Program-made: the position numbers and the translations under genes
Part shown: positions 1 to 64,000 of the stretch, in pieces
Numbering within the stretch: the stretch's first letter is position 1
Layout: each line of letters begins with the position of its first letter
Assembly: GCA_015179045.1 (NCBI GenBank)
Contig: WHUZ01000067.1
Coordinates: 248,001-312,000, forward strand
Length of the DNA stretch: 64,000 nt
Direction of reading: 5' to 3'
From: Kalaharituber pfeilii
Lineage: Eukaryota; Ascomycota; Pezizomycetes; Pezizales; Pezizaceae
The notes under the pieces: model-generated
The model's database searches: none
Told to the model about the DNA's origin: nothing
Seen by the model: only the letters and a program-made list of their open reading frames with translations

Positions 1-85
1 CCCCCACGCCCAAATGCAAACAATCTCGCATCTCGCAGAATATACGCTGACTTCCAATCTGGAGGAAAAATGAAATCAGCAACTA

Positions 86-933
86 CAGTCTACCCTTGCT
101 ATACCGGACCTCGCTATACCGGATGCACTAATACTAATACACCTTAGACTACCCCGCTTCACACTTGGCTGCCACTGCTGCTACCAGCCGCTGCTACCGC
201 TACCATCACTTGCTACAATGTTGTTTAAGTAATGGAAACTGGGCACTTCGTTGTTGCTTTTTCCATGTACTATCATTTCTGAGATTAGTTGTTAAGCACT
301 TATCACTTTCAAGATGTCTGACAGAGTAGATGCAACTACTGATCAGCCCTAAATAATAGGTTAGATACTTAGCATATCACAATTGCCCTGCCATGGCGAA
401 CAGCCGCATGCGGGGTTACGTGATATAAAAAAAAACAAAACAAAAAAAAAACAAGCATATCACAATTAATTTGGAGTATAGAAATCTCACCAATGTATCT
501 CGAAAATGTCTACCAAATTCACTTATCTTTTCTTTAGCATACTTTGGTTCGAGTCAAGATTTACATATTTGATGCTTCTCAAGCACACTCAGGCCCGATG
601 TTTTCTAGATTTTGTGAGCAACGCATATTTTGCGGGATATGTAAACAAGTTGATGAGAGGACTCGCAATATTAATTCTGACCGAGGGGGGTGGAAGCGGA
701 CCACGCGCAGCGTGGTCTGCAGAGAAAAAACTTATTTGTTCTCCGCTTCTGAAAGGTATTAAGTTGATGTTTACTTAATTCATTTCTATTTCAGTAATTA
801 TTAAATTTGCAAAATTTTTTCACCACCCCAGCCTCGAACCCCTGTCTGCCAAGCATTTTATTCTATACCGGAACCTTGTTGAACCGGAGAAAATTGCCAG
901 ATTTTAGCATTCCGGTATAGCAAGGGCAGACTG
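86..933. mobile_element. Non-autonomous Tc1/mariner-like element (no transposase)
   Basis: Terminal inverted repeats of about 24 bp bound this element: it opens CAGTCTACCCTTGCTATACC and the reverse complement of its right end reads CAGTCTGCCCTTGCTATACC. Both ends abut a TA dinucleotide (84-85 and 934-935), the target duplication expected for the Tc1/mariner/pogo superfamily. No transposase reading frame is visible, so it must be mobilised in trans or be dead. A hairpin retroposon (385-453 plus its duplication) is nested inside. The superfamily follows from TIR plus TA; the pogo/Fot1 subgroup is only a guess. Confidence 0.75.
385..453 (+). mobile_element. Hairpin retroposon, family B, nested in the Tc1/mariner-like element
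   Basis: A 69-nt insert made of a GC-rich hairpin (CCCTGCCATGGCG, small loop region, GCATGCGGGG), a short linker GTTACGTGATAT and an A-rich tail. It is flanked by a perfect 14-bp direct repeat AGCATATCACAATT at 371-384 and 454-467. The A tail plus TSD show target-primed reverse transcription. The hairpin and linker match the 3' ends of the longer family B LINE pieces at 4287-5290 and 14733-15213. Confidence 0.85.
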
Positions 934-935
934 TA

Positions 936-1939
936 TTGGAATTGACAAAAAATGTCCTACTAAGGAGGGGAGCAGGGGGGCCTGCTGAGGCTGAAATACC
1001 CCCAAACACACTAGCTTACAGGTGAACTCATCGTTATGGTTGCGGACGGCTTTAATCAACACTATGTAACACTTCATTTCGCTTACTAATACAGCCTTTT
1101 TTTTTTTTTTTTTTTTTTTTTCGCTCTTTGATCCCCCTCCGGAATACCTCTACTGTATAGAATATACGCCTCTTGCACTTCGCTTTCATACCCTCTACCA
1201 TACGGAAAACCGCCCTCGCCCTCTACTGTGCAGAATACATACCTCTTGCACTTCGCTTCAACTGTACAGAATTAGAAGCAGCAAACCAGTTTATAATCTT
1301 TTATCCAAAGTTTCATTGTGAGTTGAATTTTATTGATTTTGGTGTGCAGCAAAATACTATGCTCGTGAGAACTGTCAATATAACTTTGAATATTTACGAG
1401 GTACTGTACCTGCTGCTTTACTTTCTGTAAAGGTACTGCTTCTATTTTTCACTATTATGAGCACTGTATGCGACTTCTTAATGCATACTTTAATGGATAT
1501 ACCTATGAAATTAAACAATTTCAGGAATGTATATATAAAAGTCAGCGGCAAGTGGTGGATAAAAAGCACATGGTAATTACATATGCTTTGTTCTCATGCC
1601 TCATATACTTCAGACTTAGCCCTTTTAAGAAAATTTCCTGCTTACTAATACATAGTCTTACCTAATTTGTACTAGTAGTATGTAACTCAGTTAGAGGTCT
1701 CCCACCAAAATTTGCTTTTCTTTAACGTTCGATAACTTTTTTACAAAAATTTGCAAAATTAAAAACGCAATATAGATTGATTCTTTACTCAATTCTGTTC
1801 AAATGTATATGCAGTTTGATATTTTTACGATTTTTGTTATGTTCTTATCGGGTTTTGAAATTTCGGATCAAAATATGTTGATTAAAGGTGTCCGCAACCA
1901 TATCCATACGAGTTGGGTGCACCACTTTGCTAAATATGA
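936..1939. other. Spacer without a supported gene; one imperfect direct repeat
   Basis: No coding region is supported here. A poly(T) tract lies near 1098-1122 without an adjacent hairpin. About 42 bp starting CCTCTACTGTATAGAATA (1147-1188) recur at 1218-1259 as CCTCTACTGTGCAGAATA, both containing CTCTTGCACTTCGCTT, a local duplication with roughly 70 bp spacing. The rest is AT-rich spacer. Confidence 0.5.
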
Positions 1940-2198
1940 TAAGAATGGCTGAAAAGCCTGCATCAAAAAAAATCGCGCTCGTGCGCCTGAGAGGATAGGT
2001 CTTGAAAACAAGTTTGTCTGGTCGTGGTTGCGTAACTTAGGTTGTAAGTTCACTGTCATAATTCGCGCAGTATTTCAAACGATTTTCTGCCCTATAATAA
2101 GCAAGGCAGTTCGTTGTTTGCGACACTTACTCTCCGAAGTGGTATTATGCCGTTGGTCGCGCGAGTACCTCAAATCAGTTATTCCCTCGAGAGACATA

Positions 2199-3894
2199 AT
2201 GGTCCTATATCAAATACCAGCAATAATGTCAATTATAAGGAGAGTTGGGGTCGGGCCTTTAATACGTCAGGTCGAAGCTCTCTGGATGCGTCGGGTCGAA
2301 GCTTTCTGCATACGGAGAGTCTTGCCTTCCTTGTTTGATTCAGTGTACACAGTATACCTCAACCTACTTGTGGGAGGTACTCTCGTCGGAACCTCAATCT
2401 GGAAAACACTGCATGACTATAACTCTCAGTCCAGACAATGTTCGGAACTGCCTGGGAATGCAGACATGTATGGTATTGGCATCCGCATCAGTGTATATCT
2501 CCAGCTCATTGGCACGATTCTCATTGATGTCATCAGCCCCAAATTGGCCGCTGCAATGGCCCCTGTGAATCTTTGGTTCTTCTTGGCCATTAGCATAGCC
2601 TTATGCATGACTCTTTGGGACTCAACTGCAGACGTGGTCGACCACTATATTATCATCGCCATGGGGAACGGAATCTCAATAATCTTGCTGCTAGAATGCG
2701 AGAACTTCGACATGATATGGAAACCAGCGCTCGAATATGCATTGGTCACCATTTCTCGTATCGTCCTGGTGTGCTTCTGGCAGGTGTGCGTGTTAATGTT
2801 CTGGTTTTTCAAGCTTCCAGCCAGTAAGCAAAGACAGATTCAACAACAAGAAGATGGTGAGGCGCTCTGTGGACCGTTTGGCTGGCTATTCACCCAGATG
2901 CCCCTATCAACTGGCACAGGCTTCTATAAATTCGAACAAGTGAAGGCCGTGTTCTGGTTCGCGGTGTACTGCCTGCTCATACGGAAAAATATCTTTACCT
3001 TGGCAGCAACCTGCTTCCATATACTGCAATTCCGTCGGAAATATGAATTTTTACATAGACAGGTCCCTGCAAGTTGGGTACTTCTACTGGATTATTTTTT
3101 TGCTATTCCTCTAAATGAGCTCACTATAATCGTATATGGCCCTCCTGAGACGCGCATCCAGGTAAGTGAGTTAGTAAAGAATTCTAAATTTTTGATTAGA
3201 TAATTTATGACGAGGGGTTTTTTTTTTCTTTTTTTTTCAATATCATTACTCGAACGCCGCCCTATGGGCTATGACGAGGTCGAGGCGTTGTGCAGGGTAA
3301 GCTAATCCGCCTCAGAACCTTGCCGGTGGAGCCCCGCGAGTTTTCCGCTATGACGAAAGTGTTCGGGTTCGACTTCTCAGCCATGTGCTCCACCGATATT
3401 GTGTCCCACGCGCTGCAGCAGTGTCTCCGCAACCGCCACGTCCATGGCAAGACTTACAGCCGAAGGAACCACATGGCCTGGTCCTCCCGCCCATAACGTA
3501 CATTGTCAGTGGAATTTTGTACCTCGCGAATGCAATCATGACAATCGAATTCACGATCATAATCAATAGGATAAGCGAAGTGAATGATGTGCGGTCCCTA
3601 GGGCAGTTGGTTGCCCTGGTGGTTGGAGTGGGTGGGTTTTGCACCTTGGCGGTACACCTGTTTCGTGATCTTCGTGAAAATCGCCTAAAGAGCGCACAAG
3701 GTGAAGTATGCTATGAGAGAGAGTGGGCGCCGGGGGATATTCACAGTATGCTAACGGAGGTATCTGAGACCGTCGACTTTCCTGCTAACGAGGAAACCTC
3801 CATGGAGGACCCGGTTGAGGCAGCTGAAGAAGGCAGAGCAAGGAGTTTGGGGATTGAGAGTGAGGTCGAGCTGGCTGAGCCAGGGGCGGAATGA
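2199..3894 (+). CDS. Multi-span fungal membrane protein, copy A
   Basis: Two exons, 2199-3161 and 3316-3894, joined by a phase 0 intron (donor GTAAGT, branch GCTAATCC, acceptor CTCAG), give about 513 aa. The ATG at 2199 is chosen because it aligns with the ATG of the paralogue at 18757. Several hydrophobic spans are visible. Shared landmarks are PGNADMYGIGIRISVYLQLI in exon 1 and SEVNDVRSLGQLVALVVGVG in exon 2. I recognise the general pattern from uncharacterised fungal membrane proteins but know no function. Copy A has an extra N-terminal stretch containing a near-tandem repeat (VEALWMRRVEAFCIRR) and an acidic C-terminal tail that copy B lacks. Its intron is 154 nt because it carries a hairpin retroposon (3216-3269); without the insert and its duplication it is 90 nt, matching 86 nt in copy B. 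Two more retroposons sit just downstream. Confidence 0.75.
3216..3269 (-). mobile_element. Hairpin retroposon, family A, inside the intron of membrane gene A
   Basis: Read on the minus strand, this is the family A hairpin (CATAGCCC, loop ATA, GGGCGGC, then CGAGTAATGATAT) followed by an A-rich tail. A 10-bp repeat TATGACGAGG flanks it at 3206-3215 and 3270-3279, although this partly resembles the hairpin start itself. The paralogue at 19660-19745 has an uninterrupted intron at the same place, giving an independent empty site. The insert lies between donor and branch point. Confidence 0.85.
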
Positions 3895-3951
3895 GAAAGG
3901 TCTAGCACTGCAGGCACCGGCGCCGTCTTGAGTGGTTTCAATACATGGCTG

Positions 3952-3999
3952 CCCTGCCTTGGCAAGCAGGGATACGTGACAAAGAAAAAAAAAAAAAAT
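3952..3999 (+). mobile_element. Hairpin retroposon, family B (short variant)
   Basis: This insert consists of CCCTGCCTTGGCAAGCAGGG, itself a near-perfect stem-loop, then GATACGTGAC and an A tail. Flanks TACATGGCTG (3942-3951) and TACCTGGCTG (4000-4009) form a TSD with one mismatch. The paralogous 3' flank near 20270 reads through without the insert. The apical part of the usual family B hairpin is missing, so this is an internally shortened copy. Confidence 0.75.
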
Positions 4000-4021
4000 T
4001 ACCTGGCTGGAGCTGAGTGAG

Positions 4022-4050
4022 TTTTTTTTTTTATATCAATACTCGCGTGC
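4022..4050 (-). mobile_element. 29-nt retroposon fragment, family A
   Basis: Only the 3' half of the family A hairpin plus tail is present: on the minus strand GCACGCGAGTATTGATAT followed by A residues. It is flanked by a perfect 11-bp repeat AGCTGAGTGAG at 4011-4021 and 4051-4061. The paralogous sequence near 20282-20292 (GAGTTGAGCGAGTGCC) carries one copy and no insert. This is the shortest insertion here that still has a clear TSD. Confidence 0.8.
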
Positions 4051-4282
4051 AGCTGAGTGAGTGGCTATAGCTACGGCTGAAGGAGGGAGAGGCTCAAGGG
4101 TGGGGCGCAGGAATTCGAGTGAGGCTGTAGCCTGTAGGGTTGGTTTGTTCATGTCGTGGGTTATGTCGACGTCTTCTAACCTCTTTTCTTGGTTTATTTT
4201 CATTTTTTCTATTTACCTTTTCTTTCTACATTGTAAGATAGACAGTATCCACTACTGGCTTGCGGCGGACCGGAGCGGTGAG

Positions 4283-4286
<4 letters not shown>

Positions 4287-4321
<35 letters not shown>

Positions 4322-5290
4322 ATAACCCCGCTTGTAGCACTAAGCCATGTGGGCAAGCCCTCATAGCCCGGAGACAGGCTAAACTAACTCTCTACGTACA
4401 TGGCCCCCACGCGCCGTCGCCCCCGCTCTCCTAGATTCTGGAACTTGACCCCGCATTCCCCTACCTTCTAGAACTTGACCCCAGCGAAGAAATTCTCCAA
4501 AACGTCATACTCCTCCCCATTCTCCGCCTTTCTCTTCCAATTCTTTTCCATGTCGCCCCACCTCTCAAAGCCTTCTGGACGGTTCTTCTGGTTTCTGCAT
4601 CGGAAAGCGAGGTGCTCCCCGGTTTGCACCTCCCCGCACCTGCACTTATCCGACTCAGCCGCCCCTATCCTCTTCAACCACACTGCACACCTCCCTCTCT
4701 CCAGGCGCAAGGCAGTGAAATTGGATACTGCTATCCTATTCCACTCCATGACCTTTCCTCCTCCAAAACCCTCCACTTCTCTCTTCTCCTTCCTCCACGC
4801 CTTCACCCTCTGGCGCACCCCACTTCCGGTGGCCACCTCCTTCCCCTGCATCACCGTCCCCTTCTTCGCCCACTCATCCGCCTTCTCATTGCCTGCGATT
4901 CCGATGTGAGCTTTTACCCACAACAGTTTCGCATCCCCCCCTTCCTCTTTCTTCTCGCCACTGCATTCACCACCCTTCTCACATCCTCCGTCTTTCCCTT
5001 TCCCTCCCTGCCTGCCTTCTGAATCGCCATGACAGCAGCTTCAGAATCTAAGCAAACCAGGACCGGTACCTCCTCCGGTACACTCTCCAGCGCACTTCTC
5101 ACCCCTCTCACCTCCCCGTCAAAAACCGTCGCCGTTCTCCCTACTACCTCCGCCACCACCGCTGATCTCCCCCACACCCCCGCCCCCACCTTGCTGTCCC
5201 CGACCTTACTGCCATCCGAGAAGAGAACCGCTCTCCCTCTTCCGGCTTCCTCAACCGAGGTCTCCCACTCTTCTCTCCCTCCCCCCTTTC
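4287..5290 (-). mobile_element. 5'-truncated LINE (RNase H and C-terminal Cys/His region), family B tail
   Basis: A 1,004-bp minus-strand insert with a 14-bp TSD GAGCGGTGAGAACT at 4273-4286 and 5291-5304. Its tail is a long A tract (poly-T on the plus strand) preceded by the family B-type end GCGGGGTTATGTGATTTA. Coding remnants are an RNase H domain (LFSDGSKVGD, DSEAAVMAIQK, LWVKAHIGIAGNEKADEWAK) and a downstream CRCGEVQTGEHLAFRCR Cys/His module ending at 4468. The frame breaks at a run of six G residues (minus strand) near 4936-4941, just before the LWVKAHIG motif, so this copy is not intact. The domain order fits RNase H-bearing fungal LINEs of the Tad1/I type. Confidence 0.85.
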
Positions 5291-5304
5291 GAGCGGTGAG
5301 AACT

Positions 5305-6109
5305 GGCGGAACGAACGTACGACCAAGGACCAAATGCGAGTGTGAGTGCGAAAGCGTGAGAGCGAAAAAGAAGAGAAGAAAAGGTTGTTGATTGTATGTG
5401 CTAGAGTACAGGAAATCTATATATATGATATCGCCTCACGTGCTGCCCTTATCTGCAGGTGCCTTTCATGCCAAGCTTTACCTCTTACCTATTCCGTCGT
5501 CGTCACCAGTACTTGCATTGCGCAATATCGGCTAGCGCGACTGCCAAAGCCATTGAATATGAAACAGGAAATAAAAGATGTAGGAGCTACATGACTATGG
5601 AAATGATCATGCTTAGGAGGGCTGGTTTTCGAAATGAGATCAATATGCTTTCACATTTGACTACCTTCATATATTTAGTTTCCTGAACTATACTTCGGGC
5701 AGCATGCCTAGTAAAGATGAAACAATAATCCTGTATTGTATTTAAATTTTCTTGAGGCAGCTACAGTACCTCAAGCCGTCCCTTCCGCCTTCACTCAGAA
5801 AACCTTTTACAGTCAACAACCCTATGGCCATACTATCCCGCTACATACTTACATACCAACATTCCCGTCCTATCACAACAGATAAGAATTTTTGTTCTGG
5901 TTAATGACAGATCGATATGAACATTTTTATCAAGGAAGTAATATATATGAACGAACATCCATACTCATAACCTATGGTCGATCTGCGAGAGGCGAATTGT
6001 TGTTTGTGTCCGGGGACGTGGATCCTCCCACTCGGTCATGTGAGATAATCCTCCATAGATTGTGCATGCGCATGATTAGAGTAAGTCTGCTTTGGAACTG
6101 ACGGGCCTC
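5305..6109. other. Flank of the duplicated segment; no supported gene
   Basis: Parts of this stretch resemble the region downstream of membrane gene B. ACTTGCATTGCGCAATATCG near 5510-5530 matches ACTTGTATTGCGCGCTATCG near 20388-20410, and the block around 5755-5870 (GGCAGCTACAGTACCTCAAG) matches 20527-20640. It is therefore the 3' flank of the old segmental duplication, expanded in copy A. I see no coding region. Confidence 0.5.
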
Positions 6110-6131
6110 CTCACTGTTACGGAGTCTACGA

Positions 6132-6880
6132 CTACAAGTGCCAGGCGAGCTGATGGTAATCACCGACTCACAGACGGCGATCGCAAAACTACAAAAGATA
6201 GCGAGAGGCGACCCCACACCCGACGGAGCCGCCAGCGAGGTGAGGAGACGTTGGGAAGAAAGGGCAGCCAGGGGTGATCTAGACCTTGCGATCATGTGGG
6301 TCAAGAGCCATAAAGGAATACAAGGCAACACGGGGGCGGACCAAGCGGCGAAAGTTGGCACTGCCTTGCGCAGCGAAGACGAGATAGTGACAGAGCCAGG
6401 AATAAGACAAGAATACAAAGCATCCAGAGCTGCCGAAAGGAACCAAGCCGGACTGAACTACCGCCCACTCCAAAAGGTCGACAAACGCCGGTATCTGGCC
6501 ACAATGGCAGGGATATTGGGCAATAAGGGACTGAAGGAATGGAGATTCAGGATTGGAAAGGCCACCTCCCCGGAGTGCAGATGGTGCGGCGAAGCGCCGG
6601 AGACCTGGGATCACATAAAGAGTAGCTGCTCGGCATGGAACAGGAAAACCGCAAGAGGAGCAGACGTGATAAGACAGTTAGATAAGGACACAAACATGGC
6701 GGAAATATTGGAATGGGCGGGGGAGGAATAGGACGGTTCAATTTTTCTTTACTCTTTCATTATTGATTTTTCTTTACTCTTTCATTATCATTTTTCCATC
6801 ATACCACTGTAACTAAACATCGCCATAGCCCATAGGGCGGCATGCGATTAATGAAATAAAAAAAAAAAAAAAAAAAAAAA
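6132..6880 (+). mobile_element. 5'-truncated LINE (RNase H to 3' end), family A tail
   Basis: An insert with 13-bp TSD ACGGAGTCTACGA (6119-6131 and 6881-6893). It encodes, open from the left end to 6731, the second part of an RNase H domain (VITDSQTAIAKLQ, IMWVKSHKGIQGNTGADQAA) and a CRWCGEAPETWDHIKSSC Cys/His module ending EILEWAGEE. The 3' UTR finishes with the family A hairpin (CGCCATAGCCC, ATA, GGGCGGCATGCG, ATTAATGAAAT) and poly(A). This copy links the small family A hairpin units to a coding LINE. Confidence 0.9.
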
Positions 6881-7030
6881 ACGGAGTCTACGATGATGTA
6901 GCTAAATGAGGGTGTAACTTAGGACAACGCTTGAAGCTTGACCATCTCTCGAAGGCAGAAGGTCCTCCTTATGTAGCCAGCTCCCCGCGCATGCCCTCTG
7001 TCTGTTCTATTGCTTATGCTATCTATGCTT

Positions 7031-7090
7031 AACAATCGATATCAATGCTTAACAATCAATAACAATGCTTAACAATCAATAACAATGCCT
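7031..7090. repeat. Three tandem 20-bp units inside the solo LTR
   Basis: AACAATCGATATCAATGCTT, then AACAATCAATAACAATGCTT, then AACAATCAATAACAATGCCT. The second and third units differ at one position, the first at three, so the array probably grew by slippage within the LTR. Confidence 0.85.
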
Positions 7091-7324
7091 GAGGCTGTGC
7101 ACAACAAGCCTACGCGTACTCTTGCCACTCAGTGGCGCAACTCACTCAACCATGTGCTCCGCTTGTGATACGCTTCCGTGACCCGACCTGTCAATTGTAC
7201 TGCCCTGCTGTAGCTATCGGTTGATCAGGCCGAATGGTCACTAGCAGCCTTACGGGTCAACTCAGGTGGATATCCCCAGCATCTCTGGGTAGGCCCGTGA
7301 CACTCACCAACTAGCCCCTTTGCA

Positions 7325-7372
7325 TGGAGAGCCACACATCGCCATAGCCCAAAGGGCGGCACGCGATTAATG

Positions 7373-7403
<31 letters not shown>

Positions 7404-7961
7404 TGGAGAGCCACGGAGAGGAACCGACTGGTTCTCACTTATAGACCGCTGACACGACTACGGCGAAGTGTCTCGACACTCGCTGGCATACTGGGGGGCA
7501 AGGGACTGAGACAATGGCAACACAAAATCGGCAAAGCCTACAGCCCGAAATGCCGATGGTGTGGGGAAGAGGAGGAATCCACCACACACGTGCTCACCAG
7601 ATGCAGGACATGGAAGAGAAAATGGCCAGGAGCATGGCGGACCTGATTGAACCACCTAAGAGCAAGGACAAGGACCCTCTAATGGACATTCTGGAGTGGG
7701 CGGAGAAATGACGGACAACTATTTCTCGGATTAAATCAGTCTATTCCACTTCTTTACTTCTTTCCTATTTCACACTTACTCCCGTAGGCACGAGATTACG
7801 GACTATCTTCTCTCATATTTATTTCCTATAGGCACGGAGACTACGGACTACTGTATTTTCTTTCATACCTATTTCTGTATTCCTTTCCCATATGTATTTA
7901 ACCTCGCCATAGCCCATAGGGCGGCACACGAGTACTGATATAAAAAAAAAATAAAAAAAAA
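7325..7961 (+). mobile_element. 5'-truncated LINE C-terminal fragment, family A tail, with nested hairpin unit
   Basis: Flanked by 13-bp TSD TAGCCCCTTTGCA (7312-7324 and 7962-7974). It encodes the last part of LINE ORF2 (ILGGKGLRQWQHKIGKAYS, then CRWCGEEEESTTHVLTRC), but the frame shifts before the terminal MDILEWAEK, so it is decayed. The 3' end has the family A hairpin GCCC-ATA-GGGC, then ACACGAGTACTGATAT and an A-rich tail. A hairpin retroposon (7336-7402) sits 11 nt inside its left edge. Confidence 0.85.
7336..7402 (+). mobile_element. Hairpin retroposon, family A, nested in a LINE fragment
   Basis: 67 nt: ACATCGCCATAGCCC, AAA, GGGCGGCACGCG, ATTAATGAAATT and poly(A). A perfect 12-bp TSD ATGGAGAGCCAC lies at 7324-7335 and 7403-7414. 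The left end is within 3 nt of the hairpin base. Confidence 0.9.
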
Positions 7962-7974
7962 TAGCCCCTTTGCA

Positions 7975-8622
7975 GACGAGGCTACCAGCCTATGGCAATC
8001 GGGGGCAGTGTTGACACAAGGCTTCCCCTCGTGTTCACCTAACGACCGCAAAGATAGTTCTAACCAACCAGGTAATCCATTAGATTTGTATCAGTACAAA
8101 ATACGTATTGGCTATGCAAAGCAGAATGTGCAGCGGGAGCTTCACAAGATATAAAATTCCTTCAATCGTATCTAACTGGAACAAATTCAGATTCCTCAAC
8201 GTTGTAAAATCCCAAGTGTGATGTGATATACTGACCACCCATCCCCCACACATATAATCTTGAGTTCGCCATCCCTTCCCATGCTTGGCAAAATGCCTGC
8301 ATTCAATACATCTCGAGAAGCATGACTATCGCCATCAGCGTCCCTATCGATAAATGCAGCAGAGAAATGCAATGTCGCGAACCACGGGCTATAACCGAAT
8401 TCGAAAAGATCCAGTGAAGGTAGAAAAAAAAGGGCCTATGGGCTACGGCGAGCAATTACAAAGGAAATAATGAAATAAAGATAAAGACATCAAAAAAGGG
8501 CAGAGACCCACGACCCACGACCCACGACCCACGCTAGTAAGGCGCGTGAAAGCAAGAGAAGTGAAATTTCAAAGAAAACCAATGTGATGCCCATAGATCT
8601 CTCAGTAAAGGTAGAAGCAGGA
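7975..8622. other. Spacer; heptamer repeat and a 3'-less hairpin relic
   Basis: No gene is supported. On the minus strand near 8430-8452 the left arm and loop of a family A hairpin (GCTCGCCGTAGCCCATAGG) are present, but the right arm and A tail are missing. A tandem heptamer GACCCAC repeats about four times at 8505-8533. Confidence 0.5.
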
Positions 8623-11600
8623 TCAGAAACTACGCTCACCCTCCCCCTCTCCCTCCGCTATTCCGTCCAGAATTTGCGTTTTCCACGCTTCAGCCTCTCT
8701 AATAAACCTCCCTAGGGTTTGGAGATCCACGAAAATTTTTTCTCTCAGTTGCTCAGAATCCATTTCTAACAGGTCCCTTGCTTCCGGTTGAGTAAAACGT
8801 GCTTTGGTTTTCTCCACATGTCTCGATCTTTTAGCCAGACGCCCAATTAGATCTTGGACCTCTTTCTTAAACGCGCTGGTTACCTTAGATTCCTGACCGG
8901 ATCTTGTCAACGCCGCTATTGCTAATTCATGCGTGCCTTTGAACAACTGTCCTAACTGGAGAATCCCTTTGAGCAGGTCCAACCCCCTGGTTTCAAGGAT
9001 GATCGTTTGCGGTATTGGTGTCAGGGCATGCGCTATAATGGCGTCGATTATTTCCTCAGCTTCTTGTGAGAAGGGCGCGTCCCAAAGGTCCCCACACTGT
9101 CGCAGCATCTTTATCAGAGGAGAGTATTGTTTCTTGACGCCTTTGCTGATACAGCAACGGTGCCTGTATTGACATATTAACGGGGTTTATCAAGAGAAGA
9201 GCGAGGATGACAAACTGATTCCAATAGGCGATTAATTCAGCGAAGCGTTCTCCTCTGCGATAAGCTGTAACAGCATTATCGTATTCATTGGCCATGTGGT
9301 AACAGGTTGCCGCTTTCACAAATTCACCAGCCCTTTCATACCATATGCCAGCTTTGCCGTACTCCTCGTCGGCTTGCAATACCTGCGCAGCTTTGATGTA
9401 GTCTCCGACAGCAGCATAGGTTTCGGCAGCTTTTTGGATAAAAAATGCATCATCGAATAATTGTGCTGCTCTCAGAAATAACTCAATCGCCTGTGGACTC
9501 AGGTTATTCGACTCGTCAACGTCCAACCCGCTCGCCTCCTCATACAATAAGTAGGCATTAGCTAAATTTTGTCCCTGTTGGTGTTGCGCCCTCCGAAAAA
9601 TGAGTAGGGCCTGGTCATGATAATCGTCTATGAGCGAACTGTCCATCTACTAAATAAAATCGGTGATGAAGGGGTGCTAACATCCTCGTATAAACCCTGA
9701 TGGAGTAATGCTTCGCCACGTTCTTTCCAAGCCCGTAACTCCGTACCTCTACTAGGTTTAATAATGTCTTTAGCTTCTTGCTCGCCCTGTTATAAATATT
9801 GATATTTAGCCCTTGTCTCCTAAGGACATGTTGGGATACTACCGTTGGGCTGTTTTCCACAACAGATATCAGTGGCTCCTTTAATTCTTCGACCCTCGTC
9901 CACAACTTCACTATGTTTTGCACTGACTCTGGATCACTCTCTACCATCCAAAGATTGTTCCTCGCACGAGTAGCCGCCACGTACAGATGCTTCAGCTCGG
10001 TACATAGTCCCTAATTGATGTTAACTAAGATATTGGTGTTCATCCATTCATGTTTTCCGTTAGACGGTGTCTATTACGTACCGCGTACTTTTTATCCAAA
10101 TATCTGGCTGCTTGCTTATCTAAAAGGAGACTCAGAACGGATGTGCCCATGCTTTTCCATACAGAATCACTGAAAAAATTGTATAGGATCACATCATCAA
10201 ATTCGAGTCCTTTACTCTCAAAGATGGTTAATATCAATGGTGACTTTAGTTCTTTCTTTAACTTCTGCTTCGCAGCATCATCTCGGACGATAATAACTTG
10301 GTCTGCTCCAAAACACACCGAACTGGCCTCAGTTTCAAGTGTCCCTGTGCCAGGTTGTTTGAGGATGGTATAATCAAAACCCACTGTATGAAGCATTAGG
10401 TAACGTTTCTTTGTTTTTTGTACTGTAGAGCGGCTGTTTTTGAAAACTAACTTACCAAACATAGTTGGCTTCGTTCCCGTATAGGTTCCAACCTCTCGCG
10501 GGAGAATGTCAATTTGTGAAGGAAAACCTTTTTTCAATACGGATCATGCATAAACATCATGTCAAATTGGAGATTCTGACAGCTTTCGTGTCACTTACCG
10601 TTATAGAGTAGTTGTACAATATCTGCCGCCAAAGAGAGAATTCCTTGATGGGATCTGTAGTTCTTGGCTAATTTGTAGAGTTCAGGCTTTGCCCAAGAGT
10701 CTTTCCGAGCCTTGTTAGCCATTGCGGAAAAGTGCTCATGGAATCTCGTCTGAACATCTTGGAACCGGAAAGTATTATCTCTGGAAATGCATTGTGCAGT
10801 GTCTCCAGCTATTGAAGTATTAGCAATATAAGATCTTCCGTAGACCTAAGTCTGATTGCCAGCGTCCTGGGGCGCAATAATAGAAATACAAAAAACCCTG
10901 ACACTAACCGAAGTGAATTCCACGCGGGTTACGGACCAGCGTAAGTAGAAGATCTATCTCCAGTAATTTATTGTCCTGTACTTCTGTATTCTTTTGTTAG
11001 CTTCTTACACCATGCAGACGCAAATGTTCCCCTGCCATGGCGAATAGCTGCAAGTGGGGTTATGTGATATATTTTTAAAACAAAACGCAAATGTTGACAA
11101 ACCATCAACGTAAACCTCATCAAAGAGGCTTTGAACGCTCCGCTTTAAGTTTTGATCCTCCTCCAATGATCCTAAGAGGTAAGTCACCCTATCGATGTCG
11201 TCTCGATCGCCTAATGAACCCTTCTTTCGTTCATAGCTCTGGTAGATGTCATAAACCGTACTCCGCGCATCAGTGAAGACTGGCGCCCTTCGGGCACTCA
11301 GTTCTAAATACTCTTCCCTCGAAAGTGGTTGAAACTTTCGTTTGCTGGATGTAGATCCTTTAATAATTCCAAGGATTTCGGAAAACACGAGGTCAGGTTC
11401 AAATCCTTTCTCGCGATCATATACATACTTCTTCCAATATTGATCTCGATAAACATTATAATTAATCATCCTTGCTACCCTCCGCATTATGGTAACCTCC
11501 TCCCATCTACGCCCTATTAACGCAGAAAAATCCTTGCGATCATTAAGCCTATCACGGTGTTAATAGTTTAAAAACTCCTATGATCACTTGCTACTTACCT

Positions 11601-13917
11601 AATGATTTTTTCTAGAAAGTTGAATAGGTGATCAAATGTGCAAACAATTGGAAACTTGTTATCATCTATGTTTTCCAAGGTTAGGTGTTCTAGAGGATCC
11701 TTTGCTTCTCTCAAGTCATTCTGCATTACTTTCCGCTCGTCTGTTTTTTTGGCTGTTGGAAAGGTTCCGAGTTGAAATGCCATTAGCCGTTCCAAATAAT
11801 CTTGGAGCTTCTGAGCGAGGTAGGTTGACCGAGTGAGAAAGATCTACGCTTTATTAATGTTATATTCGCTGGTAGAGATACTGGCATTCTGCTTCCTACC
11901 TGTCGAACTGTGGTTCCATTTTCCCTGCTCGCAATATTCCGGCATAGCAGCTTATACAGTAAACAAGTTGTTTTTCCAGTACCACTTCGACCTAGAATGA
12001 ATGCTGCACGGTTCGCCTGTTTGATGATCTCCGTCTCTTCGTGGGAAACATCGAAGGGGAATTCAACATGAGCTGATTCCGGAGCCATGAAAATTCGGTC
12101 TAAAACTTTTTCTGTAATGCAATATATTTTGTCTTTTTCTGGATTAGTATATAATGATACGTCGATACAGGTAAAGAGCTTTAACTTACTACTCATCAGA
12201 GTTTTCTGGGCTTCAAGCACGGTTTCATCCAAGTCAGCACCATTGGATTTCTGTTTTACGGAGCCCCAATATTTCTCGGGAAGAACAGGGAATTCCAGGA
12301 GAGAGACATGACGTAGGTGTATGTCTGAAGTAGTATATGTCTTTTGAAGTAGAAGGATATCACGAATGGACCGCCGTATCTACAAGTAATTAACATGGCG
12401 AGCTTCATTGTGACAGGCAATACAACCTCACTGCTGTCCCCAATCCTCCAAACTGTCCACACATGTTCATGTGAGTAATCAACAAGATTCAAGGAAATAT
12501 GAACGGTGAATGGGTACACACCAGTAATTATCTGGCAGTCAGTACCATAATCCTCATCAAAAGCCACGTTGATCTGCCATAAGATTCTACCATTTGATCC
12601 ATATGAAGCTCTCCACAAAGGTACGCGTTCCTTTACTTGAGCTTCCTCAAGCATCTTTTGTGACAGTGGCTTTCGTAGAGACTTGGGATCCCAATGTCCC
12701 GATGCCAGCTCTCTAAGCTTGCTCGCTATCGCATTGAGGTGGCCTGGTCATGAAATGGGAGGGGTTAGCATTCGATCCCCAGGGGCAGATATTCCAGGGA
12801 CTGAAATCAATCATCGTATAATGGTTTCGTACGTACCATCTTTATTTGACATAAGCATGTCTTTGAATGCCCTCTCTGATAAGCAAACTTTCCAAGGCCC
12901 CAGTTTTTGACCAAGTAGGGTGCTGGTGAACGAGTTTGGAAGGGCAGAGAAAGACAGAGAATTGGGCCTTGTCTTTAGGGAAGGATTTGCAGTTACTGTG
13001 TTCAAGCGCAGGCAAGCGGCACAAGGAAAGGATTTGACAAAAGCCTGAAACAGCAGGAAGGTCTTTCTTTCCTGAAGTTGCGCGATTGTGACTTCTACGG
13101 CGCCAATTCCAGCAGGGCGTTGAAGGTTGAAGAGTGCCAGTGCACGAAGATCCTCAAGTGACAAAGGTACTCCCGGTGGTGAACCTGACGTTGCTCCCTG
13201 GCTGTGCCTGGAGCTGTCTGCCTTCAGCGCCTTTCTCAGAGCGTTCAGCAGTCCCACGAGAGAGCTCCAGCGACTAAGTTCATCTTTGACAAAATGATCC
13301 GCATGACACCCCTGACAAAGATTAGCTGCTACGTTTGTCCACTCCGCTAAGGTTTGTGTCCCAAAGGATCGACTTTCGGCACCGGATTGAGCTTCTTCTA
13401 GAACCGTTTGGATCACTTTGGCACCATCAATCGAAGGTAGAATCCGGCGAATTAAGTCTGGAAATTTGGAGATTCTCTCTAGGAGGATTCTATGCGTTTT
13501 AGGCCCAGCGCTTCGACTCCGGTATACATATGATAGATGTATAGTACTGACAACAAGATCGGGAAACCCACATATGGGAAAGAATTCTGAGTACGGAGAA
13601 TCAAGGAGGGGAATAACTAAGTGAGAAGCGAAGTTGTGGATAATATCTTTGTTGAAAGTAGCCTGCGATATTACTTTTGCTTCCCGGAAGCGCTCAAGCC
13701 ACGTAATGATTCTCTGAACGCGCCCGGAAAAGTCAGAGAGGAAGAGCGCTCGATTGGTTTCGGATGTCAAAAGTAATCCCGCTGCAGTTGGATCTTTCGC
13801 TAGCTCAAGGTGAAGTTTGTCAAAGTCCGCTGTGCTAAAAGGCTTGTTTGCGAGAACAAATCTGGTAAAGCGATTGCTGGTGGATGTATCGTTCAGATGC
13901 CCGAAAAAGAGATCCAT
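8623..13917 (-). CDS. TRANK1-like superfamily 1 (UvrD/REP-type) helicase with C-terminal TPR-like region
   Basis: A large multi-exon gene starting at the ATG at 13917. Exons in reading order: 13917-12837, 12743-12522, 12452-12427, 12379-11900, 11843-11599, 11548-11103, 10983-10909, 10808-10599, 10527-10082, then 10010 onward; all nine junctions keep frame. Diagnostic motifs are Walker A AAFILGRSGTGKTTCL, the spliced Walker B-like YVDEVQD, AGDTAQCISRDNTFRFQDV, FESKGLEFDDVILYNFF and motif VI HLYVAATRARNNLW. The C-terminal part (ALLIFRRAQHQQGQ, AAETYAAVGDYIKAAQVLQ) reads as TPR-like helices. I did not resolve the splice sites between about 9830 and 9100, so the end at 8623 is provisional. A predicted role is DNA or RNA unwinding of unknown purpose. 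Intron 11102-10984 carries a hairpin retroposon; the exons on both sides are intact. Confidence 0.85.
11029..11084 (+). mobile_element. Hairpin retroposon, family B, in a helicase intron
   Basis: 56 nt: CCCTGCCATGGCG, AATAGC, TGCAAGTGGGG, TTATGTGATAT and a degenerate A-rich tail. Perfect 11-bp TSD ACGCAAATGTT at 11018-11028 and 11085-11095. It lies antisense within the intron 11102-10984 (donor GTTTGT, branch GCTAAC, acceptor TACAG). Subtracting insert plus duplication leaves a 52-nt intron. The join gives YVDEVQD, a conserved helicase motif, which supports the intron call. Confidence 0.9.
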
Positions 13918-14333
13918 TTGGGCATTCGGGGCTCAAAGAATCAAAGTACTTAGTGAGATTTTTTTGATGAGATCAGTTAATATATGATGGAGAAGAAGGC
14001 GAAGCAGTTCGGAAGGAGCGAGAAAGGAGAGAGGGCCCCTGAAGGTAGGTATTGATACTGCTATCATTAAAAATATGTTTTGTATTTTTGTTCGCAGACC
14101 AAGAAACGAACTTGAGTGATGTTGTTCATTGCCTGATTTGGGTTTAAGGCCTCCCATGCTGCTTTTATTACTTAGAGAGCAACTTGCGCGCGATGTGTTG
14201 CAATTCGTTTGCCAAGTCCGTTACTGCAAACGTGCGGCACGATTTAATCTTCTGCAGTTCAGGCCTCCCATGACGCTATGCTAAAGCTCATGGGCTTCGG
14301 CAGAGTTCTCGAGGACAGATGCCTAGTGAGCTG
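13918..14333. other. Upstream region of the helicase gene
   Basis: No coding region is supported. This stretch separates the helicase ATG (13917, reading leftwards) from the decayed hAT-like element at 14334 and should hold the helicase promoter. No clear promoter element stands out. Confidence 0.4.
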
Positions 14334-14640
14334 GACGAGCCGAGCCAGCTCGAGCTTATGACAGCCAAGATCACGCTAGTGTTTCTCTTGACAGCTCGCG
14401 AAAATAATGCTCAGCCAGCGCAGGGCTTTATAAATTGTAAATACCTAATATGGTAATAAATTAGAGACTCGGAGCTCATTCCAACCTGCCAACAACTTCT
14501 ATAAATATCAAAAGTGGTTCAATTACATAGACCTATATCAAGTCTTGTACGTTTAATATCTCTCAAGCTCAGCTGTAGAATAGTTTAGATTAGTTATCAA
14601 TGTCATGTAATCAAGGCTCGCTGGCTCGAGCCCACCTTAC

Positions 14641-14676
14641 CTCGCCATAGCCTGACAGGCGGCAAGCGAGTAATGA

Positions 14677-14707
<31 letters not shown>
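14641..14707 (+). mobile_element. Hairpin retroposon, family A, in the hAT MITE
   Basis: CTCGCCATAGCCTG, A, CAGGCGGCAAGCGAG, TAATGATAT and about 28 A. The apical stem is GCCTG/CAGGC instead of GCCC/GGGC, a paired change. The flanks TCGAGCCCACCTTAC (14626-14640) and TCGACCCCACCTTGT (14708-14722) form a TSD with two or three mismatches. Confidence 0.8.
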
Positions 14708-14732
14708 TCGACCCCACCTTGTATTTGACGAG

Positions 14733-15213
14733 AGGAGAGAAATAGGGGGGTTCGGAGGAGGGAAGGTCATGGAGTGGAGTAGGGTGACGACATCAAACTT
14801 CACTGCATTGCGACTGGGGAGGGGAACGTGTGCAGTATGGTTGAAGAAGCTGGGGGCGGCTGAATCGGATAAGTGTAGGTGCGGGGAGATGCAAACAGGG
14901 GAGCATCTTGCTTTCCGATGCAGAAACCAGAGGAACGGTCCAGAAGGCTTTGAGAGGTGGAGTAACATGGAAAAGAATTGGAAGAGAAAGGCGGAGAATG
15001 GGGAGGAGTATGACATTTTAGAGAATTTCTTTTCCGGGGTCAAGTTCTAGAAGATAGGAGAGCGGGGGCAACGGCGCGATGAGGCCATGTACGTAGAGAT
15101 TTCTTTTAGCCTGTCTCCGGGCTATGAGGGCTTGCCCAGGGATCCTGCCATGGCTTAGTGCTGCAAGCGGGGTGACGTGATTTAAAAAAGAAAAAAAAAA
15201 AAAAAAAAAAAAC
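14733..15213 (+). mobile_element. 5'-truncated LINE C-terminal fragment, family B tail
   Basis: Imperfect 15-bp TSD CTTGTATTTGACGAG (14718-14732) and CTTCGATTTGACGAG (15214-15228). It encodes WSRVTTSNFTALRLGRGTCA and the Cys/His module CRCGEMQTGEHLAFRCR, ending FFSGVKF at 15050. It is closely related to 4287-5290: the last 60 residues and the 3' UTR (GCCTGTCTCCGGGCTATGAG) match. The tail is the family B hairpin CCTGCCATGGC...GCAAGCGGGG, GTGACGTGATTT and A-rich. Confidence 0.85.
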
Positions 15214-15368
15214 CTTCGATTTGACGAGCTCCGAGCTCACTTACCCACAAGCTGGCTCGAGCTCACCCTCCAGCTCGGCTCGAGCTAGCTCGTACCGCTC
15301 ACTACCTGAGATGCCCAACCCTTCTGTATTCTATTGCTGTGTGATCGACCTTCCTTTGCCCTTTTCAT

Positions 15369-15659
15369 TAGTGAGCGGCACGAGCTAGCTCGAGCCTGGA
15401 TTGATTATATACATAATATTGACAAACTAAACTAAACTAAGCTAAATTTTCATCTTTTTCACTACTATCAGGTAAATTGTGCATTTCGAAGTTGTTGGTA
15501 GGTCAGAATGAGCTCCAAGTCTCTAATTATTACTATATTAGGTATTTATAGTTTATGAAACCTTGCACTGGCTAAGCATTTTAGCGAGCTGTCAAGAAAA
15601 ACACTACCATGATCTTGGCTCGTTTGAGCTCGAGCTGGCTCGGCTCGTGCCGCTCACTA
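15369..15659. mobile_element. hAT MITE, 291 bp
   Basis: TIRs TAGTGAGCGGCACGAGC and GCTCGTGCCGCTCACTA with 8-bp TSD CTTTTCAT (15361-15368 and 15660-15667). An 8-bp duplication and a TAGNG-type end are the hAT signature. It has no coding capacity. Subterminal regions carry repeated AGCTCGAGC-type motifs. It is in the opposite orientation to the copies at 25968 and 53128. Confidence 0.9.
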
Positions 15660-17535
15660 CTTTTCATGCTCTCGTTATAATAGTAGAGCACTCGAGGACT
15701 GAGGACATAATCACAGTATTGTATGTAACGGACGCTACTGTACCGGGATATTACCGACTTGACTGATGACCTATTTGGTATATCCAAAATCCTATGCTGG
15801 ACATACTTTCAGTCACCATGTCTCAATGATCCTACCCTGGGATCTTGTGAATCTCAATTTATACCATGCTGCGTATTCATCCCTGATGCGTCTCCAGATA
15901 CTGGTCTTGTGCTTGCCATGGCTGGCAAATAGGCCATCTGTTTTCCTAATCGTCATCCATGTCTTCTGTATTGAATAGTGGGAGCTCTGAGCTCCTGACA
16001 ACTGTGCCGTTGGGTAGTGATTCGGATAGAAGTTGCCCCTCCAGAGTCGAGGACACAGGAATAAGCGCTGGATAGGGTACTCCCGACGAATCTTCCCACT
16101 GATCATCTGAAAGAGTCTAGCTGTAATGTAGTGAAGGCAGCCTCCGCAACGGTCCGGAAGAGGCTCCACCGAGCTACCTTCTGGGGTCCCTATGCCGAGA
16201 TTCATTTGGTACCTGCTGCCTCAATGCTTCCACGTACTCTAATAACGCTGATTCAGAGACTGGTAGCGTGAAACTTGGTGCTGCAGCAGAAGCTGGGTGG
16301 GGGGTCGACTCCTGATTCCTTACCTTCAGGGTACCCGTGGGGAATACCATTCAGCTCTATGGACCAGGTGATGGCAATTTTCGCGACTCGAGCTTTGCCT
16401 GGCAACGCGTGACGCGGGAAGCTAAAGGTGGCCTTCGTGTATTGTCTTCAATACTCGAATAACTCTATATACAAGTGGATCCATCAGTACAAGCGGCCAC
16501 AATAGGGGGACTGGGAAAAGGTATTAATTACTCTGTGGTTGCTCAGTGGGCGCTAAAGGTCACCCGGTGGGGTTAACTCTAAACACGCAATCTTCGTGGA
16601 CACTGCCAGTCGCGAAGTGCCCCAGCAATCGCTAAGCTTGTATACGTCTACTCGTGATTGTTGCCAGAACATTCTCATGTCGTGAAGATCAAACTCGCCT
16701 GTGTACCCAACGTACACCACGTCCCGACGCACGTTTTACACCAAAAGTGCACAACTCCAACGTTAACGCCCGATATTTCAATAGCCAGTAGAGTACAAGA
16801 AGGTATCGTGCACGGTATGGACATGGCATGGGCATTTTGGCAAGGAAGACAGGTACTTGTAAGAATTCATTTTCCCTGCCATGGCGAGTAGCTGCTATGG
16901 TGGAGTGCACCTATAAGGGACCACTTACGACCGAAATTATAGACTTGGACTTGACATACTACTTCATCACCCAACCACGCCTGATTAAGGAATATACAAT
17001 GTAGATATGTACTATTTCGCCTGCTCTACAATGCTTCATTGTCTAATATTAAGGCGTTGTTGAGTAGTAGAGGATTGAAATTTTTGACTTTGTATGGAAA
17101 AGTAACATGCCAAAATTGCCAAGATTGCAGAATTTGTACTAGTAAGAGAACAAACCTTACTATATACAGGAATGATCTACCTAACTCTTCCATGGCTTTT
17201 ATATACACGTTCAGTAAACTCTCTTGTACCATATGTACAACCATCCCTATATGCCTCCATAGTCCGTAAACATCTGTTAAAAAACCCGATTGATACTAAT
17301 ATCAGAAACAGATTGAAGAGCCTTCAGAATCGTTAGCAAGTCTTGCAAGGGACCTGTACCCCCCGCTGATATTTGAACTGAATAGTGGAAAAGTCCACAT
17401 TTATTGTATTTTCCTTAAGTACACATATAAACATCTACTGTCATACTCAAGTCTTGAATTTCCTGTTCATCATATCCTCCTCTTCTAGATCATCGCACTC
17501 ACTGGCTGACTCATCTACAGACTCTTTACTTTTCA

Positions 17536-17577
17536 CCCACAGGGCGGCATGCGAGTAACGATATATAAAAAAAAAAA
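17536..17577 (+). mobile_element. Hairpin retroposon fragment, family A
   Basis: CCCACAGGGCGGCATGCGAG then TAACGATATAT and A tail. The left arm of the stem is missing, so it is 5'-truncated within the hairpin. No convincing TSD is visible. It falls in a protein-like open stretch on the minus strand and does not close that frame. Confidence 0.65.
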
Positions 17578-18052
17578 TATCACTATATACAAATGGTCGG
17601 GAAATGCCCTCTTCTACCGGTACGACTAGCTCGGAGGTATCCAGTTCCATAGTTGCTCTTCTTTTCACTCCCCTAGCAGCGACGGCAAGGAGGATAGCGT
17701 TTCTTTTCTTGTTGGGATGGCATCTTTAGTGATTTCTTAGGTGTGTCTACACCTATTATTATTATATGAGTTCATTTCCTTACTTAAAAAGAAGCTATAG
17801 GGCAGGGTATACACATCTTTGGGGACGTAACTCAAGTTATCCGATGCCAAATATCCGTTTCGATATCGAGATATGGGGTGCGGAATCCCTGAGGAGAGCG
17901 CGGGAAAGGGGATATCATACCATGCAATTTGCCTATTGGTCAGCAACCTGACGAATGTAACAGATGGGTGGGATTCACAGTGGGGTTACGTGTAAAAAGC
18001 AAATGGCCTGTTACACGACCATATCATTCAGCTCTGGCAGCCCTGGCTTTCT

Positions 18053-18121
18053 CCCTGCCATGGCGAATAGCTGCAAGCGGGGTTATGTGACACAAAAAAC
18101 AAGGGAAAAAAAAAAAAAAAA
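18053..18121 (+). mobile_element. Hairpin retroposon, family B
   Basis: CCCTGCCATGGCG, AATAGC, TGCAAGCGGGG, TTATGTGACAC and an A-rich tail with a few C and G. I cannot identify a clean TSD. The left end again starts exactly at the hairpin. Confidence 0.75.
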
Positions 18122-18756
18122 CAGCAATGCCAGCCAGCGGTGCGGTTCATTTGTATTCTGTGTCACATTCACCCTGGTTACAACACACTTTCCACCAACC
18201 TCTTTGCTTTACAGAACATCAAATATGTTATTGAGAAGCAATCGATCTTCTCATAGTCATATTGAAACCTATCTTATTGGATCAACTTTGCCGACCCGAG
18301 GATTATTGGATATTTTGTCTTATTGTATACAAGCCGCTGCTCCCGAGGTTCGACAGTAGCTAGGCTGCTCATGCCTCCACGCAGCAGCTTGCAGCTCACT
18401 ACCACCTGCATATGCATATGCAAAGGTGGCTTACGATACTGTACACAGCGGTCCTCAGCTAGATGTTTCAGGACCTGATTCAATAGCCACAGCAAGACCT
18501 ACATCATTTTGCTCAAGAAACAAGGAATGGTCGAAAAGACTGCATGAGAAAAGGCGCCTTAGAGTATAGATAGGTCTTAAAATCAACCACCGTGTCAGGT
18601 TATTTTCACTCTAATGCGCACGGGATTTCAAAGATTTTCTGACCCATAATAAGCAGCTAGTTGATTGTCAGCGGCGCTTCTAATCTACATTCTAAAAGTA
18701 CATTGTTGCCATTTGTCCGACGGTCATCTCAAACATTTATACCATCGAGAATAATA

Positions 18757-20168
18757 ATGGCCCTAACTCAAATGCTGACAATAATATCAACGATACGGAG
18801 AGGCTGGCTTTCAACAGGCCAGGTCGAAACGTTCGGGTTTGTCGCAGTATACTTCCTACTTCTGGGAGGTGCTCTTTTCGGGACCTCAATCTGGAAAACA
18901 CTGCAAGATTATAACTCGCAGCCCAGACAATGTTTCGAACGGCCGGGCAATGCAGACATGTATGGTATCGGTATCCGCATCAGTGTATACATCCAACTCA
19001 TTGGCACAGCGGTCATTGACCAGCTGCACCCCAAGTTCGCAACTGCAATGGCTTCTGTTAATCTTTGGTTCTTCTTCGCCCTCAACACAGGCTTATGCAT
19101 GATTCTTTTGGATACAACTGCAAATGTGGTCGACCAGTATATTATCATCGCCTTGGGGGACGGAATTTCAAGAGTTTTCCTTCTAGAAGGTTATAATTTT
19201 GGTTACAGTACTACAGTGAGACCAGCATTAGAGGATGCATTTGTCACTATTTCTCGTTTTATCCTGGTGTGCACTTGGAATCTGGGCGTGGTAGTTTTCT
19301 GGTGGCTGAAACTTCCAGCTATCGAGCAAGGACGGGGTCAAGCACAACAGGATGGTCAGACACTGTGTGGTCCTTTTGGCTGGCTATTCACGCAAATGCG
19401 CCTATCAACTGGGACAGGTTTCTATAAAATCCAACAAGTAACAAGTGTGTTTATGTTGGTGCTGTCCTGCGGCGGAATATTTCTGGGTATCTTTGACTTG
19501 GTGGTATGTCAGTTCCTTATTCTGCAACTTCATGGAAGACATGAATCTTTGGATAGAATGGTTCCCTCAAGGTGGCTGGTTCTATTGGATTATGCTTTCC
19601 TTGTCCCACGATGTGACCTCTCCATAATTTTATATGGCCATGCTGCAGAGTCTGTTGAGGTAAGTGAAATAGTAAAATAGTTCTTCACACTTAATGAAGA
19701 TAATCTACGACCAAGAATTGTGCAATGTATGCTAATCCTTCAAAGAGCCTTGCCGGTGGAAACTCACAAGTTAGCCACTATGACGATAGTGTTCGGGGAC
19801 GATTTCTCAGCCATGTTGTACACCAATACTCTGTTCCACACATTTCGGTGGTGCCTCTGCAGCTACCGCCACGTCCATGGCAAGACGTGCAACTGGAGGA
19901 ACAACGACATCTTGGCCATGACTACAACTCTTTTGTAAAGTTTGGGCCCTCGATTTTGATCCTTTTATGTTGGCACATCGTGTTTACAATCATGACTATC
20001 GAATGCACGATCACCGTGAACAGGCTAAGTGAGGTGAATGATGTGCAGTCAGTAGGGCAGTTGGTTGCTCTGGTGGTTGGAGTGGGCGGGTTATGCACCT
20101 GGGTGGTATACTTGTTTGCAGATCTTCGCGAGAAGCGTTTAGAGAGTATGAGACGAAGCAGGACATGA
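18757..20168 (+). CDS. Multi-span fungal membrane protein, copy B
   Basis: Exons 18757-19659 and 19746-20168, phase 0 intron of 86 nt (donor GTAAGT, branch GCTAATCC, acceptor CAAAG), give about 441 aa. The protein aligns throughout with copy A at 2199-3894: PGNADMYGIGIRISVYIQLI, CGPFGWLFTQMRLSTGTGFY, and SEVNDVQSVGQLVALVVGVG. Several hydrophobic spans are visible; function is unknown. It ends shortly after the last span, without the acidic tail of copy A. The 5' flank (from about 18500) and 3' flank (to about 20640) also match copy A, so the whole segment was duplicated in direct orientation. Copy B lacks all three retroposons found in and near copy A. Confidence 0.75.
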
Positions 20169-20677
20169 TGCAGAATTTCGAGAGAGGCTTGTTCGTCGAC
20201 ACTGAGAGAGGACAAGGGTGAGACGGTTAATCGACTGAAGGCATGGGCACTGTGGATGCCGGTTGGAGAGCAATTTCTGGCTGGAGTTGAGCGAGTGCCT
20301 ATGGCTATTGCTGACGGAGGGAGAGAGGTGGGAAGAGCGCTGGCTTTCATTGACATCTATGATCTTTTTTGTTTCCCTGCATCGTTACTTGTATTGCGCG
20401 CTATCGGCTATGGAGAGGGACAGAACCACTTCCTAAACCGTAGTGACCTTAGTATGCTAATGTTTTTACTTTTACCTTTATTTTTACTTTGGTTTTGATA
20501 TTACTTTTTTCGTTTTCATTTGTTTTTCTAAGACGGCTACCTGAAGCCTGCACTTCTGCCTTCACATATTTTTACATACAAACCTTCTCATAGTCAACAA
20601 TGCTAATCCCAACTATCCCATCACATATCTATTTGAACCCTATCTGAGAAATATTGCATGGTCACTTGCTATACTGT

Positions 20678-20750
20678 TTTATTTTTTTTTATTTATTAAT
20701 TTTTTTTTTTAATATCATTAATCGCATGCCGCCCTAGGGGCTATGGCGAT
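20678..20750 (-). mobile_element. Hairpin retroposon, family A
   Basis: On the minus strand: ATCGCCATAGCCCC, TA, GGGCGGCATGCG, ATTAATGATATT and a long A/T-rich tail. Perfect 12-bp TSD TTGCTATACTGT at 20666-20677 and 20751-20762. Confidence 0.9.
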
Positions 20751-20841
20751 TTGCTATACTGTGCGTGCCTCTCCTTTGCACTCTATAATATTATATTCTT
20801 CCCCACTTGCTTCGCTCAGGGCTCTGTTTACGTAGTTCTAT

Positions 20842-20913
20842 CCTCGTCATAGCCTACCAGGTGGCAAGCGAGTAATGATAAAAAAAAATAAAAGAAAATA
20901 AAAAAAATAAAAA
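20842..20913 (+). mobile_element. Hairpin retroposon, family A
   Basis: CCTCGTCATAGCCT, ACC, AGGTGGCAAGCGAG, TAATGAT and an A-rich tail. Perfect 13-bp TSD TACGTAGTTCTAT at 20829-20841 and 20914-20926. The apical stem pair is CCT/AGG, again a paired substitution relative to CCC/GGG. Confidence 0.9.
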
Positions 20914-21342
20914 TACGTAGTTCTATGGTGACAGCATCTATTGTATGGGCAACTCGGTTGGTTCTCGCCAAGATGTTTCTGACAGGGGCTTGTACTTGAG
21001 AACATGGTAGTTCTGTGCCTTTCTAGTCGTATTGTAATGATATCGGAAGGACACTATTGGACCAAGTGGTATTCGCAAGGAAGGAACGGATACGTCAGTT
21101 AACTCATTCCTTGCACAGTGATCGTTGAAGGTGAAAAAAAAAAGCAATAGTCAAGCAAGATTAGACAGGGATCATGACAATTAAATTGACATAGCTAGTT
21201 ATAGAGTAGACAGCACAGCCTCAGTATTGCTTTACGTACCCCGCTTCACAGCTTTTCTCCTATGTATCACGGCATTGAATTCAAAAAGTTTTGAAATCAG
21301 CAAGTAACCAACCTTGAGAGCGAAGACCTCAAATTCGTGAAA

Positions 21343-24300
21343 ATGTCTTTCGGATTTGGTGTCGGCGATTTCCTTGCGGTTGGCAAGCTAGCTTGGACTC
21401 TCTATCGTGAGGGTTTTCTTGTTGCTCGTGGTGCACCGCGAGAATTTAGACTACTGGTCGATGAACTGAAGACATTACATACAATGATGCTCGCTTTCGC
21501 TGAAGAGGTCGAAAATGCGGACTCGATTTTGATACGCGCTGGTGAAGATCGCCAGAAAATGGTCAAAAACATACTGAATGGCATTGAAGAAACGCTAAGT
21601 GGGCTCAATGATGCCTTCCGCAAGCATCGCAATCTAGGGAGTACGTCTCGATCTGGCTTTAAGCGGCAGTGGGATAAATTTAAGTGGGCGGTCGATGCAA
21701 GCGACGTGGATGAGCTAAGAAATAAGGTGTGCCTCCTATTGACCTCACCTCATATGCGCCGCCGAAGCTAATGTAGTAACTGCAGTTGACATACCAAAAT
21801 GGTGTGCTCTCTTTGCTTCTCACATGTGCTGGAAAGTAAGTATTTTGTAATTTTTTTTTTTTGTCCATTTAGCATATCCATATTATTTGCACGATTATCA
21901 CTCTACATTCCCTGCCACAGCCTGGTACATTAGCCTGTATGCGGAGTTACGTGAACATGTGATTTTCCTGTTGTTTGCAAAGCGGGCGGGGTGCAATGAC
22001 TTTTGTGTGCAATGACTTTTGTCTAGTCACAAGGAATAAAATGCAAATGGCCAGTGGAGTAAGCTGACGTTGTTATAGTTCATCGCTGCAACGGATCGAA
22101 AATACCACCAAAGCTATAGATGATGGGATTCACCAGCTTAAGGGTTTTATACAACAAGGTCGGAAAGGGAGTCTTTCTCCTAATCCACCTGTCGTATCGG
22201 TTCCATGCAACGTAGACGATTTTGATAGCGTCGCTTTTAGTGAGCAATGTATGTTGGCAGCGGAAGCATCACAGCCCTGGACAGCGATTAGTATTGCAGA
22301 CTGGATTAAAGCGGGTAGATGGTGGTTGCTTAGGGTACGAAATTTTATCTGTGACCGTGGGTTGCTCATCATGAAAGCGTACTTCTAAGTTCTAATTTAC
22401 AATCTTATGTGTATAGGCAAGCATGGAGCTCCTTCCAGCAGAAGGAAAGATATCTCGTCAAGCTTATATTAACCTGCTTAAAGCTTCATGGATCCTCATC
22501 GACGTTATTACTGTTCACCCGCAATTTAGCTACATTGAGACCTCAGTCAGATATGAAGTAATGAGCCTAACGAAGGTGAGCTTGATACTTATACCGTCCC
22601 GTTTCCAAACATCTAAACATCCAGTAATTAACACCACAGAAGGCCATCAATCAGGAATTCAAGCGCCTAGAGAACCTGAAGATTACAATTCCTCGTATCG
22701 GCACTATCGGTGGTGACATACAAATTTGGGAAGGACAAGCAAGGGGCCCCACGCTCAAACCTGACGCTGAGTCGAAGGAGCTAGGAACTGCATGGAAGAT
22801 GCCCGATGATGATATACTATTTCAAAGGCTAGTATCCTAAAAATTATTGCGCTACACAAATAACGCTAAGAAATTTAGATTTGCAAACTTCCACGCTGAT
22901 CGCCATTCGGAGCAAATTTTTTCTTTGATACTACTACTAAACAACAAGAAAACCAGATGTGCCCGTCTAGTCATATATGATTCTGGCTGGAGAGACTTGG
23001 CAGTATACTACTTTACAGGTATTTTGGAGACCCCTCGTTTATAGAGCTTCTTTCTGGCACTCTTTTCTTTTTAACTATTATTAACGTTGCTGATCTAAAC
23101 GTAGCTCAAACGTGCCTCTTCTACATTCCCCGTTTGGAGGAGCCCAATGCGGTGCATATAAGAAGGCGGCATATTACATTCTCGGAACACGCAGGTTACT
23201 TATTCCCTTGTTATTACAGCTAAATACATTCTTGAATTGCTCATTCAACTAACGGTCCATATAGATTCAATACTTCTCTATGTCATGATTCTCCTCTATA
23301 CGAAATATGCTTCCATGGCCCATGGCAACGATTCTTTCACCTCAGATATAACGAACCACTATGCACTCATGCTGCTGATTGCCATAAAAGAATCGTCTAC
23401 TGATGCCATCAAATCTTTGTTGGCAATGGAAGATTTCCTGCGGCATGATAGTGATCCTAAAGCCAACCCTTCTTTCATCAGGATGGCCCAGACAGTAGCT
23501 CAAACTGTTCTGTGTGGGGGGATGCAAATTGAAAAGGAAGCCAAGTACTCGCCACTTGTGTATCCCCCCAGTGAGCAATCTTTGCTTGAGTGGATGCTAT
23601 GCACGGGCCATCAGGAGATGGTTAAGCGGTTTCTCTACGAAAAGGGACTCCCTCCTCCCCAAGCTGGACTGCAGGAGTCTTGGTCCTTAACTAGGTTGAT
23701 ATGTAGGCAGCGGGACGATTTGCTATTCTTCTTGTTACCAGATACGACACCATCTAGAGGATTCCCTAACGAATGTTTTTGGATTGCAATTCGTACGGCA
23801 AACGAAGCTGTGATCAATTTGCTGCTCAACCGCGGTGCCAACATCGAGGCCAAGATTGACGGACAGACGCCTCTACTCTACGCCACTGAGAGAGGGCATG
23901 AGGCTATCGTTAAGCTGCTGCTGGATCGCGGTGCCCAAACCCAGGCCAGATCAGATGACCAGTTGACACCTCTGCATATTGCCATCGATAAAGGGCACGA
24001 GGCTATAGTGCAACTGCTTCTCAAGCATGGTGCTGATATCGAGGCTAAGAGTGGAGACGAATGGACATCACTGCACTACGCCGCCCGGAAAGGTCATAGA
24101 ACTCTAGTCAGGCTGCTGCTCGATAGAGGTGCCAACATTCGCGCCATGTGCAAGGAAGGTCTCACGCCATTGCATCTTGCCGTCATGAAGGGGAGTAACG
24201 CTATAGTGCAGCTGCTTCTAGATCATGGTGCTGATATTGAGGCCAGCAGTGGAGATGGATGGACACCACTGCACTACGCCGCCCTGGAAGGTCGTAGAAC

Positions 24301-25561
24301 TCTAGTCCAACTGCTGCTCGATCGAGGTTCCAACATTGACGCCATGTCTAAGGACGGTCAGTCGCCATTGCATCTCGCCGCCTTCAACAGACATGAGGCC
24401 ATTTGCAAGCTGCTTCTCGATCAGGGTGCCGACGTTGACGCCAAGTGCAGAGAGAACGCACCCACGCCTCTACACCACGCGATTTCGGCGGGGTCAGAGG
24501 CCATAGTTAAGTTACTGCTCGGGCACGGTGCCAATGTCGGGGTAACGGTTGGAGAGGAAAAACTATTGCACAAGGCCGTTGAGGAACATCATGAGGCTAT
24601 CGTCAACCTGCTGCTCGATCATGGTGCCGACATTGAAGCCCAGGGTGGAAGATATGCGCGGACACCATTGCACTACACTGTTGGCAAAGGGTATGTAGCT
24701 ATCGCAAAGCTCCTGCTCGATCGCGGCGCAAACGTCCAGGCCAGGAACAACAAAGATGAGACATTGCTGTTTACCGCCTTCGAAAATCCCGATATGTACA
24801 ACTTGCTTCTCACTTATGGTGCCGATATCAATGCCCAGCAGGGAGTGGACGGCCTGACGGTGCTGCAATACACCATCAAGTACGAGAATCTGCATAGGGT
24901 CGAGTTTTCGAGGCTGCTCGATAGCGGTGCTGACATTGAGGCCAAGAATAAGATGGGGTGGACAGCACTGTACTACGCCGTCGACAGGGAGAGGAGCGGA
25001 GTAATTCGTCGGCTGTTCAAGCATGGGGCCGACCTCGAAGCAAAGGCTGGAGAGTTCTCACAGACCCCATTGCACTATGCCACTAGCGCTAGCGTTAGCC
25101 TTCGGGAGAACATTATTAATATAGTTCACACCCTGCTCGATTGCGGTGCAGACTTGGAGGCCATGGATAAGCGGGGATGGACACCACTACACTACGCCGC
25201 CGAAAGTGGGAATATGGCAATAGTCCGCCTGCTACTCGATCGCGGTGCGAACCTCGAGGCCAGGAATAGACAGAAGCAGACACCACTTCACTGCGCGTGC
25301 ACCGTCCAGAAAGGGAACGAGGATGTAGTTAGGCTTTTGCTTAATTGGGGAGCCGACATTGAGGCTGAGGATCGAGATGGAAAGCTACGACCACTACACT
25401 ACGCTGCTCGGAACGGGAATCGGGCTATCGTCGAGTTGCTTTTTGAGCGTGGTGCAGATATCCAGGCGAAGGGCGGAGATGGAGAGTGGACGGCGTTACA
25501 ATATGCCACTGAGAATGGGCATGATGATATAGTCAAGCTGCTTAGCGATTGGGCTGCCTGA
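21343..25561 (+). CDS. Ankyrin-repeat protein with fungal receptor-like N-terminus
   Basis: Eight exons keep frame: 21343-21726, 21786-21835, 22079-22334, 22417-22575, 22640-22831, about 22871-23018, 23105-23194, 23265-25561; about 1,191 aa. The acceptor of exon 6 could instead lie 8 nt downstream. The N-terminus MSFGFGVGDFLAVGKLAW and the middle blocks WTAISIADWIKAGRWWLL and QAYINLLKASWILIDV are of a type found at the head of fungal ankyrin or NLR-like proteins. No NACHT or NB-ARC nucleotide-binding motif is visible. The last exon encodes about 17 ankyrin units (for example TPLHYAALEGRRTLVQLLLD), arranged in two-unit modules. Likely role is protein binding, possibly recognition of self or foreign molecules; that is inference. 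Intron 2 (243 nt) holds a decayed hairpin element. Confidence 0.8.
21910..21954 (+). mobile_element. Decayed hairpin element, family C type, in an ankyrin-gene intron
   Basis: CCCTGCCACAGCCTGGTAC then TTAGCCTGTATGCGGAG and TTACGTGA matches the family C end of the LINE at 58568-59907, but the A tail is lost. It lies in intron 2 (21836-22078), whose 243-nt length is far above that of the other introns of this gene (59-90 nt), consistent with an insertion. A separate poly(T) tract lies near 21849-21861. Confidence 0.6.
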
Positions 25562-25967
25562 CCGCATGCGCGAGTGGCTTTGTTATCAGACCCTCTATGC
25601 TCTGTAGCTCTTTCTATGCTTTCAAGGCTATAGCCAGAGAGCATATCAATGCTTCCTAATATTGGTGTCTGCACTTGCTGTACAATCGAATGACTCCCAC
25701 TCACACTCAGTAATCTCCTTTGCTCAGCTACGTGATGCTACATTCACTTTCTCCTTTGCCCGGCGACCTCCCAGCTGCAGCAGAGGACCCAGTGCGTAGA
25801 GTAGTGCAATTAGGTGTAGTGCGCCCCACGCTCATATCGGATGTACAGTAATGCTCTGCAATATAGTTCAAAATTACTATGACGGGGAGTAAAATGTACC
25901 CTCCTGCGGGGAGTAGCGGGGAGTAAGTCGTTCCGCCTAACGCCGCCGACAACAACCTCCACAGAAC
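25562..25967. other. Ankyrin gene 3' flank; nothing else recognised
   Basis: No gene is supported. A short direct duplication, GCGGGGAGTA, occurs twice around 25915-25925. Confidence 0.4.
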
Positions 25968-26493
25968 TAGTGAGCGGCACGAGCCGAGCCAGCTCGAGCC
26001 AGCTCGAACTCAAACGAGCAAAGATCATTCTAGTGTTTTTCTTGCCAGCTCGCTAAAATGCTTAGCCAGCGCAAGGTTTCATAAACTGTAAATACCTAAT
26101 ATAGTAATAATTAGAGACTTGGAGCTCATTCTGACCTACCAACAACTTCGAAATGCACAATTTAGCTGATAGTAGTGAGAAAGATGAAAATTTAGCTTAG
26201 TTTAGTTTAGTTTGTCAATATTATATATATAATCAATCTAGGCTCGAGCCGAGCTCACTTACCCACGACATCTTGGAGTGGGCAGGGGCATAGGAGACAC
26301 ACAGGATCTTTTCTTATTCCTTTTCTTCTACCTTCATATGTATCTAATCTCATGTAACTAATCTCACCATAGCCCCCAGGGCGGCACGCGAGTAATGATA
26401 TAAAAAAAAAAAAAAAAAAAAAAAATCACTTACCCACGAGCTGGCTCGAGCTCACCCTCCAGCTCGGCTCGAGCTAGCTCGTGCCGCTCACTA
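25968..26493. mobile_element. hAT MITE with a nested LINE tail
   Basis: TIRs TAGTGAGCGGCACGAGCC and GCTCGTGCCGCTCACTA with 8-bp TSD CACAGAAC (25960-25967 and 26494-26501). The interior matches the other copies (ATGCTTAGCCAGCGCAAGG, TTTAGCTTAGTTTAG). Without the nested LINE piece and its duplication it is about 355 bp, longer than the 281-291 bp copies because it has extra subterminal GAGCTCGAGC-type repeats near the right end. Confidence 0.9.
26269..26425 (+). mobile_element. LINE 3' end, 157 bp, family A
   Basis: Perfect 14-bp TSD TCACTTACCCACGA (26255-26268 and 26426-26439). It begins with the last codons of ORF2 (DILEWAGA then stop), followed by 3' UTR, the hairpin CTCACCATAGCCC...GGGCGGCACGCGAG, TAATGATAT and poly(A). 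It is intermediate in length between the hairpin-only units and the coding LINE fragments. Confidence 0.9.
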
Positions 26494-26533
26494 CACAGAA
26501 CGAGTTTTTGGAGCGACTTCGCACCCAAAATAG

Positions 26534-26588
26534 CTCGCCATAGCCCACAGGGCGGCATGTGAGTAATGATATAAAAAAAAGGAAAAAA
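26534..26588 (+). mobile_element. Hairpin retroposon, family A
   Basis: CTCGCCATAGCCC, ACA, GGGCGGCATGTGAG, TAATGATAT and an A-rich tail broken by GG. The flanks CCCAAAATAG and ACCACAATAG give only an imperfect duplication. Confidence 0.75.
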
Positions 26589-26897
26589 CCACAATAGGAT
26601 TACTCACGAACCTTACCTGGATCAATAGTATTCAGTACGCTGATTCTGTTGATCGAATTTTTATCCCGAAAAACTTTTTTACCGCATCGGCCACACGCGA
26701 CGTAATTTACAGTACCCACAGTAACTCACTGATTGGTCAAAGAGGCTCAAAGGGTGGCCACCGAGGAAATCGGTTTGTACCAGTTTCTCCACAGCCACCA
26801 GCACCTACAACCCACCATCACCACCACCCCAAACCAATCAATACTTTTTTAAGAGGCTACGTATCTGAAGCCTGCGCTGCCGCACTATCAACAACCA

Positions 26898-26953
26898 TCA
26901 TCCACCTACAACCGTCATCCACCTACAACCGTCATCCACTTACAACCGTCATC
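26898..26953. repeat. 17-bp minisatellite
   Basis: ATCCACCTACAACCGTC is repeated a little over three times, with one unit ATCCACTTACAACCGTC. Upstream near 26843-26875 the text AAGAGGCTACGTATCTGAAG recalls AAGACGGCTACCTGAAG at 20530, so this may be a third, short remnant of the duplicated membrane-gene flank. Confidence 0.7.
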
Positions 26954-26969
26954 TAACCTACATGAATCG

Positions 26970-27030
26970 CCCTGCCTTGGCGAACAGCTGCATGCGGGGT
27001 CACGTGAAAGAAAAAAAGAAAGAAAAAAAA
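26970..27030 (+). mobile_element. Hairpin retroposon, family B
   Basis: CCCTGCCTTGGCG, AACAGC, TGCATGCGGGG, TCACGTGA and an A/G tail. Perfect 14-bp TSD ACCTACATGAATCG at 26956-26969 and 27031-27044. The left end is exactly the hairpin start. Confidence 0.9.
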
Positions 27031-27044
27031 ACCTACATGAATCG

Positions 27045-27674
27045 ATACACCAATCGATACAATGTGCCAATGGATCGAGTTATTCACCAATATTTGCCGA
27101 ATCGTTCGAATTGCTGAAGTAGGCCTCAATTAGAACTCTTTCATATAGCGAAAATGGATAGGTGTACTCCATTTAGTTTTTTCGTTGAGGGCCAAACTAT
27201 GATAGGACTTTCCGAAACGCACAGTGGGCCATTGCGCTGCATATGCATATGCATATACATCGTCCTTCTGAGTAATCTCCAAAACTGGCTAGCGTCTTCG
27301 CCCAGTACGTTCGACTCATAATTCGTCACATTGCACACAAAATCAGTGATTCCGTAAATCTACAAGTGGTAATTATGTCACGTGTCAGCATTTTGCGCAG
27401 AATTCAGTGGATCCGCAACTGAGAAAAGAATTTTTCAAAAACTCAGGGGTAAGGCGCGAGGTTGTGTATATATATTTGCTATGACCACAGACCCTGGTTG
27501 AAGACCCTAACAGTCTAGGTCGTGCTCTAAATTCAGACAATTGCACAAAAAAAAAAAAAGGTGGGAATTTAGTTCCACCTTCATCAGATTCCTCATTTTT
27601 GTCATCGTCTCCCATCTAAACACAGCACCCGTAAACATCCACTTAACCGCAATCGACATTACCTCTCAATTGCA
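27045..27674. other. Upstream region of the ABC-F gene
   Basis: No gene is supported. There is an ATGCATATGCAT-like alternating stretch near 27235-27255 and a 13-nt A tract near 27546. The ABC-F promoter should be in the last few hundred bases. Confidence 0.4.
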
Positions 27675-30058
27675 ATGCCGCGTCAACCTGTTCCTCATGC
27701 CTCCACCTCCTGCGACAGCCTACCCCCTCTTCACGCCACATCCCAACAAACGCGCTTCCACCTCAACTCCGCCACTACTTCCTCCGGCGCCTCCCGCGAC
27801 CTCGACATCCCCGGCGTAACTCTCACCCTCGGACACTCAACCGAGATCCTTGTCGACGCACACATCAAGCTCGCAGCCGGCGCACGTTATGTCCTCGTCG
27901 GGAGGAACGGGGTTGGAAAGTCCACTCTCCTAAGGGCACTGGGAACGGGAGTGATCCCGGGTATGGAGGAGGGGGGTTGGAAAGTTGCGTTATTGCAGCA
28001 GATGGAGAGGCAGGTGCAAGGCGGGAGTGGAGGCGGGATTACTGAATCGGGGGCTGCTCAGAGAGAAACGGTATTGGAGTATGTGGTTAAAAGTGATGTG
28101 GAACGGGAGAAGTTATTGCGGAGAGCCGAGTGTAAGTGTTCACGCCTCCAATGCAGATGTCACAAGTCAAGAACTTATAATATCAATCAAACACAGTGCT
28201 CCGCAAAGCCATCGACGACACAACTGACCACGTTGCGGCCGTGCGGGCCCTCCGCCAAATCCAGCACGAAGACCGCCTCGCTCGCCTCCACGAGGCCCAG
28301 AAGCTTGCGTCTCTCCGCAGCGGCGCGCGCGGAATGAAAGCCCGCAAGGAGCTCCTGGCCCTGGAAGTCGAAGTAGAAACTGAGCTCACGAAGCTCTCCC
28401 TCCTCGACTCCACCCCCGCAACCACTGGTGTCCCTGCCCTCGCCGACCAATCGCAATTTGCTGCGGAGACCCAAGCCGCGATTGCACTGCTCGCGGATAT
28501 CGAGTCCGCCCTCGAGTCCATCTCGGCGTCGGAGACACAGAATCTCGCCTCCGCACTTCTGCAAAATCTTGGGTTCTCCACTTCCCTCCTCAATACCCCC
28601 GTCTCCGCCCTCTCCTCGGGTATGTTCATGCGTACCAAACTCGCGTCCCTCCTCCTCCGTCCGAACCCCAACACCCTACTTCTGCTCGACGAGCCCACAA
28701 ACTACCTCGATCTCCCTTCGCTGCTCTGGCTCACGGAGCACCTGACCACCGCACTTCCTTCCACTTGCATTCTCGTCGTCATCACTCACGACCGCGCCTT
28801 CGCGGACGACATCGGCGAGCACGTACTCATTCTCAAGGACAGGGCCCTCACCTCCTTCCACGGAACCCTCAGCTCTTATCTACACTCTCGGGCCGTGGAG
28901 CGCAAGCGCCTCCAGAAACTCAAAGCCGCCCAGGACAAGCAAGTCGCGCACATCGAATCCACCATATCCTCCCAACTGCGCGCCGCAAGGGTCTCCGGCG
29001 ACGACAAGAAACTCAAACAGGCAGTGTCACGTAAGAAGAAACTTGAGGAGCGCACGGGAGTGCAAACGAACGCGCGGGGTGGTAAGTTTAAGCTCAATCG
29101 AGACCTCGCTGGATACCACCTCTCAAGGCGTGCGGAGATTGAGATTCCGCCCGAGGAGGCCGCCGCAAAGCTCGCGGTCCCTCGGTCGCCGCGCCCCGAG
29201 TTACGTTTCCCGGGCCCGCTCGTCAGCGTCGAGGGACTTTCCTGGACCTATGCTGGTGCCAAGACGCCCGTGCTGAAGAACGTGACCCTCACCATCCACC
29301 CCGGCGACCGCCTCGGCCTCGTGGGCCTGAACGGCGCTGGCAAAAGCACTCTCGTGAACGTCCTCGCTGACCGCACTCCGCCCCTCTCCGTTGGCCGCCT
29401 GACGGCCGGTACTGTTACGCGCCACCCCAAAGCGCGCATTGGCTACTTCTCCCAGTCAGAGGTCGACAAGCTCGATTGTGCTGATTTCCGCACACAAACA
29501 GCACTCGTGTACCTTGCCGCTGGCCGCACAGACACTCTCTCCGACCCAGCGTCCGCCCAACTCCTCCGCGGGCTCCTATCCAGCCTCGGTCTCAGTGGCC
29601 ACGTCGTATCTGGCCTGCCGCTTTCGCAGCTCAGCGGCGGACAAAAAGTGCGTGTTGCCCTTGCAAAGATGCTGTGTCCCGATCCACCGGCGCCAGGAAC
29701 CAAGAGCTACGAAGACCTACCTGTGCCGCATATGCTGGTCCTAGATGAGGTTACAACGCATTTAGATGCTGACAGTGTGATGGCTCTTGCGGAGGAGATA
29801 CGGAAGTTTAAGGGGGCGGTCGTCGTGGTGAGCCACGACCGGTGGTTTGTGAAGGTAGTTGTTGAGGGTAAAAGGGATGGGAAGGATGGGGATTGGGATG
29901 GCTCGGATGAAAGCGAGGAGAGCGAGGAAGAGGAGGACGCAGGGTCCCCCGGTAGGGTGTACTTAGTTGGTGGGGGGAACGTCGAGCTGTTGGAGGGTGG
30001 AGTGGCGGAATTTGAGCAAAGACTAAGGGGTAAAAAGAGGAAGGGTAAGAAGAAGTAG
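27675..30058 (+). CDS. ABC-F family ATPase (soluble, twin ABC domains)
   Basis: Exons 27675-28131 and 28197-30058, phase 1 intron with donor GTAAGT, give about 772 aa. The first ABC domain has Walker A VGRNGVGKSTLLRAL, a weakened signature LSSGM, Walker B LLLLDEPTNYLD and H-loop ITHDRAF. A charged linker follows, then the second domain with VGLNGAGKSTLVNVL, signature LSGGQKVRVALAKML, Walker B HMLVLDEVTTHLD and VVSHDRWF. There are no membrane spans, as expected for ABC-F proteins, which act on ribosomes. The C-terminus is acidic then lysine-rich (KKRKGKKK). Two departures from consensus are LSSGM for LSGGQ in domain 1 and DEVT for DEPT in domain 2. The coding region is much richer in GC than its flanks. 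Which ABC-F subfamily this is, I cannot say. Confidence 0.9.
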
Positions 30059-33000
30059 CCAGTGTCGATGGGCGAGGAGAGCGTGAGGGGACGGAAGAGG
30101 AGTTGCCTTGGATATGCATACTGAATTTATAGATCTTTTTTTCTTTTTTTTTTTCAAGGAATCCCAGGGAATAGGAATAATAGAGCTGTTTAATGATATT
30201 TATATAGACATACTTGTTTTAAACTAGGAGCAAAGCTGCATCTGCGAAATTTGTATTTCAAATTTGTGCAACTGCACAACTCATAGAGTTGGAGCTCTCC
30301 GCCTTCCTATAGCATAGGTTCTCTTTGTTCTTCGTTCATGATGTGGAGGCAATACACACCATCAGATTTTTCACTTGTTACACTGCAGCGTTAGCCGCAC
30401 GTTTCCTGGGGGTTTCGGTGTAAAGAAATTTGGGACAATTTATGAAGTTGGGATTCAGATAGTCTGATGGATTGAGACAGGTTTGCTGGAAGGGGAGGCT
30501 TGGCAGCTAGTCTTGAGACTTTTCAGCTACGATATGCAGCGGGTGGACGGGATCTAGGCAAAGGCTAGTCTGATTACAAGACTAGGCAAAGGCAATGTTA
30601 TAATCGGTATTCTTGGTGTCACTGTTACCTTCAGGCGGACAACCCATTTCCTCGCATCGGGGCAGGCAGGGAAGCAACGAAGTAGTAAAACCAAGCGTTT
30701 GTTTTTTATTTTTTTCCTTTGTAGTTTTGAATAGTTACGTACATACACAACCGGTAATAAGGCATGAAGCCAATGCGGCTGCGGCGCTGATACAGTATAG
30801 GTAGGTGGTTGCTGATTTCGCTACACACGGCAATGCAGAAACTTTGCGTAGAACGATTTACGCACAGCTCTCAGAATCTGATAAGATAACGCTAAATGAC
30901 TTTTGATTTTATTGCTTACGAAGGGCAAATCAAAAAGCGTAAGGCACTACTAATAAGCTCTGAAGGAAGAACACTAGAAGCTGAGAGAACCTTGTAGGCA
31001 TCCCGATTTCAGCAGCACTCGGCTTCTACTGTTCGGGCGGATGATTTACCCTCTTTCAATAATTTCCCGTACTCCCTTTTCATGTTTGCTTGAGAAGATT
31101 TAGAGTGGAATTGCGGTCGCTTCTCTCCATGTATGTTGTCTATACAAAGGCGCACATGAGTGGGAGGAAAAAAAGTGTGCTAAGTCCAAGAAGCAAAAAA
31201 AAAAAAAAAAGATCAGGGCAAAGAATTACCTGATTCCGCTGGTTGCAATCGAACAACACTCGCGGTTTTGCACGGGATCTGGAGAAGTTGCTAAATATAA
31301 GTCTTGGTCTGTCGCTCTCAAAAGGCGACGTCACAAATTCCAAAGATTTGCATCTTCCGGCGTTACCATTTGCTGATACACACATTCCTACCCTGCAGTG
31401 GGCCGGTTTTAAACTCCGCCAAATTGCAGGTAGAATCTGATAAAAATTTGTTCGCAAGCAAATTGGCTCGGGTGCCTTATCATATCTTCCATCTACTTCG
31501 GGTCGTTAAAGCTGGAATCACAATGCCATGCAAGGATGTGCAAGGATAACGTATAAAATTGATGTCCGAACAAAGTTAGTCTGATATGGTTTGCAGTTAG
31601 ACATGAATAGATGGACAAGTCGCTTCTTATAGGATAATGAATGTGGAACGGATTATGATGTTGAAATTGTCGCTGACTGCTAAAGAAAACCTACGTCTTG
31701 TGCCACACACCGCAATGGGTCTGAACAAGGCTCAGCATTTGCGCATCCTCGTTACGGAGCTTCCATCCTATCTGGTTCTGCGGGTAACTTAACGATGCGG
31801 AATGAATACCTATGCCATTTCTGCCTCAGCGCAAACTCTCCCAAGTAGCGTAGAGAAATGAACTGCTCCTTCAAAACTCCAATAAAAACGAGATATTCTC
31901 GCGGTTCAGTGGATAAATCCTCATGAATTCCAGTATCTCGATACTACCATAAACGTCTCCGCGCTAATGGAATAGGCTATTCACTGCGCTGGAACTGATA
32001 CCCGGTAATGTGCCAAGAATGAGGTACAGCCCATCCAACGATTACAAAACCCTTGCAACCTTGCATGAGCTATACTCCCTACCAATTTGAGGTGAAGAAG
32101 CGGTGTAAAGAATTATTTCGCTTTCCGGAGGAATTGAGGTGAGTTTCCTTTGATTATTCCATTTGGTGGTTGGTCGCAGAAAATTTCTAGGCGTCGAACA
32201 AGCTTCAGCTATAATATATAACAAGTCAAACTAAGAATTTGCACAACGGTAAGTGAACGCCATTTTTCTCCCGGCCTAAATTTAACGTGGATCCGCAAAG
32301 TCTGACATACATGCCGTATGCGCTTAGCGTTGAAGGGATTTATTGCTTCCATCTCCATTCCAGTCCGTCTCATACAGGTGACTATGACATTAATTGTCAA
32401 CACGTTTCGTTTCAGAGTAATTCTTCTTTTTGCAGGCAGTGGCATGTAGAATTCTTGTTGCCCGTTCACCGTTGTCGTTATTTACCCATCATGGCATATC
32501 CAGATTTTTTTTTTTTTTTTTTTTTATATCAGTACTCGCATGCCGCCCTATGTGCTAGTATGGCGAGGATTTATTAAAAGAAGGACGGAAATTAACGGCT
32601 AAATACATGTAGCATATCCAGAGACCGGCCCCATGCCTCTCACTGCCGCAACGAAACATTCACATCCCGCACAACGTCTGCCCAGAACCGCATACTTTAA
32701 GCATTCAGCTTATCGTTGCGCTGCAGACAGGCATTTCGAATTTATTAACCTATTTGGGAAGGGGTTGTTTGATACGAATGGAAAGTTATTAGCACTTTGT
32801 TGGTTTTTGAATTTGAATCTGGTAATGTGATCACAAAAAGAGTCACGAGACCCCAGTATTACTGCTCCGAGATGCTCTCTTGCCCAGCACCCTTCGCATA
32901 TTCTGTCGGGTCAACATACAGATTGGTAGGCCTGCACAATTGGTGGAGCACCAGACATAGAGGGGTTGCAAACCCCGAGAACATCTCTGCACTTGCTGAG

Positions 33001-33094
33001 ATACTGCTATGCTCGAATCTGACCTTGATTCACTACATAATTACATTCGCAGGTATATACGAGACATATAAACACATACAATCCAGTAACCCCT
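30059..33094. other. 3 kb spacer; one LINE-tail insertion, no supported gene
   Basis: I see no coding region that I can support. T-rich tract near 30137-30156 (ABC-F 3' flank) and an A tract near 31196-31212 have no hairpin beside them. The only recognised element is at 32505-32611. Confidence 0.45.
32505..32611 (-). mobile_element. LINE 3' end with extra UTR, 107 bp, family A
   Basis: On the minus strand about 45 nt of 3' UTR precede the hairpin CTCGCCATACTAGCAC, ATA, GGGCGGCATGCGAG, then TACTGATAT and poly(A). TSD of 11 bp GCATATCCAGA at 32494-32504 and 32612-32622. It shows that copies longer than the hairpin alone do occur. Confidence 0.85.
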
Positions 33095-34884
33095 CTACGC
33101 CCCAATAGCCTGTGGATTCCAGAACAACATATCCGGATCTACCTGTTGCTTAATCCTCAACAGCCTGTCCAGTCTGCCCTCGCCCGGCCCACTGGATCCA
33201 TCCCACTTATCATTCCCATAATAGAACTGGTGCGCTTCTGCCGCGGAAAGAGTTGGGTCAACGTAATTTACGTATCCCTTCCTGTCCTCGGGATTCATTT
33301 TATCCAGCATGCTGGCGGCCATACTGTTCATGAAGGTGATTCCGGCAGCTGGGTAGGGTGGCTGCCGGCTGTTCGTGTAGGAGTAAAGTTGCCAGGTCCA
33401 GAGAGAGTCACGATGCGCGTAGGATGATCCAGCGAGCGAGCCTTTGTTGATTTCTGAGTGGACGCCGCCATAGAGGTCTGCAAGGACCCACCAGACCTAC
33501 AAAGTATAAGTGTACTTGGTCAGTTTGGCTCAGGCTGGAACTATTTCGAGGTGAAGAATATGGGAGTGGGAGGAAGTGAACTCACAAAGTCGGTAGTATT
33601 CTCATGGGTGGCGAGGAAGTTAAAGAAAGACGTTATGACTGAGGAGTTTTGTGGGTTTGATTGAGTGGCAACCACGCTTTTTGCAAAGAAGGTGTCATGC
33701 TCATTATATCCAGTCAAAGGAACCTCCAAAGTTTGTGCCCACGCAATCGCCTTCAAGGTGTCCAACCAACCAGCAGTGGTGGTTGTAATTGTAGTCCCTG
33801 CAGGCATCCTGTCTCTCAGCCCCTGAATGGCCGTCGTGAACCCAGCTGAGTCACCCCAGTATACTCCGGACACAACGAAAGCACCGGTGGTTGTAAAGAG
33901 GCGGAGCGCAATTTCTTTGGGAGCTTCAAGACCATACTCTTGCATGGCGAGGAAAATGTTGACTTTCTGTTGGACGGTGGTCTGCTCTGAGGCAGGGATG
34001 TTCACGGTGTAGCTAATTGCGCTGCTAGGTGCCTGGACAGTTTGCATGTGGAAGGTAGTGACGATGGCGAAGGAGGAGCCGGCGCCACGGAGAGCCTGGG
34101 GGAGAAATGAGTTACCACTCCAAATTTCATAGTGCGTCCAATATCACATTGGAGCTCTATTTGAGGAAATTGAGAACTTACCCAGAAGAGCTCAGGATTG
34201 ACACTAGAGCTTGCCTCAGTGATTGTTCCGTTGGCGAGAACCACGTCCAGCTTGACGATCTTGTCGAGTGCAATCCCCCACATCCTGGAAGTGAATCCAA
34301 AACCTCCATGTGTCGCATGGCCGCCGATTCCAACGCTGTCCTCATATCAGTCAAGTTCGATAGTCAAGGAGTGAGCCTGCTGCTCTGTGATCAACGTACC
34401 CTGGACAAACACCATGGGGCAATGCCCTTCCCCCCGCGTTATACAAGGCCAGCGCGAGGTTGCCCAATCTAACCCCAGCACCAACTTTCACAATTTGCGT
34501 TGCCGGGTCTATCTCAATCTTATTAAACCTGTTCATATCAATCATAAACGACCCATCCTGGCCGCCTAGAGCCATCGCCCCATAACTATGTCCACCTCCC
34601 CTCGCTTGCACTTTGACGCCATACTTCTTCGCACATTTGAGTGCAATTGACACTTCCGCGGGTGTCTTTGGCAACGCGACTGCGACGGGTTTGTATGGGA
34701 GACGAAGGTTGAATGGAGCAATGATGCTATTCCAGTCGCTTGACACTGTTGTCAGACCTTCGACGTTATAGTCGTCGAGACATTCGGCTAGCGTTGTATG
34801 CCGTGCTTGCATTGAAGTTGGGACGGCGCCCGAGAGTGAGCTCAGGCTGGTGAGCAGGACGAGAAAGCTGCTGCGGAGAAGCAT
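33095..34884 (-). CDS. Secreted FAD-linked oxidase, berberine-bridge-enzyme type
   Basis: Four exons, 34884-34400, 34335-34182, 34095-33586 and 33496-33095, with introns of 64, 86 and 89 nt; all junctions keep frame and give 516 aa, the usual family size. A hydrophobic signal peptide starts MLLRSSFLVLLTSLSSLSG. The FAD domain has KVQARGGGHSYGAMALGG, where the His of GGGHS is the expected 8-alpha flavin attachment site, and the spliced GVCPGVGIGGHATHGGFG, whose Cys is the second attachment site of bicovalent members. The C-terminus has the BBE box (YYGNDKWDG, LLRIKQQVDPDMLFWNPQAI). It probably oxidises a sugar or small phenolic alcohol outside the cell; the substrate is not evident. There are no neighbouring biosynthetic genes. 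Confidence 0.92.
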
Positions 34885-37800
34885 GGTGTCAACGAACGAA
34901 CGGATCGCAATGATCTCCGATGTTCAAACAATGGAGTGTGGTATATAAGGACAGTAGGCCAAACCTCACGCTTTTGCAGTGTGAAGATTGTTCTTCTGAC
35001 TGGTAACCAGAATGGAGGAGTACCTCGATTATTTATAGCGGGCACGGCGTTTTATATTGCCGGCAGATAGCCACCACCTGTGACCACAGAGGCCCAACTC
35101 AAGGTAATCGGGGGACAACTGAGCAAGCGGATAACTTAGGCAAGCAGAAACGCTGGAAGACTGGAAAACTACTGGGACCACAGTCTGGCATGGGGTAACA
35201 AGGTTCCCATCAGGATACCAATCTAAATGTGGAGGCGAGGGACAGGAGGTACTCAATAGTGCGAAGTGGGGTAAACAAGGATGTTAGCGGATCTTGGCGG
35301 TCTGGAGTGGAGCATGTGGGGGCGAATGCAAGTTACTGGGTCATAATCGCGGACAACTTCACGTTCCAACTGGACTATGGTTTACCCACAACCTGAACTT
35401 TTGGGGGGCAGTGGAGGTGGAATTTCGCGAAAAAAGTACACGGATTACGTATTCGTATCTCGATGGGTAAGAAGTTGTCACAACCCTATAGCCAGCAGCG
35501 TAGCCGTGATTAACCTGACAATTCCAAAGTTTCCCCTTGCACGATCGCAATCCTTTTTTGCACTTTAGGCAGTTGCCTAAGGTGCATTAAGATGCAGTTC
35601 ACTTACTTCCCGGTTGCTATCGACGGATACTGGGTAAACTCATTTTTGGATGGGAATGAGTCACTTCATTAATATAATATCCCCACATTTCTCCGCGCAA
35701 GATATGAATATATCCCCGGGGGGTTATGATGGTAGCACTCTGATGTTGTCCCCAAAATCTCTATCAAGTGTGCTATTGATAATACAACTAATACGCGCAC
35801 AATTGACAATTTTTCGACGTATAATCGGCATGTCCAGGGTTCCGGGAGTAAAATCCTGTCAACGATTTCTCTACCAGGAGAGATGCTCCTGGTCTCAATC
35901 TTGGTATATTGACATTTTTGGATCCGCTATGTATACGTCATCTCATGCGATGGTGATGTATCTCGCATGTGCTATGGGATATGGGGGGGTTGGTTTAGTT
36001 CGAACTCGTCGTCACGGTTTCTGGTATAAAGCAGAGTGCAGTAAGCAAAGAATTCTTGCGGCCAAAAATAAATCGATTTTTATTCTTCCGACGAAGTGAG
36101 CCTACCTCCAGAAACGGAAACCCCAGCCAATCACACAGGTATGTAAGGCTATCTTTGATGTCCCCCTTTTCGTCGTTTTCAGAAGAGTACACAATCTAAC
36201 TCGAGGAAGTTCAGAAGCAAGCATAATTATGACTTCCAGAAGGGTATCTCAAAGTCCGCATCCGGTGAGGGTGGTTGCAGTAGGGTTTATACTGTAGTGG
36301 CGTAGGTGGCGCGAGCTCGGGTCCAATGTCAGCTAATTACTAAAATGAACAAGATGTAATGTCGAACTGTTAACTGCGGAACGGGGTAATACTTGTCCGA
36401 ATATCTATGTGGCTGGTCTATGGGTAGACACCCGTTTGAGTAGTTCGCTCTAACAGCGGTTCAGCTTTCGCATTTATTCTGTGCTACTCATCATAGAACA
36501 TGTCCTTAACTAGGAGAGGTAACTGATGCAAACTCCTGTTGATGGAAACCATTACCCAAAATTCTTAAGTGAATGATCTTGAATTTTATCCCTTTTCTCT
36601 CCATCTCACGTATCTCGCGCACACCTCCGGTACAGTACATACTAGCTTATATAAGGGTGGGGTTCTTTGATGCTGTACCGAAGCTGCATCCATTGCGAAT
36701 GTTGTTGCACCAGCCGGGATCATGTTTGCTGAACCCTGATTCGGAAGGCTAGGATGCAAGGATACGTACCTGCAGTTACGTAGAAGCTCGAGTACTCAAT
36801 CTGATATGCACATCCCCAATTCGTATCCATGTACAGTACTTAGGCTACGGCTCTCAAATCGAAATACTCCCCTTTGCATACTTCAGCCCATGCAGGAGTG
36901 AACCAATGTCTCGGGTGACATGCAGTGTAACATCCAGGTGTAGGCTTCACTGGTGGGGCAGTTACAAGGGTAGCGAGCTCCCAATTGGAAAATATACCGT
37001 CCAATACCCACCAAAGAGTTAGCACATGTTGGTTAGTGAATGGGATTGGAAGGATTCTAGAAAAATTGCACCTTGGGTAATCCCCGTAACAGGGTTACAA
37101 ATGCGTGACTACGGCTTATAATTTGTTGCCCTTTTGCCCTAATGGTGGGGAGGTTGTGGACGCAGCCCTGAGTGTCGCTTCAGAGTGAGGTAGACTCCAT
37201 GTACACACTTAAGCTAGGGATAGGTTCTTTGAGCGGGTTCTTGCAGGGGCGTGACGCCATATCCGAGACCCTCTCAGTGATTGGTTCACTCCTTTTTTAA
37301 CTCCCCGCCTGCGCTGGCTGTCACAAGACGTTGAAACATCCACGCAAATCGCGCCAAGAGAGATAGTTGATGCCACGTTCTGACTATTCGCCATGGTCGC
37401 ACAATATGTTTGTACAGTATTGTACCACTAGGCGACGTACACCACCACGACCACTTGCATGCACTCGAGACACATTTTACACCAAAGTTGACGATCGAGT
37501 AGAGCATATATCTCAATCACCAGAACAGTATTTTCTATGCGACCTGCGAGTGACCTAAACCAAATGCCGTTCTTTATAACCTATACCTCGGCTTCGTCAT
37601 TTTCAAGGACTCGTGGCTAAACCCAATTTTCGTACCAGGTCTTGGCGCCTTTTCCCACCCATTACATATTGCCAATATATAGAATTTTGCAAACCATCCC
37701 GGCAATAAATCTACTAAAATTACTACGACACTCGAGTCCCATTGCTTCACTCTGTAAAAATTTACATAACAATTCGTCAGGGCTATCTAATATATTTTTG

Positions 37801-38674
37801 AAGTCATTCACATTCTTCATATCCTCATGTAACATATCTAGTGCACGAGAACTAGCCCTGAAACGGAATATTCAAACATAACCGGTGCAATTGGCCAACT
37901 TAAGTTGAAAAGGCTCTGCATCCTAATATAATCATTACGGATACTCTTTTCTCGGAATTTTATGATCAAAGTCTGCAACCTTGAAGGGGTAGTAGTGCAT
38001 ATTACCGGTAGTAAATAGTTATCAAGACTCATCACCGGAGATTGCACTGAATCATAATTCTTTTCAGAGTTGCATCATTTTGGCAAACATTGGAGCCAGA
38101 TATGAAGAATAACTGTAGGCCGCTCACCCGACAGTTGTGGTCACGCCGTTGGGATGATGGAACTTACTTAACATTGGTAATAGAATATGCATCTTTCTTG
38201 GGAGGGGGGAGGGTGGTCACATAACCCCGCATTCAGGCTACCGGTCTACGGCAGGGATGGGTGTAAATATTAAGATGAGTAAGATCTCAGCACAGTAGGA
38301 TCATTAACACCAGGCAGCTCGGAAAGTGTCCAGCATGGGGTTTGATATATACCAAATAGGTCACTACTCATGTACGAAAATTGACCTAATGAAGATGCAG
38401 AAGATACGTTCACTGTATTCCTCAATGCTATGGCTTCAATTTGAACCCACTTTAGGGCTATTTGCACTCGTAGAAATTTTTTATTGGGGCATCCGGAACA
38501 TGAACAATTTCCGGGTTGACGACGTTAAACCAAGGGCGATGTCCTCCCTTCACTTGCAATCTCTCACTTTGGAAGAATTGCAACGTCAACATAATTTCGA
38601 TTTCTGGGAATCTAATGGTATAAATGCTAATAAATCCAGACAAGGGTAAAGGGGGGACGGGCTTAATAGCTGAC
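34885..38674. other. 3.8 kb without a supported gene
   Basis: Several open stretches below 150 codons exist but none shows domain structure or convincing splice partners. A tail-less relic of a family C hairpin lies at 38216-38258. I see nothing else that I can support. Confidence 0.45.
38216..38258 (-). mobile_element. Tail-less hairpin relic, family C type
   Basis: Minus strand: TCCCTGCCGTAGACCGGTAG then CCTGAATGCGGGG and TTATGTGAC. It matches the family C LINE end, but no A tract follows (the plus-strand side is G-rich), and no TSD is visible. Confidence 0.55.
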
Positions 38675-39957
38675 CTAGATGATCTGCATACATTGTTTTG
38701 GAGACTTTTGTTCTATTGTTCGGTGGAACACTTGGAGAGGGGTATAACATAGCTCAGTCGCCACGGCATTTTCAATACCACCCGGTCTAATAGTCCATAC
38801 CAAAATCTGTTAAGACTTGCACCTATATGAACGATTCCTAGAAAGAAGGGAATGGGGAGGATCAGAAGCATACTCACCTGCTTACTCCATACCTTCGGAA
38901 ACGGAAAATGATCCTCTGGCACGATGTGTATCCCAGGTGCTTCTATGTTCCACACCCTCTGGTACTGCGTGTGTTTTTTCGCTCCTATTCTAACCGTACT
39001 GCCTTTTGGGGCCAACACATACTCCATCGTTCCTGGCTTGACCTTCTTTACCAACACATTGTTCACATAAACTGGGGCCGTCTGGTGCAGCTGGGCATTA
39101 CTATGATCAATCAAGACTGGTATCATATTGGGATTATCGGTAGCAGGAGGAGCAACTTTGGATTCATCATAGTCAGCAGGAGGGCGCGGGGCGTACTGAC
39201 ATTGGTAATTGAAAATTGCTATGGAGCATTCCTTGGGGCTGGGTATGGAACGGTCTAGACGGGGCTTTGGCGGTGGTGGCCATCGGCTTGCTTCAGGTAG
39301 TGGGGGACTTGGGGGTTGGTAGTAATCCCTGATGGGGTCGAGGGAGCGTGTTGCGGGTTCCGGCGTGGACCATAGGCGTGTGTCGATCGATGCAGAACTC
39401 TCAATCGGTACTGCACCCCGCTCCTGGAGCAACCTTTCGTGCCGTTGTCGCAACTTATCTTCGAGAGTCACAAAGCCTGGTGGGGCAGACAAGTGCGACC
39501 TCATTTCGTGCGCGTTTACCGATAAACCTCGAGGCTCATGGTAGAGGAAATCCTCGGGAGCTGGGACTCGCTTAAGTGGGGCACCTGTTGGTTTCGGAAT
39601 ATACGTCGGTAGTTCACGACTGGCAGTTTTGAATGATGTGTCAGTTTGGGGCTGATGTGGGCTTTCATTCGGGCTTCGTGCTGAGGGTCTTGTTCTCCTC
39701 ATGGATTTGCCAACTAGTAACGGTGGTGCCGCTTGTTCAGACTCCTTTGGTAGTGCCTTGGGTGGGACGATGGTGGATAGAACCTCTGGCGATGATTCAC
39801 GCGTGCTGGTTTCAGATTCTGAAACTTTCGTACCGGTAAGAAGAATTGAAACCTTGTAAATAGCGTAAAGCAACGAGGGCGGGAAGGTCGCAAGGAAGAA
39901 GATGAATAATCTTGGTGCAAGCCAGGCTGCAAACGTATCATGCACGTCCATTGGCAT
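38675..39957 (-). CDS. Unknown protein with an N-terminal membrane span
   Basis: Start ATG at 39957. Exon 1 39957-38878, a 71-nt intron with donor GTGAGT and acceptor AACAG, and exon 2 38806-38675 give 403 aa. Residues about 14-40 are hydrophobic (LFIFFLATFPPSLLYAIYKV), a likely signal anchor. The middle is rich in Pro, Ser and Glu and looks disordered. The C-terminal 130 residues look folded (IPVLIDHSNAQLHQTAPVYV, then VKPGTMEYVLAPKGSTVRIG, and after splicing VWTIRPGGIENAVATEL). I do not recognise the family. Confidence 0.6.
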
Positions 39958-40440
39958 TATTGCTTATATGTCTTCTTGGGCTTCGACATGAAGGTTGATT
40001 TTTGGATAATCGTTAGAAGCACATATTTATTGGTGGGGTAGGGGAAAGCATACTTATACCCTCTTAGTCAAACATGGCCAATCTTGTATAGCGGGCATGA
40101 TATGATATGTTTAGGCACCATCCTGGCTGCCTGCCATGGCCGCGCCTCGCAAGCGGGAAACCGCATAGTTTCTAGTAATACAGGACTTCTTCGGTTGAAA
40201 CGATCCTTAGTTACTTGAAAGGTGTGAAACACTGCTTTATGTTTGTTTTAAAAACTTACCTACTATATTCTACCGGGATATTGCGCACTTCGGGTAACTA
40301 AGAAATGACTTCTCAAAATTCAATGACTTGTTCAATTGACTTCAAATTAACTACAAAGCATCTAGATACATGTAGAGACCTATGTCAAACCTTGTTTAGG
40401 CACACAGAAATTTTTTAGGTGAAGAACTTTTCGTAACATA
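39958..40440. other. Promoter side of the unknown gene; nothing else recognised
   Basis: No gene is supported. Around 40130-40175 there is a weak partial resemblance to the family B hairpin head (CCTGCCATGGC...GCAAGCGGG) without a tail. Base composition falls steeply after about 40440. Confidence 0.4.
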
Positions 40441-41194
40441 TCTATTTAAAAAGAACAGACAGTTAAAGCTCTAACTTTTGCAGAATTATTTTTTAATTTT
40501 TACAGCTATTATAGTAGATACTCTTATAAATCTAGATAGTAGATATAAAGTAGAAAAGAGCTAGTATCTTATAGATTAAAGTAGTATCTGAATAACTATA
40601 GTATTTAAAGTAGTATATAAGATAGTATTAAATATTTTAGAGTTATTTATATTAGATTAGGTTTCTAGTAACTTTAAAAAACTTTTAGCTTATTTATAAG
40701 TATATTATAATAGTTAATAGTTATTTTAATTTCTAGTTACTATAACTTTAGTTAAAATACTTTTTTTTTAGTTTTTACTTTAGTTACTTTTTTATCTTTA
40801 GCTACTTTATAAGTTTAATATTATTCTTTCTAATAATAGACTTAATAATTAAAAAATATTTTTTAGTTTTTTATTTAAAAATTATTACTATATTTTCTAA
40901 ATTTATATTAAGATCTTTTTTCATATTTATATTAAATATTACTTTTAATAGTACTAATAAAAATTAAAAAAATAACTTTATTAATTTTTATTTAAAAAGT
41001 ATTTAAATAAAGTAAATAATATATCTTTTAAATACTTTTAATATTTTAAAAATATAAATATAATAAAAAAGTATTTTTTAATAATTATATATTATATATT
41101 ATTAAATAAAGTTCTTAAAATATAGTTTAATTACTTCCTATTTAAATTTAATATTTTATATTATAAAAGTATTATAGATTTACTAGAACTATAG

Positions 41195-41937
41195 TGTTAC
41201 GGGCGTGAGGGGCTAGGCTCCGGTGGGCGCTGGAAGGCACTGGATGTTACGGCTACGGAGGTGTGTATTCGGCAGGCCGGAGTCACTACGGAGGCGTATA
41301 TACTGCGGGCCGGAAAGGCTACGGAGGCGTATATGCTGCGGGCCGAGATGGCTACGGAGGCGTATGTGCTGCGGGCCGGAAAGGCTACGGAGGCGTATAT
41401 ACTGCGGGCCGGAAAGGCTACAGAGGCGTATATACGGCGGGCCGGAAGGGCAGCTGTTTTGCGTGGAGCGCGCAGCGGAGCGGAGCGATTCACGGGCGTA
41501 ATGAGGAAACGATAGGTTTCAGAAGTATAGAGAACTTAGAACACCGCTTGTGTCTTGATTCTTCAACTGTGCTATCGCCTGTGCTTAAATAGACTGAGCA
41601 CATCATACATGACTAGGCAAGCAAATAAAGAAACGGCAATTCAACAATGCCAATAATCATAACAAAGAAACATGCAACGTAGTACAGATGCTAGATAATA
41701 ACATGTACTAGGGCATGTGCGCATATTAGCTTCATAAACCGAGTGCCAGGCCTATAGACCTTACAATCAACGGTGACACACACTTCCTTAGCACTACCCT
41801 ATTCGGAAGACAAAGAACCTTCTGCCAAGCCTAACGGGTGATCAGTCCGGTCTAGCAGCACTGGCCTTACTGAGGGTTCAGGGTAAGTGTTCCCCTGGTC
41901 GGGTAAGTCTCACCTTAGCCGTAACATATAGAATATA
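41195..41937. mobile_element. Solo LTR, 743 bp
   Basis: Starts TGTTACGGGCGTGAG and ends CTCACCTTAGCCGTAACA; the ends are inverted repeats with TG...CA termini. A perfect 5-bp TSD TATAG flanks it (41190-41194 and 41938-41942). No internal retrotransposon sequence is left, so it is a recombination product. AATAAA occurs near 41624. It contains a 33-bp minisatellite. The terminal motif matches the solo LTR at 6115-7302. Confidence 0.9.
41280..41450. repeat. 33-bp minisatellite inside the solo LTR
   Basis: About five units of the type GCTACGGAGGCGTATATACT + GCGGGCCGGAAAG, with a diverged sixth unit on the left. Because 33 is divisible by three, every frame stays open; on the plus strand one frame would read YGGVYTAGRKG repeats. 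I regard these open frames as a by-product of the repeat rather than a gene. Confidence 0.85.
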
Positions 41938-42986
41938 TATATATATATAATAAAGTAATATATAATAGTTAGATACTAGTATTTATAGTTATAAAATATA
42001 CTATAAAAGCTACATATAGAACTAGTAAATATTATTAGTCAAGTGTTTTTTTAATTTAATAGACAATAACTCTCTAAATTTACTACTATCTATTATAAAA
42101 AGTATATTTTTAATTACTTTAAATATTAATTAGATTTTTTTTTTTAATATTAAAATTATTAATTTAAGTTAGTTTTATAATATAAGTTTTTTTATTTAAA
42201 CTAATACTAACTTTTTGAATTTAATTAAAATTTTTTTAAATAAACTTATTTAATATATTAAAAGTAAATCTAATAACTATATTAAATATAAATTATTTAT
42301 ATAATAAAATACTAATTTTTTAACTTATATTTATTTTAACTTATTAGTTTAAGTTTTTAAATAACTTTTATTAAAAAACTAATAAGTTTCAAAAATAAGT
42401 ACTTATAACTAATATAAAATTATTTACTATTTTTAGTATTTATATTAGTATAAGTTAATATAAGTTAGATTTTTAATATAAGTTTTTACTTTATACTAAT
42501 ATTAACTTACTTTAATAAGTTAGTTTTTTTTTTAAGAAAAACTTTCCTAACAAGTTAAAAATAGAGCTAAAAACTAACTTAGATAGTGATTATTTATATA
42601 GTAAAATATAAAATTTTCAACTTATATCTATTTTACTTATTAGTCTAAGTTTTTCATTAAATTTTCAATATATAAAAACCTCAGGGCTTCGGAACTTGTT
42701 GAACCAGCGAGTAATCTAAGCCACACCAAGACACTCTGTAAACCCCACCATATCCAAGATGCCCAGTTGTTATGCAACCTTGGGAACCGTCGGGACTCAA
42801 AACGACTGCCCGGTGACATTCGGGTGTCTTTATCCATCATGCCATGGATTTCGGTGATTGGAAACCAGTTTGATCGGGCAAATGAACCATGACTGTCGGA
42901 GGTTTGTGTTCGATGTGTAGATGGGTTCCTTCTCGAGTGAGGCGAGAAAGGCAACAGCGGAAAAAGCTACCTACAAAATATTGATG

Positions 42987-43130
42987 CTAGCAAATAATAT
43001 AAATAACGAAATGAACATAACGATACATGCTGGCGACAGGATGTCCTCCGCTAGTCCCGCTCACTCTCCCCTCTCCCCTCTCCTCTGCCCATTTCAATAG
43101 CTCCGCCAGCGGATCCTCTCGCTTTCTCCT
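42987..43130 (-). mobile_element. LINE ORF2 C-terminal remnant
   Basis: The minus strand encodes KREDPLAELLKWAEE, matching the C-terminus DPLMDILEWAEK of the family A LINE at 7325-7961. The expected hairpin and A tail are not visible downstream, so this is an old fragment. The surrounding 42651-43524 holds no supported gene. Confidence 0.5.
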
Positions 43131-43524
43131 CACTATAAGTGACCCCTTTGCCCTCTTATAAGCGCACACTGGGCGCCTCTCGAGTAGCTAACCTGTGCAC
43201 CACCTGCATTAAGTATGGGCTATCCCGTTGCCTACACTGTATCTCCAATTCGTTACCCCTTGTTCCGCAGGATGCCGCCTAACACACTTACTAGTAGGTC
43301 GTGCCTTGAAACTGAGGTATATCTCAGTTGCAGTTTGTCTCGATATGTGTATAACAAAACACGACAAAAGGAAACGAAAGAAACAAGAACGAAAGTAAAG
43401 GAAAAAAAACTGTAAACCTGATCGAGAAAAATACAAGTGACGCCTACAATTGAGCATCGCAACTCGCAACAAAGATTCACACCACAACATAAACACACCA
43501 CAGCTGCTTCCTGCCCTGATCGAG

Positions 43525-46500
43525 TCATGATTCCTCCTGAGCAAGCGACAGTTGAATTGCCTTTGCGAGCATTGCCTCTTCGTCCTCGTCTAGGGCCGGA
43601 CTTTCTAGTTGACCAGACTGATAATTTTTAGGCATAACAATCATAAGGGCTTCGAGAATTCTCCCCTGACTTTGGTACAGATTGTAGAGATGGTTAGCCG
43701 TGGTTCCGTTATATGGATGGTTCGGCGGAAGATATTTATCCATGTCTTCCTTGGCTTTGAGAAGCAGTACCTCCGCCTCCTTAAATCTTCCCTGACAGAG
43801 ATATGCGTAGCCAATATTGCTTAACGAACCGAGTGTCTCCTCATGTTGTGGTCCAACTGTCTCATCATACATAATCTTCACTCGTGAAAACATATCCCCG
43901 GCTTGTCCGTAGTTTTGATTGTTCAGATGTGCAACCGCAAGACTTTTAGCGGCAAGGATAGTTTCTTCATTAGCTAACCCTAAGCGATGGATATCACCTT
44001 CTATGGCTGCCTGGAGTGCCAGCTCTGCTTCGTCTATCTTCCCTTGTCGGGTGTAAAGCTCTACAAGCCTTCTGATGCTGGAAATAGTTGCCTCATGCCA
44101 GCGGCCGAGCACCTTTTCCCTCCCTGCTCTCACTTTCAACTGAAGTTCAATGGCTTTGGTCAGCTTTCCTTGCATTTGATACGTTCGGGCGAGATCAAAG
44201 AGGACATTGAGAGTTTCCTCATGCTCCAGTCCTAACAATTCTTCTACAGTCTGACTTAACACTACTTGCATCGCCTCAGCCTCTGGAAACCTGTCCAAAT
44301 GTCGGTATACGATCGCGAGATTTCTCATCGTCTGTCTTGGAATGATATCATCTGGCCGCAGCCGCTCTTTGGCCTGCTTCAAAACATTGGATAATACAAT
44401 TTCTGCTTGCTTGTATTCTCCCTGACGCATGAGGTACCATCCGCGATCATGCTCGTGCCACAGGTCAATCGGATGCTTTTCCAAGTCCGTCCGCTCGCAA
44501 TCTTCCTGCGCGACTTGCTTCCGTACCTCCTGAGCTTCTTCCCACCTCCCTAGAGATTCCAACGCCACCGCATGCAGCTGGAGTGCCTCCCAGAGTTGCG
44601 TATCAGTCGGATGACGAAGTCTTTTTAGAGTCTCCGTGAGTTTTCTAGCTTCACGTTCCGCCTCGCGAATTTTCCCGCAGTCGATATATATTTGCACCAG
44701 TTCATTACAGAGAACCAGAGCCATTGTTTCTTCCAGCCCCACAGTGTTCATAAAAATCTCCTTGGCCTCCAGAGCCAGTTTCTCAGCCTGGCGAAACTTG
44801 TTCTGTACCCTGCATAGCTTTGCTAGCAGGGACAAGCCACCTGCAGTTGTTGGATGGCCGGGCCCAAATGCCACCTCGTCAATCCTTTTGACTTTCCACG
44901 CCCATGCTTCCGCTTCTTCAAACTTTCCAAGGTCACACTTTATAATTACAAGCCTTCTCTTGATCTCGATTCCGAGTGGGTTCTCGGGTCCTAGGCTTGC
45001 ATCGAGATCCCGAATTTCTCGTTCTAAATACACTTCTGCCTGCCGTAATCCGTCGGCGTCCCGATAAATCCTTTCCAACGGAAATATGTCGGGTGCACCT
45101 TTCCCGCCAGATATAATGCTGTTATTGGCAGCCATCAGGACCTCTGCTGATTGACTCCGCATAGCGTTTAGCTCCCTTTCTAGGTCGGCCGCGCTGCACA
45201 TACTCTTTTGCAGCCAGAATGTTGCCATTTGAGTATCCAAAGGGACACCAAAGCCCAAACTGTAGCACACTGCGAGTTCGAATGCTGCTTCGGACGCACA
45301 CCTCCTACAGTCTTCGAATCGCCTTTCGAGAGAGTTGAACACGTGTACCCGAATCTGGTGATGCTGGCGACTCAATGAATAAAAACTCTCGCGGATCTAA
45401 TGTATAGGAACATTGAATTAGCAACTAAGGAATGGATCAAATAGGTCAATTTGCATACACCTAGGACACTATGACGCATAATCTCCAAGTTACCCTTATG
45501 AGCTAAGGGTGTAATAATCCTGGCGATGTTGTGCATCGCTTCTGTCAGTCTCAAAATTCAAAAGATGTGGACTTGCCACTAATTCAAATGACACTCAGGT
45601 GAAATGTAGGCGCTTGCAACTTACGAAAGCTCGAAATTCTTCTCGAACACAGCGTTAATATGTTCCACTGCCCTTTCCCAGGTTGTATTTTCGATGGCAT
45701 CGATGTACTGGTGGAAAATACGAAGAAAAGAAGCCGGTCCCTTCATTTGATGCTTAAGGATACTGAGCATTTGTCGCCGTTTCTCAAAATCCTTCATATC
45801 CTCAGTCGTAAAGCCATAATCTGCCAATGTGTGTTGCCGCATATATGAAGGGGGGATGACACTATTTGCCTTTGGCTGCCAGCTTCATTTGTAAAAATAG
45901 CTCAGAATATTGATTTCGGCAAATTTTTTATTGTGACAGACTTACATCTTTTGTCCTAGAAGCGCAATCAGATTGTTGAGGTTTGTCTCTCTGAGTTTCG
46001 GATCAGGGTTGAGGGTATGTTGAAAAAAAATTTGCCAAATTATCGCGTTCCTCTTGCGATCCAAGATGAGGACATGCCAGTCCCATATCAATTACATCCT
46101 GCCGGAAACGAGTTTGCTCTTCAATGGTCTCAAGCCTGCCTTGCCTCTCTTTCCCAAAAAGAAGCCATGCACAGACCATGGCGAAAGAGTATATGTCAGT
46201 TTTCTTCGCGTCTCGAACTGTAAATTTGCGAGTGTGGTACTCTGGTGCACACCAGGCTGGTGTGCAGCCGAGCGCGACAGCGGAGTCTTCATTGGCACCC
46301 ATAGTTGAATAACCAAAGTCAGTCAATTTTGCTACAACTGCTTCTCCCTTTTCAGGGTTCTCGTAGACTAGTATATTGTCCGGTTTAATATCACCGTGAA
46401 TTATATCTATATCAAGCTGTGAGTGTGCATGTGGATTAACAGGAGGAGAGATCTTACTGGATTCGTGCATAGTTAAAATCGCGGATCCAACTCCAGCACA

Positions 46501-47052
46501 TATTGCAAGTTTATCTCTGAAACTAATGGTCTTCCCCACACCTTCCATAAAACTACGAAGGCTACCGTGATGTGCTTTTTCGAAAAGCAGCAGTGGCAAT
46601 ACTTTTGCGTCGTTTTCGTTGCTGCTATCACCGCCTTTGACAACCTCAAAGCAAACAGCCTCGAGCTTCACAATGTGGGTGTGTTCTCGGATGAGAGGGT
46701 GAGTGAGCAATAGGATCTCCGGAATTATTGCCATGTATAGTTTCTGTGGGTCAGAGTACTGTTTAAATTGTTTGAATGCAAAGGCACTTTTGTGTACCCC
46801 ACGGGCCTGCCTCACATTGCTGGTTGCTCCCTCGCCGAGTTTTTTGAGCATCTCGTCCCAAGTTGTATGGATGACATCCAATTTGACATATTGGGCGAGA
46901 GAGAGTAAGGCAAGGAAATCTAGATGAAAAGATGTCAATACATCACCAGAAACATTGTCCACATGAGTTGGAGGGTCAGTCGTCCAGCTGTCTTTTCGCT
47001 GGCTTATCGTATAGATGTTAGACGCTCCAGATGTTGATGATGAAGAAGTCAT
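43525..47052 (-). CDS. Protein kinase-Sel1-TPR-UIM fusion protein (one frameshift)
   Basis: Exons 47052-45946, 45882-45625, 45549-45459 and 45396-43525 would give about 1,108 aa. The kinase domain has Lys in FAFKQF, the catalytic loop IIHGDIKPDNILV, TDFGYS and WCAPEY, so it looks active (HGD replaces HRD). After a linker comes one Sel1-like unit (AAFELAVCYSLGFGVPLD) and then about nine kinesin-light-chain-like TPR units of 42 residues (LGPENPLGIEIKRRLVIIKC onward). The last residues, EEAMLAKAIQLSLAQEE, fit the ubiquitin-interacting motif. One extra T in an eight-T run (minus strand, plus 46023-46030) breaks the frame after LANFF; the other frame continues QHTLNPDPKLRETNLNNLIA to the next donor. 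The role is likely signalling on repeat-bound partners; no pathway is evident. Confidence 0.75.
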
Positions 47053-47565
47053 GTGCAAGTTTCACCTTCTTTTCGATGGAGCAAATAGAACTCAAAGAGT
47101 AGGTAGGGCTTGAGAAAATGGTTGACACGATGGCTATTGACACCAGAGAGGGGGATGGGAAGGGAGGACAAATTCGTTCGGTGCTAATCTACTTAGAAGG
47201 ATTAGCTACTTAAATGTCATCTGCGGAAGAATCAGACATAGATGGGACGTGGTACAAATCCTGTGCAAATGAAAGAGGGAAAGGGGTGCAAGCTGAAAAC
47301 TAAGGGTGTGGGCTGTGCAGAAGATGATAATGAGGCGTAATGCTGCAGCTGAAATGCTAAAGAAAGATCCCCACAGTTCAAAGGTAGGACATGATCAGGG
47401 CATAGGTATGGTAGTCATTGGTTTGTTTCTGCAAGGCTACAATTTGGAGAACGTCATCATGCTGAGTCGTCTTTGAATGTCGAAGCCTTTTCGCTCCTCT
47501 CTCTCATCTGGCTCTGGGAAAATCCACAATCGGCCTCGTGATACCGAAAGACCCAAGGAAGCACT

Positions 47566-47608
<43 letters not shown>

Positions 47609-47821
47609 CAAGGCAAAGGAAATATAATAGCAGATTGCTACTCCTGGCACCGAAGACGTGACTTAGGACGACTGGGGCGGATCAACATCGGGGTGCTGAG
47701 ATCGACTGAATAGACTATGCAAGATTTTGAGGCTTGTGAAATGATGCATGCAGATGGAGACGCTACGTAATGAATACAAAAAAAGAACAAATTGTAGCGC
47801 ACATTTAATTTTTCTTGTCTT
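47053..47821. other. Promoter side of the kinase gene; long A tract
   Basis: No gene is supported. An A tract of about 34 nt lies at 47569-47603 without a hairpin beside it, so I do not call it a retroposon. Confidence 0.45.
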
Positions 47822-48480
47822 TTTTTTTATTTTTTTTTTATTTTCACATATCCCGCTTGCAGCTGTTCGCCATGGCAGGGTCCCTGGACCGAGGTCCTTA
47901 TGGCCCGGAGACAGGCACCTAAAAACAAACAACAACTCACTATATACACCGACATTCAAAAGGGAATAGAGGAAATAAAACCCATGAGACAACCCGCTAT
48001 GCCGTCAAGTCCATTTCCTCCACCTCCCTCCCCTTCCCCTTTCTGTCCACCTTTGAATTTCTATCCCAGTCATACAGGCACGAATCGTACCACTTGCCTG
48101 ACAAACTTACCTTCGCTGGTGTTTGGCTACCCGATTCCACCTCCCCTCCAGGTAGATGACAACCGAACTAGCCTTCTTTCCCTCCCTCCTCTCTTTCTTC
48201 ACCAACCATCTTGCCGCAACAATCTTTCCCATCCATGGGTTCGCATTCTCCATCCAATCTCTTACTTTCCCGAGTTTCTTTGTCACCGCAATTCCATGTA
48301 CTACGATCGCACGACCGGATTGCGGGAGTGTCCTTTCCTTTGGGATTGGCTTCGGAGATGGTGCTGGAGATGGTTTCTTGGACATTTTCTGCTTGGGGGG
48401 ACTGGTACTCTGTCCCCCTTTCACTTTTTTGGACTGGAAAGCAGAATTTTTCTTGTCCATTTGTGCCTGTCCTCACCTTT
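47822..48480 (-). mobile_element. LINE ORF1 fragment joined to a LINE 3' tail (half-LINE)
   Basis: The minus strand encodes a Gag-like ORF1 piece from about 48460 (RAIVVHGIAVTKKLGKVRDW, then RWLVKKERREGKKASSVVIY) that stops at 48107. About 180 nt later comes the family B 3' end: TGTCTCCGGGCC, then CCCTGCCATGGCG, AACAGC, TGCAAGCGGGATATGTGA and an A-rich tail. The reverse transcriptase and RNase H regions are absent. No clear TSD was found. The ORF1 identity rests on resemblance to Tad-type ORF1 proteins. Confidence 0.6.
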
Positions 48481-49169
48481 CATTTTGATTGAGTTACGTG
48501 GATACGTCCTGTTACAATGCAAAATTGTCCTGTTCATCTAAATATAAATCTATCAATCTAAATGTATGTACCGTTTACAGATGACGGTCAGAACCTCCCT
48601 GCCCACGTAGGACCTGTCGCTGTGGTTGTTTGACTCGCCGTGGCTCGCCTTTTTAAACCATCCCAAAGACCTGCCGGTCGCGTGAGCGCCACCCTTCCCG
48701 TCTATTTATGTATCAGAAGACGTGGTTGGTATGGTTTAGCATTGACCCCAATCAGGGCTTGTAAATCTTCTACTCTGTAAATAGAATTAATGCTGTAGCT
48801 AAAGAACTCAAGATGGCCTAGCTGTGTTGTAGATCAAAAGAAAGCAGTCTTCAAGGGAGCAGCAAAATCTTGAAACAGTCTACATGCCAAAAGTAATACA
48901 CCAATATCTGTAAAGGTACAGTATTAACCACTATCTCCAACACTTTTCCACTCATCTATGAAGGTCTCCACAGCGTAGCGACGGAGACACAGCGATGAGC
49001 GGGTGTAGGCCAATGGTTGGCAACTACATACCGTAGTCTGATGTGACAGACCATGTCTCGTTGCCTGGTAAACCTCTCGATTCACGGCATTAGTTCTACC
49101 TGATCGCTCGAAGCATTGTATAAGTTTGAAGGAGCCTCGAGATGCTTCGATGCGGCAAAGACGCTGCGT
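48481..49169. other. Spacer, nothing recognised
   Basis: No gene or element is supported between the half-LINE and the family C LINE fragment. Confidence 0.4.
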
Positions 49170-49964
49170 GTTTTTTTTTTTTTTTTTCTTTTAATTCACG
49201 TAACCCCGCATACAGGCTATCAGCCTATGGCAGGGACCCATATACCCGGGCCAGGTTTGGAACACCTAACTACGGAATCTACATGCACATCTTGAGCACT
49301 CAGTGCTCTCCGTCCCCGGCTACCCCAGATCGAGGCAGGCAAACCAGTACTCGACAGGGTCGCCCTCCACACCTTCTTGCTTCCACCCTTTCTCCTCTAG
49401 GTCCTCCCAGGACTGCCAGGTGACATGCGCCCCATCTTTGTCCTTCCTCTGGGGTCGCTCCAGTTCGGTGCACCTGAACACCACATGCTCAGCACTCCAT
49501 GCCTCACCACATGTACATTGTACCTCCTCGCCACTGACCATCCTCCTCCACATACTGTAGCTCCGCCTTTTCCAGTCCGCAGCCATGTGTAATTTGTGAG
49601 TGCTCTCCTGCCCCACTTCACGAATTTGCCCTTCCCAAACCCTGCGCGCTCCCTCTCCTCTTTTCTTTTTCGAACTAACTCTTGACGCAGCCCACCCTCA
49701 GTGGCCTGCCTATCATACCTCATGCACTTGGCCCCCTCTTTGGCCAACACATCTGCCTTCTCATTGCCTTCTATCCCTACGTGGGCCTTGACCCATGCCA
49801 GCTTCACTGCATCCGCCTCCCTTAACCTTTGCCGCCTCTCTGCAATCAGCTCTATCACCCGTGCTAGATCTGCAGTCCTTGCCTTGCCAGTTTTCCTGCT
49901 TTCTGGACTGCACTGATAGCTGCCTGAGAGTCTGCGAGTAGTAGCACTTTTTCACTGCCATCAA
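49170..49964 (-). mobile_element. 5'-truncated LINE (RNase H to 3' end), family C tail
   Basis: Minus strand: KVLLLADSQAAISAVQKAG, WVKAHVGIEGNEKADVLAKE, then CTCGEAWSAEHVVFRC in a shifted frame, ending YWFACLDLG at 49320. The 3' end is GGGTATATGGGTCCCTGCC, ATAGGCT, GAT, AGCCTGTATGCGGGG, TTACGTGAATT and an A-rich tail. At least two frameshifts show decay. I found no matching TSD. It is the closest relative of 58568-59907. Confidence 0.8.
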
Positions 49965-51901
49965 CTTATATACATGTCAGACTCCGTTTTTCCGCAATAT
50001 CTCAAGTTCATAACCAATAATTATTGAGACCAAGGAGTTCACGAGACGACTGGTTCTCTTGCGATCAAAACTTTTCTTCTGCTTGCTGGTGAAAATTTTC
50101 TGGACTTTTACAGGTGTTTAATCACTTTCCTTCTCTTCCGGCATTTATACATGCTCGTTTTAATAGAAACATGTAATGTTACTTGCATGCAGGCTCTAGG
50201 CTCATGGTGCTAATAGCCTTAGAGTCAATATTATCATTTTCCATATCGCTACGCACATGTCTGTTCTCAAACACATCAGCACTTTGTAGTATCACATGGT
50301 CCTGTTCCTCTAACAAAATTAAATACCGCCTAAACCGTAAACAAGAACGGTGGACTTGACAGGTAGTTTTGGAGCCTCTAGAGGTAACGGGAAGCATTGA
50401 ACATGTAATAGACTGGTGGTATTTCTTTCTCCTTCTTATTCTATTACTACAAGCAGTGAGATTCCCTAAAAGACGCATATCGTGGTGAAGTTAATAGGCC
50501 CCATTCCTTCCATCGCCTCCTGCTCTTCCTGGAGGTAGCGTTGAGCGTATATACATTAGCATATGATGTGTATTTGCAGCAACCATTTCATAAGTACAGT
50601 ATGTACCAGAATTAACCACATCCCGCAGCAAGCTGGTGCACTGCGCTTGGATACTTAAATATCAACTGTACAAACGAGCATATGCCGTCACAAACCACAT
50701 GCAGGAGAGATCAAAGTGCTTTTGCACGCGCTTTCCCGCTTTTGAAGCGCAATGCAGCTGCACACTTATGCATGCATATGCATGTCTACAAGTAGATACG
50801 GTTGGGTTCGCGATTATGATTTAGGCTAGCAAAATTTGACAATCCGTACCATACTTACCTAACTCATACCCGCTGCCAGATGAAACAAAGCGAGCTGGAG
50901 AATATCTGAGCGAACCCATCTGGACGTTGCTACCGGCCTTGTGTTTTTGTGAAGGGGCAGAATTTCGCCTTACCAAGATTTGCTCGATGCTTGACGGCCT
51001 ACTAGTATGCCCATTGTCACGCACGACCCATAATTCTTCACGCTATTTCATCACTTAATGCTGGTAAGGAGTACTCTCGCAGTATGACGACATTTAATAG
51101 GATGAGTTGTATAGTGTGGGTCAAGTGCCACAACAGCTAACCTCACCCCCGGCGGATGTCATGTGCCTTCACACTAGCTTCTGCGGATCCATATACATAC
51201 GACCAGTCACCAAGATTAACTACTGATCACATTTACTTTACTACACATGCAACGCTTGGGAGTGAAGGTAAGCGATCGGAGGCGGCACATGATAGAGCCG
51301 CTCTTTCTTGACTAAAGTTGTCGGGCAATCAATGAGAAATGCAACAGAAGTTCTGGAATATAACTTCAAGGGTAATGAATGCCTAGTTTTTTTGCAGTTT
51401 GTTTATGAAATCGCGTTATCGTTTTGCTGGTCATGAACTATTGAAATTAATAGCATATATAGATATAAGTAACCCTACTCAGTTTTACAACGCTTCGCGC
51501 TTCTGATGATACTGTATAGTCAAAGTTCGCACGCCCCGAGTATATATTTATTGCCAGGAAAAATCTGCTCTTAGAAGCTCTCTGTTTGCCTAATAATATT
51601 GATGATTTGTGTGTATGCATGGCCGGCACTAAAGCGACAGTCTCCTTGCAACGAGTACACGAATTGACAGCTGGCCAGGACAGCGATGCAAATATCACCT
51701 GGGGCATATTGCGGTGTGGGGACCTTCCTCCCGTGCCAGGATGTCATTGCAACGGAGGCGGGGATGATTACGGTAGCCATAGGGCAGTGAACAAATGAGA
51801 GGAACGGAATTAACTTGGGCCACAGGCCCACTCAGAGGCAATCAGGTACCTATATTCACCCTGGTGCAAAGTGTTGGGGTGTCAAGCCTCCACTCGGGCG
51901 C
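49965..51901. other. 1.9 kb without a supported gene
   Basis: Short open stretches only. TATGCATGCATATGCATG near 50766-50784 is a palindromic purine-pyrimidine tract similar to those near 18408 and 27237. Nothing else stands out. Confidence 0.4.
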
Positions 51902-51912
51902 GGCGCGGGTTC

Positions 51913-52213
51913 TTTTTTTTTTTTTTTAATATTTGTACTCGTATGCTGCCCTAAGAGCTATGGCTAGGATTTAAGTATATAAGAAATAACGGAAAAATAT
52001 CAAAATACTTACATGTGATGCCCGCGGCGATCATTAATAGTGCGGTTGGGATGAACCGGGACTTTCCTCTGACACGCTCGTCCTTTCTCTGAGTCTCACT
52101 TTCCCAACTTCCATCTGTGGCTCCAAATATACCACCGCAGAACTAGTCTTCTTGCCTTCCTCCACCAGGATTGATTTCCTCTGCAGCCATTTGATCCCTG
52201 CAATCTTTCCTAG
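51913..52213 (-). mobile_element. LINE ORF1 fragment joined to a family A tail (half-LINE), 301 bp
   Basis: TSD of 11 bp GGCGCGGGTTC at 51902-51912 and 52214-52224. The minus strand starts in an ORF1-like frame (KIAGIKWLQRKSILVEEGKK, TSSAVVYLEPQMEVGKVRL) that ends in a stop, then about 100 nt later the family A end CCTAGCCATAGCTCTTAGGG, CAGCATACGAG, TACAAATATT and poly(A). As in 47822-48480, ORF1 is joined to the tail with ORF2 missing. Confidence 0.7.
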
Positions 52214-52224
52214 GGCGCGGGTTC

Positions 52225-53119
52225 AATTTTTAAGGTGTCCTGTATTTGTATGGGAAACCGCAAATTGTGTCGATACACCTGGCAGGGTGTTGTAACGTAG
52301 GAGTACACCTCAGGCAGGTAGGCTCAGGCATGGCATTTAATTTGGCACCCACCCTCGGGATGAGATAGATGGTAGTGGCTATCGAATGCAGCATCAGTTT
52401 GACACCATTACTAGAAATCATATATCAACAGAGATCATACGGCTGGCCACAAATTCTAAGTTAAATGAGTAGGAGGGACCACAATGTCAAAATGGCTGGC
52501 GTTGGAGGTGGAAATGTAAGGAAACATTCGAGATATGGCAACGATGCTGGTAAGAGGTTAAAGCGCAAGAGTAGGAACCTAGGTACTGTGGTTGTGATGG
52601 TACCGGTTAGTGTATCCTAATGTTGGAGATTTGGGGGTTTTGCAGTGAGGGAGGATGCACTCCTAGTACTAGTAGAATAGCCTGAGGAGGCTGGTCATGC
52701 ACTGGCACAGAGAATGCAGCAAACAGTTTCCTATTTGAGAGTGCATTCACCTAATGCAGGCAGAGCCAAATGGGATAATGATAGGGGAAATGCATTATGC
52801 ATTGTTGGAGATGCGGGTTGGCATACTTTGTGATGGGGTGGTTACCTTGCATGGATGGATGGGGACTGTGTAGGGACTTGTAGTGTATGATAGGTCAAAG
52901 GAGGATTATATTGTAGAGTGTAGTTTGCGCCGGCGTGAGTATACTTCACGAATGAAAATTTATTTCCTATGATACCAAGGCTTAAGATATGAGACCATGG
53001 GACCACTCCTGAGTGTCAATCGCTCGTGATCAGACACTGACTAGAGACGTCAAGGGTATCCACTTAGCTGAAGGTGTCATTTTGTCAAAGATTCCACTGA
53101 CACCGTTCAAGGAGTCAAT
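52225..53119. other. Spacer, nothing recognised
   Basis: No gene is supported. G-rich spacer of unclear origin. Confidence 0.4.
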
Positions 53120-53127
53120 CCTGCAGT

Positions 53128-53408
53128 TAGTGAGCGGCACGAGCCGAGCCAGCTCGAGCTCAAACGAGCCAAGATCATGCTTGTGTTTTTCTTGACAGCT
53201 CGCTAAAATGCTTAGCCAGTGCAAGGTTTCATAAACTGTAAATACCTACTATAGTAATAATTAGAGACTTGGAGCTCATTCTGACCTACCAACAACTTCG
53301 AAATGCACAATTTAGCTGATAGTAGTGAGAAAGATGAAAATTTAGCTTAGTTTAGTTTAGTTTGTCAATATTATGATCCAGGCTCGAGCTAGCTCGTGCC
53401 GCTCACTA
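53128..53408. mobile_element. hAT MITE, 281 bp
   Basis: TIRs TAGTGAGCGGCACGAGCC and GCTCGTGCCGCTCACTA with 8-bp TSD CCTGCAGT (53120-53127 and 53409-53416). The interior is nearly identical to the copies at 15369, 25968 and 58955, so the family was active recently. Confidence 0.92.
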
Positions 53409-53416
53409 CCTGCAGT

Positions 53417-53855
53417 TACAGCGAAAGTTTGAACCATAGTGTATTGGGACGCACACTGGGAGGGAAAGGCCTGAGAGTCTGGAGGTTTAAGATCGATGAG
53501 GCGCACAGCCCGAAATTCCGGTTGTGCGCAATGGAGGAAACAACGCAACACCTAAGGTCCCAGATGCGGCGTACAGTATTGAGGTAATGGTGGCCGGGGG
53601 GACGGGGGGACGGGACGCAAATGAACGCCGCCAACAGCAAACGAGGCCCACTGATGAAACTGATGAGATGGGCAGAAAGCTGAGACACCACGTTGGTGAT
53701 GGCGAGGGGAAACTATGGGTTGTAGTTTTTGTCCTTCGACCTTGCTATGCTGTTTTGGCTTATCGTTTCTATTTTTATTTTTCCTTTTATCTCCTTGCAG
53801 TAATCTCGTCGTAGCCCCCCAGGCAGTATACCAGTAATGATGATTGAAAAAAAAG
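53417..53855 (+). mobile_element. LINE C-terminal remnant with family A tail
   Basis: Encodes LGGKGLRVWRFKIDEAHSPK, the same block as ILGNKGLKEWRFRIGKATSP at 6132-6880, then decays. The 3' end is CTCGTCGTAGCCCCCCAGG, CAGTATACCAG, TAATGATGATTG and eight A. The true left end was not determined; the neighbouring MITE may lie inside this LINE. Confidence 0.65.
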
Positions 53856-54002
53856 GTGTAGCCAATGCATAATTGCAATGTACGTTCTATGACTTCCACC
53901 TAGACCGGCCGGTATTGGATAGGCAATATGACGCAAGTAAGAAGAAGAGATAATCTCACTTCTCTATAGGCTCAGACGTACCACAATAGTGGACCTCAGT
54001 CT

Positions 54003-54071
54003 CCTCTTTTTTTTTTTTTTTTTTTTTAACATCACATAACCCACTTAGCGCTATTCGCTATGGCAGGGTCA
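54003..54071 (-). mobile_element. Hairpin retroposon, family B
   Basis: Minus strand: ACCCTGCCATAGCG, AATAGC, GCTAAGTGGG, TTATGTGATGTT and an A tail. TSD of 11 bp GACCTCAGTCT at 53992-54002 and 54072-54082. It lies about 60 nt upstream of the pseudokinase ATG (54133), so probably in its promoter or 5' UTR. Confidence 0.85.
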
Positions 54072-54132
54072 GACCTCAGTCTTCTATCAGCTTTTCTCAA
54101 TAGCAGTGCCTCTCCTTACAAGCTCAAGCAAC

Positions 54133-55687
54133 ATGGCAAGCTCTGCGAGGGATATTTTCCAGTCGATCCTTAGACTATTTGAAATATCACTACACCAATT
54201 TGAAAGCCCGAATCTCAAGTTTCCTGCGCCCTTGTTGATCGATTATGAGCGCGGTCGCTTCTTCACTTGGGCCGGCATTCTGGGCTTCATCGGAGTTGAT
54301 GAAGCCGTGGACGTTGATTCTCCTAAGGGGTTAGAGGACAGCCAAATCCAAATTAGAGAGCACTTATTGAACATTGAAAGTGCATTGCACAAGGTATGTT
54401 TTATGAGATTCTCGTTCTCCTCAACATCCATGCGCAACCAATACTGAATGTAGCGTCTTTCACCATTAGGCACTCGCAGCTTCCAATGTCCACAATGAGC
54501 CCACCGGCCATGCCCAGTCGAGTACCTCATATGCCTCTAGCCTAACAGAACTCTACTCTTGCCTTCAGGACGCGAACGATGCCTTGCAGGCACTTCTTTC
54601 ATCCCAAGACGCTGAGAGAATGAACACCCTGTGGCCCCGTAGAAATGCTTTACAGGTGATCGAGGCTCTCAATAGAATTCTCGGCGTCGAAACAGCTTTG
54701 AGCGGTATTCCCGACACCCAGAGGCAACGTATACCAAAGCCAACCGCTGTCTTAGGCCACCTACGTCAGCTGGTGCAACAGAGCAGCACAATGAACAAAG
54801 AGTGCTATGTGGAAAACTCCATCCACGTGAGCTCAGCCTTTGGTGAGCATAGTCTAGGCTCGTTCAATAGGGATGCAGATGCCAATGATGTCTCCAGCCT
54901 GCTCCTTATAGAATGGAAGGAGTACAATAGTCGTTGGGTGAGCAAAATTGGACATGAATTATACAAGCGCGTTCGAGACCTTGCCAAACTTCTACATCAT
55001 CCGGAACAAGATGGAACTGCAATTCCTGATCTTCGGATCCTCAGGTGTATTGGATGGTTTCACGATGAAGCGAACTATCGATTTGGCTTCGCATACGATC
55101 TCCCGGGAAAGCCAATTTCTCTTAATAGTCTGATTGCAAGCAAAGCCTCGAACACTAGGGTCGTTCCTCCACTTGGGATGAGATTCGAGCTGGCTACGGC
55201 ACTAGCACGCTGCCTCCGTGCCGTGCATGACTTGGGATGGCTGCACAAGAATATCTCGTCTTACAACATCATATTTTCCCCGAGTGATAGAGCGATGACT
55301 ACAACAGCTACGCCATACCTTATTGGATTCCACCACAGCCGTATTGACGACGTTGAAGCCTTCTCGGAGGGCCCAAATGTGAACAAATCCCAGGCTGAGT
55401 ACCAGCACCCTGAATATCAAGCTTCAAGGGCAAGAGCAGCCAGCGCAACTGAGACTCGCTTTCACCGGATCTACGACTACTACAGCTTAGGTCTTGTACT
55501 TCTGGAGCTTGCGAGGTGGCAGACGTTAAAAGAAATGTTACGGGGAAAAGATACATTCACTCCAACCGAGATTCGCGACTATCTCCTGAATAAAGTAGGT
55601 AGGATTGACGGGAATGTGGGTGCCACGTACAGGAAGGTGGTCGTCGCTTGCTTACGGGGGATTTTGGCGAACAGGGGGACTGTATAA
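54133..55687 (+). CDS. HeLo-type N-terminus plus kinase-like (pseudokinase) protein, C-terminus frameshifted
   Basis: Start ATG at 54133; exons 54133-54393 and 54470-55687, phase 0 intron with donor GTATGT, 492 aa. The N-terminal 90 residues (MASSARDIFQSILRLFEISL, WAGILGFIGVDEAVDVDS) resemble the helical prion-inhibition/HeLo-like region found before kinase-like domains in fungi. In the kinase-like part the catalytic Asp position reads LHKNISSYNIIF (no HRD Asp) and DFG is replaced by LIGFHH, so catalysis is unlikely. The frame ends at GILANRGTV, but one more G in the G run near 55655 would continue it as GDFGEQGDCISLEEDRGAIE and on to LNRCFA. Such proteins often take part in incompatibility or cell-death signalling; that role is inferred here. 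Confidence 0.75.
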
Positions 55688-55759
55688 GTCTGGAGGAGGA
55701 CAGAGGGGCAATTGAGCAAATTCGTCGTAGCTTTACTTCGAGCGTTGTAGAACCACTCA

Positions 55760-56380
55760 ATCGTTGTTTTGCCTAGGCTAGAGATAATGATTCATATTAC
55801 CTATACGTACAAATCGATATAGATAGTAGGAGTGCATGTCAAACTGAACTAGTTCCACAACCGGTAAACTTTGTGTTGAAATTATGCGTACACCCGAGTT
55901 GCTATCCGCCACGGGGTGGCCAAGCACTAGGTACGGAAAAGCCTATTGTATCATTTCTACGATTCCTATTGATTTCATCACTGCCCATATCTCAACCTAA
56001 ATATTGTGGCTTGAAGGCGAACATACACTATGTCATTCTTTCACTCTTGGTAGCTTTATTCTACATTTGGCCTCTTATTGCCTATCATTATTCATGTATA
56101 TAAGTCAGAGCTTCTTGCGACTCTTCGAAATCTGCTGCATAATTCTAGAAATTTACTTCACTTTCGTACGATTATACATACATATTATACCATGTGAGGC
56201 CATGATGCTGTACCCAGAATGCTCGAGATAAGCTTTCTTGCCCAATAACATCATAAGTAGATAATAGTATCAAATCTCAGATTTTCCTACAATCTGCCCC
56301 ACTAATTGCACCTGATAATCTCCAAAAATTTACAATGTATAGATAATGCAGTCAAAACAGCCGTAACATCCGGGACTGAT
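55760..56380. other. Spacer, nothing recognised
   Basis: AT-rich spacer downstream of the pseudokinase gene without a supported gene. Confidence 0.4.
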
Positions 56381-56382
56381 AT

Positions 56383-56516
56383 TTTTTTTTTTTTTTTTAA
56401 AAAAAAAATATCTTTTACTCGCATGCCGCCCCTGTGGGCTATGGCGAGATTAGGTACATAGGATAATAAATATGAAAATAAAATAATAAAATAATAAAAT
56501 AATAAAATAATGTCTC
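56383..56516 (-). mobile_element. LINE 3' end with UTR, family A, plus AT microsatellite
   Basis: Minus strand: an ATTTT/ATT-type microsatellite (56478-56516), then TTATCCTATGTACCTAAT, hairpin CTCGCCATAGCCC, ACA, GGGGCGGCATGCGAG, TAAAAGATA and an unusual tail of T then A tracts. The mirror arrangement of poly(T) and poly(A) at 56383-56408 is odd. No TSD was identified. Confidence 0.6.
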
Positions 56517-56869
56517 TCGTCCCCCCGGTTATGAGTACGAAAAATAGAGTTCATGTACGCTCCCGCCCAGCTGAGCATGCTCACTAGTCTGTCCTCTCCT
56601 TCTGGGTTCCGTCAATCCCGCTCTGCCTCTCGGCCATCTCCGTTTCCACACCCGGCACCTTTCCCATATGTGTCCGTGAGAATCAGTAGCTCTTCGTCAC
56701 CATCTTCCAATGCCTTCGCTACTCAAGTTCAACGACCACTACAAGCAGCGTCTCGTCCTAGGCAAAGCGGCCTGGAAGGTAGCATCATGACTCACCAAAC
56801 TGATCCCTCCGAGGAGGAGACAAATCTACACAAGCATTGCCAGGAATATAGCGACCTGGAGATGTTGGG

Positions 56870-57429
56870 AATGGACCGAATACGCCAAAGGCGCTCCGAA
56901 GGAACACAAGCTACGAGACCTGGAGAAGTGGCAATACACAGTGGCTAGGGAAATAACCGGGGCACCGTGTGGCACGAGGCGGGACATAGTCGAGGGCTTA
57001 GCCAACCTGGAATCCACACACACCTTCATCGAAGGCGAGGCTGTCAAAGTCGAAGCCAGGACCCTAAGATTCGAAGGGGAGAGACTCAGGCACCAGGACC
57101 CGGAACACACATATCTGAGGGGATCACTACACTACCGCGAGGCACTCCCTATAGCGATACTGCCGACACTCCCGAGAGATGCAGATCGATCGGAATGGGA
57201 GCAGCTCATCGACAACACTACTGACGAAGGATGGAAAGCGACATACACGGATGGGAGCAGAATAGAAGAACGAGCAGGAGCCAGCCTATCAGCACAGGGA
57301 GCCACCAAATCGATATATCTGGGCACATATGCCACAGTTAACGATGCGGAGTTAATTGTCCTGATACTCTACGAAACACCTCCTCGAAGCCTGCCGGGTC
57401 TCGCCATAGCCCTTAGGGCGGCAAGCGAG
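56870..57429 (+). mobile_element. LINE ORF2 fragment (end of RT to start of RNase H), closed by a tail-less hairpin
   Basis: In one frame it reads WQYTVAREITGAPCGTRRDI, a region typical of the end of the LINE reverse transcriptase, then WKATYTDGSRIEERAGASLS and AELI, the start of RNase H. At 57400-57429 it runs directly into the family A hairpin CTCGCCATAGCCC, TTA, GGGCGGCAAGCGAG, which here has no linker or A tail. The downstream half of RNase H and the Cys/His module are missing. Confidence 0.65.
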
Positions 57430-57459
57430 TTGCCGCCAGGGGCTCGGCGTCGTTAACAG

Positions 57460-58427
57460 GGACTGCTATGATTGGCAACCTATAGCTCTAAGACCTTCTA
57501 AGCAGGGTAGGGACATGAGCAAAAAGTGCGTAAAGTTGCTCTATCCAAGCTTGTGCTTGGACTTCATGCTTCTAGGCTGGAAGAGATTGCCGCCTTTTTT
57601 ACCACATGTAAAAGAATTTCGGCCAGACTCAACTCTCAATCACTTTCCTTTACAGATGGAAAAAGATCTTCGATACTGGTCAGGATTGCTCCGTCTGTGC
57701 AGTTATCGGAGATATTAGTATTGATTGGCGGTGGGTAGGAGCTAACATCTATGTATGCCAATCTCAATTCTAGCAAGGTGGCCAGTATGACTGATCGCAT
57801 GTATGTAAATTGTCAAACTACGTATGTACGAGACGAGCAATCGTCAATCAGCAGCAACCACATGACAAGGAAGATTATATTTGTACTTAAGTTGGCTAGC
57901 AAGATATATATCAGACATTGCAAGGAACTACTTATGGAATATAAAATGCACGAATCATTGGATGCCTCACGATTGACGTGGCCAGTGATCATGTATTTTA
58001 CGCCGATTGTGCAACCAAGGCTGTAGCGAGGGATTGAAGTATTTTAACACATGGGCACGGCACTGAGCCTGGCAACAATGCAACTGTGATTTTACTCTAC
58101 TGTAGATTGGGTTGTACAGAGGGTGGTCTCGGCGTCTGCCTAGTCGCGATAGTTCATAAGCGCAGAGCCTTTTATTCATCAATGTTATGCACTTTTGCGG
58201 CGGGAATCGAATGGGAACCTATTCGGGCTAGCATCATGCTTATTCAAAAGTTTTACATGACGCATGTCTAACATTATTGATTAGCAATATTTCATTGTCA
58301 CAGTATGGGATCTCCAAGGTAATTATGAGCAGACGCTTCATTGCTGCTCTGCAGATTGGATAGGATAGGAAGCATTTGATGAACCTCCCTTCTTATAGCA
58401 ATACTAATTGATCTTCCTTAACCTATC
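57460..58427. other. Spacer, nothing recognised
   Basis: No gene is supported; AT-rich spacer with short open stretches only. Confidence 0.4.
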
Positions 58428-58439
58428 GATGTTTTCTAT

Positions 58440-58495
58440 TTTTTTTTTTTTTTTTTTATATCATTACTCGCGTGCCGCCCTAGGGGCTATGGCGA
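58440..58495 (-). mobile_element. Hairpin retroposon, family A
   Basis: Minus strand: CTCGCCATAGCCCC, TA, GGGCGGCACGCGAG, TAATGATAT and A tail. Perfect 12-bp TSD GATGTTTTCTAT at 58428-58439 and 58496-58507. Its left end is exactly the hairpin base. Confidence 0.92.
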
Positions 58496-58954
58496 GATGT
58501 TTTCTATGTACTCACTCGATCTACGATATGTGGGCTTGTACAAGGCATAATCCATCCAATCATCAATTCACAGATGGCAGCCGCAGTGAGGAAGGAGGGG
58601 TTGGAGGTGGATGGTGCTGGAGGCAGGTCGTGGCAGGAGAGTCAGAAGGGTCGCGGTGGGTTGGCACTAAGGCGACGGTGTGGGATGGAGAGGTCGCAGG
58701 CATGAGAGGGGCCCTCGAGGCGGTGGATGGCAGGGCGAAAGTGTTACTGCTTGCAGAGTCTCAGGCAGCAATCAGCGCAGTTAAGACAGCAGGGAGAACT
58801 GGAAAAGCGAGGACTGCAGATCTGGCGCGTGTGGGAGAGCTTGTGGCAGAAAGGCGGCGGAACTTGAGGGATCGCGGAGCTGTGAGGCTTGCATGAGTTA
58901 AGGCCCATGTGGGGATAGAGGGCAATGAGATCGCAGATGAGAGGGCCAAGGAGG

Positions 58955-59288
58955 TAGTGAGCGGCACGAGCTAGCTCGAGCCGAGCTGGAGGGTGAGCTC
59001 GAGCTGGCCTGGCATGAGCTCGAGCCTGGATTGATTATATATATAATATTGACAAACTAAACTAAACTAAGTAAATTTTCATCTTTCTCACTACTATCAG
59101 CTAAATTGAGCATTTCGAAGTTGTTGGTAGGTCAGAATGAGCTCCAAGTCTCTAATTACTACTATATTAGGTATTTACAGTTTATGAAACCTTGCACTAG
59201 CTAAGCATTTTAGCGAGCTGGCAAGAAAAACACTAGCATGATCTTGGCTCGTTTGAGCTCGAGCTGGCTCGGCTCGTGCCGCTCACTA
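58955..59288. mobile_element. hAT MITE, 334 bp, nested in a LINE
   Basis: TIRs TAGTGAGCGGCACGAGC and GCTCGTGCCGCTCACTA, 8-bp TSD CAAGGAGG (58947-58954 and 59289-59296). Orientation is as in 15369-15659. It has extra subterminal AGCTCGAGC-type repeats near its left end. Confidence 0.92.
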
Positions 59289-59450
59289 CAAGGAGGGGGC
59301 CAGATGCATGAGGTACGATGGGCAGGTCACTGAGGGTGGTCTGTGGTAGGAGTTAGTTCGAAAGAGAAAGGAGGAGAGAGAGCGTGCTGGGTTCGGGAAG
59401 GGCAAGTTCGTGAAGTGGTGCAGAAGGGCCCTCACCAACTACACCTGGCT

Positions 59451-59508
59451 TTTTTTTTTTTTTTTTTTAATATCATTACTCGCATGCCGCCTGAAAGGCT
59501 ATGGCGAG
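59451..59508 (-). mobile_element. Hairpin retroposon, family A, nested in a LINE
   Basis: Minus strand: CTCGCCATAGCCT, TTC, AGGCGGCATGCGAG, TAATGATATT and A tail. 8-bp TSD ACCTGGCT at 59443-59450 and 59509-59516. Removing it restores the LINE reading LTNYTWLRTGKGGA, seen intact at 49170-49964. Confidence 0.92.
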
Positions 59509-59921
59509 ACCTGGCTGCGGACTGGGAAAGGCGGAGCCATGTGGAGGAGGAAAATCAGCGGGGAGGAGGCGCGGTGTTGAACATGTGGTGTTCGAGTGTG
59601 GTGAGCTGGGGCGGCCCAGGAGAAAGAAGGAGAGTGGTGAGATGGTACGATGGTCACCTGGCAGGGCTGGGAGGACTTAGAGGAGAAAGGGTGGAAGCAG
59701 GAGGGGGTAGAGGGCAACCCAGTCGAGGTATGGTTCGCCAGCCTCGATCTGGGGTAGCTGAAAGGCCGGAGGGTACGTTGTATACCAAGCGTGTACGTAG
59801 TGTAGACAGGTAGCTGCTTTAACCAGACCCGGGCGGGTATATGGGTCCCTGCCATAGGCTGGTAGCCTGTAAGCGGGGTTACGTGAATTAAAAAAAAAAA
59901 AAAAAGAATCCAATCATCAAT

Positions 59922-61360
59922 CCATACAATATTAGGATCACCTGCTGTGTATGCTGCGGTTTACTTGATGTCGCTATCATGTCTGATGCTAAAGATATTG
60001 CCTGTGGAAATGTGAGAGAAGAAATCTAGCTCACATCCTAGTCTATTGGTGAGTGTCCTCTCTACCACCCATCACATGTATTACCCTCTCAGCAGGCAAA
60101 TTCCATCGTCTGTGCCACACTCGCTCAGTATTTAGTTTCGATTTAGTGTCTTCCCTGCGAAAGGTCTGCTCTCCTGCATTGCAGCAGTGAAGACATTCAA
60201 TCGGCCTGAGTTCAGGTGACACATTTTGCCTAGTAAAACGTATCCATATGGTCTACCAATCATGCCGTTTGTATCCGACTGTAACCTCGCTCCCCTACCA
60301 CTGTGCAATCCCGCTAGCTGAATCCGCAATTTGCTAGACATGGAGTGGGGTGTCTGTTATTTTTATTTCCTTTTTTTGAACATCATCTCTGATATCGCCC
60401 TGCTGCAGCTCACATCGTAGCTCGTATTCGGAGGAAATTTTACGTTGTGCCAAAGCAACCATATAATAACAATGCAGAACGGGAGAGAAAATCAACCAAA
60501 GCCATGAATGACGTCCTAACCTGTTTCCAACGGAGTATGATACGATGCTTCCCCGCGTACGAGCGGGGCCCTTCTATGTCTCATACTAAGGCCCTCCGTC
60601 TCGCTTATGTGGCAAGCGACTTATCCCTGCCCTGCCATGGCGAATAGCTGCATGCGGGGTCACGTGATATTAAAAAAAAAAAAAAAAGACTTCCTTATCC
60701 CAGAATAGCTAGGGGATGCTGACAGGGGTGCGGGCTATGGTACAACACGAAATGAATACTGAAGAGCTAAATCAGGAATTACTACTATTTTGTATGTCTA
60801 TTAGCACATGACAGCAGCAATTCGCCTATATATGCTTTCCAGAAAAGTGTGCTGTATACTCGCTACAGAATTCTAGGCGCCCTGGCGCATGCTGTCAGCA
60901 CCCCCCTGGTGTTCCGGTATTAGTGCTCGTATCATGTAGTAGGCCCTAACTAGTTCTGTACCAAGTGATCTCCTTCAAGCCCCATGCTATGGCCGATTTT
61001 GGGTGGCAAATTGACTGGGTAATGATCTCTTGTAGCAATATGTGATTGCCAGCGTGACAGCCAGCAAGCTTGGCCCAGGTTTATAGGTAGGAACGTATAA
61101 TTTGTGTAGTTAAAGTAAAAATTGAGCCATTGGCGCGCCTTGCAAATATACATCGATTTTTTCGCACCTGAGCTAAGCTGTGTCCATCACCTGTTTTTAG
61201 TACTTGCAATACAGCCCTACTGTCAAGCGGCCTATTCAGGACTTGCGATGCTCAAAATAACAATAGCAAACTCTTGGGCATTTCCTATGTCAGTTTTCCC
61301 ATGCTGATCACCTAGTCTGATAATCAACTTGATATTCACATTTTTTGTTCACATAGCAAT
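59922..61360. other. Spacer with one hairpin retroposon
   Basis: Apart from the unit at 60629-60687, no gene or element is recognised. The promoter of the right-edge gene should lie just before 61361. Confidence 0.4.
60629..60687 (+). mobile_element. Hairpin retroposon, family B
   Basis: CCCTGCCATGGCG, AATAGC, TGCATGCGGGG, TCACGTGATATT and 15 A. Flanks GACTTATCCC and GACTTCCTTATCCC form an imperfect duplication with a 4-base gap. Confidence 0.75.
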
Positions 61361-64000
61361 ATGGGCCATACTATCAGGCCCTTCGCAGTTTTAGCCATCG
61401 CCTCATATGGTATCCGGATTGTAGAAGCGTCCGAGGGAAACCGCACCTTCTATGATGATCCTAATGGTGCGGGAGCGGAATTTTATAATAACCTTTTTTC
61501 AGACCTGAGTGCGTATAACCTATCATGAATCACGCGTTGCATTTGCTAAAGATGTGCTCTAGCTCCTTTATTGACATTGTTCGGAGAGCCGGTGGCAAAA
61601 GCATACTTGAGCCAGAGCACGCATTGGCTTGAACATGTCATCTGGGCGTGCGGACCACTTGGTTTGTTAACGACAGTGACATCAGCGATTCTGGTAGCTG
61701 GATCAAAGGCGTTGAATGCAATCATAGGACATGCTAGGACTCCAGGGGCCGACATAGAGGTTCAGTTGATGAGGTTGGTACTGATATTCTTTGCGGGAGA
61801 AAACCTAAACGCTAACGACCGCCTCGAAGCTCTACCTCCGCTGATGTTTGTGAGCTCTGGAATGGAAAAGGCTTTGTCCGTGTAGTTGGCTCCCCTGATA
61901 TCCTCGAGCTACTTTATGATCCGAATTTCATTGAGCATCGAAAGTTACCGCAAAGGGACAAGGAGTGTGGGATTGGAGTCGTGGATGAACAATCGAAAAT
62001 CATCAAGAGAAATTCGTTTTGGGATCGAAAACCTTTCAGCTCTCTGTCCCCAAGCCTCGATAACAGTTCCCAACAAGAGCCAGGGCAGAAAAAATGTCCA
62101 CCCAGTCTTTGCTTGAATACATCTTGTCAGCCTGCCTCGCGGTTAGAGGTTGCCTTAATTGCCTGCATTGGCATTATCCTCCAAGCAGGCGTCCTAGTGT
62201 ATGATGGCTTGATTATATACCATCCAAGACTAAAGTGGCGCCAAAGAGGCCAACCAGTCGCTGAATACGCGTTCCCACTTACCGCTGTAGGTACAATGCT
62301 AATTACGTTGGGGATGTTTATCTGTGCACTTGTCATTGAGGCGAGCACCATGGAAAAAACGTTCAAGATTCGTGAAATTGAGGGCAACGGTAGGCTACAG
62401 CTTCTTTGGATCCAGAAAAGCCGCGTCGTGGCCGACCAGGAATTCAAATCATATTCAATCCATGCTCAGCGGAATAAGGAAGAACTCATTACTTCGCGCC
62501 GGGTGTCAAGGGAGACCCTCGCTCAGCTCGAGCGGCTAACTGACTTGGGGTTCTGCTCACTGTAACAGGTCAGTTGCTGCCCCACCAGGAGTCAATTGAT
62601 GGATATAGAGTTGTAGAATCTAGACCAAAGTATTCATGCTAACGCACCCCATCTCACAGGTTTTATCGTTCAGTTCGTGGGGTATGTTATTGAACCTCCG
62701 CAACCCTGACAGAAAGAATTTTCTATTGTTCGATAGCTGATAATGTCGTCCTATCCAGACTCCGCAATATGCACTTTTCTGCGTCGCTGGCGCAGCTGAC
62801 AATCACAGGAATCATGACAATTCTACGCACGGCACTTCGGCGCACTGTCAGTTACAAAGCCGAGGAGTCACCAGAACCATCTTCAACGTCTTACTCCATT
62901 TACAATCTTCCAGAGGGCTATGAACTAGATAGTATTGCGAAACGTACTATGAAATGCAAATCCTGGGAAGTCATTACAAGTAAAGGGTATACAAATCAAG
63001 CTGAGCGTACTCCAGCTGAGTCAATCATTGACGATGCCGTTGACCTGCGTGCCCGTCTGGTGTGGTATGCGAGGATTCAGCTAGCCGAGCTCTCTAGTCC
63101 AAGTTGCAATTGGGAAGGCAATTTGCAACCGGTAATTGACAGCTTCGTGCATGTCATCGAAGCATTTGCCAACCATATATGGAACCCCCTCAGCGGCCTA
63201 ACTAAGCTGGATCCGGGGGCTGATAGAGAGTATCCCGCAGAAACTCCTCAAAAGCTACAATGGTCAATTGTAGTACAATGCCAGAGCTCCGCGACCGAAG
63301 GCGAGGGCCAAAAGATCCCAATTGAGATGACCCTAACAAGGATACCTGTTGATGATGGCCCGATTCGGTGGAAAGCAACCCGTAAAGAGATTGCCGCCAT
63401 TTTCTCTCTGTGGATTTCAACGTTGAACAGTACGAATCAGGGATGTTGGGAAATGCAAAAGGCTATCTGGCTAATGGATTCAAACGACCATCCCGGTAGT
63501 GCAAATACAGGAAGATATTTGTCTAACTGGTGGATATCACGGGAAAATCACCCAGTTGAAGTAGCCGTACCCGGAGCGGAGAGAGACCAATGGGTCTTGG
63601 ATGGTGGATTCCCAGTTTGCCTACGGAAGCTGACTGAATCGGATTGGACCAAACGTGCGCAGTCTTACCCGCAGCGAGTGAATACAAGGCCAGCATTTTG
63701 CATTGAGGCCCCGTTGGCACATATCTGCTACCAATATCTCCTCTCCGCTTTCATATCAAGTGCTGTTTCTTGTATTGACCAAACGATATCGGATGCGACG
63801 ATCAAGCCGGTGCAAGATCCACGGAGGATTACAATTGTGAGCGAGACCATACGTGGGCTGGTAGAAATACTGCAACACCATCGCTATGTCAGTACTGAGG
63901 ATGCCTACAGGATTATAGTTCCTGCACTCTCACGAGCAGGCAAATTACAACATGTTGGCGATTCCGTGCTAGAAAAATGGAACAGTGACAGTGACCTCCG
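61361..64000 (+). CDS. Large multi-span fungal membrane protein, partial (runs off the right edge; one frameshift)
   Basis: Start ATG at 61361. Exons 61361-61508, 61563-61773, 61830-62568, 62660-62681 and 62759 to beyond 64000. The introns (54, 56, 91 and 77 nt) have good donors and GCTAAC-type branches. Landmarks are PLLTLFGEPVAKAYLSQ, the spliced ELWNGKGFVRVVGSPDILEL, then hydrophobic spans (VALIACIGIILQAGVLVYDG, YAFPLTAVGTMLITLGMFIC) and FIVQFVGLRNMHFSASLAQL. The last exon is open to the edge. I recognise this as a widespread uncharacterised fungal family, sometimes annotated with ankyrin proteins. Frame is lost once: a run of four G at 62547-62550 needs a fifth for DLGVLLTVTGFIVQF; as given it stops at 62565. 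Confidence 0.7.

Follow-up and report, generated by a model that had tools for sequence, protein, structure and literature searches.

Stringent-type LINEs, namely UnaL2, ZfL2-1/2 and SART1, are described in the source excerpts available as having a conserved 3'-terminal stem-loop that is common to the LINE and its short partner SINE (PMC4176376, PMC3747384, PMC5135761). Among ascomycetes, the excerpt of one of these papers pairs Mg-SINE with MgL (Magnaporthe) and SINE2-1_BG with Tad1-24_BG (Blumeria), and describes dead-on-arrival LINE copies truncated "at various positions" to 100–1,000 bp (PMC3747384). In the MINE chimeras (WEIRD-MGL) of Magnaporthe, the LINE RT is reported, in the part of the source available, to leave its template at preferred hairpin-associated sites (PMC2104539).

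The genome of the fungus Kalaharituber is strewn with tiny insertions consisting of the final hairpin and A tail of its own LINEs, providing a new handle on copy termination. To our knowledge, the reasons why LINE reverse transcription stops, and why copies come out truncated, are still poorly understood. We analyzed a 64,000-nt stretch of this genome (the window), defining as a mini any insertion whose TSD-defined 5' end falls near the start of the hairpin, and distinguishing hairpin types A and B. The window holds 12 hairpin or part-hairpin insertions at a TSD score of at least 8 (just 8 in two of them, 59451 and 60628), of which 11 end near the hairpin start (the minis below) and one, 4022, is cut inside it; two likely ones below that score, 18052 and 26534, bring the total to 14:

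385..453, plus strand: B-type mini, 69 nt, 14-bp TSD AGCATATCACAATT at 371-384 and 454-467; begins with G, then CCCTGCC
4022..4050, minus strand: A-type copy cut within the hairpin (3' part of the hairpin only), 29 nt, 11-bp TSD AGCTGAGTGAG
7336..7402, plus strand: A-type mini, 67 nt, 12-bp TSD ATGGAGAGCCAC; nested in the LINE copy 7325-7961
11029..11084, plus strand: B-type mini, 56 nt, 11-bp TSD ACGCAAATGTT
14639..14708, plus strand: A-type mini, TSD CGAGCCCACCTT / CGACCCCACCTT with one mismatch
18052..18121, plus strand: B-type mini-like copy without a convincing TSD
20678..20750, minus strand: A-type mini, 73 nt, 12-bp TSD TTGCTATACTGT
20842..20913, plus strand: A-type mini, 72 nt, 13-bp TSD TACGTAGTTCTAT
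26534..26588, plus strand: A-type mini-like copy, imperfect TSD (score 6)
26970..27030, plus strand: B-type mini, 61 nt, 14-bp TSD ACCTACATGAATCG
54003..54071, minus strand: B-type mini, diverged, 69 nt, 11-bp TSD GACCTCAGTCT
58440..58495, minus strand: A-type mini, 56 nt, 12-bp TSD GATGTTTTCTAT
59451..59508, minus strand: A-type mini, 58 nt, 8-bp TSD ACCTGGCT (score 8); nested in the B1-type copy 58568-59907
60628..60693, plus strand: B-type mini, short TSD CTTATCCC (score 8)

A sequence-only reading of this DNA had listed ten TSD pairs, all of which proved exact (14, 11, 12, 11, 12, 13, 14, 11, 12 and 8 bp); it put the insertions at "at least fifteen", where our count is 14. The unit it described, one hairpin, a short linker, an A tail and TSDs, was borne out, with one of the ten (4022-4050) comprising only the 3' part of the hairpin. 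Its statement that a recognizable Pol III head is lacking also agrees with our searches: the window contains no tRNA genes (ARAGORN) and no Rfam matches at gathering score, and the minis show no Pol III promoter or tRNA/7SL/5S-like head, there being nothing 5' of the hairpin. We discarded a MITE (DNA-transposon) reading, as the target duplications span 8–16 bp, the A tail is one-sided, and the sequence is identical to LINE 3' ends.

Longer copies with the same tails are also found in the window:

4287..5290, minus strand: 5'-truncated B2-type LINE copy with the B hairpin tail at its end; its ORF matches RNase H weakly, below the cut-off; TSD GAGCGGTGAGAACT at 4273 and 5291
6132..6880, plus strand: 5'-truncated A-type LINE copy with the A hairpin tail at its end; RNase H ORF (6102-6731 frame); TSD ACGGAGTCTACGA at 6119 and 6881
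7325..7961, plus strand: 5'-truncated A-type LINE copy with the A hairpin tail at its end; TSD TAGCCCCTTTGCA
26269..26425, plus strand: A-type copy keeping 95 nt upstream of the hairpin; TSD TCACTTACCCACGA
32505..32611, minus strand: A-type copy keeping 45 nt upstream of the hairpin; TSD GCATATCCAGA
49195..49951, minus strand: RNase H ORF (49397-49951), then a B1-type hairpin tail (49195-49235); a TSD was looked for and not found
58568..59907, plus strand: B1-type copy with the B hairpin tail at its end; TSD ATCCAATCATCAAT

At least four LINE groups of this genome (A, B1, B2 and B4) terminate in an A or B hairpin at their 3' ends, as does an element designated B3. A domain search finds RVT_1 and RNase_H in the LINE ORFs, and the hairpin follows the end of the RT-RNase H ORF by 44 nt in group A (L098) and by ~125 nt in B2 (L097). 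The B4 RT, in L096, is 52% identical to that of L097 and lies on the same contig as L085, which it adjoins; the C-terminus of the L097 ORF is matched by seven long B4 loci, and the LINE 3' end shared with minis is found in L097, L098, L096/L085 and six further long B4 loci. B3 was dropped as a LINE group, its long copies (L006, L069, L070 and L073) having no match to the RT-RNase H ORF. L070 does encode a short ORF, which matches no Pfam family and shows 42% identity to an ORF located behind the B2 tail of L097; as judged from its sequence, B3 is a longer LINE-tailed element without a recognizable RT. Three RT matches outside the top three (L093–L095) were set aside because of chromodomain-like ends, assigned by eye, and an LTR-element appearance. 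The outer stem is common to A and B, with one pair being UA in 15 and CG in 14 cases in the A/B comparison, and an inner pair of type A is CG in 23 and UA in seven, with none broken. No two-sided change was seen within B alone, covariation support being confined to type A and the A/B comparison, and fold z-scores are modest (-0.2 to -2.7). Taken together, this indicates a 3' stem-loop conserved across LINE groups, as in stringent-type LINEs.

Profile searches over 285,486 bp (the window, 20 random 10-kb stretches, and seven loci from a B-type query) yielded 49 matches of type A and 34 of type B at E up to 1. Genome-wide, the 19-mer CCCTGCCATGGCGAACAGC has 1,792 exact matches (reversed control, 0) and a 35-place A-type pattern 3,204 (control, 0), both counts also taking in the tails of longer copies; extrapolation to the 78 Mb genome gives ~3,500 minis (1,600–6,700). 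The proposed swarm of hairpin retroposons is therefore abundant genome-wide, but its hairpin is a LINE 3' end, and we read the minis as tail-only copies.

We estimated chance TSDs by pairing the 5' flank of one element with the 3' flank of another, obtaining a score of at least 8 in 3.1% and at least 9 in 1.1% of pairs (2.9% and 1.0% in a second run). TSD presence, which the sequence-only reading had proposed to plot, was checked in three sets of copies. In an unbiased 264 kb with 66 tails, at a score of at least 8, the TSD-defined 5' end lies at -6..0 in 20, inside the hairpin in four, and at -7..-100 in two; removed as spurious were L023 4881 and window 8451 (score 9), as well as window 3277 (score 8), whose match is to sequence of the hairpin itself, and L023 24-61 (score 7) was left uncounted. 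Of 40 19-mer places taken consecutively and without selection, 25 carry a TSD scoring at least 9, 22 of them at -2..0. Finally, 52 of 92 distinct AAYAGC copies, a set that includes letter-targeted fetches, have a TSD scoring at least 9 within 64 nt, with 37 ends at -2..0, two at -4, one at -7, 11 at -36..-41 and one at -53, and none of the 52 at -8..-35.

B4 thus has a second sharp 5' end, at about -36 to -41, at an upstream hairpin, so that a second discrete class, of ~85 nt before the A tail, joins that of ~45 nt. A-type ends are fuzzier (-6..0). Half-hairpin inserts (window 4022-4050, of 29 nt, and L013, L018 and L023) mean that hairpin plus tail is not strictly the smallest copied unit, as had been supposed. 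Truncated copies keeping 95–1,390 nt also occur, as do cuts inside the hairpin, although TSD matches in this long zone have no null of their own and are indicative only. As predicted for LINE-type insertion, the 3' end, A tail and TSD fit those of an ordinary 5'-truncated LINE copy; contrary to such a copy, the 5' ends are not spread over the element. B3 copies are mostly long and B4 copies mostly minis, though the hairpin is common to both.

The nucleotide preceding the stem matches the parent element, being A for B3 and G for B4. The B3 linker occurs in 5/8 minis with A at -1 compared with 2/30 with G (p 0.002), and, among copies with upstream context, in 13/19 compared with 2/22 (p 0.0002). 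We rejected the idea that the G opening B4 minis derives from an RNA cap, as B3-linker minis have A there, like B3. Since the -1 nucleotide and the 3' linker of B minis go with those of longer parent elements, the minis resemble retrocopied 3' ends of LINE-type RNA; we prefer to regard them as copies of the tail alone, an independent retroposon family being the less likely reading. Six of 39 minis have an extra letter at -2, differing from B4's G in five.

From the hairpin and linker as LINE 3' ends, the A tail, the TSD, the 5' end near the hairpin base, the second B4 end and the -1 nucleotide, all read directly from the DNA, we infer that the template RNA had been shortened to the hairpin before it was reverse-transcribed. 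On balance, then, we think it probable that minis were inserted by TPRT as retrocopies of RNA from several LINE groups and from B3, each comprising the last ~40–45 nt and the A tail, and made from such pre-trimmed templates. The LINE RNA 3' stub would be left by a 5'-3' exonuclease halted at the stem or at a stem-bound LINE protein, or, alternatively, by cleavage near the stem base, and in either case the reverse transcriptase would have run off the template end there; run-off with untemplated addition could give the extra letters at -2. Mutated TSD ends are another possible source of these letters. That B3 and B4 differ in outcome despite sharing the hairpin is consistent with a determinant in the RNA other than the hairpin. 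Against trimming, the ends of A-type copies are less sharp, predicted stems in long contexts extend 1–2 nt further 5' than the observed ends (the fold of an isolated mini starts with a pair partly by construction), and the TGCACG subfamily is rich in short copies and poor in long ones. More tentatively, stubs of ~45 and ~85 nt protected by hairpins might, in place of full-length RNA, be the main template of B4 retrotransposition, such that most new B4 insertions would be hairpin-only and the genome would carry the LINE RNP footprint in thousands of copies.

A different explanation, which we regard as unlikely but worth serious consideration, retains full-length LINE RNA as the template and has the RT let go just past the hairpin, for example when a tail-binding domain loses its tether on unwinding, making the minis "strong-stop" products. 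In agreement with this, copies end close to the base of either of two distinct hairpins, and for the Magnaporthe MGL RT the available part of the source reports template switching at preferred sites located just downstream of strong predicted hairpins (PMC2104539). However, pausing is expected on meeting a stem, and the next predicted paired region of B4 ends ~5 nt further 5', yet copies end at -1; cuts inside the hairpin are as rare as the four among 66 tails, and B3 yields few minis from the same hairpin, unless it uses a different RT.

We consider it improbable that some minis belong to a nano-SINE lineage of their own, lacking a promoter, transcribed from a few favored genomic copies and multiplied in trans by LINE proteins. 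The TGCACG variant is indeed rich in short copies compared with TACAAG (18/100 and 38/100 of the G-type rows listed, against 2 and 37 long B4 copies by pattern; Fisher p 0.0017), although exact-match patterns under-count old long copies, and all four G-type TGCACG copies with upstream context among the first 100 rows listed start at the upstream hairpin (a TSD flanks three of them, while L086 lacks a clean one). Nevertheless, long B4 copies exist for five variants, TACAAG, TGCATG, CGCATG, TGCAAG and TGCACG itself (two cases), the -1 letter and linker track the parent element, and no promoter is recognizable in the minis. Ordinary random 5' truncation, followed by loss of the long copies through selection or repeat-induced mutation, is very improbable: the scattered longer truncations and half-hairpin cuts are of the expected kind, and RIP-like indices in two 1-kb windows suggest that long repeats may be eroded, but survivorship cannot create ends at -2..0 and -36..-41 with none at -8..-35. 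The 5'-end map argues against random truncation as a full account, while the mini:long ratio may still be altered by loss.

If pre-trimming is right, ~45 nt of LINE RNA plus an A tail are enough for insertion. The thousands of ends at defined hairpins, together with the B3/B4 contrast, make template end and enzyme drop-off directly distinguishable by experiment, and elements this short may escape standard repeat annotation.

Compared with the known systems, as far as the available excerpts describe them, the minis resemble the stringent-type LINE/SINE partnerships in the 3' stem-loop shared by LINE and short copy; the partner SINEs bear a tRNA-like or other head, whereas the Kalaharituber minis have nothing 5' of the hairpin, whose recognition by the RT is putative here. 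With Mg-SINE/MgL and SINE2-1_BG/Tad1-24_BG they share the pairing of an ascomycete LINE and a short partner with a common 3' end, but those SINEs are tRNA-derived, and the Tad1 clade name is taken from work on other fungi. The MINE chimeras likewise involve an ascomycete LINE RT and hairpin-associated leaving sites; there the RT jumps to another RNA, whereas here the copy ends and joins target DNA. Dead-on-arrival LINE copies have the same kind of 3' end, A tail and TSD, but, in contrast to the scattered truncation described for them, most TSD-bounded short copies here have their 5' ends at one or two hairpins, giving lengths of ~45 or ~85 nt, A tail not included.

The sequence-only reading had described a swarm of hairpin-only insertions, here called minis (a terminal hairpin, a short linker and an A tail, usually within a flanking duplication, TSD), and we recovered all ten of the TSD pairs it listed (10/10); nine of the enclosed inserts measure 56-73 nt and the tenth 29 nt. 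The inserts bear either of two hairpins, A (TCGCCATAGCCC..GGGCGGCATGCGA, then KTAATGATAT and an A tail) or B (GCCCTGCCATGGCGAACAGC..GCGGGGT, then YACGTGA and an A tail). Both hairpins are LINE 3' ends. Locus L098 has an open frame carrying RVT_1 and RNase_H domains, and its stop lies 44 nt before an A hairpin and A tail; at L097 ~125 nt separate the stop of an RVT_1 + RNase_H frame from a B-type hairpin of LINE group B2. For group B4, a tail (L085) on another contig, C32, adjoins an RT frame (L096) that shares 52% identity with the L097 RT, and the C-terminus of the L097 ORF has matches in seven long B4 loci. Among named relatives of a LINE protein from this genome, the top-scoring one is from the desert truffle Kalaharituber pfeilii itself (identity 83%, query coverage 53%). 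The window also holds copies of ~640-1,340 bp that have 13-14 bp TSDs on both sides and end in A or B hairpins, with two minis nested in such copies.

LINE-related features of the window
4287-5290: long TSD-bounded copy ending in an A/B hairpin
6132-6880: long TSD-bounded copy ending in an A/B hairpin
7325-7961: long TSD-bounded copy ending in an A/B hairpin
58568-59907: long TSD-bounded copy ending in an A/B hairpin
49397-49951: RNase H ORF; a B1 tail (49195-49235) follows 160 nt downstream
47880-48396: B3 repeat with B hairpin tail (also at loci L069, L070, L006 and L073)

No RT-RNase H ORF match was found in the long B3 copies L006, L069, L070 and L073, and we therefore treat B3 as a LINE-tailed element. 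L070 has a TSD bound 573 nt upstream of its tail and a short ORF with no Pfam match; the B3 short ORF shares 42-48% identity with an ORF that directly follows the B2 tail in L097, and B3 is perhaps an internally deleted LINE with part of a first ORF. As side observations, a short B2-type tail copy directly follows the poly(A) of the A-type LINE in the last 600 bases of L098, ATGTAACTAA / ATGTATTTAA often lies just 5' of the hairpin in long A-type copies (window 6820, 7904, 26364 and others), and L035 and L037, apparently duplicates of a single stretch, each hold a B-type mini within another.

The 5' ends of the minis, counted from the first base of the hairpin model (-1 being the nucleotide just before the stem), are non-random. 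An unbiased sample of 264 kb, made up of the window plus twenty 10-kb stretches picked regardless of tails, contains 66 tails (LINE-type 3' ends of any copy length; 41 A, 25 B), among which the TSD-defined 5' ends of 20 (10 A, 10 B; TSD score, i.e., duplication match quality, at least 8) fall at -6..0, four fall inside the hairpin, and two between -7 and -100, at -45 and -95. A further 13/66 have a TSD match scoring at least 11 at 249 to 1,390 nt upstream, a count without a null of its own, and the remaining tails have no clear TSD. Matches at L023 4881, window 8451 and window 3277 were discarded from this tally as spurious. Pairing the flanks of different elements as a chance control gave scores of at least 9 in 1.0-1.1% and at least 8 in ~3%. 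Among 40 consecutive places with the B 19-mer CCCTGCCATGGCGAACAGC, 25 score at least 9, with ends at -2..0 in 22 (in two of these the match extends 2-4 nt into the hairpin), at -7 in one and at -38/-39 in two; B3 sequence lies upstream in 7 of the 15 other places. In a pooled set of 92 distinct B copies, fetches targeted by letter included, 52 have a TSD score of at least 9, ending at -2..0 (n=37), -4 (2), -7 (1), -36..-41 (11) and -53 (1; L087, with a T run in between), and none of these 52 at -8..-35. The 200 kb of random stretches contribute nine of these 20 minis with ends at -6..0; scaled up to the genome (78,031,657 bases in 360 contigs), this corresponds to about 3,500 minis (Poisson 95% 1,600-6,700). 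Exact matches in the genome number 3,204 for the A pattern and 1,792 for the B 19-mer, tails of any length included.

The ends near -38 belong to a discrete class of ~85 nt in B4. In 22 B4 contexts, eight have a TSD at -36..-40, and two more start at the same upstream hairpin, L087 behind its T run and L086 lacking a clean TSD; the remaining 12 reach further upstream (L075 to -93). L117 and L118, both selected for the TGCACG variant, also fall in this class, and L007 (gap 41) is a B3-like case. Folded alone, mini RNAs are predicted to pair from the first base, partly by construction; in long contexts (B2, B3, B4, A) the predicted terminal stem starts 1-2 nt further 5', which places the ends seen in the copies no more than 2 nt from its predicted base. 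The end at -38 falls on the first base of a predicted AAGCC hairpin, free-standing in B2 and lengthened by additional pairs in B4. The z-scores of the folds, between -0.2 and -2.7, are modest, and covariation support is limited, with one A-type pair showing seven two-sided changes (30 sequences), none in B (16 distinct rows), and one two-sided exchange between the types.

The letter right before CCCTGCC is A in B3 (one copy, L073, has G) and G in B4. It is A in 350/1,792 19-mer copies; the first 100 such places comprise 62 in CAGGGA context and 38 in other contexts, and 18 of these 38, when inspected, gave seven TSD-flanked minis and 11 copies with B3 sequence upstream. A B3-type linker occurs in 5/8 minis with -1 A vs 2/30 with -1 G (p 0.002), and in 13/19 vs 2/22 copies with upstream context (p 0.0002). 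By this measure minis go with their parent element, and, given the association of letter and linker, the mini 5' end appears to be templated, one base 5' of CCC. Yield is unequal: B3 gives mainly long copies, B4 mainly minis, and A 10 minis per 41 tails.

Elsewhere in the window, 40001-41000 and 42001-43000 are AT-rich (GC 0.26 and 0.23), with TA/AT of 1.42 and 1.31 and (CA+TG)/(AC+GT) of 0.65 and 0.63, RIP-like dinucleotide indices that suggest repeat-induced point mutation (RIP), a process known to act on repeats far longer than minis would be. Two related ORF groups (1953-3894 and 18661-20168) have a GNADMYGIGIRISVY stretch in common and apparently belong to one local gene family, in which hydrophobic stretches occur; a long ORF at 23162-25561 (799 aa) is ankyrin-repeat-like by eye.

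As read from the copies, minis combine a LINE 3' hairpin, an A tail, a TSD, a 5' end at the hairpin base and a -1 letter associated with the parent element. The most likely explanation is a protected stub as template: the 3' hairpin would be shielded by bound proteins or by the stem itself, the rest of the LINE RNA would be removed, and target-primed reverse transcription would then proceed to the end of the remaining stub. The main rival is drop-off of the reverse transcriptase once the hairpin has been copied, but stops at meeting a stem would fall elsewhere, and few minis come from B3 although its hairpin is common to B4, an imbalance that drop-off could accommodate if B3 uses another RT. 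The TGCACG variant gives a weak hint of a separate nano-SINE lineage, being common among listed G-type copies (18/100, vs 38/100 for TACAAG) and rare among long ones (2, vs 37 for TACAAG; p 0.0017).

LINE copies cut at various positions are ordinary. Among the matches listed in searches of open-licence papers, we found no hairpin-only copies with fixed 5' ends. Published work describes stringent LINEs with a 3' stem-loop, the fungal Tad1 clade included (PMC4176376, PMC3747384, PMC5135761), and, for the MINE chimeras of Magnaporthe, sites at which the RT of an ascomycete LINE preferentially exits (PMC2104539).
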